Assembly (NCBI GenBank): GCA_012519425.1
Contig: JAAYQF010000111.1
Coordinates: 1 to 35,559, forward strand
Length of the DNA: 35,559 nt
From: Bacteroidales bacterium
Lineage (GTDB): Bacteria > Bacteroidota > Bacteroidia > Bacteroidales > Paludibacteraceae
Reading direction: 5' to 3'
Below are positions 1 through 35,559 of this stretch, one piece after another; positions within the stretch are counted from its first letter, which is position 1, and every line of letters starts with the position of its first letter. Made by a program: the position numbers and the translations under genes. The notes under the pieces are model-generated. The model worked only from the letters and a program-made list of their open reading frames with translations, was not told the DNA's origin and did no database searches.

Positions 1-268
1 ACAAAAGAATAAAGACAAAAGAACAAAGAGCAAAGAGTAAAGACAGAATAAATTGTTTAATGTTTAGTGTTTAGTGTTTAATTTTGTTGAATTGTTGAAC
101 TGAGAACAAAAAGTAAAGATAAAAAAACGATGAACGAAGAACAAAGCTAAAAGCTAAACTCGCGACCCCGGAACACGGAACTCGTAACTTCCCTAACTTC
201 TTATAACTTCTTTAACTTCCAAACTACTAACTACTAACTACTAACTACCAACTACTAACTACTAACAT
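1..268 (+). repeat. Mosaic intergenic repeat copy R1 (forward)
   Basis: This fills the gap before alaS and runs off the window edge. In order it holds: a purine-rich caaag/aaagac tract with period about 7-8 (1-50); gtttagtgtttaatg and gttgaa units (52-106); a gatgaacgaagaacaaag segment (109-160); a GC-rich core beginning cgcgaccccggaacacggaa (161-184); aacttc units of period about 9-10 (185-221); and aactact units of period 7 (222-268). The same modules recur reversed at 2890-3202 and 5659-6060. A TAATTTTG at 79-86 fits the -7 consensus and points toward alaS, but no well-spaced -33 element accompanies it. Confidence 0.9.
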
Positions 269-281
269 ATCAACCCCCATC

Positions 282-2885
282 ATGACCTCCAAAGAAATAC
301 GTCAATCATTTTTAGACTTTTTTGCATCCAAAGATCATAAAATCGTACCTTCTGCACCCATGGTTATCAAAGACGATCCGACCTTGATGTTTACCAATGC
401 AGGTATGAACCAATTTAAAAACATCATTTTAGGCAATGACCCCATTCAATATCCACGTGTGGCCAATTCTCAAAAATGCTTGCGGGTAAGCGGCAAACAC
501 AATGATTTGGAGGAAGTGGGACATGATACCTATCACCACACCATGTTTGAAATGTTGGGCAATTGGTCTTTCGGTGATTATTTCAAAAAAGAAGCAATTG
601 CATGGGCCTGGGAATATCTGACAGAGGTTTTAAAACTGGATAAAGACAGACTTTACGTTTCGGTATTTGCCGGAGCACCTGATGAAGGTTTGGAACGCGA
701 CGACGAAGCCGCTAATTTTTGGTTGCAATATGTTTCCGCAGACCGCATCATCGATGGCAGCAAAGCTGATAATTTCTGGGAAATGGGCGATACCGGTCCT
801 TGTGGTCCCTGCTCCGAAATCCACATTGATTTAAGAAGCGACGCCGAACGGGCAAAAATTGACGGAAAATCATTGATCAATCAGGATCATCCGCAAGTTA
901 TTGAAATTTGGAACAATGTGTTCATGCAATACAACCGCAAGTCAGACGGTTCACTGGAAGAACTTCCCGCTAAAGTGATTGATACCGGCATGGGCTTCGA
1001 GCGGTTGTGCATGGCCATGCAAGGCAAGCAGTCCAATTACGACACAGATGTTTTTCTACCAATCATTCAGACCATCAGCAAATTGAGCGGTATTGCTTAT
1101 GGCGCCAATGAACAATCGGACATTGCGATGCGCGTGATTGCCGATCACTTGCGCACCATTGCCTTCTCCATTACAGATGGACAATTGCCTTCCAATGCCA
1201 AGGCAGGCTACGTGATCCGTCGCATTTTGCGCCGCGCCGTGCGTTATGCTTATACTTTCTTAAATCAACATCAGGCTTTTATGTATCAATTGATCGATGT
1301 GCTGATTGAAGTGATGGGAGACGCTTATCCGGAATTGATGGCACAAAAAACACTGATAGAAAAGGTTATCAAAGAAGAAGAAGATTCTTTCTTAAGAACC
1401 CTGGAAACCGGCATCAAACTGTTGGATAAAAACCTGCCTGCCAATGGTGTGTTGAGTGGAAAAGTTGCTTTTACACTTTACGATACCTATGGTTTTCCGT
1501 TGGACTTGACTGAATTGATTTTGCGCGAAAAGGGCATGCAAGTTAACCACGATGAATTTAACGCTGAAATGCAGCAACAAAAAGACAGGGCACGCAATGC
1601 CGCAGTGATTGAAGCCGGCGACTGGGTTGTTGTACGTGAAGGTGACAGTCGGTTTGTGGGTTATGACTACAAAGAATTTGACACGGAAATTCTTCGTTAC
1701 AGGAAAGTCAAACAAAAAAACAAAGAATATTACCAGTTGGTATTGTCGAACACGCCCTTTTATGCAGAAATGGGTGGACAAGTCGGTGATACGGGAGTGC
1801 TGAAATCCGACACTGAAACCATCACCATCCTTGATACCAAAAAAGAAAATAATCTTTCCGTACATATCACTGCTACGCTGCCTAAGGATGTAACCGAAGC
1901 ATTTACAGCCAGCGTTAATTTGGAAAAACGTGCCGCCACAGAAAGCAATCACTCTGCAACCCACCTGTTGCACGAAGCTTTGCGGGAAGTATTGGGTACC
2001 CATGTAGAACAAAAAGGATCGTTTGTCAGTCCGGAAAGCTTACGTTTCGACTTTTCCCATTTCCAAAAAATGACCAAAGAAGAAATACGGGCTGTGGAAA
2101 AGATTGCCAATCAAAAGATCAGAAAGAATTACCCCCTGGTAGAAACGAGGGAAATGCCTATCGGAGAGGCTCAGGCTATGGGTGCCATGGCATTGTTTGG
2201 CGAAAAATATGGTGAAACCGTGCGTGTGGTACAATTCGGTACTTCAGCCGAACTTTGCGGGGGAACACATGTTCAATCCACCGGTAACATAGGCATGGTC
2301 CGCATCATATCCGAAAGCTCGATTGCAGCAGGCATCCGTCGTATTGAAGCCATCACCGGAGAAGCAGTAGAAAAACTATTGGATTCAGAGCAGGATATCC
2401 TCGCCGAGGCCAAAGAGATATTGCACAACACACCTGATATACTGAATGCCATCCGCCGACAGGCAGAAGAGAACACTGCACTGAAAAAAGAAGTAGAAGC
2501 CTATCAGCAGGAAAAAATCATGCAACTGCGGAAAGAATTGTTAGCTGACGCAGTTGAGGTGAACGGCATCAAAACCATCCGCTATGAGGGCTCACTGACT
2601 GCCGACCAGGCGAAAACACTGGCTTTCCAAATCAGAAACCTACAAAACACCCAACTATTTTTTGTAGCCGGTTGTGTGCATGAAGGCAAGCCCTCGCTTA
2701 CGGTTTTATTGAGCGATGACCTGGTAGAAAAAGGATTGAATGCTGTGACTATTGCCCGGGAGGCTGCCAAAGAAATTCAAGGCGGCGGCGGCGGTCAAGC
2801 TTTCTTCGCTTCAGCAGGAGGAAGAAATGCAGCCGGAATCAAACAAGCGGTGGAAAAAGCGGTGGGAATGGTTCATGATGTTTAA
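282..2885 (+). CDS. alaS: Alanyl-tRNA synthetase
   Basis: This cytoplasmic class II synthetase charges tRNA-Ala with alanine and edits mischarged Ser/Gly. The 867 aa length is normal for the family (E. coli about 876). The N-terminal catalytic core is clear, with [11 protein letters not shown] near residues 36-46 and [16 protein letters not shown] near 87-102. The editing domain has its zinc ligands, HSATH near residue 555 and CGGTH near 658. The C-terminal oligomerisation (DHHA1-type) domain carries a glycine run, GGGGGQAFF, near 834. The ATG at 282 gives the standard [14 protein letters not shown] start; there is no Shine-Dalgarno, as is usual in Bacteroidota. The gene stands alone between two oppositely oriented copies of the mosaic repeat. 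No clear promoter was seen apart from a weak -7 match inside R1. Confidence 0.98.
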
Positions 2886-2889
2886 TGGG

Positions 2890-3202
2890 AAGGTAGTTAG
2901 TAGCTGGTAGTTAGTAGTTAGTAGCTGGTAGTTAGTAGCTGGTAGTTAGGAAGTTAAAGAAGTTATAGAAGTTAAAGAAGTTACGCGTTCCGTGTTCCGG
3001 GGTCGCGAGCTTAGCTTTTGTCTTTGTTCTTCGTTCATCGTTTTTTTTCTTTACTTTTTGTTCTCAATTCAACAGTTCAACAATTAAACAGTTAAACGAT
3101 TCAACATCACACACTAAACATTAAACAATTTATTCTGTCTTTGCTCTTTTGTCTTTGTTCCTTGTTCTTTGTTCCTTGTTCTTTGTTCCTTGTTCTTTGT
3201 TC
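2890..3202 (-). repeat. Mosaic intergenic repeat copy R2 (reverse)
   Basis: This fills the gap after alaS. It has the modules of R1 in reverse complement and reverse order: tagttagtagctgg units, gaagttaaa units of period 9, the GC-rich core (2984-3007, 23 of 24 bases as in R1), ttcttcgttcatcg with a T run, cagttcaa units of period 8, acactaaacattaaac, and finally ctttgttccttgtt units. R1 and R2 therefore form a long imperfect inverted pair around alaS. The copy ends where the terminator hairpin begins. No gene was seen. Confidence 0.9.
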
Positions 3203-3248
3203 AAAAAAAAAGAGTTGCCTCATTTTTTCTGAGGCAACTCCTTTTTTT
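3203..3248. terminator. Bidirectional rho-independent terminator
   Basis: A perfect 11-bp stem (GAGTTGCCTCA at 3212-3222 with its complement at 3230-3240) encloses a 7-nt loop. It is flanked by an A run on the left (3203-3211) and a T run on the right (3242-3248), so it can stop transcripts on both strands. It lies between the convergent alaS and the small exported-protein gene and probably serves both. Confidence 0.92.
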
Positions 3249-3267
3249 AAAATCAGCATTGTAAGCT

Positions 3268-3726
3268 TTAGAATTTAAAGCGTACACCAAGTGCGATGCC
3301 GCTGTAGTGAGGTTTAATAAGGGCACCGTCAGAAAGAAAATCTATTCTGATACCGGGTCTGTAATCGAGTGAAAGCAACAACGGAAAATCGATGTGTTGT
3401 TCCAGATCATACTCAATACCAATTAAACCGAAACCACCCAAATTTAAGTAACCATCCCACAAAAAGCCAATTTGAGGGCCTGCTCCGAGGTACCATTTTA
3501 ATCCTTCCGTAGGTAAGTCAAACATCCACTCATAAGCACCACTCAAATAAGCAACTTCGTGATGAAAGCCAAGACCAAATTCTAATCTGTTAGCTTCTCC
3601 CAGGGGATGTTGATAGCTGATTTCACCCGGCCAACCTAAACGCACACCGATAGATCTTTGGGATTGTGCACCTGCCATGCCCGCAAATCCAATTACTAAA
3701 GCTAATGTGATAATTAATTTTCTCAT
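3268..3726 (-). CDS. Small exported beta-barrel-like protein
   Basis: This is a 152 aa protein with a typical signal peptide (MRKLIITLALVIGFAGMAGA, cleavage probably before QSQ). The mature part is rich in alternating hydrophobic and glycine/aromatic residues (IGVRLGWPG, LEFGLGFHH, YLGAGPQIGF) and ends ALGVRFKF; a terminal aromatic is usual for outer-membrane barrels. It resembles short porin-like or outer-membrane barrel proteins of Bacteroidota. The ligand and role are unknown. I start it at the ATG at 3726; the frame opens three codons earlier at a TTG. It is a single gene, convergent with alaS, with the strong terminator directly after it. It could instead be a secreted beta protein that is not inserted in the membrane. 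Confidence 0.75.
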   Translation of the reverse strand: MRKLIITLALVIGFAGMAGAQSQRSIGVRLGWPGEISYQHPLGEANRLEFGLGFHHEVAYLSGAYEWMFDLPTEGLKWYLGAGPQIGFLWDGYLNLGGFGLIGIEYDLEQHIDFPLLLSLDYRPGIRIDFLSDGALIKPHYSGIALGVRFKF

Positions 3727-3780
3727 ACAATTCAAAATTTAATTAATAAAAATTAGGAAGCACAAAAGTATAAAAAAAGT

Positions 3781-5568
3781 TTAATCCTGCCAATCACCAT
3801 GCATTTTAATAAGTTCTATTAACTTATCAACAGCTTCTTTTTCATCAATATTCTTCTCCATCAATTCCCTCTTTTTGTACAAATGTACTTTTCCGCGTCC
3901 GGCACCAACATAGCCATAATCTGCATCTGCCATTTCACCGGGACCATTTACTATGCAACCCATTATCGCGATTTTAAGTCCCTTGAGATGTGAAGTAGAA
4001 GCTTTAACACGCGCTATGGCATCCTGCAAATCAAATAAGGTGCGTCCGCAACCCGGACACGAAATAAATTCGGTTTTAGAGACCCGCACACGCGATGCCT
4101 GTAAAATACCGAAAGCCACAGCATTCACCTGCTCTACTCCTATGGATTTGGGAGTGGTGGCTTCATCCACAGTCAGGAAAATGCCATCACCAAACCCATC
4201 TAGAAACATTACCCCTAAGTCGGCCGCAGCATTGATCTGCAATTCCGATAATTGAGATACGGCATGTTGTTGACACAAAATAACCGGTGTGGCTATTCCA
4301 TGATTCATCAGGGTGTGGAAAAATGCCCGCATCTCTCCAACCGGATTTTGATGATGGGATTGCAATAAGACAACTATCTGTAAATCTGACCTTAACAAAT
4401 TGAGAATGGCATCGTTTAAGTCCGCATAGGTTAATTTCAGAAATTTCGCTTCCGATGTATCTTGTACTAATTCATCAATTGAAGAAGGGGTGTAAACAGG
4501 ATAAACAGTTCCAGTCCTACTCTTAATGGTTCCATTTTGAACCAAATAATCCGGTTCAATAGCGAAACGACCTTCTTTATTCACCAATACCACGGGGACT
4601 TGCTCACCGCCTATGTTCAATACCTGATAGGTTTTTCTTCTTGTATATTCATAAGGAGAAAAGTCAGGATTAAGCTCAGCGGCAACGGTTTTATGTCCTT
4701 TCTTTAAAAGCACATGCTCTACCAATTGTCGAGCTACGGGGATCTCTGCCTCCGGATCTTCGCTTAGCGAAACGCGAATGGTATCACCTATGCCATCATG
4801 CAACAAAGCCCCGATGCCAACCGATGATTTGATGCGACCGTCTTCTCCATCACCGGCTTCGGTAACGCCAAGATGCAAAGGGTAATGCATATCGTGCTTG
4901 TCCATTTCCGAGACCAACAAACGCGTTGCATGCACCATCGATAAGGTATTGGATGCCTTCATCGAGATCACCACATCCTTGAAATTTTCCGCTTCGCAGA
5001 TGTGCAAAAACTCCATGCACGATTCCACCATTCCTCTTGGCGTATCACCCCAACGATTCATCATCCGTTCACTCAAAGAGCCATGGTTGACGCCAATGCG
5101 GATGGCGGTGCCCTGCTCTTTGCATATATTCAACAATTCCGTGAATTTAAGCTTGATCTTCCGAAACTCTTCCTGATATTCTTCTTCCGTATAATCAGCA
5201 GTGCGCACTACCCTTCCAATGTAATTACCGGGATTGATGCGGACCTTCTCAACATGCTGCGCTGCAATATTGGCAGCATCAGCCCGAAAATGTATATCAG
5301 CCACTAAAGGAACAGTGCAGCCCTGATTCAACAAAGCCTGTTTGATGTTTTTCAGATTTTCCGCTTCCTTCACCCCCTGCGCCGTAAAGCGAACAATTTC
5401 GGCGCCCGCTTCCACCATCCTGATACATTGTGCTACCGAACCCTCAGTATCATTGGTGTCGGTATTGGCCATGGATTGCAAGCTGACAGGATATTCACCG
5501 CCCAGGAAAATATGCCCGATATGCACCGTATGGGCTTGTCGCCTGTGATAATTAAATTGATCAACCAT
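3781..5568 (-). CDS. ispG: (E)-4-hydroxy-3-methylbut-2-enyl-diphosphate synthase, long form
   Basis: This is the penultimate enzyme of the MEP isoprenoid pathway. It converts MEcPP to HMBPP with a [4Fe-4S] cluster and reduced ferredoxin or flavodoxin. The 595 aa length is the long form known from Bacteroidetes, chlamydiae and plants, in which an extra domain separates the TIM barrel from the cluster domain (E. coli about 372 aa). The N-terminal barrel has PVSLQSMANTDTNDTEG and IRIGVNHGSLS. The cluster domain has CPGCGRTLFD near residue 503 and MGCIVNGPGE near 535, which supply the three cysteine ligands and the glutamate. I start it at the ATG at 5568 (MVDQFNYHRRQ). The frame is open to a TTG at 5595, but that codon lies inside the -7 promoter box. 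It ends about 55 bp from the start of the divergent neighbour. Confidence 0.97.
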   Translation of the reverse strand: MVDQFNYHRRQAHTVHIGHIFLGGEYPVSLQSMANTDTNDTEGSVAQCIRMVEAGAEIVRFTAQGVKEAENLKNIKQALLNQGCTVPLVADIHFRADAANIAAQHVEKVRINPGNYIGRVVRTADYTEEEYQEEFRKIKLKFTELLNICKEQGTAIRIGVNHGSLSERMMNRWGDTPRGMVESCMEFLHICEAENFKDVVISMKASNTLSMVHATRLLVSEMDKHDMHYPLHLGVTEAGDGEDGRIKSSVGIGALLHDGIGDTIRVSLSEDPEAEIPVARQLVEHVLLKKGHKTVAAELNPDFSPYEYTRRKTYQVLNIGGEQVPVVLVNKEGRFAIEPDYLVQNGTIKSRTGTVYPVYTPSSIDELVQDTSEAKFLKLTYADLNDAILNLLRSDLQIVVLLQSHHQNPVGEMRAFFHTLMNHGIATPVILCQQHAVSQLSELQINAAADLGVMFLDGFGDGIFLTVDEATTPKSIGVEQVNAVAFGILQASRVRVSKTEFISCPGCGRTLFDLQDAIARVKASTSHLKGLKIAIMGCIVNGPGEMADADYGYVGAGRGKVHLYKKRELMEKNIDEKEAVDKLIELIKMHGDWQD

Positions 5569-5592
5569 TTTTTGGAGTCTAACAAAGAACTG

Positions 5593-5600
5593 CAAACTTA
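5593..5600 (-). promoter_or_regulatory. ispG -7 promoter element
   Basis: On the minus strand this reads TAAGTTTG, an exact match to the Bacteroidetes -7 consensus TAnnTTTG, about 25 nt upstream of the ispG ATG. No TTTG at the usual 19-21 nt spacing was found. The predicted leader is only about 20 nt. Confidence 0.6.
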
Positions 5601-5658
5601 TATTTATTTTGTCAATCTTGAAGCTTTTGTCGAAAAGTTTTTATGTGGGGAGTGTTTA

Positions 5659-6060
5659 TTAGTAGTTGGTAGATAGTAGTTAGTAGTTAGTAGTTTTTTT
5701 GGAAGTTATGGAAGTTAATAGCTAGTAGTTGGTAGTTAGTAGTTAGTAGTTAGTAGTTAGTAGTTTTTTTGGAAGTTATGGAAGTTAAAGAAGTTAGGGA
5801 AGTTAGGGAAGTTACGAGTTCCGTGTTCCGGGGTCGCGAGTTTAGCTTTTAGCTTTGTTCTTCGTTCATCGTTTTTTTATCTTTACTTTTTGTTCTCAGT
5901 TCAACAATTCAACAAAATTAAACTCTAAACACTAAACATTAAACAATTTATTCTGTCTTTGCTCTTTTGTCTTTGCTCTTTTGTCTTTGCTCTTTGTTCT
6001 CAGTTAAACAGTTCAACAGTTCAACGATTAAACACTAAACACTACACATTAAACAATTAA
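5659..6060 (-). repeat. Mosaic intergenic repeat copy R3 (reverse)
   Basis: This is the longest copy. It lies between the divergent ispG and SulP genes. The order is tagtagt units, gaagtta units, the GC-rich core (5815-5838, identical to R1 over 24 bases), the cgttcatcg/T-run segment, ttcaaca units, actaaacatt and ctttgctcttttgt units. A second round of cagttcaa and aaacactaaac units follows at 6001-6060. The first two modules are themselves duplicated: the tagttttttt-ggaagttatg junction occurs at 5691-5710 and again at 5761-5780. It is a near-copy of R1 in inverted orientation. No gene was seen. Confidence 0.92.
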
Positions 6061-6064
6061 ATGC

Positions 6065-6072
6065 TATCTTTG
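6065..6072 (+). promoter_or_regulatory. SulP gene -7 promoter element
   Basis: TATCTTTG is an exact match to the Bacteroidetes -7 consensus, 24 nt before the ATG. It follows the end of repeat R3 directly. There is no TTTG at the ideal -33 spacing; upstream is only the acactaaac repeat. Confidence 0.65.
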
Positions 6073-6095
6073 CATCGTTTTTTTCAATAGATATC

Positions 6096-7772
6096 ATGCG
6101 CTTTAAACCTAAGTTATTTTCAAGTTTACGAACTTACTCCAAAGAACTATTTTACAAGGACTTAATGGCCGGCATTATTGTCGGGATTGTGGCTTTACCC
6201 TTAGCTATTGCGTTCGGGATAGCATCGGGAGTTGCGCCTGAGAAAGGGCTTTTCACTGCTATTATTGCAGGTTTTATCATTTCATTCTTCGGAGGAAGTA
6301 AGGTTCAGATTGGCGGACCAACCGGTGCTTTTATCGTCATCGTTTACGGCATAGTGCAGGAATTTGGGGTTACGGGACTGACCATTGCGACCATCCTGGC
6401 TGGTGTTATGCTCATAGCCATGGGCTTGCTTAAGCTTGGCGCAATCATCAAATTTATTCCCTACCCCATTGTGGTCGGTTTTACGAGCGGGATTGCCCTG
6501 ACCATTTTTGCTACTCAGATAAAAGATTTATTTGGCATGACCATAGAGTCGATGCCGGCAGATTTTATCAGCAAGTGGATTATATATGCCAAAAATATCC
6601 AAACGACTAATTTGGCAGCTTTAGCCGTTGGAATTCTCAGCATTGTCATCATTATCTTCACGCCAAAATTTTCAAAGAAAATACCCGGTTCTCTGATTGC
6701 CATTGTTGTAATGACAGCGATAGTTTACGTTTTGCGCGAATTTTTCGGCTTTACCTCCATTGAAACCATCGGCGACAGATTCAGCATTGACCCCTCTTTG
6801 CCCAAAGCCGATGCACCCAGAATTACTTTCGACATGGTGCAAACGCTGATACCGGCCGCTTTTACCATTGCCATGCTGGGTGCCATAGAATCATTGTTGT
6901 CAGCTACGGTTGCTGATGGCGTTATCGGCGACAGGCATCATTCCAATACGGAATTGATAGCACAGGGAATTGCCAATGTGATAACACCCATTTTCGGAGG
7001 GATCCCCGCAACCGGTGCCATCGCGAGGACTATGACCAATATAAACAATGGCGGACGAACTCCGGTGGCGGGTATTATTCACTCCATCGTCTTATTGTTG
7101 ATTTTACTTTTCCTGGGTAATCTCACCAAACACATTCCCATGGCTTGCCTGGCAGGGGTACTCGTCATGGTTGCATACAACATGAGCGAATGGCGGACTT
7201 TCAGGGCCTTGCTGAAAGGTCTGAAATCAGATATGCTGGTATTGGTCACGACCTTTTTACTGACAGTCATTTTTGATTTGACCATCGCCATTGAACTTGG
7301 TTTGGTATTGGCGGTTGTATTGTTTGTCAAAAGAATGTCTGAAAGCTCTCAAATCAGCATATTTAATGAAGAAGTGGAAGAAGCTGAATACGTTGAAGGC
7401 AATATTGAATCTGGAATGTTACAACTTCCCAAAGGAGTTGAGGTATATGAAATTGAGGGTCCGTTCTTTTTCGGATTGGCCAATAAATTCGAGGAGACGA
7501 TGAAGAAAATCGGTAGCAGTCCGGATGTCAGAATTATCAGAATGCGGAAAGTACCCTTTATCGACTCTACCGGATTAAATAATCTAAGCAACCTCATCCG
7601 GATGTCGAAAAAAGACAAGACTGTGATTGTGTTGTCGGGTGTAAATGAACAAGTCCGTAACGCCATTAAAAAAGCCAACATTGACAAGAGGATCGGAGAT
7701 GAGAACATCTGTAACAACATCACCGAAGCATTGGCAAGGGCAGAAAAAATCATAGCGAAAAATAAAAAATAG
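6096..7772 (+). CDS. SulP-family inorganic anion transporter with STAS domain
   Basis: This inner-membrane carrier belongs to the SLC26/SulP family, whose members move sulfate, bicarbonate or related anions with H+ or Na+. At 558 aa it has the usual layout. About the first 410 residues are hydrophobic membrane helices, including ALPLAIAFGIASGV near residue 34 and the family motif QIGGPTGAF near 72. A cytoplasmic STAS domain covers about 440-550, with FIDSTGL near 487, the serine site of anti-sigma-antagonist-like STAS folds. The substrate cannot be told from sequence; bicarbonate or sulfate are the main options. It has its own promoter at 6065 and is divergent from ispG across repeat R3. No transport partner is encoded nearby. 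Confidence 0.92.
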   Translation: MRFKPKLFSSLRTYSKELFYKDLMAGIIVGIVALPLAIAFGIASGVAPEKGLFTAIIAGFIISFFGGSKVQIGGPTGAFIVIVYGIVQEFGVTGLTIATILAGVMLIAMGLLKLGAIIKFIPYPIVVGFTSGIALTIFATQIKDLFGMTIESMPADFISKWIIYAKNIQTTNLAALAVGILSIVIIIFTPKFSKKIPGSLIAIVVMTAIVYVLREFFGFTSIETIGDRFSIDPSLPKADAPRITFDMVQTLIPAAFTIAMLGAIESLLSATVADGVIGDRHHSNTELIAQGIANVITPIFGGIPATGAIARTMTNINNGGRTPVAGIIHSIVLLLILLFLGNLTKHIPMACLAGVLVMVAYNMSEWRTFRALLKGLKSDMLVLVTTFLLTVIFDLTIAIELGLVLAVVLFVKRMSESSQISIFNEEVEEAEYVEGNIESGMLQLPKGVEVYEIEGPFFFGLANKFEETMKKIGSSPDVRIIRMRKVPFIDSTGLNNLSNLIRMSKKDKTVIVLSGVNEQVRNAIKKANIDKRIGDENICNNITEALARAEKIIAKNKK

Positions 7773-7778
7773 TAAAAA

Positions 7779-7810
7779 TTTGATTTATCAAATTCATTTA
7801 ATTATTTTTG
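7779..7810 (+). promoter_or_regulatory. Bacteroidetes-type promoter for the coiled-coil gene and zapA
   Basis: The TTTG at 7779-7782 (-33), a 20-nt spacer and the TATTTTTG at 7803-7810 (-7) match the Bacteroides consensus in both boxes and in spacing. The ATG of the coiled-coil gene follows 17 nt after the -7 box. This is the best full promoter in the window. Confidence 0.75.
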
Positions 7811-7827
7811 TCTGATATTTTCTTAAG

Positions 7828-8121
7828 ATGACCAATCGATACGAAGAGCTGATCAGCAAGTTTGAGATAAAACTGCGAAAATTAATTGCGGAGTATCAGT
7901 CATTGCAAGTTCAAAGTGATAGTCTGAAAGCGGAGTTGGCACATAAAAATGAAAGTCTGATTGAAGCTCACGGTACTATACTTGAACTGAGAAAACAAAA
8001 CGATCACCTGTTAATGGCTAATCAGATCAGTGGAAACAAAGAAGAGCGTGCTGAAGCCAAAAAACAAATTGACAGGATGGTGCGGGAAATTGATCAATGT
8101 TTAGCTCTCTTGAACGAATAG
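7828..8121 (+). CDS. Small coiled-coil protein upstream of zapA
   Basis: This is a 97 aa soluble, highly charged protein without a signal peptide. Heptad-like leucines run through residues about 10-65 (FEIKLRKLIAEYQSLQVQ, LKAELAHKNESLIEAHG, ILELRKQNDHLL), so it should be almost entirely coiled coil. It is followed after 5 nt by zapA and shares its promoter. A short coiled-coil protein next to zapA is common in Bacteroidota, and a role in division-ring assembly (a ZapB-like partner) is plausible but rests on context only. No enzyme motif is visible. Confidence 0.8.
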   Translation: MTNRYEELISKFEIKLRKLIAEYQSLQVQSDSLKAELAHKNESLIEAHGTILELRKQNDHLLMANQISGNKEERAEAKKQIDRMVREIDQCLALLNE

Positions 8122-8126
8122 AGCAT

Positions 8127-8420
8127 ATGAACGACGATATTTTTATTATACATGTTCAAATTGGAGGTTTTCCTATTGCGTTACGCATTCCCCGAAGTGA
8201 TGAGGAAAAATATAGAAAAGCCGAAAAGATGGTTACCAAGCTGACTGAGATGTATTATAACGAATACAGTCAGCATGCTTATGAGGACATACTAAAACTC
8301 GTTGCATTCCAATTAGCGGTAAAGGTTTCAGAATATGAACTGAAAGAAGACACAGCTCCTATCGCAGAAAGAATTGAACTGCTTGAAAAAGAGATAGATG
8401 CTGTATTGAATCAGGAATAA
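8127..8420 (+). CDS. zapA: Cell division protein ZapA
   Basis: ZapA binds FtsZ and promotes bundling of its filaments at the division site. The 97 aa are typical: an N-terminal beta part (IFIIHVQIGGFPIALRIP) followed by helices with the family pattern (AYEDILKLVAFQLAVKVSEY) and a C-terminal coiled coil. I start it at the ATG at 8127 (MNDDIF), 5 nt after the preceding stop. The frame extends upstream to 8097, but that would overlap the previous gene and adds residues foreign to the family. A strong terminator follows, so the coiled-coil gene and zapA form a two-gene operon separate from rny. Confidence 0.92.
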   Translation: MNDDIFIIHVQIGGFPIALRIPRSDEEKYRKAEKMVTKLTEMYYNEYSQHAYEDILKLVAFQLAVKVSEYELKEDTAPIAERIELLEKEIDAVLNQE

Positions 8421-8446
8421 GTTTATCGTACAATCAATTATTCCCG

Positions 8447-8490
8447 CGCATATCAACATGACTGCATTCATGTTTGATGTGCGTTTTTTT
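8447..8490 (+). terminator. Rho-independent terminator after zapA
   Basis: An imperfect stem of about 15 bp (CGCATATCAACATGA at 8447-8461 with TCATGTTTGATGTGCG at 8468-8483) is followed by seven Ts (8484-8490). It separates zapA from rny. Confidence 0.85.
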
Positions 8491-8537
8491 GTGTCTGACA
8501 TTGATAATAAATATTATAAATATTAAAATACACGCAT

Positions 8538-10064
8538 ATGACCCTATATATGATCATCACCGGAATAGCCGGTTTGCTCCTTGGGAGCGGGGTGATATTA
8601 ATTATCAACTCTGCCCTTCAAAAGAAAAGAAAAAAAGATGCTTTAGCCGAAATAGAATTGCTCAAAAAAGACCAACTGATTGAGGTTAAGGAGAAATTCA
8701 TTGCACTTAAGGCTGAACACGAACAACAAGTGCAACAGCGTAACGCCAAAATACAAGACAGAGAAGTAAAACTCCAGCAGCGCGAAATGCAACTCAATCA
8801 AAAGCAGGGAGAAGTTCAACGTAAAATAAATTCAGTGGATGCACTGAAAGAATCACAAGAACAACAACTTCAACTGCTTGAAAAAAGAAAAGTCGAACTC
8901 GATCAGCTTGTCCATCAGGCTCAGACGCAATTGGAAAATGTTTCAGGTTTATCCGCCGCAGAAGCCAAAGAACAATTAATTGAATCTTTAAAAGATGAAG
9001 CCAAGACCAATGCCATGGCGTACATCAACGACATCATGGCTGAGGCAAAAATGACTGCCAACAAAGAGGCTAAAAGAGTAATCATCAACACCATCCAAAG
9101 GGTAGCCACCGAAACAGCCATTGAAAATTCAGTAACGGTATTTCATATTGAATCGGATGAAATTAAAGGTAGGATCATCGGTCGTGAAGGTCGTAACATC
9201 CGGGCTTTGGAAGCCGCTACCGGTGTGGAAATCATCGTTGATGACACACCCGAAGCCATCGTTCTTTCAGCCTTCGACCCTGTGCGCAGAGAAATTGCCA
9301 GGCTGTCCCTGCATCAATTGGTGACCGACGGACGCATTCATCCTGCCCGCATCGAAGAAGTAGTCAACAAAGTACAGAAACAAATAGAAGAAGAAATTGT
9401 TGAAGTGGGTAAACGAACTGCCATAGATTTGGGTATTCATGGTTTACACCCTGAACTGGTACGCCTGGTAGGAAAAATGAAATATCGCTCTTCATACGGA
9501 CAAAATCTCCTGCAACACTCGCGCGAGGTGGCCAATCTTTCTGCTACCATGGCTTCTGAATTGGGCTTGAACCCCAATGCTGCCAAACGTGCCGGATTAT
9601 TACACGACATTGGAAAAGTGCCCGATGACGAGCCGGAAGCACCACACGCAATCCTTGGTATGCGGCTGGCTGAAAAATACAAAGAAAAGCCCCAGGTTTG
9701 CAATGCAATCGGTGCGCACCATGACGAAATTGAAATGGAAAGCCTGCTTGCACCCATCGTCCAGGTTTGTGATGCCATTTCAGGGGCAAGACCCGGAGCA
9801 AGACGCGAAATTGTGGAAGCTTATATCAAGCGCCTCAAAGACCTTGAAAGTCTGGCAGCACAATATCCGGGCGTTGTTAAATCCTATGCCGTACAGGCCG
9901 GTAGAGAACTGCGCGTAATCGTTGGTGCCGATAAGCTGGATGATAAAGAAACCGAATTATTATCATTTGATATTGCCAAAAAAATCCAGGATGAAATGAC
10001 CTATCCCGGTCAGGTAAAAATTACGGTAATTAGGGAGACGAGGGCGGTGAGTTATGCAAAATAA
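8538..10064 (+). CDS. rny: Ribonuclease Y
   Basis: This is a membrane-anchored endoribonuclease that starts mRNA turnover. The 508 aa show the full family layout. There is one N-terminal transmembrane helix (residues about 5-25, [18 protein letters not shown]). A long glutamine/glutamate-rich coiled coil follows to about 170. A KH RNA-binding domain has [15 protein letters not shown] near 205. An HD metal-dependent phosphohydrolase domain has [12 protein letters not shown] near 324 and the HDIGK pair near 355. The ATG at 8538 places the helix at the very start, as expected. It is monocistronic: the zapA terminator lies upstream and repeat R4 begins directly after the stop. The zapA-rny order is usual in Bacteroidota. 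No consensus -7 box was found in front of it. Confidence 0.97.
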
Positions 10065-10260
10065 ACTAAGAACGAAGAACGAAGAACGAAGAGTGAAGAA
10101 CGATGAACTAAAAACTGACCACGCGACCCCGGAACACGGAACTCGGAACACGTTAACTTCTCTAACTTCTCTAACTTCATTAACTTCCAAAAACTACAAA
10201 CTACAAACTACAAACTACTAACTACTAACTACTAACTACTGGCTACTGACTTCCATAACT
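10065..10260 (+). repeat. Mosaic intergenic repeat copy R4 (forward)
   Basis: This begins at the rny stop codon. The order is as in R1: aagaacg units, gaacgatgaactaaaaactg, the GC-rich core (10122-10145, identical over 24 bases), aacttctct units of period 9, then actacaa and aactact units of period 7. It lacks the purine-rich caaag tract and the ttcaaca/aaacatt modules at the left end, so it is a shortened copy. The remaining 130 nt up to the next gene hold a promoter. Confidence 0.9.
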
Positions 10261-10287
10261 TCACAACAAACAAACATAAAAAAACCA

Positions 10288-10318
10288 CTTGCATTTTAAT
10301 ATCTTTTCAATAACTTTG
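10288..10318 (+). promoter_or_regulatory. Promoter for the PEGA lipoprotein gene
   Basis: CTTG (10288-10291), a 19-nt spacer and TAACTTTG (10311-10318) fit the Bacteroidetes -33/-7 pattern with one mismatch in the -33 box. The start should fall near 10323, giving a leader of about 70 nt. Confidence 0.65.
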
Positions 10319-10391
10319 TGGCGTCAATTTAAGGTCATCTTATTTGACATAAACACCAGTCAGAACTAATCAACTATACACAAAAACAGAC

Positions 10392-10907
10392 ATGAACACT
10401 CATTCAATCACAACGAAAGCAATCGCTCTGTTGTTAGCGGTTGTCATTTTGTTTTCCGGTTGTGCCAGTACTACGCTGATACAATCAATTCCGGGAGAAG
10501 CAAAAATTTACATTGATGGTCAGCCTGTAGGGAAAACGCCCTACTCTCACACTGATACAAAAATTGTGGGGAGCACAACCTCAGTGAAATTAGTAAAAGA
10601 AGGTTACGAAGATTTTTATGCTTCCTTTTCACGAACGGAACGAGCTGATGTGGGCGCTATCATTGGTGGTATATTTTGTTGGATTCCTTTTTTATGGACG
10701 ATGGAATATAATCCCATACGCACCTATGAGATGATACCGGTTGCTGAACAAGAAGAACAGCCGGCTATCCAAACCACACAAACACAAGACGACCAATCGT
10801 CTTCAAAATTCGAAAAACTTAAGGAGCTAAAACAGCTGCTGGATGAAGAGATCATCACCCGGGAAGAATTTGAAAAAGAGAAAGCAAAAATATTAGGAGC
10901 AGAATAA
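10392..10907 (+). CDS. PEGA-domain lipoprotein with C-terminal SHOCT domain
   Basis: This is a 171 aa envelope protein. The signal peptide ends in the lipobox LFSGC, so Cys24 should be lipidated. A PEGA-type beta domain follows at about 30-72 (IPGEAKIYIDGQPVGKTPYS, VKLVKEGYEDF). PEGA domains are found in surface-layer and envelope proteins. A hydrophobic stretch, VGAIIGGIFCWIPFLWTM, lies at about 87-104. After a Gln/Thr-rich linker comes a SHOCT-like helical pair at about 136-169 (LKELKQLLDEEIITREEFE), a short oligomerisation domain. The function is unknown; a structural or anchoring role is likely. It has its own promoter and terminator, so it is a single-gene unit between repeats R4 and R5. 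Confidence 0.85.
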   Translation: MNTHSITTKAIALLLAVVILFSGCASTTLIQSIPGEAKIYIDGQPVGKTPYSHTDTKIVGSTTSVKLVKEGYEDFYASFSRTERADVGAIIGGIFCWIPFLWTMEYNPIRTYEMIPVAEQEEQPAIQTTQTQDDQSSSKFEKLKELKQLLDEEIITREEFEKEKAKILGAE

Positions 10908-10956
10908 GTTTTATTTGAGAACAGCAGCTAGGATATTCGCTAATTTCATATTTAAT

Positions 10957-11004
10957 ACAAAAAACCAACTATTTCACATCACAATGATTTAGTTGGTTTT
11001 TTGT
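10957..11004. terminator. Terminator after the PEGA lipoprotein gene
   Basis: A perfect 15-bp stem (10957-10971 with 10990-11004; left arm ACAAAAAACCAACTA) encloses an 18-nt loop. The stem itself carries the A and T runs, so it could act in both directions. Confidence 0.85.
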
Positions 11005-11019
11005 GTCTTCTTTTTTGAA

Positions 11020-11120
11020 CGATAAACGAAGAACAAGGAACAAAGACAAAAGAACAAAGACAGATTAACGAAGAGTGATGAACTAAAAACTAAAAACTGA
11101 ACTCGTGACACCGGAACATG
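11020..11120 (+). repeat. Mosaic intergenic repeat copy R5 (degenerate, forward)
   Basis: This holds gataaacgaagaacaagg and acaaaagaacaaagac units, a gatgaactaaaaactaaaaa segment and a decayed GC-rich core (tgacaccggaacatggaa at about 11105-11122). The aacttc and aactact modules are missing. With element A at 11174-11357 it accounts for most of the 450-nt gap between the lipoprotein and ROK genes. No gene was seen here. Confidence 0.75.
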
Positions 11121-11173
11121 GAACAGGGATATTCGTTTAATTCAACTTTAAAAGCAGAATTAATAAATATGTT

Positions 11174-11357
11174 GGGGCTGTCCCAAAAGCAAATATTCAA
11201 CAAAAAACAGCAAGGTGTTTTAGAAGTGTCCCAAATGCAAGGCACTGAGATTGAGGGCAAAGGAGCATACTGAAGTATGTGACTGAGCCCGAATATCGAA
11301 AGTAACGTGGTTACTGAGCAAAGTCGAAGTACAGCAGTTGGGCGCTTATAAAACACC
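11174..11357. repeat. Dispersed element A (GGGGCTGTCCC family) with long hairpin
   Basis: It starts GGGGCTGTCCCAAAAGC. Its first 70 nt match, with about 80-85% identity by eye, the reverse complement of 24727-24798 and, more weakly, 32501-32568. Arms GGTGTTTTA (11214-11222) and TAAAACACC (11349-11357) pair. Inside are two small palindromes, CATACT-ga-AGTATG (11266-11279) and GTAAC-gtg-GTTAC (11302-11314), plus an actgagcaaagtcgaagt segment. It ends directly at the 3' end of the ROK gene. The terminus resembles the ends of some Bacteroidetes insertion sequences, but no transposase is present, so it may be a MITE or an IS remnant. Confidence 0.75.
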
Positions 11358-11359
11358 GT

Positions 11360-12571
11360 TTATGGAATCAGCCCGAGCATCTTGCTCCTTGCAAGCATGC
11401 ACGCACCAATAAGGCCAACTTTGTCACCTAATTTGGAAAGCTTTATAGCCGTATCCTTGCTTACTAAGTTTAAGGAGTATTTTTTTACGGCACTCTTAAG
11501 GGGTAACAATAAATAATCTCCGGCATTTGCCACGGTTCCTCCTATAACAACCAGCTCCGGATTCAGTAAATTTATCAGCCCCGCTATGTGTTTTCCAAGC
11601 GTGTTTCCTACATCCTCTATCAGTTCTATTGCCAATATATCCTCGTTTAGTGCCGCATGTATAATGTCTTCTAAAATTATGGACTTATTTTTTTCTATTT
11701 TCTTTGTCAATGAAGACGAATAACCTTCTGCAATTTTTTCAAGGAATTTTTTATAAATGTAACTTCCGGAAGCCTCCGTTTCGAGACAGCCTTTCTTTCC
11801 ACAGTGGCATATTATTTCATTGTCAAAGACGGTCATATGCCCAAACTCACCTGAGAATCCAGATTTACCATAGTATAGTTGTCCGTTGATGATAATCCCC
11901 AGCCCAAGTCCCCAGCTTACATTGACGAACAACACATTTTTTTCGCCACCGACACATCCTTTCATATATTCACCGTAAGCCATCGATCGTGAATCATTGT
12001 CAATGGTGACATGTATCCCAAACCGCTCCTTAAAAACTTCCGTCAGCGGTCTTTCGTCAAAATAAAAAAAGCTGTAGCTGTGTCCGGATTCAGTATTGAC
12101 CCGCCCTGATATATTAATACCGATACTCAATATCGAGTCTCGTGGAACTGTTGTTTGTCCCAAAAAGTCGCTTATTATTTCACACAAGTTGTCGAAGCTT
12201 TCGTGTGTACGATCCATCTGAAAAGGTATATTCATCTGTGAATCAACCAACTCTCCCTTAAAATTGATCACACCTATATTGATGTGAAATTGCCGCATAT
12301 CTACTCCGACAAAATATCCGGAATTCGCGTTCAGTCCGTAAATGCTCGGACGCCGTCCACCGCTGGTTTCCTGTTTTCCTAATTCCAAAACAAAACCGTC
12401 ATCCATCAGTTCCGCAACCAACTTGGTAACAGTAGGTACACTCAAGCCCATTTCTCTGCCTAAATCCGCCAATGTACACTCACCATTGTTGATGTAACAA
12501 CAAATAATTTCTCTTTTCAGATAAGCATTTTTAGAACCTGAATTTATTTCTTGTATAAATTTTAAAGTCAT
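11360..12571 (-). CDS. ROK-family transcriptional regulator (NagC/XylR type)
   Basis: This is a probable sugar-responsive repressor of the adjacent carbohydrate genes. Of its 403 aa, the N-terminal 70 or so form a winged helix-turn-helix (CTLADLGREMGLSVPTVTKL). The rest is a ROK domain, with DNDSRSMAYGEY near residue 190, GLGLGIIINGQLYYGKSGFS near 220, and the zinc motif CHCGKKGCLE near 251, followed by the usual glycine-rich C-terminal part (NPELVVIGGTVANAG). The length and the DNA-binding domain separate it from ROK sugar kinases. It is divergently transcribed from the MFS transporter across a 261-nt AT-rich gap, so control of that operon is likely. The inducer may be a hexosamine or another sugar phosphate made by the pathway; that is inference. 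Confidence 0.92.
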   Translation of the reverse strand: MTLKFIQEINSGSKNAYLKREIICCYINNGECTLADLGREMGLSVPTVTKLVAELMDDGFVLELGKQETSGGRRPSIYGLNANSGYFVGVDMRQFHINIGVINFKGELVDSQMNIPFQMDRTHESFDNLCEIISDFLGQTTVPRDSILSIGINISGRVNTESGHSYSFFYFDERPLTEVFKERFGIHVTIDNDSRSMAYGEYMKGCVGGEKNVLFVNVSWGLGLGIIINGQLYYGKSGFSGEFGHMTVFDNEIICHCGKKGCLETEASGSYIYKKFLEKIAEGYSSSLTKKIEKNKSIILEDIIHAALNEDILAIELIEDVGNTLGKHIAGLINLLNPELVVIGGTVANAGDYLLLPLKSAVKKYSLNLVSKDTAIKLSKLGDKVGLIGACMLARSKMLGLIP

Positions 12572-12832
12572 ATCATCTTTACGGTTAATAATTGCTAATA
12601 TAAATTGTGCAAGTTTAAAAGAAAAAAAAGAAATAGAAAAATTACACCTGCATATTTTAACAATTAAATTACATTTAAGGAGAATTTTGAAACAAAAACA
12701 TGCCCTTCAACATATTTGATAAAATATTTTATTAATTGTGTTGTTTATAATAAAATAGTTTTATATATTCGCAGCATAATTATAATTGTAAATGCAATTT
12801 ATCACAAAATTCAAACGAATAAAGAGTTTTAT
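12572..12832. promoter_or_regulatory. Divergent control region between ROK gene and sugar operon
   Basis: This 261-nt AT-rich gap has no gene. For the transporter, gTTG (12740-12743), a 20-nt spacer and TATATTCG (12764-12771, one mismatch to TAnnTTTG) make a plausible promoter. Just upstream lies a perfect 14-bp palindrome, ATAAAATATTTTAT (12719-12732), a candidate ROK operator, although such AT-rich palindromes are easily met by chance. On the minus strand TAAACTTG (12610-12617) is a one-mismatch -7 candidate for the ROK gene. Confidence 0.45.
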
Positions 12833-14236
12833 ATGACAAAGACTGAAAACATAAGCTACGTCGCCTTCTTGTCTTTTATCGCAGCCCTGGGCGGATTCCT
12901 GTTTGGTTACGACACCGCTGTAATTTCAGGAACTGTGACTCAGGTGACTTCCCAGTTTGGCCTCACACCACTACAGAGTGGCTGGTATGTGGGCAGTGCT
13001 TTGGTCGGCTCCATCATCGGTGTTTCCTTCAGTGGTGCTTTAAGCGACAAGCTGGGCAGGAAACCCACGATGATGATATCAGCCGTTTTGTTTTTCATTT
13101 CGGCTATCGGATGTGCGATATCTCCCAATCTTGATATTTTAGTCATCAGCAGAATGATTGGCGGCGCCGGTATCGGTATTGTGTCGATTGTTTGTCCCGT
13201 TTACATATCTGAAATTTCCACCACCACCTACCGGGGCAGGATGGTATCGCTTTATCAACTGGCTGTAACCATCGGTTTTTTGGGAGCGTACCTGATGAAT
13301 TATTACCTGCTGAATCTGTCTCACACTTTTCAATCCGGTAATGAGTTGATATTTAAAATATTCAGCACCGAAGTATGGCGTGCTATGCTTGGTGCCGCAG
13401 CCGTTCCGGCTCTTCTGTTTTTGGTTGTTATTTTCTTAATTCCTGAAAGTCCGAGATGGCTGATTGTCCACTCACGCGAGTTGGAGGCAAGCAAAACACT
13501 GAGTAATATTTACAGGAATAAGGAAAAGGTTCAATTCCAAATAAACGAAACAAAAGCAATGCTTCAAGGCGAAGAGAAATCCAATTGGAAAATTCTGCTT
13601 GAACCTTGGATTCTCAGAGCAGTGCTTATCGGGGCGGCAATAGCTATGCTGGGACAGTTTATGGGAGTAAATGCTGTGCTGTATTACGGACCGACTATTT
13701 TTGAAAACAGCGGACTGTCAAGCGGGGATTCGCTGTTTTATCAATCACTTATAGGAGTGGTAAATGCTGCCACAACCATTTTGGCTATGTTCTTTATTGA
13801 TAGAATAGGCAGGAAGAAACTGGTTTACATCGGGGTTTCAGGCATGATACTGACACTGATCCTGATTGGTTTCTATTTTTTCAAAGGTCAGGAAATGGGA
13901 CTTTCAAACTTATTCCTGCTTGTATGTTTCCTGCTGTATATCTTTTTCACAGCCGGATCGATCAGTGCCGTTATCTTCGTGTTCTTATCGGAAATGTACC
14001 CTACGAAAGTACGTGGTCTGGCCATGAGTATTGCCGGACTCTCACTGTGGGTCGGTACGTTCCTTATCGGACAGCTGACTCCCTGGATGCTTTCCACCCT
14101 GACTCCCGCAGGAACATTCTGGCTTTTTGCTGTAATGTGTATACCTTATATATTGATTGTATGGAGGTTAATGCCCGAAACGGCAGGAAAATCATTGGAA
14201 GATATAGAACGTTTTTGGATGAAAGAAAAAAAATAA
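12833..14236 (+). CDS. Sugar-porter MFS transporter
   Basis: This is an inner-membrane sugar/H+ symporter of the XylE/GLUT type (467 aa, 12 predicted helices). Family signatures are present: GFLFGYDTAVISG near residue 20, DKLGRKPT in the first half, PESPRWL after helix 6, the matching DRIGRKK in the second half, and PETAGKSLEDIE at the end. The frame is open to 12716, but I start at the ATG at 12833 (MTKTENISYVAF). The upstream 39 residues do not resemble the family and would be read through the predicted promoter. The 2-epimerase gene follows after 7 nt, so the two are probably co-transcribed under ROK control and the carrier feeds that enzyme's sugar. The substrate is not known. Confidence 0.95.
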   Translation: MTKTENISYVAFLSFIAALGGFLFGYDTAVISGTVTQVTSQFGLTPLQSGWYVGSALVGSIIGVSFSGALSDKLGRKPTMMISAVLFFISAIGCAISPNLDILVISRMIGGAGIGIVSIVCPVYISEISTTTYRGRMVSLYQLAVTIGFLGAYLMNYYLLNLSHTFQSGNELIFKIFSTEVWRAMLGAAAVPALLFLVVIFLIPESPRWLIVHSRELEASKTLSNIYRNKEKVQFQINETKAMLQGEEKSNWKILLEPWILRAVLIGAAIAMLGQFMGVNAVLYYGPTIFENSGLSSGDSLFYQSLIGVVNAATTILAMFFIDRIGRKKLVYIGVSGMILTLILIGFYFFKGQEMGLSNLFLLVCFLLYIFFTAGSISAVIFVFLSEMYPTKVRGLAMSIAGLSLWVGTFLIGQLTPWMLSTLTPAGTFWLFAVMCIPYILIVWRLMPETAGKSLEDIERFWMKEKK

Positions 14237-14243
14237 AAAAATT

Positions 14244-15440
14244 ATGAATTGCAAGAAATTAACATCGCAGTATCGCGACGAGCTTTTGAACAATGTAGTT
14301 CCTTTCTGGTTAGAGAAATCGCAGGATAAGGAATATGGTGGTTATTTCACCTGTCTCGACAGAGAAGGAAATGTATTTGACACCGACAAATTCATTTGGC
14401 TGCAGGGACGGCAAGTGTGGATGTTTTCCATGTTGTATAATAATGTGGAAAAACGACAGGAATGGTTGGATTGTTCCATTCAGGGAGCGGAATTCCTGAA
14501 AAAATACGGACACGACGGCAATCTAAACTGGTATTTTTCGCTGACACGGGAAGGAAAGCCCTTGGTAGAACCTTACAACATCTTCTCCTACACATTTGCC
14601 ACAATGGCTTTCGGACAACTGAGCAAAGCCACAGGTAATAAGGAATATGCTGAGATTGCCCGAAAAACATTCGATATTGTGCTTGCCAAACGGGATAACC
14701 CCAAAGGAAAGTGGAACAAGGCACATCCCGGAACACGCAATATAAAATCTTTTTCCTTGCCTATGATTTTGTGCAACCTTGCCCTGGAAATCGAGCATTT
14801 GCTGGAACCCGAAGTGTTGCAAAAAACAATAGACGAGTGCCTGCACGAAGTGTTGGAAGTGTTTTATCGTCCCGAGTTGGGCGGCATTGTTATAGAAAAC
14901 GTAAACACGGACGGCTCGCTGTCCGATACCTTCGATGGCCGTCTCATCAATCCCGGACATGCCATTGAGGCCATGTGGTTTATCATGGACCTGGGCGTAC
15001 GCCTCAATCGCCCCGAGCTTATCGAAAAAGCCGTAAAAATAACGCTCACGATGATAGAATATGGTTGGGACAAAAAATACGATGGTATCTTTTACTTTAT
15101 GGACAGAAAAGGTGCTCCGCCCCAGCAACTTGAATGGGACCAAAAACTGTGGTGGGTACACATTGAGTCGCTTATCTCGCTTATCAAGGGATATCAACTA
15201 ACGGGTTCCAAAGAGTGTCTGGCCTGGTTCAAAAAAGTGCATGACTATACGTGGAAAGGATTTAAAGACACCAAATACCCTGAATGGTGGGGCTATCTCA
15301 ACCGTCAGGGCGAAGTGCTGCTCGATCTGAAAGGCGGAAAATGGAAAGGGTGCTTCCATGTGCCGCGCGGATTATATCAAGTGTGGAAAACGCTCGAAAA
15401 GATAGAGTTATCAGAGAATGTAACAAATAAAAACTGTTGA
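14244..15440 (+). CDS. AGE-family sugar 2-epimerase
   Basis: This cytoplasmic (alpha/alpha)6-barrel enzyme of the N-acylglucosamine 2-epimerase/renin-binding-protein family is 398 aa, the usual length. Family motifs visible are FWLEKSQDKEYGGYFTCLDR near residue 22, FIWLQGRQVWMFSMLYN near 50, NPGHAIEAMW near 235 and GCFHVPRGLYQVW near the C-terminus; the last two carry the histidines expected for acid/base epimerisation. Likely reactions are GlcNAc to ManNAc, or a neutral-sugar relative (cellobiose or mannose 2-epimerase). The strong likeness to the RnBP branch favours a hexosamine, but I cannot exclude others. No NanA-type lyase or sialidase lies in the window. It follows the MFS gene by 7 nt. 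Confidence 0.92.
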   Translation: MNCKKLTSQYRDELLNNVVPFWLEKSQDKEYGGYFTCLDREGNVFDTDKFIWLQGRQVWMFSMLYNNVEKRQEWLDCSIQGAEFLKKYGHDGNLNWYFSLTREGKPLVEPYNIFSYTFATMAFGQLSKATGNKEYAEIARKTFDIVLAKRDNPKGKWNKAHPGTRNIKSFSLPMILCNLALEIEHLLEPEVLQKTIDECLHEVLEVFYRPELGGIVIENVNTDGSLSDTFDGRLINPGHAIEAMWFIMDLGVRLNRPELIEKAVKITLTMIEYGWDKKYDGIFYFMDRKGAPPQQLEWDQKLWWVHIESLISLIKGYQLTGSKECLAWFKKVHDYTWKGFKDTKYPEWWGYLNRQGEVLLDLKGGKWKGCFHVPRGLYQVWKTLEKIELSENVTNKNC

Positions 15441-15544
15441 GAGTAAACTGTTTCGAAACCCGGCTACAGCAAAAACAGAGCTTGGCAGATCATTAAGTAA
15501 CCGTCTTCCAGAAGACACAGGCTTTATTAATTAAAAGAAAACAA

Positions 15545-18500
15545 ATGGAGAACACGCAAATAACAATCAAAAAAAGGTCAGCATATTTCTTTATGCTCAT
15601 CTTTTTCATACCGCACTTTCTTTTCTCGCAAAACACACAAATCTCAGGTCATGTAACAGACGAAAACAATGAACCTGTCATTGGTGCACAAATAATAGAA
15701 AAGGGAACAAAGAACGGAACAATTTCGAAAATGGACGGGAGTTTTTCACTTCAAGTTCAGTCGCTTCGGGCCAAACTGGAGGTTATATCTTTAGGTTATG
15801 AATCGACAGAGATTTCTTTGGATGGTAAAAACTTTGTAAACATTGTACTTAAAGAAACTGCCCTCGATTTAGAGGAAGTAGTAGTGATTGGATATGGCAC
15901 CGCTAAGAAAAGTGACTTAACAGGTTCAATAACTTCTATAAAAAGCGATGAGCTGATGAAAACCAACCCTGTTAGTATCAACCAGGCTTTACAGGGAAAA
16001 ATATCCGGTGTGCAGGTAAATCAATCGGATGGAGCTCCCGGTGCCGGCATAAGTATTCAAATCAGGGGTGCAAATTCATTTACTACAAGTACAGAACCCT
16101 TGTATGTCATTGATGGCATTCCTTATAGTAGTGCCCCCGGCTTTAACTATGAACATGCAAGCAAACAATCAAACAACCCATTGAATCTGATAAACCCAAA
16201 AGACATCAGTTCAATTGAAGTTCTAAAGGATGCATCTGCCACAGCCATATATGGCTCCCGGGGCGCAAACGGCGTAATACTTATTACTACAAAAAAAGGT
16301 GCATTGGGCAAGGCTAAGATCGACTTAACCACCAATTTTGGGGTATCTAATATCATCAACAGTATTGAAGTATTGGATGCCGCTACCTATGCTGAATATA
16401 GAAACGAACAAGTGATCAATGGTTACACTTATGACGGACTTCCCTTCACAAGGGATGATCAACTACCTTATCCGGCAATAGGCTACTGGCAGTATACCAG
16501 GCTCCCGGATCCCTTGTCCGGGGACACGGTTGTGGTTGACAGTGTATATGTACCAAGTGCACAAGATTTCAGGAACGGATATTTAGACGGAGGCACAAAT
16601 TGGCTGGATCAAATATTCAGGACAGCTTTTAGTCAGGATTACAACATAAGTGTTTCAGGTGCCGACAACAGGGGTCAATACTTATTTTCCGGCGGTTATT
16701 TAGATCAACAGGGAATTATTTTTAATTCTTTTTATAAACGCTACAACGTCAGATCAAACATAACCCGGAAAATCACTGATTGGCTGGAAATAGGCAACAA
16801 CCTGAGTTTTACAAAGTCAAAAAACCGAATGGCACGAACCAACGTAGAAGCATATGGCGTCATACCATCCGCAATAGGATTTAATCCCACACGCCCGGTA
16901 TTTGACCCGGAAAAAGACTCCGGCTTTAGCGAAGACCTGGCAAGTGGCCTGTCTAACCCCTATCTATATACCCGGGCTGCAAAAAACATCGTCTCATCTA
17001 TGAATATACTATCATCTGCATTTGCTGAAATTTCTTTTACCAAACAATTGAAATTTAGACAGAATATAGGATATGGTTATAATTCAAATGCAAAAAATGA
17101 ATACTACAACAGATGGGTTGACGTAGGGCTGGCTCCTAAAAACGGATATGCCGTACAAGCAGATAATTATTATGAAAGTTTTACATCAGAATCTATGTTG
17201 ATGTATTATGCTACGTTAGCAGAAATACATCAAATAGGAGCTGTTGCAGCCTGGACATACGAAGATGCGGGTTGGGGAGAAAAAATAATGAGAGCAAGTA
17301 ATTTCCCCAATGACCTTACAGAAGAGCATGACATGAGTGCCGGACTGATACAGGAAAAGAACAATACACAAAAAGGAAAAAGCTCTTTAATGTCTTACCT
17401 TGGCAGAATTAACTATACTTTAAAGAGTAAATATTTATTCACAGTATCGTACAGAAGAGACGGTTCGAGCCGACTTGGAAAGGGCAATCGCTGGGCAGAT
17501 TTCTTTTCAGGTGCACTTGCCTGGCATTTAGGAGAAGAACCCTGGATTAAGAGCCTGAATACATTTGATACATTCAAGCTACGAATAAGTGCAGGACAAA
17601 CAGGTAATCAGGGAGTTGCCGCTTACGCCACCCGCTCCAAAATGCTTACACAAAACAAGGGATATACCTACGACAACAATTACGTCACCGGTTTTGCTGA
17701 AGATTACTGGAATGGACCATCCAACCCAAATCTTAAATGGGAAACAACTACTCAGTATAACCTGGGAATTGATGTGGGTTTCTTAAAGAATAGGATAAAC
17801 TTTGTTATCGATTTATATAAGAAAGACACCAAAGACCTTTTGCAGTATATGATAATCCCTAACAGCACCGGATTTAAGGGTGTTTATACAAATTATGGAA
17901 ATGTAGAAAACAGAGGATTGGAGATAACCGGTAGTTTTCACCCCATCAGCCAAAGAGATTTCAGTTGGAAAATAGACATAAACACTTCTATGAACAGAAA
18001 CAAAATCGGCGGCTTGAGAGGAGACCAATTTGCAGATGTAGCATGGGGACTTGAGAGTATGTTCCTTAGAAGAAACGGACAACCTATAGGGCTGCTGTAT
18101 GGCTATAAAGAAGATGGATTTTTTGACAATGAAGCTGAAGTTCGTGCTTACCAGGTCTATGCAGATGAATCTGATGCAAAAATAAAGAGCATGATAGGAC
18201 AGGTAAAGTACAAAGACTTAAATAATGATGGGATGCTTGACGACAGAGACAAGACAATTATTGGAAATACAAATCCGGATTTTATTTATGGTATTACCAA
18301 TACACTTACATACAAAGATTTTACACTTAACTTGTTTATTCAGGGCTCCCAGGGAAATGACATCCTTAACGCAAACGTAAAAAAGTACGACTTGTCCGGA
18401 ATAGACAATCTGCCCAAATATATTTGGGATGAAAGATGGACAGAAAAGAATAAACTAAACGCCCGCTCTCCGCGACCGGATGCTACCTATTCACGTGCAA

Positions 18501-18766
18501 TGCGGGCATCAGACAGATATGTGGAAGATGGATCCTATATAAGACTTAAAAATGTATCTTTAAGCTATCTGCTCAAAACGCCGTTTGATTTTATTGAAAC
18601 TCTAAGAATAAGCGTTGGTGCAACAAACCTGTTTACCATTACAAAATACAGGTGGTATGACCCGGATGTGAATTCTTTTGGAAGCGACCCTTCCCGAAGA
18701 GGAGTTGATATGTCTTCCTATCCAAATGCCCGGGTTTTCAATATTGGATTTCAACTTGTTTTCTAA
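15545..18766 (+). CDS. SusC/RagA-type TonB-dependent outer-membrane transporter
   Basis: This outer-membrane channel imports oligosaccharides with its SusD partner, powered by TonB. The 1073 aa are full length. A signal peptide covers about residues 1-29 (ends FFIPHFLFSQ). A carboxypeptidase-regulatory-like domain covers about 30-108 (ISGHVTDENNEPVIGAQI). A TonB-box-like EEVVVIGYG lies near 115. The plug domain covers about 120-240, with QALQGKISGVQV and PLYVIDGIPY and the SusC signature SSIEVLKDASATAIYGSRGA. The rest is the barrel, ending in FNIGFQLVF. There is no STN domain, so it is not tied to an anti-sigma/ECF pair, in keeping with control by the ROK regulator. It lies 104 nt after the epimerase and 21 nt before SusD. 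The gap before it has only a small GTCTTC-ca-GAAGAC palindrome (15503-15516). Confidence 0.98.
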   Translation: MENTQITIKKRSAYFFMLIFFIPHFLFSQNTQISGHVTDENNEPVIGAQIIEKGTKNGTISKMDGSFSLQVQSLRAKLEVISLGYESTEISLDGKNFVNIVLKETALDLEEVVVIGYGTAKKSDLTGSITSIKSDELMKTNPVSINQALQGKISGVQVNQSDGAPGAGISIQIRGANSFTTSTEPLYVIDGIPYSSAPGFNYEHASKQSNNPLNLINPKDISSIEVLKDASATAIYGSRGANGVILITTKKGALGKAKIDLTTNFGVSNIINSIEVLDAATYAEYRNEQVINGYTYDGLPFTRDDQLPYPAIGYWQYTRLPDPLSGDTVVVDSVYVPSAQDFRNGYLDGGTNWLDQIFRTAFSQDYNISVSGADNRGQYLFSGGYLDQQGIIFNSFYKRYNVRSNITRKITDWLEIGNNLSFTKSKNRMARTNVEAYGVIPSAIGFNPTRPVFDPEKDSGFSEDLASGLSNPYLYTRAAKNIVSSMNILSSAFAEISFTKQLKFRQNIGYGYNSNAKNEYYNRWVDVGLAPKNGYAVQADNYYESFTSESMLMYYATLAEIHQIGAVAAWTYEDAGWGEKIMRASNFPNDLTEEHDMSAGLIQEKNNTQKGKSSLMSYLGRINYTLKSKYLFTVSYRRDGSSRLGKGNRWADFFSGALAWHLGEEPWIKSLNTFDTFKLRISAGQTGNQGVAAYATRSKMLTQNKGYTYDNNYVTGFAEDYWNGPSNPNLKWETTTQYNLGIDVGFLKNRINFVIDLYKKDTKDLLQYMIIPNSTGFKGVYTNYGNVENRGLEITGSFHPISQRDFSWKIDINTSMNRNKIGGLRGDQFADVAWGLESMFLRRNGQPIGLLYGYKEDGFFDNEAEVRAYQVYADESDAKIKSMIGQVKYKDLNNDGMLDDRDKTIIGNTNPDFIYGITNTLTYKDFTLNLFIQGSQGNDILNANVKKYDLSGIDNLPKYIWDERWTEKNKLNARSPRPDATYSRAMRASDRYVEDGSYIRLKNVSLSYLLKTPFDFIETLRISVGATNLFTITKYRWYDPDVNSFGSDPSRRGVDMSSYPNARVFNIGFQLVF

Positions 18767-18787
18767 CATTTAAACTTTTATTTCATC

Positions 18788-20482
18788 ATGAAAATCAAAT
18801 ATTTCACTTTTCTGACAACTGTTTTATTGCTCATTGGTTGCTCCAGCCTGCTCGACGAGAAACCGTTTACTTTTGTAGCCGGCGATGACCTGGTTGAAAG
18901 CAAAAGTTATAACGAATTAGTAGCAGGGGCTTACAGCGGATTACATTTCTCTTTTGAGTGGGGAAATTTCCACCAAATAGTCAACTTCGACACTGACTAT
19001 CAAACCGGTCCTACCTGGGCATTCGGCAAAATAGGAGCCGGCAACTTTTATGAAGACGAAAATACCAAGAACTTCTATAACGGCTTTGCAATAACCATTC
19101 ACCGGGCAAATTATCATTCGTATCTGATAAGCAAAATGGATATTGATGAAAAAGAGAAGGATAACGCATTGGGAGAATTAGCTTTTCTAAAAGCATTTTC
19201 TTACTTCAATCTGGTACAGTTTTATGGTCCCGTTTGCCTGTACAAAGAATCCGTTTCTGAAGGTGCTCCTCTTAATATTCCACGTTCATCCGTTAAAGAG
19301 GTGTATGAACATATTATCGGACAACTTCAGTATGCTGAAGAAAAAACTTACTCCGTAAAGGACCCAAACTACAAAAAAGGACATGTGTCCAGCGGTGCTG
19401 CCAAAGCCCTTTTAGCCAAAGTTTATTGCACCATTGGCTCTGCTTCTATGGAAACAGGAAATCAGATATACGTGCACGGCGGTGTACCGGTAACCTACGA
19501 AGACGGTGAAAAAATTTATGTCCCCGAACCGGAAAAACTGACATTTGAAAAAGATAGAGTAGCCGGATATGAAGATTTCAATTCATTAGATTACTATAAA
19601 AAAGGATTGGCAAAAGCCAAAGAACTCATTGAACTGAATGATTTTGACCTTTTTTCCTCACAAGAAGAACTTTGGAAAAAAGAAAATAAAAACGGAAAAG
19701 AATTTATTTTTTCACTTCAAACACAGCAAGACAATCCTACCTTAAGCAATTACGTATCCAAAGAGTATGTCGGCTATTACAACGAGCTGAAGAATGGCAT
19801 ATTGGACGCCGGATTTTACATATTAAGAGATCATTGGTTTCAATTGTTTGATGAAACTGACGAACGCATAACCTGGGGCGTAGTTCATCGCCAACCCTTT
19901 GCTTTTTGGGACGGAAAACTGCAATATTGTTACTATCCGGCCAGAGACAGTCTGAAAGTGAAAGCCGGGACTGACGGCTACGAACCTACTGACATGCTAA
20001 GATATGACGCACATCTTTATGGAGCTAAACTGAATAAATTTAAACAAATCAGCCATAGAGACGGAAACAGAAGTGATTTTAACTGGCCCTTCATTCGCTA
20101 TGCAGAGGTTCTACTTTTGTATGCCGAAGCTGATAATGAAGTTAACAACGGACCCTCTGCCGAAGCCATTGCAGCCGTAGAAAAGCTGAATAAAAGGAAC
20201 AAAAGCAAATTGGCTTCCGATATAGGATTAACAGAGCCCTGGACAAAAGAATCTTTCCGTTCCTATATACTGGAAGAACGAGCAAAGGAATTTGGAGAAG
20301 AAGGCCATAGAAGATTTGACCTGATACGATGGGGAATATATCTGCAAACCATGAATGCAATAGGCGGAGCAGATGAAAACGGTGTCTTGAAAAGAAGAGA
20401 AAAAAGACACTTGTTGCTTCCATTACCAGCTGACGAAGTAAATACAAATGAGCATATAAACGTAAATAATCCCGGATGGTAA
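18788..20482 (+). CDS. SusD/RagB-family starch-binding-like lipoprotein
   Basis: This is the surface lid and ligand-binding partner of the SusC-type transporter. The 564 aa have a lipoprotein signal (lipobox LLIGC, Cys18) and the TPR-like helices of the family (AFLKAFSYFNLVQFYGPV near residue 136; GAAKALLAKVYCTIG near 205). The C-terminal signature is FIRYAEVLLLYAEADNEV near 436, then RAKEFGEEGHRRFDLIRWG near 505 and LLLPLPADEVNTN near the end. The translationally close SusC-SusD order (21 nt) is standard. The bound glycan cannot be deduced. Confidence 0.98.
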   Translation: MKIKYFTFLTTVLLLIGCSSLLDEKPFTFVAGDDLVESKSYNELVAGAYSGLHFSFEWGNFHQIVNFDTDYQTGPTWAFGKIGAGNFYEDENTKNFYNGFAITIHRANYHSYLISKMDIDEKEKDNALGELAFLKAFSYFNLVQFYGPVCLYKESVSEGAPLNIPRSSVKEVYEHIIGQLQYAEEKTYSVKDPNYKKGHVSSGAAKALLAKVYCTIGSASMETGNQIYVHGGVPVTYEDGEKIYVPEPEKLTFEKDRVAGYEDFNSLDYYKKGLAKAKELIELNDFDLFSSQEELWKKENKNGKEFIFSLQTQQDNPTLSNYVSKEYVGYYNELKNGILDAGFYILRDHWFQLFDETDERITWGVVHRQPFAFWDGKLQYCYYPARDSLKVKAGTDGYEPTDMLRYDAHLYGAKLNKFKQISHRDGNRSDFNWPFIRYAEVLLLYAEADNEVNNGPSAEAIAAVEKLNKRNKSKLASDIGLTEPWTKESFRSYILEERAKEFGEEGHRRFDLIRWGIYLQTMNAIGGADENGVLKRREKRHLLLPLPADEVNTNEHINVNNPGW

Positions 20483-20510
20483 AAAAACAATAATTATTAT
20501 CGTTGATCAC

Positions 20511-21656
20511 ATGAAAAAGAATTATATAAACAAACTGATCATTGGAATTACAGTTGTTGTGCTTGCATTTCACAACTGTGGTGAAGATAAACAAATATAC
20601 GGACCTCCCACGATAAGCAAGGTTACACTTATTAACAGCCTGGACTCGGCAATTACAGCCGCCGATATGGGGGAGTGGGTAGCTATTCACGGAGAAAATC
20701 TATTTAACATCGAATATATTAAGTTCAATGATATAGAAGTAAATCTCAAAGAAATTTATTCAGACGATAAAGCCGCATACACACAAGTGCCAAAAGATAT
20801 GCCCACAGAGCTGTTAAACAAGATATTTATAAAAACCTCTTCCGGCAGTGCTGAAAAAGAGTTTATTGTCAATCTTCCACCTATCATTCTGACGATGATG
20901 CAAAATGAGTACACTCAAGCCGGAGAAATACTGAAAATATACGGCAAAAATTTCTCGCTCTACCAAGTTGGGAGTTCTACCACTGTTGTCTCCTTTGGAG
21001 GAATAGAAGAACCCGTAATATCAGCATCAGAGGACGAATTATTAGTCAAAATACCTGAAGGAGTGCCTGTAAACTCAAAGATAGAAGTGATAAACAAAAA
21101 ATTTGACTTGACAGCCACTTGCCCCGGATATTATAAAGACACACACAATATGATCACTAATTTTGACCCCGATTTTCCCTATAGCGGATTTGACGGAAGT
21201 CAATGGGTAGGAAAATGGCCAAACCCGGAACCATTATCAGGCAACTATCTTAGGTTTGAATCAAGTCCAAGTTTATATCCCGATGGCTTAGGGTGGCTCT
21301 ACCTGTTTCAATTGGATTTCGACTATACTGAAGATATGATCCTGCACCCTGAAAATTACATCTTGAAGTTTGAAATAAATATGGAAAAACCTTTTATGGC
21401 AACTCAACTCTTCTTTTATTACTATTGGGATCAGAATCCTGCTCCGGACCCTATAGGTGGTGAGATCATTAAGGTAAAAGAATTTAATCAATGGGAAACC
21501 ATGGCAATTCCACTTGATAAAATCATACCACGCGGATTAAGCGGTGACGAAGTGGTCAGATCTTTCAATGTCAGAATTCAATGTTTTGCACCAACAGACG
21601 ATCTGTTAGTGGGTTTTGATAACTTTAGAATTTACCAAAAGGAAACTTTTAATTAA
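20511..21656 (+). CDS. IPT/TIG-domain surface glycan-binding protein
   Basis: This 381 aa protein takes the SGBP position directly downstream of SusD (28 nt). After an N-terminal hydrophobic signal come IPT/TIG-like immunoglobulin repeats at about 35-200 (GEWVAIHGENLFNIEYIKFN, then AGEILKIYGKNFSLYQV). A C-terminal domain covers about 205-381 (NMITNFDPDFPYSGFDGSQW to DDLLVGFDNFRIYQ), like the glycan-binding domain of SGBP-B proteins, with many aromatics. It probably gathers polysaccharide at the surface for SusCD. The signal is odd: Cys23 is preceded by AFHN rather than a classical lipobox, so lipidation at Cys23 is likely but not certain. Confidence 0.85.
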   Translation: MKKNYINKLIIGITVVVLAFHNCGEDKQIYGPPTISKVTLINSLDSAITAADMGEWVAIHGENLFNIEYIKFNDIEVNLKEIYSDDKAAYTQVPKDMPTELLNKIFIKTSSGSAEKEFIVNLPPIILTMMQNEYTQAGEILKIYGKNFSLYQVGSSTTVVSFGGIEEPVISASEDELLVKIPEGVPVNSKIEVINKKFDLTATCPGYYKDTHNMITNFDPDFPYSGFDGSQWVGKWPNPEPLSGNYLRFESSPSLYPDGLGWLYLFQLDFDYTEDMILHPENYILKFEINMEKPFMATQLFFYYYWDQNPAPDPIGGEIIKVKEFNQWETMAIPLDKIIPRGLSGDEVVRSFNVRIQCFAPTDDLLVGFDNFRIYQKETFN

Positions 21657-21753
21657 CAAGCTGAAATAAAAAATATTGAGACTATCTTTTTGCGACACCA
21701 TAAATTCACAGTTGAAAAAACAAATAATTAATCCTTATAGAAACAAGTATATG

Positions 21754-21812
21754 AAACGAACATGAACTAATTTAATCAATTATTCCACCCGAGTGGGTGA
21801 TTGAATTAGTTC
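21754..21812. promoter_or_regulatory. Hairpin and 24-nt repeat before the first DUF4434 gene
   Basis: GAACTAATTTAATCA (21764-21778) pairs in 14 of 15 positions with TGATTGAATTAGTTC (21798-21812), with an inner CACCC-gagt-GGGTG stem. The 24 nt at 21754-21777 (starting aaacgaacatgaac) recur exactly at 26221-26244, directly in front of the second DUF4434 gene. There is no T run after the stem, so it may be a leader or regulatory structure rather than a terminator. Confidence 0.6.
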
Positions 21813-21855
21813 ATCGAGAGTTCCATACGACAACTAAAAAATAATATTTAAACGT

Positions 21856-23199
21856 ATGAAAAAGATAATAAACGCATTTATTTTAATTGCAATTTTCATT
21901 ATAAGCCCATTAGGTTGTGAAGATTCTACGAAGGACACTTATAAACCATGGAAGGATGACATAGACAAGCCCGCTTTCCCCAAGTTAGAAGGCACTTTCA
22001 TCCAGGACTGGCTTGTCGGCAAATGGGACTATTCAAGATGGGATGATGAAATGAGAATACTAAAAGAGGCGCAGATGAAATATGTCATTCTGCTACCTAC
22101 CATGCATGGAGATACCGCGGAAAAATATACTACGCTTTATCCTTCCGATTTATCTTTTGCTACCCACAGTGGTGTTGATGTTGTCGAAAATTGTCTTGCG
22201 GCAGCTCAAAAATACGGACTTAAAGTGTTTTTGGGACTTAACTTTCATGCCAATTGGTGGAAAGCCGCAAATTACCCGCCCGAGTGGCTAAAAAAGCAAA
22301 TGGAGTACGGAAACATGCTGGCAAAAGATTTAATAAAAAAATACAGGCCCAAATATGCAGATACAATGTACGGTTGGTATTGGGTTTGGGAGATCAATAC
22401 CAATCAATGGAACAACAGCTACGCTAATAAACGCCTGGTTGATGCGATGAACATCAACTTAGATTTCTTAAACAAAGAAACGCCCGATATGTATGTAATG
22501 ATCAGTCCCTTTTTTCAACAAAGATACAGCGACATCAATAGCGACAAAATAATATGGGAGTATATCATCAGTGAAGCTCATTTTAAACCCGGTGATATTT
22601 TTGCTCCTCAAGACTGTGTCGGTGCAGGCGGACTGACCATAGACGTGTTGGAAGAATGGTTTATCATGCTGAAAAAAATCGCAAGATCAAAACCGGGATT
22701 ACGCTTCTGGGGTAATACTGAAATATTTAAGAACCATAACGACAACCAGCTTTATACAGCTACAATGGATATGGTTAAAAAACAAATGGATATAGCATAT
22801 CCACTCGTTGACAGACTGATTTGTTTCTCCTACACACACTTTTACAGTCCATCCCTACGCATCGATCTGTTTCACAAAACCTATTTGGATTATCTGCAAT
22901 CAGCAGGCAGTTTATCATTTCAACTTCCTGTAGAAACACCCACAGGATTGAGGATTGAAGAGAAAACGACGGATCAAGCCAAGTTGGTTTGGGATGAACC
23001 GAACGACAGGAAAAATATTGTAGGCTATTTCGTATATAAGGACAACGAACTGATAAAAGACCGGCAATACGACGGAGAAGGCCTTTGTCATACATATGTA
23101 TTGCTGGAAGACTTACTACCGGATGTTAGTCACACTTACTCGGTTTGTTCTTATAATGCCATAGGAGAAACTTCAGGTAAAACGGAACTTGAATATTGA
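21856..23199 (+). CDS. DUF4434 TIM-barrel lipoprotein with C-terminal Fn3 domain
   Basis: This is a putative glycan-active enzyme, 447 aa. The signal peptide has lipobox PLGC (Cys21). The DUF4434 barrel covers about residues 44-350: GTFIQDWLVGKWDYSRWDDE near 46 (strand 1), YVILLPTM near 76, MYGWYWVWEI with Glu179, FAPQDCVGAGG near 249 and FWGNTEIF with Glu289. The two glutamates recur in both DUF4434 paralogues at matching places, like the acid/base and nucleophile of (beta/alpha)8 glycosidases. A fibronectin type III-like domain closes the protein (about 357-447, PTGLRIEEKTTDQAKLVWDE). It lies 199 nt after the SGBP gene behind a hairpin. Activity is inferred, not known. Confidence 0.82.
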   Translation: MKKIINAFILIAIFIISPLGCEDSTKDTYKPWKDDIDKPAFPKLEGTFIQDWLVGKWDYSRWDDEMRILKEAQMKYVILLPTMHGDTAEKYTTLYPSDLSFATHSGVDVVENCLAAAQKYGLKVFLGLNFHANWWKAANYPPEWLKKQMEYGNMLAKDLIKKYRPKYADTMYGWYWVWEINTNQWNNSYANKRLVDAMNINLDFLNKETPDMYVMISPFFQQRYSDINSDKIIWEYIISEAHFKPGDIFAPQDCVGAGGLTIDVLEEWFIMLKKIARSKPGLRFWGNTEIFKNHNDNQLYTATMDMVKKQMDIAYPLVDRLICFSYTHFYSPSLRIDLFHKTYLDYLQSAGSLSFQLPVETPTGLRIEEKTTDQAKLVWDEPNDRKNIVGYFVYKDNELIKDRQYDGEGLCHTYVLLEDLLPDVSHTYSVCSYNAIGETSGKTELEY

Positions 23200-23517
23200 A
23201 GAACAAAGAGCAAAGACAAAAAGAGCAAAGAACAAAGACTAAAAATTAATGATTAATGATTCACCGGCAAATAACTCTGTTTTTAGCAGTTTCCCTGCCC
23301 GCTACTTAATGTAATTTCAATAATTATGAATAAATTTACAGCGAATAGAAATAGAAATTACACACTTTTGGGGACTACCGTTGGGAAGATTAACCACGGT
23401 AAAAACCGGCGTTCTTATTATTGTCCCAAAAGTCCCCCGGGGGATAAGGGGACAGATCAATTAAAACAATTAATAACCAATTAAAATAATTAACAGTCAA
23501 TTAAATTTTAAAAAAAA
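23200..23517. repeat. Intergenic region: repeat scrap and nested palindromes
   Basis: The first 50 nt (gaacaaagagcaaagacaaa units) are the purine-rich module of the mosaic repeat without its other parts. From 23364, ACTTTTGGGGAC pairs with GTCCCAAAAGT (23423-23433), enclosing a smaller stem ACCGT...ACGGT (23377-23400). A further C/G-rich palindrome, gtcccccgggggat, lies at about 23432-23445. An aaaagtccccc...gggggat motif also precedes the second leucine-rich gene (24857-24878). The last 60 nt are AT-rich and shared with the leader of that gene. No clear -7 box was seen. Confidence 0.6.
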
Positions 23518-24684
23518 ATGAAAACAAAATTTTACTTATTAGTTTTATGCTGTTCCATGATTGCAACAGCTACGGTATGGTCGCAAGATCCATTTGTGTT
23601 ATCTGCTGACGGAGATACACTTAAAAGATGGACAGGAGAAGATCCTATTGCTGATATGACAGCTTACCCTACCCTTGAAAACGTAACTAAAATTGCTTCG
23701 GGAGCATTTAACGGAATCTCAACGTTGAAAAAAGTAATCATTTCTAAGAATGTAACAACGTTTGAGGGATACTATTTTACAGGAACGCCACTCGACAGTG
23801 TCGGTGTAGCTTCAGGAAACGGTTATTTCTCGGATATTGATGGGGTGCTTTTCAATTGGGGAAAAACCTACTTATTTTATTATCCTCGTGGCAAAACAGC
23901 AACAAGCTATACCATTCCTGAAGGAGTCGAAAAGATAGGAAATATTGCATTTTATCAACATCAGTATCTTAAGAAGATAACATTTCCAACGACCGGATTT
24001 AATGAAATAATGATCGATCAAGCTTTTTGGGGTATTGCCAACTTAGATACCATCGAAAACTTTGAGAAAACGCAGATAACATCTATACCTGAAAATACAT
24101 TTGGAGGCTGCTGGCATCTTAAATCCATTGCCCTACCCAATACACTGACTGAGATTAAGGCAAATGCCTTCAATGATTGTCAATATTTGCCTTCTATCAC
24201 TATCCCTGCCAGTGTTACAAGTATCGGAGATAAAGCTTTTTACGGCATCTGGGCCCTACTCACAGTTGAGAGTCATAACACCGTAGCACCAACTTTAGAA
24301 AACGATTCTGTTTTTGCATTAAAAGGCAATATACCGGCACGTAATTTATATGTACCAAAAGGCTACGTAAATACATATCAGACCAACTGGGTAAACACAG
24401 GTAAATTCAACGTCAACGGTGCCATCCAAGAAATAATCCTAACAAGCATAGGTGAACTTAACAACCAATCTGACATGGCAATCTGGGTTAAGGATAACAA
24501 ATTTCAGGTTAAAGACAATGAATATGGATCAGAACTCAGTTTTAATATTTTCAACAGCACAGGGCAATTAGTTCAGTCTCTTTCAAATCTGTCCGAAACT
24601 ATTGATCAGAATTTAAAAGGACTATACATAGTTAATGTTAAACGAGCAGGAGAAGCAATAAAGTCATTTAAAATTATGCTTTAA
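23518..24684 (+). CDS. BspA-like leucine-rich repeat protein with T9SS tail (copy 1)
   Basis: This is a 388 aa secreted surface protein. The signal peptide (MKTKFYLLVLCCSMIATATV, cleaved near WSQ) is followed by LRR_5/BspA-type repeats from about 50 to 270 (VTKIASGAFNGISTLKKVII, TSIPENTFGGCWHLKSIALP, TEIKANAFNDCQYLPSITIP, TSIGDKAFYGIWALLTVE). The last 75 or so residues are a type A T9SS sorting domain (FNIFNSTGQLVQSLSNLSE, GLYIVNVKRAGEAIKSFKI). Such proteins are exported through the type IX system and act in adhesion or ligand binding. It is a tandem paralogue of the next gene; the N-terminal and tail parts are nearly identical while the repeats differ. The link to glycan use rests on position only. 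Confidence 0.9.
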   Translation: MKTKFYLLVLCCSMIATATVWSQDPFVLSADGDTLKRWTGEDPIADMTAYPTLENVTKIASGAFNGISTLKKVIISKNVTTFEGYYFTGTPLDSVGVASGNGYFSDIDGVLFNWGKTYLFYYPRGKTATSYTIPEGVEKIGNIAFYQHQYLKKITFPTTGFNEIMIDQAFWGIANLDTIENFEKTQITSIPENTFGGCWHLKSIALPNTLTEIKANAFNDCQYLPSITIPASVTSIGDKAFYGIWALLTVESHNTVAPTLENDSVFALKGNIPARNLYVPKGYVNTYQTNWVNTGKFNVNGAIQEIILTSIGELNNQSDMAIWVKDNKFQVKDNEYGSELSFNIFNSTGQLVQSLSNLSETIDQNLKGLYIVNVKRAGEAIKSFKIML

Positions 24685-24690
24685 CTCATG

Positions 24691-24798
24691 GCGGTATCTT
24701 AGAAGTGCCCAACTGCTGCGCTTAGCGCCTTGCATTTGGACACTTCTAAGCCACCTTGCTGTTTTTTTCTGTTGAATATTGGTTTTTGAGATAGCCCC
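24691..24798 (+). terminator. Dispersed element B with terminator-like hairpin
   Basis: Directly after the copy-1 stop, CTTAGAAGTG (24698-24707) and CACTTCTAAG (24741-24750) form a perfect 10-bp stem. This is followed by ccaccttgctg and a T run (24762-24768). The element ends GAGATAGCCCC (24788-24798). Its reverse complement matches element A (11174-11245) with about 85% identity by eye. It probably ends transcription of the first leucine-rich gene. Confidence 0.7.
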
Positions 24799-24928
24799 GT
24801 ATTTTATCCGGAGTGCATGTGATAGCTGCTACTTATTCTATATCAGTATGATCCCCAAAAGTCCCCCCTTGGGGGGATTTAGGGGGCTGATAATCTAAAA
24901 TAATTAACAACCAATTAAATTAAAAAAA

Positions 24929-26077
24929 ATGAAAACAAAATTTTACTTATTAGTTATCTTCTGTTCTGTTTTTGCAACAGCTACAGTATGGTCACAAAAC
25001 CCATTTACTTTATCTGCTGATGGAAAAACACTTGAAAAGTGGACAGGAACAGATCCTACGGCTGACATGACAGCTTACCCCGAGCTTGAAGATGTAACTA
25101 CTATTGCTTTTGGAGCATTTCGTGAAAACGCGACATTGGAAAGTATAACCATCTCTAAAAATGTGACAACGATTGATCAATACACTTTTGCCTGGATGGG
25201 AAATATTAAAAATATTTTCGTAGCTGAAGGAAACGGTTTTTACTCGGATGTTGATGGGGTGCTTTTTGACTGGGGAAAAACCATCTTATTTTCTTATCCT
25301 CGTGCCAAAACGGAGGAAAGTTACGTTGTTCCTTCTACAGTTATAAAAATAGGAGGTCTTGCATTTCATAGAAATATGAATCTCAAAAAGATAACGTTAC
25401 CTGCAGAATTTAGCGAAATACAGCTGAGTGAAACTTTTTGGGCTGCTGCTCAATTAGACACTGTCAGCTGTCTTGGAAAAATAACGTCTATACCCGCAAG
25501 CACGTTTTCAGACTGCTATGTGCTCAAATCCGTTACTTTGCCAGATGAACTGACCCTGATTGGCTCAAAAGCCTTCAATCAATGTCAATCATTGTCTGCT
25601 ATCACTATCCCTGCCAATGTTACAAGTATTGGAGATCAAGCTTTTTTCAACAACATCGCACTGACCGAAATTGTGTGTCTTAGCGCCACTCCACCGACTT
25701 TAGGAGGCAATAATGTTTTTACTGTAAATCCGGATGCCACCATGCCGGCACGCACTTTATATGTGCCGGTTGGTTCCAAAGCTAAATACGAAACCGACTG
25801 GGAAGGCAAATTCACCGGCACCATCGAGGAAGAAAATCCGGCAGGCATAGGTGAACTTGAAGGGCAATCCGGCTTAACAATCCGGGTTAAGGATAACAAA
25901 TTTCAAGTTAAAGGCGATGGATCAGAACTTAGCTTTAATATTTTCAACAGTACAGGGCAGTTAGTTCAGTCTCTTTCAAGTCTGTCCGAATCTATTGATC
26001 AAAATTTAAAGGGACTTTATATAGTTAATGTTAAAAGAGCAGGAGAAGCAATAAAGTCATTTAAGATCATACTGTGA
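24929..26077 (+). CDS. BspA-like leucine-rich repeat protein with T9SS tail (copy 2)
   Basis: This is a 382 aa paralogue of the preceding gene with the same layout: a signal peptide (same MKTKFYLLV start), LRR_5 repeats at about 55-270 (TSIPASTFSDCYVLKSVTLP, TLIGSKAFNQCQSLSAITIP, TSIGDQAFFNNIALTEIV), a short Pro/Gly linker and a type A T9SS sorting domain. The AT-rich leader just before its ATG also matches that of copy 1, so the duplication includes upstream sequence. The repeat region has diverged in loops and in strand residues, which suggests different ligands. It is probably displayed on or released from the cell surface. Confidence 0.9.
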   Translation: MKTKFYLLVIFCSVFATATVWSQNPFTLSADGKTLEKWTGTDPTADMTAYPELEDVTTIAFGAFRENATLESITISKNVTTIDQYTFAWMGNIKNIFVAEGNGFYSDVDGVLFDWGKTILFSYPRAKTEESYVVPSTVIKIGGLAFHRNMNLKKITLPAEFSEIQLSETFWAAAQLDTVSCLGKITSIPASTFSDCYVLKSVTLPDELTLIGSKAFNQCQSLSAITIPANVTSIGDQAFFNNIALTEIVCLSATPPTLGGNNVFTVNPDATMPARTLYVPVGSKAKYETDWEGKFTGTIEEENPAGIGELEGQSGLTIRVKDNKFQVKGDGSELSFNIFNSTGQLVQSLSSLSESIDQNLKGLYIVNVKRAGEAIKSFKIIL

Positions 26078-26220
26078 TTGATTTAACACTGCTTCAACCT
26101 GCGCAGCACACAAAAATTTACTTGTTTTTTAAAGCATGAAGATATGGAATTGGTCCGGTATCACATGTCTGAGACCTGACATAATTCGGATATCAGAAGA
26201 CAAAACATCATGTACATATA

Positions 26221-26244
26221 AAACGAACATGAACTAATTTAATC
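26221..26244 (+). promoter_or_regulatory. 24-nt direct repeat before second DUF4434 gene
   Basis: The 24 nt starting aaacgaacatgaac and ending 2 nt before the ATG are identical to 21754-21777, upstream of the first DUF4434 gene. A similar tatat run precedes both copies. It may be a shared control site or a trace of gene duplication. Confidence 0.55.
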
Positions 26245-26246
26245 GT

Positions 26247-27305
26247 ATGAACAGAAGACAATTTATAAGCATAGCGGGATTAAGCTCGGCCGCTATGCTT
26301 TTCTCGAAAGACGCGCAAGCCCGGTTATTGGAAGGAACAGCAAAGTATTCTCACATAAAACCTATTACCGGCTCCTGGATTGAATTTCAGCATCACTTAC
26401 CTAATGAAAGCGAATACTGGGACAAAGCCCTGGCTTCTTTTTCTGCAGATCAGTGGCGAAGAAAAATCTTCGAAATGAAAGAAGTGGGGATGGAATACCT
26501 GGTATTGATGAGTGTTGCTCTATTCGGGAAAGCACTTTATCCTTCTAAATTGGCTCCGCAAATGAAGTTAGGATGTGATGACCCGCTGGAAGCTGTATTG
26601 GGAGCTGCTGATGAATGTGGGATCAAGTTCTTTATAAGCAACGACTACTGGGGCAACCTTCATGATGTGGAAGTGATGATGAGCGATAGCGAAATAAGAG
26701 AGTTAAGAGAGAAATCCATGGTTGAAATTGCAGAAAAATACAGTCATCACAAATCTTTTTACGGCTGGTATTTTCCCAATGAAGCATACCTTGATCCGTA
26801 TTTTTCCGACAGCATGATCAGGTATGTAAACGACTGTACCGACCTTGCAAAATCTCTGACTCCAAACAGTGTAAATCTAATCGCTCCTTATTACATAGTC
26901 AAGGCAAAATGTGATGATTTTTTTGTTGATCAACTAAAAAGTTTAAACATAGACATCATAGCTTATCAGGATGGTGTAGGAGTAAACCACACCAAATTGG
27001 GCGAAGCCGGCAAACATTTTAAAACCCTGCAACAAGCCCATCAAAAAGCACAAAAGTCAAGATTATGGGCCGACATGGAGTTGTTTTATTTCGAACAAGG
27101 CACAAAAGGCAATCTCTTACCCGCTGATTTCAATGACAGAATACTGAAACAAATGGAAGACATATCTCCTTATGTAGAACGCATATTGTGCTATCAGTAC
27201 ATCGGTGTAATGAACAAGCCCGGCACCGATATTATTGCAGGAACAAAAGAGTCAACAAGGCTTTATCGGGATTATACAAAGTGGCTGCGAAAACATAAAA
27301 AGTAA
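26247..27305 (+). CDS. DUF4434 TIM-barrel protein with Tat-like signal
   Basis: This 352 aa paralogue belongs to the DUF4434 family. The N-terminus MNRRQFISIAGLSSAAMLFS has the twin arginines and hydrophobic stretch of a Tat signal, so it should be exported folded to the periplasm; no lipobox cysteine is seen. The barrel has GSWIEFQHH near residue 42, YLVLMSVALFGKALYP near 84, FYGWYFPNEAY with Glu179, IIAYQDGVGV near 237 and LWADMELFYF with Glu278. The two glutamates align with those of the neighbours. It is followed by the third DUF4434 gene after 26 nt and is probably co-transcribed with it. It is a putative glycoside-active enzyme; substrate and reaction are unknown. Confidence 0.82.
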   Translation: MNRRQFISIAGLSSAAMLFSKDAQARLLEGTAKYSHIKPITGSWIEFQHHLPNESEYWDKALASFSADQWRRKIFEMKEVGMEYLVLMSVALFGKALYPSKLAPQMKLGCDDPLEAVLGAADECGIKFFISNDYWGNLHDVEVMMSDSEIRELREKSMVEIAEKYSHHKSFYGWYFPNEAYLDPYFSDSMIRYVNDCTDLAKSLTPNSVNLIAPYYIVKAKCDDFFVDQLKSLNIDIIAYQDGVGVNHTKLGEAGKHFKTLQQAHQKAQKSRLWADMELFYFEQGTKGNLLPADFNDRILKQMEDISPYVERILCYQYIGVMNKPGTDIIAGTKESTRLYRDYTKWLRKHKK

Positions 27306-27331
27306 TTTTGATTTATAAAAGTTATATACCA

Positions 27332-28477
27332 ATGTATTTACGCGGAATACGGCTAATTGCACGGATTGGGTCGGGATTGTTTTTACCTGTCCTGTTCTTT
27401 TTAGCATTAAGCTCTTGTACAGAAGATCAGCCGGGTATTCTTGAGCTTGAAAACACTCCACTCAAGTTTGAGGACACTCCGTTTGTACCCGAAAACGCTC
27501 AGGAGACAACCACTTCTGCCCCTCTTGAGAAGAAATTCACAGGTACTTTTATTGATTTTTGGAATAAAGGCGGTTGGACTCAGCAACAATGGTTAGATCA
27601 TTTTGATGAAATGGCAGAGATAGGTATAAACACGGTAATAGTCCAATTTGTTGCATTTGACAACAAAACCAACACCTACACCTGGTTTAACTCATCTAAT
27701 ACTTTTGCAGCCGAACATATTTTTCCGGATGCATTACCCAAATTGATGTATGCAGCCGAGCAAAAAAACATGAAGGTTTATATCGGATTATATTTTAGCA
27801 ATGAGTATTGGGATAATCAGACCAATGTCTCCTGGCTTCAGACACATGCGGACAGGTGCAACTTTATAGCCCATGAAATAGCAGGTCAATTCGGGAGCAG
27901 TCCGGCGTTTGAAGGTTGGTACATCCCGCACGAGCCTGAACCGCACGCTTACAATTCTGCAGCCCTTGTAGGTTCTTTTAATACGAACTTTGTTAATAGG
28001 ATCTCCGATTATACTCACACATTAAATGACAAACCGGTTACAATTGCTGCCTTTTTTAACTCAGCATTAACTACAACCAATGAGCTTTTATATTTCATGT
28101 CGGACCTCAGTAAAGGCAATTTACAGATCATCATGCTACAAGACGGAGTCGGTGCCGACCATGTCTCATTGGACGACTTGCTGATGTATTACAATGATGC
28201 CGCCTGGGGATTATATGGAGAAAATCCTGATTATACCGGGCTGTTTTGGGCTGACATAGAAACTTTTTATAATTATGCCCCTGCAAACATAAATCGGATT
28301 GTCAGGCAAATACAAATTGCGTTTTCATTTCCGCATATCACTAAATTTGTGTCTTTTCAGTATTACAACGACATGTGTCCTTCAGGCCCTAACGGCTCCG
28401 ATGCTCTGAAGTTACGGAATGACTATATTGATTATTTGAATGAGCTCAGTACCGGTCTGATTTACGTAAGGATGTAA
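27332..28477 (+). CDS. DUF4434 TIM-barrel lipoprotein
   Basis: This is the third DUF4434 paralogue, 381 aa from the ATG at 27332 (MYLRGIRL). The frame is open to a TTG at 27308, which I regard as less likely. The signal peptide ends in ALSSC, so Cys29 should be lipidated. After a Pro/Thr/Glu-rich linker (30-68) comes the barrel: GTFIDFWNKGGWTQQQWLDH near 71, VYIGLYFSNEYW near 149, GWYIPHEPEPH with Glu201, IIMLQDGVGADH near 266 and LFWADIETFYN with Glu310. The conserved acidic pair is kept. Differences between the three copies (Tat, or Sec lipoprotein with or without Fn3) suggest different places in the envelope. It lies 44 nt before the cytochrome gene. Confidence 0.82.
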   Translation: MYLRGIRLIARIGSGLFLPVLFFLALSSCTEDQPGILELENTPLKFEDTPFVPENAQETTTSAPLEKKFTGTFIDFWNKGGWTQQQWLDHFDEMAEIGINTVIVQFVAFDNKTNTYTWFNSSNTFAAEHIFPDALPKLMYAAEQKNMKVYIGLYFSNEYWDNQTNVSWLQTHADRCNFIAHEIAGQFGSSPAFEGWYIPHEPEPHAYNSAALVGSFNTNFVNRISDYTHTLNDKPVTIAAFFNSALTTTNELLYFMSDLSKGNLQIIMLQDGVGADHVSLDDLLMYYNDAAWGLYGENPDYTGLFWADIETFYNYAPANINRIVRQIQIAFSFPHITKFVSFQYYNDMCPSGPNGSDALKLRNDYIDYLNELSTGLIYVRM

Positions 28478-28521
28478 CAAATTACTGCAATAACGAATTT
28501 TTATAATCATAGGAAACATAG

Positions 28522-30087
28522 ATGCAAACAAACGACTCCATTGCAGGCAAAGGCAAGCAAAAAAAATTTCACAAACGAACCTCTTTTGTATTATTTGTCG
28601 GCTGTGTGATCGGTCTCGCCATAGCTGCTTCTTTGTATCAAACTGCTGTGTATTTTTCTACCGATGAATCATGTATGCTCTGCCATGTGCATCCGCATGC
28701 AGAAGAAAGCTGGAAACAATCGGTGCACATGAATAACAAAAGCGGAACGAAAGTGAGTTGCGTGGAATGTCATTTACCACCTGTGGAAAACACCCTGGAT
28801 CATTATACAGCCAAGGCTAAATTGGGTTTAAAAGATGTGTGGGGTTATCTGACCAAGGATAGTGCTGATTTTAACTGGGACGAAAAGTCACAGTTAGAAA
28901 ATGCAGTGAAATATATCCCTGACGAGTCCTGCAAAAGCTGTCACCATAATCTTTTCCCTGAAGGGGTCACGGATGAAGCGATCATAGGCCATTTACATTA
29001 TGAAGACAACGAAAAAACTTTAAACCTGCAATGCATCAGCTGTCACCTTGATGCAGGGCATTACGACCCTTACTACAGCCACAAACAGATGACTGGAATT
29101 CCTCAGCTGCAAATAACAGATAGTTCGCTTTTTTACAAAGAAGCAACGAAAGTAGATACTTTTGCAGATTTTGTCGAGCAATTACCGGGTACACCTTATT
29201 CATTTAAAATGGTAGCCATTCCCGGAGGAACATTTTTGATGGGAAGTCCTGAAAATGAATCTTTCCGCAGCGATTCGGAAGGTCCGGTACGAGAGGTGAC
29301 GGTCAGCAGATTTTTTATGGCTGAAATTGAAACAAGCTGGGAGTTGTACTGGTCGTTTTATGCTGCTACAATGAGTGAGGGGCGTACTCCGCCGGAATAC
29401 GTATATGCCAACAACAGCAGCAATCCCGATGTTGACGGAATTTCGGGACCTACGGCTCCTTTTGGCTTCCCCGATCAGGGATGGGGCCTGGGACAACGGC
29501 CGGCAATTACGATGACCCATTATGCAGCAGAAACTTTTTGCCAGTGGTTATCTTTGAAAACCGGTAAAAAATATCGCCTGCCCACTGAGGCAGAGTGGGA
29601 GTATGCCGCCCGGGGAGGAACAGATACTCCTTATTTTTTTGAAGGAAAACCCAAACAATTTTCCAATCAAGGTTTCCTGAGGAAAATATTTCCTGCCGAT
29701 ACTGATGTAATTACCTCTTATGTTATATATGGCGAGAACAGCAATGCCCGCACGCAAGAACCTTCTGCGGTCAAAGCCAACCCTTTCGGATTGAAAAACA
29801 TGTTGGGCAATGTTTCGGAATACTGCATGGATAAATTTGATGCATCAGCCTATCAAAAAACAGCTTACCGGGTTACAGACCCTGTTCATACCACGGGGGA
29901 AGAATGGGTCATCAGGGGTGGAAATTATTACTCGGATGCCAAAGATTTGCGTTGTGCCGGTCGCGATCACACCAGGCACGATGAATGGCTCAAAACGGAC
30001 CCTCAGCAGCCTAAAAGTATTTGGTGGTATTCGGATTTCAAAGCAATTGGTTTCAGGGTAGTTTGTGAGGTGGATTCAATTTTATAG
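28522..30087 (+). CDS. NapC/NrfH-type tetraheme cytochrome fused to FGE/SUMF1-like domain
   Basis: This is an unusual two-part membrane protein of 521 aa. Residues 1-20 are basic and cytoplasmic; a helix at about 21-43 (FVLFVGCVIGLAIAASLYQ) anchors it. The periplasmic part begins with four CxxCH haem sites at 51-55 (CMLCH), 80-84 (CVECH), 137-141 (CKSCH) and 171-175 (CISCH), as in NapC/NirT/NrfH quinol-oxidising cytochromes. From about 225 to 519 it is an FGE-sulfatase/SUMF1 domain (MVAIPGGTFLMGSPENESFR, KYRLPTEAEWEYAARGG, GNVSEYCMDKF, EEWVIRGGNYYS, AIGFRVVCE). The paired cysteines of true formylglycine-generating enzymes are not present after RGG (SDAKDL instead), so sulfatase activation is unlikely. 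It may take or give electrons for the exported oxidoreductase encoded next. That role is inferred. Confidence 0.88.
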   Translation: MQTNDSIAGKGKQKKFHKRTSFVLFVGCVIGLAIAASLYQTAVYFSTDESCMLCHVHPHAEESWKQSVHMNNKSGTKVSCVECHLPPVENTLDHYTAKAKLGLKDVWGYLTKDSADFNWDEKSQLENAVKYIPDESCKSCHHNLFPEGVTDEAIIGHLHYEDNEKTLNLQCISCHLDAGHYDPYYSHKQMTGIPQLQITDSSLFYKEATKVDTFADFVEQLPGTPYSFKMVAIPGGTFLMGSPENESFRSDSEGPVREVTVSRFFMAEIETSWELYWSFYAATMSEGRTPPEYVYANNSSNPDVDGISGPTAPFGFPDQGWGLGQRPAITMTHYAAETFCQWLSLKTGKKYRLPTEAEWEYAARGGTDTPYFFEGKPKQFSNQGFLRKIFPADTDVITSYVIYGENSNARTQEPSAVKANPFGLKNMLGNVSEYCMDKFDASAYQKTAYRVTDPVHTTGEEWVIRGGNYYSDAKDLRCAGRDHTRHDEWLKTDPQQPKSIWWYSDFKAIGFRVVCEVDSIL

Positions 30088-30144
30088 AAAAATCAAAATA
30101 ACTAACAATCAGATTAAATTAAATAATTATAAAACACAGTAATT

Positions 30145-31530
30145 ATGCAAAATAAAAAAGACGATCAAAAAAATGCTCTCAGCCGCAGATCATTCTTAAA
30201 GGGATCAGTTGTGCTGGGAGCAGCAGGAACACTGGGCGGTATCACAGGCGGAGCCGGCATACTCTCTTCCTGTAGTGACAAAAAGGTAAGGTACGTTCCA
30301 TTGAAGGAAGAGGGTACATTTTACGTACCCGACTTACCGGATCGGGCAGATAACGGAAAAACATTAAAAGCCGGTTTGGTTGGTTGTGGTGGCAGGGGAT
30401 CGGGTGCTGCACATGACTGGATGATTGCTGCCGATGGTGTGACCATTGTAGCCCTTGGGGATCTGTTTCAGGACAAAGTGGACGGATTAGCAATGAGCTT
30501 AAAAAAGGAATTTGGAGTAGAAATTCCTGCCGAAAACAGATTTGTTGGATTTGATGCCTATAAGAAAGTTGTTGATAGCGGAATTGATGTGCTGATTGAT
30601 TGTTGTCCCCCGGTTTTTCGGCCGGATCATTTTAAATATGCTGTAGAAAAGGGCAAACATGCATTTTTGGAAAAACCGATTTGCGTTGATCCGGCAGGAT
30701 ATCGCACTATCATTGCGGCTGCCCGCCAGGCACAGGCAAAAAATCTGAAAGTGATAACCGGAACACAAAGGCATCATGAAAGAAGCTATGTAGAATCCCA
30801 TAAGAAAATCATGCAAGGTTATATAGGTGAGATTGTAGGCGGTAATGTTTACTGGAATCAGTCCATGCTGTGGTATCGCGAGCGCCAAAAAGGCTGGACA
30901 GACATGGAGTGGATGATCAGAGACTGGGTGAACTGGAAATGGCTGTCGGGTGATCATATTGCGGAGCAACACTCACACAATATAGATGTGTTTACCTGGT
31001 TTTCGGGTTTAAAACCGGTAAAAGCCGTTGGTTTTGGATCACGCCAGAGAAGGGTTACCGGTGATCAGTTTGATAATTTCAGTGTTGATTTTACCATGGA
31101 AAATGGCATACACTTGCACAGCATGTGCCGGCAAATCAATGGTTGTGAAAGCAATATAAGTGAATTTATACAAGGCACGAAAGGATCCTGGTCTTCCGAG
31201 GGAGGCAAGCACAGCATCAAAGACCTCGCAGGGAATATCATATGGGAATATGATTATGATGCAGAAAATGCAACTTACAAACAAATTAGTCCCTATGCAT
31301 TGGAACATGTGAATCTGGTAAATTCCATCAGGAAAGATATGCCCATCGAACAAGCTTCTGAAACGGCCGTTTCCAACATGGCTGCTATCATGGGACGTGA
31401 ATCGGCTTATACGGGAAAGGCTGTGACATGGGATGAAATGGTCGCATCTCCTTTGGATTATATGTTGAAGGATTTGACTCTGGGGAATGTGGATATGAAA
31501 AATTTTGTGGTGCCGGTTCCGGGACAGTAA
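30145..31530 (+). CDS. Tat-exported Gfo/Idh/MocA oxidoreductase (lipoprotein)
   Basis: This is an NAD(P)-dependent sugar oxidoreductase, 461 aa. The N-terminus SRRSFLKGS (residues 13-21) is a Tat motif, and the hydrophobic part ends ILSSC (Cys43), so the enzyme should be exported folded with its cofactor and lipidated. The Rossmann part has GLVGCGGRGSGAAHDW near 76 and the family EKP motif (HAFLEKPICVDP) near 172. The C-terminal half holds the substrate domain (QHSHNIDVFTWFSG, with likely catalytic histidines). Related exported Gfo/Idh/MocA enzymes oxidise or reduce glycosides at C3 or act as glucose-fructose oxidoreductase-type enzymes. The gene follows the cytochrome by 57 nt and precedes the isomerase by 28 nt. 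Confidence 0.92.
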   Translation: MQNKKDDQKNALSRRSFLKGSVVLGAAGTLGGITGGAGILSSCSDKKVRYVPLKEEGTFYVPDLPDRADNGKTLKAGLVGCGGRGSGAAHDWMIAADGVTIVALGDLFQDKVDGLAMSLKKEFGVEIPAENRFVGFDAYKKVVDSGIDVLIDCCPPVFRPDHFKYAVEKGKHAFLEKPICVDPAGYRTIIAAARQAQAKNLKVITGTQRHHERSYVESHKKIMQGYIGEIVGGNVYWNQSMLWYRERQKGWTDMEWMIRDWVNWKWLSGDHIAEQHSHNIDVFTWFSGLKPVKAVGFGSRQRRVTGDQFDNFSVDFTMENGIHLHSMCRQINGCESNISEFIQGTKGSWSSEGGKHSIKDLAGNIIWEYDYDAENATYKQISPYALEHVNLVNSIRKDMPIEQASETAVSNMAAIMGRESAYTGKAVTWDEMVASPLDYMLKDLTLGNVDMKNFVVPVPGQ

Positions 31531-31558
31531 GTATTATAAACCATAAATTAATAAAGAC

Positions 31559-32488
31559 ATGACAATTGATAGAAGAAATTTTTTAAAGGTATCTGCGTCC
31601 GGTGCAGCTTTGGCTGCTGTTGCAAGTACGCCTGTGTTGGGAGCTTGTACGAGTACAGCTTCCAAAGGAAAAATTGCCGGAGCAAACAAAACCCGGCTTA
31701 AGCTTTCATTTCAAGAAGGTACCGCACCGGGTGATAATTTGCATCAGAAGTTTGATTTTATGGAAGAACTGGGTGTAGTGGGCTATGAGCCAGGGGGATT
31801 CGGATTAAAAGATCAAGTGAAAGAAATTCAGGATGCATTGAAAGGGAGAAATATTCAAATCTCCGCAATTTGTGCAGGATTCAGAGGCTTTATTCTTTCC
31901 ACCGAAGAAAGTGTTCGGCAGGAATGTATAGATTCGATGAAAGAGATCATTGAGGCTGCCGGAGCATTACAGTCTGTAGGGGTGATCATTGTTCCTGCTT
32001 TTAATGCTCAGAAACCTGTTTTGCCCCATACCCGCGAGACAAGGGATTTTCTTTGTGAACAGTTCAATATCCTGGGTGATTTTGCCAAACAGCACAACAC
32101 CACTGTAATTTTAGAACCCCTGATGAGAGGAGAAGCTTTTTATCTGCGTCAAATAGCCGATGCTGCCTCCATTTGCCGTGATATCAATAATGACGGAGTG
32201 CGTTGTATGGGTGATTTTTGGCATATGACCCACGAAGAAACTTCGGATATGGGTGCCATCCTTTCCGGAGGAGCGTACTTACAACACATGCACATAGCCA
32301 GTCGCAAACGCAGGGTGATGCCGGGAGAGGACGGTGATGCCGATAATTATGTTGATGGCTTCAAAGCTTTGAAAATGATAAACTACGATAAGTTTATCAG
32401 TTACGAGTGCGGACTGGCAGGTGAAGACCGCGGTGCTACCATTCGTGCCTCTGTTGATCTTTTACGCGAACAATGGGAAAAAGCTTGA
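31559..32488 (+). CDS. Tat-exported sugar isomerase/epimerase-like TIM barrel (lipoprotein)
   Basis: This 309 aa protein belongs to the xylose isomerase-like/AP-endonuclease-2 TIM-barrel superfamily. The Tat motif DRRNFLK (4-10) is followed by a hydrophobic stretch ending VLGAC (Cys30), giving a folded-export lipoprotein. The expected divalent-metal ligands can be placed on successive strands: Glu in TVILEPLMRG (near 185), Asp in MGDFWHM (near 218), His in LQHMHIAS (near 243) and Glu in YECGLAG (near 282). It probably isomerises or epimerises, or perhaps cleaves, the (keto-)sugar made by the exported oxidoreductase upstream, with which it is co-transcribed (28 nt). The exact reaction is unknown. 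Confidence 0.88.
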   Translation: MTIDRRNFLKVSASGAALAAVASTPVLGACTSTASKGKIAGANKTRLKLSFQEGTAPGDNLHQKFDFMEELGVVGYEPGGFGLKDQVKEIQDALKGRNIQISAICAGFRGFILSTEESVRQECIDSMKEIIEAAGALQSVGVIIVPAFNAQKPVLPHTRETRDFLCEQFNILGDFAKQHNTTVILEPLMRGEAFYLRQIADAASICRDINNDGVRCMGDFWHMTHEETSDMGAILSGGAYLQHMHIASRKRRVMPGEDGDADNYVDGFKALKMINYDKFISYECGLAGEDRGATIRASVDLLREQWEKA

Positions 32489-32500
32489 TAACAGCGTAAT

Positions 32501-32590
32501 GGAGCTGCCTCAAAAAAATATTTAACTGATAAGCGCAAGGGTGTTTTAAAAGTGTCCGAATGCGGGGCACTTTTAAAAACCCCGGCCGGT
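32501..32590. repeat. Dispersed element C with hairpin
   Basis: It starts GGAGCTGCCTCAAAA, 12 nt after the isomerase stop, and is a decayed relative of element A in the same orientation (shared caagggtgttttaaaagtgtcc). GTTTTAAAAGTG (32543-32554) pairs with CACTTTTAAAAAC (32568-32580). It may attenuate or stop transcription between the isomerase and the MFS gene. Confidence 0.65.
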
Positions 32591-32620
32591 ATTTAACTCA
32601 CAACTCAATATTTGTAAAAC

Positions 32621-33823
32621 ATGAAAGATTCAATAAAAATCAAGCTATCCATCATGATGTTCCTTCAATATTGCATACAAGGTTCATGGTATGTCACAAT
32701 GGGTACTTATCTGGGGCAAACATTGAAATTTACGGGTGTTCAAATCGGATTGGCTTATGGCACTGCCGCCATTGCCGCTATTATCTCACCTGTTTTTATT
32801 GGCATGATCGCTGACCGTTATTTTTCACCTAACCGTGTTCTTTTTGTTCTTAACACCATTGGTGCTATTATTCTTGTTTTACTAACGAGAATAACAAATT
32901 TCTCACTTTTCTTTCCGGTGCTGTTGATTTATTCCATATGTTTTATGCCGACAATGTCTCTTACCAATTCTATTTCTTTTGATAACCTTAAAGAACCAGG
33001 TAAGGAGTTTTCGAGAATTCGCCTGTTTGGTTCATTGGGTTGGATTGGTGCCGGACTGATCATCAGTAGCCGGGGATTAGAACCTTTTGCAACACCATTT
33101 TTAATTGCTGCAGGGATATCCATGTTTGCCGGACTTTTTGCGTTGCTCTTGCCCTATAAAAAACCGATTCAGGTTGAAAACAAGATTTCAGCTTCTCAAA
33201 TACTTGGTTTCGATGCCTTTAAACTTACTAAAGACAAATCATTTTTTGTTCTGATCCTTATTTCTACTTTAACTTGCATACCATTAGCATTTTATGATTC
33301 ATTTACAAATTTATATATTACTAATGTTGGAATAGGTAATGCTGCTGCAGCCATGAGCCTGGGGCAAGTTGCCGAAATAATTTTCCTTTTTACTTTTCCA
33401 TTTTTCTTCTTAAAATTAAGATATAAAGGTAGTATTGTTGCAGCGATTTTAGCATGGGTGGTAATGTATGGCTTTTTCGCCCTGGGAGCATACACCGGAT
33501 ATAAAGGTTTTATCTATTCTGTTCTTCCATTACATGGCTTCTGTTTTACGTTCTTTTTCGTTGCCGGACAATTATTTGTCGACGAAAAAGCTCCATCCAC
33601 ACTGAGAAATTCAGCCCAGGGTCTGTTGACTTTTGCCACCTACGGTGTTGGGAAGTACTTAGGTACATTGGTAGCAGGAAATGTTGTTCAGGCAAATACT
33701 TCTAATGGAGATTATAATTGGACATCAATTTGGGCTGTGCCGTTTTTCATTGCAATTGTTTTACTGATCGCTTTTATTGTTTTCTTTAACGAAAAAAGAG
33801 ATAACAAAAAAATATCAGTATAG
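32621..33823 (+). CDS. MFS transporter, nucleoside:H+ symporter (NupG/XapB-like) type
   Basis: This inner-membrane carrier is 400 aa with about 12 hydrophobic helices. Family likeness is seen in the first helix (MMFLQYCIQGSWYVTMGTYL), GMIADRYFSPNRVL near residue 64, SLTNSISFDNL near 110, and IRLFGSLGWIGAGLI near 130. In Bacteroidota, members of this branch often sit beside Gfo/Idh/MocA oxidoreductases and sugar isomerases and are then thought to move sugars rather than nucleosides. Here it lies between an exported isomerase and a cytoplasmic oxidoreductase, so import of the periplasmic product is the likely role. I start it at the ATG at 32621 (MKDSIKIKL); an overlapping frame from 32560 is not used. 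Confidence 0.9.
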   Translation: MKDSIKIKLSIMMFLQYCIQGSWYVTMGTYLGQTLKFTGVQIGLAYGTAAIAAIISPVFIGMIADRYFSPNRVLFVLNTIGAIILVLLTRITNFSLFFPVLLIYSICFMPTMSLTNSISFDNLKEPGKEFSRIRLFGSLGWIGAGLIISSRGLEPFATPFLIAAGISMFAGLFALLLPYKKPIQVENKISASQILGFDAFKLTKDKSFFVLILISTLTCIPLAFYDSFTNLYITNVGIGNAAAAMSLGQVAEIIFLFTFPFFFLKLRYKGSIVAAILAWVVMYGFFALGAYTGYKGFIYSVLPLHGFCFTFFFVAGQLFVDEKAPSTLRNSAQGLLTFATYGVGKYLGTLVAGNVVQANTSNGDYNWTSIWAVPFFIAIVLLIAFIVFFNEKRDNKKISV

Positions 33824-33865
33824 AAACAAACCCTCAGTTCTTATAATCATTAAAAATTTTATAGT

Positions 33866-35029
33866 ATGCATAGAAAACTCAAAATGGGTATGGTAGGCGG
33901 TGGTAAAGATGCTTTTATCGGAGCAATCCATCGTAATGCTGCCCTTATGGATAATTTGATTGAATTGGTTTGTGGATGTTTCAGTGTCGATCCTGAAGTG
34001 TCACAAAGTTCCGGAAAATCGTATTTCCTTCCTGATAATCGTATTTACAATTCTTATCAGGAAATGTTCGAAAAAGAAATGACCTTACCTCCAAATGAAC
34101 GAATGGACTTTGTAACCATTGTCACTCCCAATAAGTGGCATTTTGAACCGGCTATGATGGCCCTCGAAAGGGGTTTTCATGTAGTGATAGACAAGCCCAT
34201 GACTTTTTCTTTGGAAGAAGCAAAAAAATTGAGAGATAAGGTTGAAGAAACAAATTTAGTTCTTGCATTGACCCATGTATATTCGGGTTATCCTGCCGTT
34301 AAAGAGGCTAAGGCACGGATCAGGAATGGCGAATTAGGCAAATTACGAAGACTTTATGTTGAATACACCCAGGGCTGGCTGACAGAACGAATTGAACTGC
34401 TGGGTGGTAATAATGCGGGTTGGCGTACAGATCCCAAACAAACAGGCAAGGCAGGATGTATAGGCGACATCGGAACCCATGCGTGGCATTTAACTGAGTA
34501 TATCACAGGTTTGAAAGTTAAAGAGATTTCTGCAGACGTAAGAACTTTTGCGGAAGGAAGACTTGTGGATGATGACGGTGCTGCTTTTCTAAGGTATGAA
34601 AACAATGTGTCGGGGGTCTTAATGGCAACACAGATTGCTGCAGGAGATGCGAACAATATTCGTGTCAGAGTATATGGTGATAAAGGTGGATTAGAGTGGC
34701 AGCAAATGGATCCGAACAAGCTAATTATGAAATGGCTTGACAGACCAACAGAGATTATACATATAGGGAATAATGGGTATATGAGTGATTTTGCTGTTTG
34801 GAATACCAGAACTCCCGCAGGGCACCCTGAAGGATTTATTGAAGCCTTTGCCAATATTTATCGTAACTACGCACTCGCCGTTATGGATTTTAAAAATGGT
34901 AAAACACCTGACTGTAAAACATTAGATTTCCCCAATGTTTATGATGGAGTGAGAGGAATGCAGTTTATTGAAACGATGATCGCTGCAGGAAATGACAATA
35001 ACAACAAATGGCAAAAATGGATTGATTAA
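33866..35029 (+). CDS. Cytoplasmic Gfo/Idh/MocA oxidoreductase
   Basis: This is an NAD(P)-dependent sugar or cyclitol oxidoreductase, 387 aa, without a signal peptide. The cofactor motif GMVGGGKDAFIGAIHR begins at about residue 8. The EKP position is DKPM (VVIDKPMTFS) near 113. GWRTDP and GCIGDIGTHAWHL near 205 carry the expected Asp and His of the active site. It probably handles, inside the cell, the sugar brought in by the MFS carrier 42 nt upstream, for example by reducing a keto group. The stop codon falls at the border of dispersed element D, so the last residues may have been changed by that insertion. Confidence 0.92.
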   Translation: MHRKLKMGMVGGGKDAFIGAIHRNAALMDNLIELVCGCFSVDPEVSQSSGKSYFLPDNRIYNSYQEMFEKEMTLPPNERMDFVTIVTPNKWHFEPAMMALERGFHVVIDKPMTFSLEEAKKLRDKVEETNLVLALTHVYSGYPAVKEAKARIRNGELGKLRRLYVEYTQGWLTERIELLGGNNAGWRTDPKQTGKAGCIGDIGTHAWHLTEYITGLKVKEISADVRTFAEGRLVDDDGAAFLRYENNVSGVLMATQIAAGDANNIRVRVYGDKGGLEWQQMDPNKLIMKWLDRPTEIIHIGNNGYMSDFAVWNTRTPAGHPEGFIEAFANIYRNYALAVMDFKNGKTPDCKTLDFPNVYDGVRGMQFIETMIAAGNDNNNKWQKWID

Positions 35030-35053
35030 ATATTTACTTTTGAGACAGCCCCG
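35027..35053 (-). repeat. Dispersed element D (end fragment)
   Basis: Read on the minus strand, it begins GGGGCTGTCTCAAAAGTAAA and matches the first 27 nt of element A. It abuts the stop codon of the oxidoreductase gene. Only the terminus is present; no hairpin part was found. Confidence 0.6.
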
Positions 35054-35102
35054 TCAGGTTTTGGTTAAATACAAACCTGCGTCTGGATTGTGGCTAATTT
35101 GG

Positions 35103-35410
35103 GGAAAGTTAGGGGAGTTGTTTTTAGTAGTTAGTAGTTGGTAGTTGGTAGTTGGTAGTTCGGAAGTTATAGAAGTTGAGGAAGTTAGGGAAGTTAGGGA
35201 AGTTAAAATATTAAACCACAAAAGGCACAAAAGAAACTTCACCAATCACCACTCACCAATCACTGTTCACCACTCACCAATCACTAAACAATTCAACGAT
35301 TAAACAGTTCAACAATTCGACAAAATTAAACACTAAACATTAAACATTAAACAATTTGTCTTTATTCTTTGCTCTTTTGTCCTTGTTCTTTTGTCTTTGC
35401 TCTTTGTTCT
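35103..35410 (-). repeat. Mosaic intergenic repeat copy R6 (reverse, core replaced)
   Basis: This has tagtagt/tggtagt units (to 35160), gaagttaggg units of period about 9 (to 35205), then, in place of the GC-rich core, a different module of actcaccaatcac units (35240-35285). It then resumes the usual order: ttcaacga units, aaacactaaacattaaac and ctttgctcttttgtc units. It fills the gap between the last gene and the tmRNA promoter. Confidence 0.88.
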
Positions 35411-35421
35411 GAAAAAATTCA

Positions 35422-35429
35422 TATCTTTG
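35422..35429 (+). promoter_or_regulatory. tmRNA -7 promoter element
   Basis: TATCTTTG is an exact match to the Bacteroidetes -7 consensus, 27 nt before the mature tmRNA end, which leaves a leader of about 20 nt for RNase P removal. The nearest upstream TTTG (35403-35406) is part of repeat R6 and is only 15 nt away, shorter than usual. Confidence 0.6.
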
Positions 35430-35456
35430 CAACCTGAATTACGTTCTTTTTAATAC

Positions 35457-35559
35457 GGGGCTGTTTGGTTTTGACAGCAGGTAGAAGGGGTAAGTAAGCA
35501 TGTCGAGCGGGGTGAAAACGGCTCGTAAATAACGGTTCACACACACAATAACTGGCGAA
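35457..35559 (+). ncRNA. ssrA: tmRNA (5' part, cut by window end)
   Basis: This is transfer-messenger RNA, which rescues stalled ribosomes and tags their products. The 5' end GGGGCTGTTTGG with TTTTGACAGC is the tRNA-like acceptor half. GTAAGCATGTCGAGC...GGCTCGTAAA is the conserved helix and first pseudoknot region. The sequence AATAACT before GGCGAA matches the usual resume context, so the tag probably begins Gly-Glu with GGC at 35554-35556 as the resume codon. The rest of the tag and the 3' half lie beyond the window. Confidence 0.92.

Follow-up and report, generated by a model that had tools for sequence, protein, structure and literature searches.

Composite arrays of 7-, 8- and 9-nucleotide words in the intergenic DNA of a Bacteroidales bacterium and its sister species

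The intergenic DNA of a Bacteroidales draft genome (G000) and of its sister, Bacteroidetes bacterium ADurb.Bin174 (G005; median protein identity 92%), holds composite arrays in which 7-, 8- and 9-nt words succeed one another in an almost constant order. With a probability of roughly 55%, we read these as position-stable non-coding arrays that are rewritten in place by slippage and by copying between elements. This reading builds on the module order, the intergenic confinement, the places kept in the two species and the insertion and deletion of units, as well as on the blocks common to several loci, the even orientation and the abutment on stop codons. The window, the whole stretch of 35,559 nt that was analysed, is one contig of the G000 draft of 142 contigs.

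Module order and spread across the genomes

The modules follow the order AACAAAG (A), TTTAGTG (B), TTGAACTG (C), AACGAAG (D), AAGCTAA (E), a GC-rich heptad core (F), TAACTTCTT (G) and AACTACT (H). The window contains the following features:

1-268, plus strand: element 1, on the 5' side of alaS, modules A-B-C-A-D-A-E-F-G-H
Parts of element 1: AACAAAG words 1-45, TTTAGTG 54-82, TTGAATTG/TTGAACTG 87-102, AACGATG/AACGAAG 126-139, AAGCTAA 144-157, core 161-184, TAACTTCTT 185-219, AACTACT 222-266
161-184, plus strand: 24-nt GC-rich core CGCGACCCCGGAACACGGAACTCG, internally phased in heptads of GAACACG
2890-3202, minus strand: element 2, ordered as element 1 but inverted, between alaS and a terminator-like hairpin (3204-3248)
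2984-3007, minus strand: core copy with one base different
5659-6060, minus strand: element 3, double, with two blocks bearing B and C and two G/H blocks
5815-5838, minus strand: identical core copy
10065-10263, plus strand: element 4, modules D-F-G-H-G, aligned with G005
10122-10145, plus strand: identical core copy
11020-11124, plus strand: element 5, decayed, with A and D words and a degenerate core
23201-23237, plus strand: a seventh array, made of A (AACAAAG) words only
35103-35410, minus strand: element 6, modules A-B-C-i-G-H, with a reversed CACCAAT module and a TTTCTTTTGTGCC segment in place of D-E-F

The first-pass annotation, which did not list the seventh array, had described six gaps with the same set of modules. 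The units that it named, their kept order and both orientations stand, but "the same set" overstates the content of two gaps: at 11020-11120 the words are limited to the AACAAAG/AACGAAG type and the core is decayed (CGTGACACCGGAACATGGAAC at 11104), and 35103-35410 is without the GC core, AACGAAG and AAGCTAA, holding the reversed module and segment listed above instead. Its account of the core was accurate, with three identical copies and a fourth that differs at one base; we obtained no match in 100 dinucleotide shuffles. An element carries up to eight kinds of word in nearly fixed order and is thus not an array of one word; the earlier statement that this is not one minisatellite likewise holds. 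The variation in unit number, ascribed at that stage to local expansion, is visible as gain and loss of units in the alignment of G000 with G005.

Over 1.51 Mb we called 72 composite elements, 23 in 497 kb of G000 and 49 in 1012 kb of G005, and none in the reversed-sequence control of the same 1.51 Mb in the two genomes. The density of about one per 21 kb may be an overestimate, as the majority of G000 contigs were chosen for carrying the core. Among the 72 elements, pair order is strict for A before F (25:0), A before G (33:0) and D before F (36:0), nearly so for D before G (46:1), F before G (36:2) and F before H (27:1), looser for G before H (35:9) and A before D (26:11), and weakest for A before B (5:4) and A before C (8:8); the module words were picked after inspection of the G000 and G005 elements, so these counts are not blind. 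Word hits fall on the element strand 1082 times and on the opposite strand 39 times.

A search of the genome and of relatives showed that the repeats extend beyond the window, and the concern that they might be private to it falls away. A 21-nt core pattern allowing up to two mismatches occurs at 23 places in the genome (12 forward, 11 reverse; none in the reversed control), and a 9-nt module pattern, counted as matching positions including overlaps, gives 247 in G000 (14 in the control) and 216 in G005 (13 in the control). Against genome contigs, a 17-nt piece of the core finds 26 loci, five of them from ADurb.Bin174; module words stand beside the core at three of the 26 (L080, L081 and L086), all in ADurb.Bin174, and at none of three loci in viral contigs. 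The remaining 17-nt matches look mostly like chance. Separately, a second kind of intergenic repeat with a similar GC core was noted by eye at L016, L017, L020, L027 and L043.

Conservation of place and sharing of blocks

Comparison of 112 conserved gene pairs revealed 100 without a called element, seven with one in both species, five with one in G000 only and none with one in G005 only. Orientation is identical at all seven shared places. G005 has an element (L039) at the place orthologous to element 1, and its orthologue of element 3 is shorter. At four of the five G000-only pairs the G005 gap still has heptad or 9-nt repeats as judged by eye, one of these with only about two 9-nt units, so that G005 carries an array at 11 of the 12 conserved pairs with a G000 element (seven called, four by eye). 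The exception is the pair around element 5 (11020-11120), where the G005 counterpart is absent and the flanks align uncleanly. Shared places differ between the species in units, modules and even words, and at two gene pairs the same gap is filled by different heptad words. The window is a single contig of a 142-contig draft, but arrays at matching gene pairs in the separately assembled G005, and copies on many contigs, make an assembly or binning artefact, a doubt raised at the outset, hardly credible.

Of the earlier suggestion of copying as a unit, the sharing of blocks between elements is supported. Exact matches of 125, 55, 52 and 50 nt join G000 elements 4.5-25 kb apart, the longest being that between elements 1 and 3, which lie 5.6 kb apart. 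Matches of at least 40 nt occur in seven of 32 near pairs (up to 30 kb) vs four of 221 far pairs in G000, and the mean of the near pairs is reached in two of 2000 permutations. For the longest match, the median is alike in near and far pairs (21.5 and 21.0; Mann-Whitney p = 0.14); the difference is thus confined to the tail, and the signal of local copying is partial. In G005 we observed no such signal, with one of 62 near pairs, one of 1114 far pairs and 733 of 2000 permutations.

At six G000 loci the B-C block and its tail are near-identical, and the four G005 counterparts that we examined lack them; B words appear in eight of 23 G000 vs three of 49 G005 elements. From these two genomes we infer that the block was gained in G000, though it may instead have been lost in G005. 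Six of seven shared elements match another G000 element better than their own orthologue, a comparison that uses the maximum over many elements and in which the maximum over other G005 elements also beats the orthologue in six of seven. The proportion of shared 11-mers is 0.197 within G000, 0.123 within G005 and 0.135 between the species.

The fixed module order and the identity of blocks between loci could also be produced if a non-autonomous mobile element inserted whole downstream of genes and then decayed by slippage, and the pair at 11020-11120, with an element in G000 and none in G005, would fit this. We consider this distinctly unlikely. Mobility into new sites, a possibility raised in the first-pass annotation, finds no support, the places being common to the sister species at all but one of 12 pairs. 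Inverted repeats of at least 14 nt were found neither inside nor at the ends of four elements examined, the hairpin beside element 2 excepted, and the ends are ragged within tandem words. The Y1 transposase (PF01797), the sole transposase family searched, is missing from G000, with controls positive in five of 14. Searches against phages and plasmids gave no match for element 1, and such an origin for it was rejected.

In the preferred reading of arrays rewritten in place, replication slippage would add or remove whole 7-, 8- and 9-nt units, so that unit numbers, and finally words, would drift. Recombination or gene conversion between similar elements would copy multi-module blocks, which would keep the module order and spread the blocks across the genome. 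Selection would mainly purge arrays that break genes or promoters. Slippage, gene conversion and the neutrality of the arrays are what we infer from the observed patterns, and the arrays would then be tolerated or selfish filler rather than a directional regulator.

Orientation, gene context and the period of seven

The elements are indifferent to strand. Of 63 elements with two flanking genes, 30 have the orientation of the upstream gene and 33 the opposite one, and orientation agrees with GC skew in 31 elements, disagrees in 32 and meets a weak skew in nine. A strand-dependent role at transcript ends, a function raised earlier, or one linked to replication direction thus finds no support, while a strand-blind DNA-organising role may be compatible with these data. 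Occupancy of gaps of at least 100 nt is 33 of 271 for codirectional, 15 of 105 for divergent and seven of 53 for convergent gene pairs, showing no preference for gene-pair type. Genes were called with an open-reading-frame and codon score of our own, which leaves their start positions rough, and for nine of the 63 elements the overlap with a called gene exceeds 40 nt.

The ends of the elements are markedly tied to stop codons. They lie within 15 nt of the stop codon on 24 of 48 stop sides, vs 5.7 ± 2.0 under random placement, and within 15 nt of the start on seven of 66 start sides, vs 7.8. Element 4 begins where the RNase Y gene ends, at its stop codon (10062-10064), and the A-only array lies directly 3' of the stop codon of a DUF4434 gene. 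Selection against breakage of genes and promoters would lead arrays to fill the space between the stop codon and the promoter or start that follows, beginning at the stop codon, and the room needed by promoters may be a partial cause of this placement. Alternatively, it could reflect a 3'-end role instead of tolerance. The arrays would then be transcript-end or mRNA 3'-end signals, either Rho-type, with C-rich, G-poor strands and regular pyrimidine-C spacing, or decay barriers; the core strand is G-poor by eye, and four core-strand pieces have no significant fold (z-scores of -0.5 to -1.7). We regard such signals as very unlikely given the even orientation to the upstream gene, the occupation of divergent gaps as often as convergent ones and the position of element 2 behind a separate terminator-like hairpin.

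Across 497 kb of G000, tandem repetition between genes occurs at periods 7, 8, 9, 14, 16, 18, 20, 21 and 24, with 0 bp at periods 5, 6, 10-13, 15, 17 and 19; a laxer threshold adds 40-46 bp at periods 15 and 22. Period 7 covers 1251 of 40428 intergenic bp vs 135 of 456746 genic bp. Among six-unit intergenic arrays in G000 and G005, respectively, 64 and 112 have period 7, 2 and 5 period 6, 7 and 4 period 8, 12 and 20 period 9, and none period 10. Slippage alone leaves the dominance of 7, 8 and 9 nt unaccounted for, and likewise the retention of AAC in 18 of 22 invariant cores of diverged G005 arrays.

The dominance of period 7 and the retained AAC would fit a binding platform, on which a protein reads one anchor per 7 nt in either orientation, period and anchor being selected while the other letters drift. 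By analogy, the candidate binder, of single strands or of duplexes, might be a Csp/S1-like protein, as proposed for TAACTGA, or a ribbon-helix-helix protein like omega2 on the pSM19035 heptads. AAC shows the largest lag-7 trinucleotide excess (seen/expected 224/49 in G000 and 505/101 in G005), the gaps at two gene pairs keep heptads while changing the words, and (AACNNNN)x6 is present in 172 of 395 Bacteroidota genomes, with an AAC anchor at period 8 in 76. The 22 G005 cores are related copies and not independent. We give this platform a small chance, as the anchor is not general: of the same 395 genomes, 156 have heptads of CAA, the reversed control, and 115 have heptads of ACA, and AAC is in three of 17 invariant cores of diverged G000 arrays, where AAAGA leads with seven. 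The relative G015 has an ACT/CAG anchor, and also mixed arrays of the related words CAGTGAT, CAGTTAT and CAGTGAA, whose complement contains TAACTGA. The indifference to gene-pair type also speaks against the platform. A phylum-wide "AAC code" is weakened by the same counts; hit sums, transcribed by hand over those genomes, are 3715 for AAC and 2299 for CAA.

Relation to known repeats and wider meaning

CRISPR arrays, REP/BIME and MITEs are likewise dispersed or arrayed intergenic non-coding repeats, and the earlier exclusion of CRISPR and normal REP/BIME is borne out. The units here are 7-9 nt without spacers, in place of 23-47-nt repeats with unique spacers; REP/BIME is rejected on the lack of inverted repeats in four elements and of PF01797 in G000, and MITEs on the lack of terminal inverted repeats in four window elements. 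Structured RNA is rejected as well, with no Rfam match in the window at the gathering threshold and z-scores of -0.5 to -1.7 for six pieces folded from elements of four gaps.

The STRR heptanucleotide repeats that Mazel et al. reportedly described in cyanobacteria in 1990 are said to be dispersed, intergenic and tandem, of unknown function, with one word to each array. We know of no composite STRR of fixed order, and the G000 and G005 arrays differ in being both composite and ordered. The omega2/parS sites of plasmid pSM19035 are contiguous 7-bp repeats in either orientation. They serve as a partition centromere alongside dedicated ParA/ParB genes (PMC9499535), whereas our arrays are genome-wide, with no known binder.

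Our literature search yielded no recognised description of these composites and one close relative, the TAACTGA heptamer direct repeats (MacGregor 2015, PMC4679880). These are intergenic and tandem, with many sets per genome and a patchy distribution that includes five Bacteroidetes; they consist of one word and, in the main genome treated there, lie mostly just upstream of start codons, and a Csp/S1-like protein is proposed for them (PMC4679880). The likeness lies in tandem 7-nt intergenic words in many sets per genome. Our arrays differ in that each combines words from a set of at least eight, 7, 8 or 9 nt long, in nearly fixed order; their orientation is even, their ends are often at stop codons and their places recur in a sister species. 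A strict assignment to TAACTGA repeats is rejected, as the words differ and start-side abutment is at the random level. From Mrazek et al. (2007), as cited in PMC4679880, come the long simple sequence repeats (LSSR) of 5-11-nt units, among which heptanucleotides are commonest in most genomes, and the proposal of polymerase-linked slippage as the cause of the 7-nt preference. That preference is common to both; ours are dispersed composites with conserved order and blocks shared between loci. With mainly 7-nt tandem units, intergenic, at many loci, the arrays belong to the heptamer-type class (STRR, LSSR, TAACTGA), and the best reading is a composite variant of the heptamer repeats of cyanobacteria, Beggiatoaceae and a few Bacteroidetes.

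In the genus, the slots 5' of alaS hold different repeat families in different species (by eye). One such family is dispersed, with at least 15 to 44 matches per genome, counts that include the slot itself and are lower bounds in the four genomes with 40 candidates scored. It is distinctly improbable, in our estimate, that Bacteroidota as a whole keep intergenic slots and a period (7, less often 8 or 9) while the word is lineage-specific and exchanged; such a genome-wide heptad-phased slot system would be kept by a dedicated writing or homogenising process, or by an oligomeric protein that recognises a single anchor in each heptad. Besides the alaS slots, its support comes from the gaps at two gene pairs where the sister species have different heptad words, and from the AAC heptad arrays in 172 of the 395 genomes.

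If a protein does read the heptads, it would act as a regulator or nucleoid protein with perhaps a hundred sites in each genome, an extrapolation of the 23 elements found over 0.5 Mb and the 49 over 1.0 Mb. Short-word arrays are usually seen as unstable noise; here they hold their place across two species and carry an ordered "sentence", offering a natural test bed for bacterial slippage, ectopic gene conversion and the unexplained preference for 7 nt.

Composite arrays in the window and their module order

Within the window, contig C40 of the 2.39-Mb, 142-contig genome G000, we named the following genes by Pfam:

282-2885, alaS
3781-5595, minus strand, GcpE/IspG gene
6096-7772, sulfate permease gene
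8538-10064, RNase Y gene
11360-12571, minus strand, ROK-family gene
in the window, ZapA gene

The short-period modules that the first-pass annotation described in the gaps are borne out by Tandem Repeats Finder and by direct reading, and so is its 24-nt core, of which three copies are identical and a fourth differs at one base, with no match in 100 shuffles. Read on the core strand, the module order is A (AACAAAG), B (TTTAGTG), C (TTGAACTG), A, D (AACGAAG), E (AAGCTAA), F (the core), G (TAACTTCTT) and H (AACTACT); in a variant order, D-E-F is replaced by a reversed CACCAAT module. We found 72 such elements: 497 kb of G000 contain 23 and 1012 kb of the sister species G005 contain 49, and reversed sequence, as a control, has none. 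They span 51-497 nt (median 175), with 1082 of 1121 word hits on the element strand. For pairs spanning the core, the order is almost exceptionless (A<F 25:0, A<G 33:0, D<F 36:0, D<G 46:1, F<G 36:2, F<H 27:1), and it is looser where modules recur within an element (G<H 35:9, A<D 26:11, A<B 5:4, A<C 8:8).

Searches for a familiar identity were negative. Four elements contain no inverted repeat of at least 14 nt, save a terminator-like hairpin beside element 2 (2890-3202), and six pieces of elements yielded no significant RNA fold. No Rfam family was found in the window, no Y1 transposase in G000, and no phage or plasmid match for element 1 (1-268). Where public sequences match 17 core letters, the module words beside the core are absent at 23 of 26 genome loci and at all three viral loci.

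Two other stretches of the window deserve mention. Non-coding sequence at 11161-11360 (GGGGCTGTCCCAAAAG..GTGACTGAGCCCGAATATCGAAAGTAACG), kept in G005 except for a 24-nt gap, is possibly another repeat. At 35420-35559, a promoter-like TATCTTTGCA stands directly behind element 6 (35103-35410), followed by sequence resembling what we take to be the start of a tmRNA gene, where the window stops; neither ARAGORN nor Rfam reported a tmRNA there.

Spread, placement and conservation in two sister species

The first-pass annotation had proposed searching the genome and its relatives with the core, and this search placed the arrays beyond the window, in two sister species. With up to two mismatches, the core pattern occurs at 23 places in G000 (12 forward, 11 reverse; reversed-pattern control 0) and in 5 of 59 relatives: 19 times in G005, once each in G026, G042 and G044, and eight times in G004, where the pattern is a variant and stands among different words. 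The 9-nt module pattern matches 247 positions in G000 (control 14) and 216 in G005 (control 13), overlapping positions included. A second kind of intergenic repeat, at L016, L017 and L020 (G000), L027 (G026) and L043 (G005), has a GC heptad core like that of the composite elements at its end. Different conserved stretches come before this core (at several loci GTCTTGA..CAAAAAAAA..TCAAGACT..GCCCGCTTCGCTCG and/or TTTTTGGCTCACC..GAGGTCGG), and by eye the core is all that the two kinds have in common.

Short-period tandem repetition in the intergenic DNA of 497 kb of G000 falls at three periods. Out of 40428 intergenic bp, periods 7, 8 and 9 take up 1251, 102 and 662 bp, against 135, 0 and 0 out of 456746 genic bp. 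Periods 5, 6 and 10-13 account for 0 intergenic bp, and the longer periods (14, 16, 18, 20, 21, 24) are mostly multiples of 7, 8 and 9. Counted independently of any given word, six-unit intergenic arrays in G000, G005 and G015 number 64, 112 and 23 at period 7; for period 6 the counts are 2, 5 and 1, and period 10 has none. Samples of 18-70 kb from further genomes of the genus contain little or no period-7 repetition (0 bp in G033, G032, G001 and G026, 32 in G060, 127 in G004).

Orientation relative to genes and replication, also proposed for tabulation, is evenly split. Among 63 elements flanked by genes on both sides, the A-side gene lies on the same strand in 30 and on the opposite strand in 33. 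Element direction agrees with local GC skew in 31 cases, disagrees in 32 and is undecided in 9. Among gaps of at least 100 nt, elements are present in 33 of the 271 between codirectional genes, 15 of the 105 divergent ones and 7 of the 53 convergent ones. Half of the ends that face a stop codon (24/48) lie within 15 nt of it, against 5.7 ± 2.0 when elements are placed at random within their own gaps (2000 trials, maximum 12); for ends facing a start codon, the figure is 7/66 against 7.8. The space that promoters need may explain part of this abutment.

In the analyzed stretches of the two genomes, 169 proteins of G000 and G005 pair as reciprocal best matches (median identity 92.4%). We found 112 conserved gene adjacencies, of which 100 lack a called element, 7 have one in both species, always in the same orientation, 5 in G000 only and none in G005 only. 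Four of the five one-sided gaps show heptad or 9-nt repeats by eye in G005, one of them only about two 9-nt units; the element at 11020-11120 is the only one without a counterpart. The heptad word differs in two of these gaps, AGTTGGT-type in G000 and GAGTTCT in G005. Alignment of orthologous elements shows differences of entire units and entire modules.

Blocks common to different loci

Elements 1 and 3 (5659-6060) of the window have 125 identical nt in common. The B-C block and its tail are near-identical at six G000 loci and absent from the four G005 counterparts examined, and B words are present in 8 of the 23 G000 elements versus 3 of 49 in G005; the block may have been gained in G000 or lost in G005. 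Six of seven shared elements are closer to another G000 element than to their own orthologue, a comparison that sets a maximum over many elements against a single orthologue. Mean common 11-mers are 0.197 within G000, 0.123 within G005 and 0.135 between them. Long exact matches in G000 are local: among pairs lying no more than 30 kb apart, 7 of 32 have a match of at least 40 nt, versus 4 of 221 other pairs, and the near-pair mean match was reached in 2 of 2000 permutations, with near and far medians alike (21.5 vs 21.0, p = 0.14). G005 gives no such signal (1/62 near vs 1/1114 others; 733/2000 permutations).

Heptads across the genus and phylum

We read the slot upstream of alaS by eye at 29 loci within the genus, that of G005 plus 28 more. 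Its contents differ by species: GTCAAAA/GACATTA heptads, a palindrome family (CCCCTAAATCCCC), GTTATTTACTTCGT words, TTGTAAA words or further words, and some slots contain nothing obvious. Plain inheritance may account for some of the repeats common to several species. Matches to the palindrome family are dispersed: G032, G016, G027 and G002 have at least 29, 44, 35 and 15 of them, G005 has 9 and G000 has 4. The dispersed family with at least 15-44 matches in each of four species stands in this slot, as CCCCTAAATCCCCTAAAGGGG..CCCCCTTTAGGGGGC, at L190, L197, L206 and L208. The GTC/GAC family is less dispersed, with 9 matches in G004, 5 in G022, 4 in G062 and 1 in G015. The intergenic heptads of G015 (CAGTGAT/CAGTTAT/CAGTGAA) include in their complement TAACTGA, the heptamer word described by MacGregor (PMC4679880).

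Heptad phasing is widespread across the phylum, with (AACNNNN)x6 in 172 of 395 Bacteroidota genomes. An AAC anchor at period 8 occurs in 76 of them, some being plain 4-nt repeats. Because CAA and ACA heptads are also common (156 and 115 of the same genomes), AAC is not an exclusive anchor, only a modest favorite. It lies in the invariant cores of 18 of 22 diverged arrays in G005 and 3 of 17 in G000, so that support for anchored heptads comes mainly from inside G005. Of the rival explanations, the most interesting is a putative protein that would read the heptads. At L260 (G174), the strand switches mid-array, from GTT to AAC at 7-nt intervals, so that the array is loosely palindromic and its spacer letters vary.

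The modular intergenic repeats first noticed in the window are real and characterize the whole genomes of two sister species. Our literature search found no published description of their composite, ordered, position-stable form with blocks common to different loci; the arrays themselves belong with the already known short-unit intergenic tandem repeats in which heptamers dominate. The most likely mechanism is that slippage and copying between elements would both act on the arrays, in intergenic DNA that would be tolerated.
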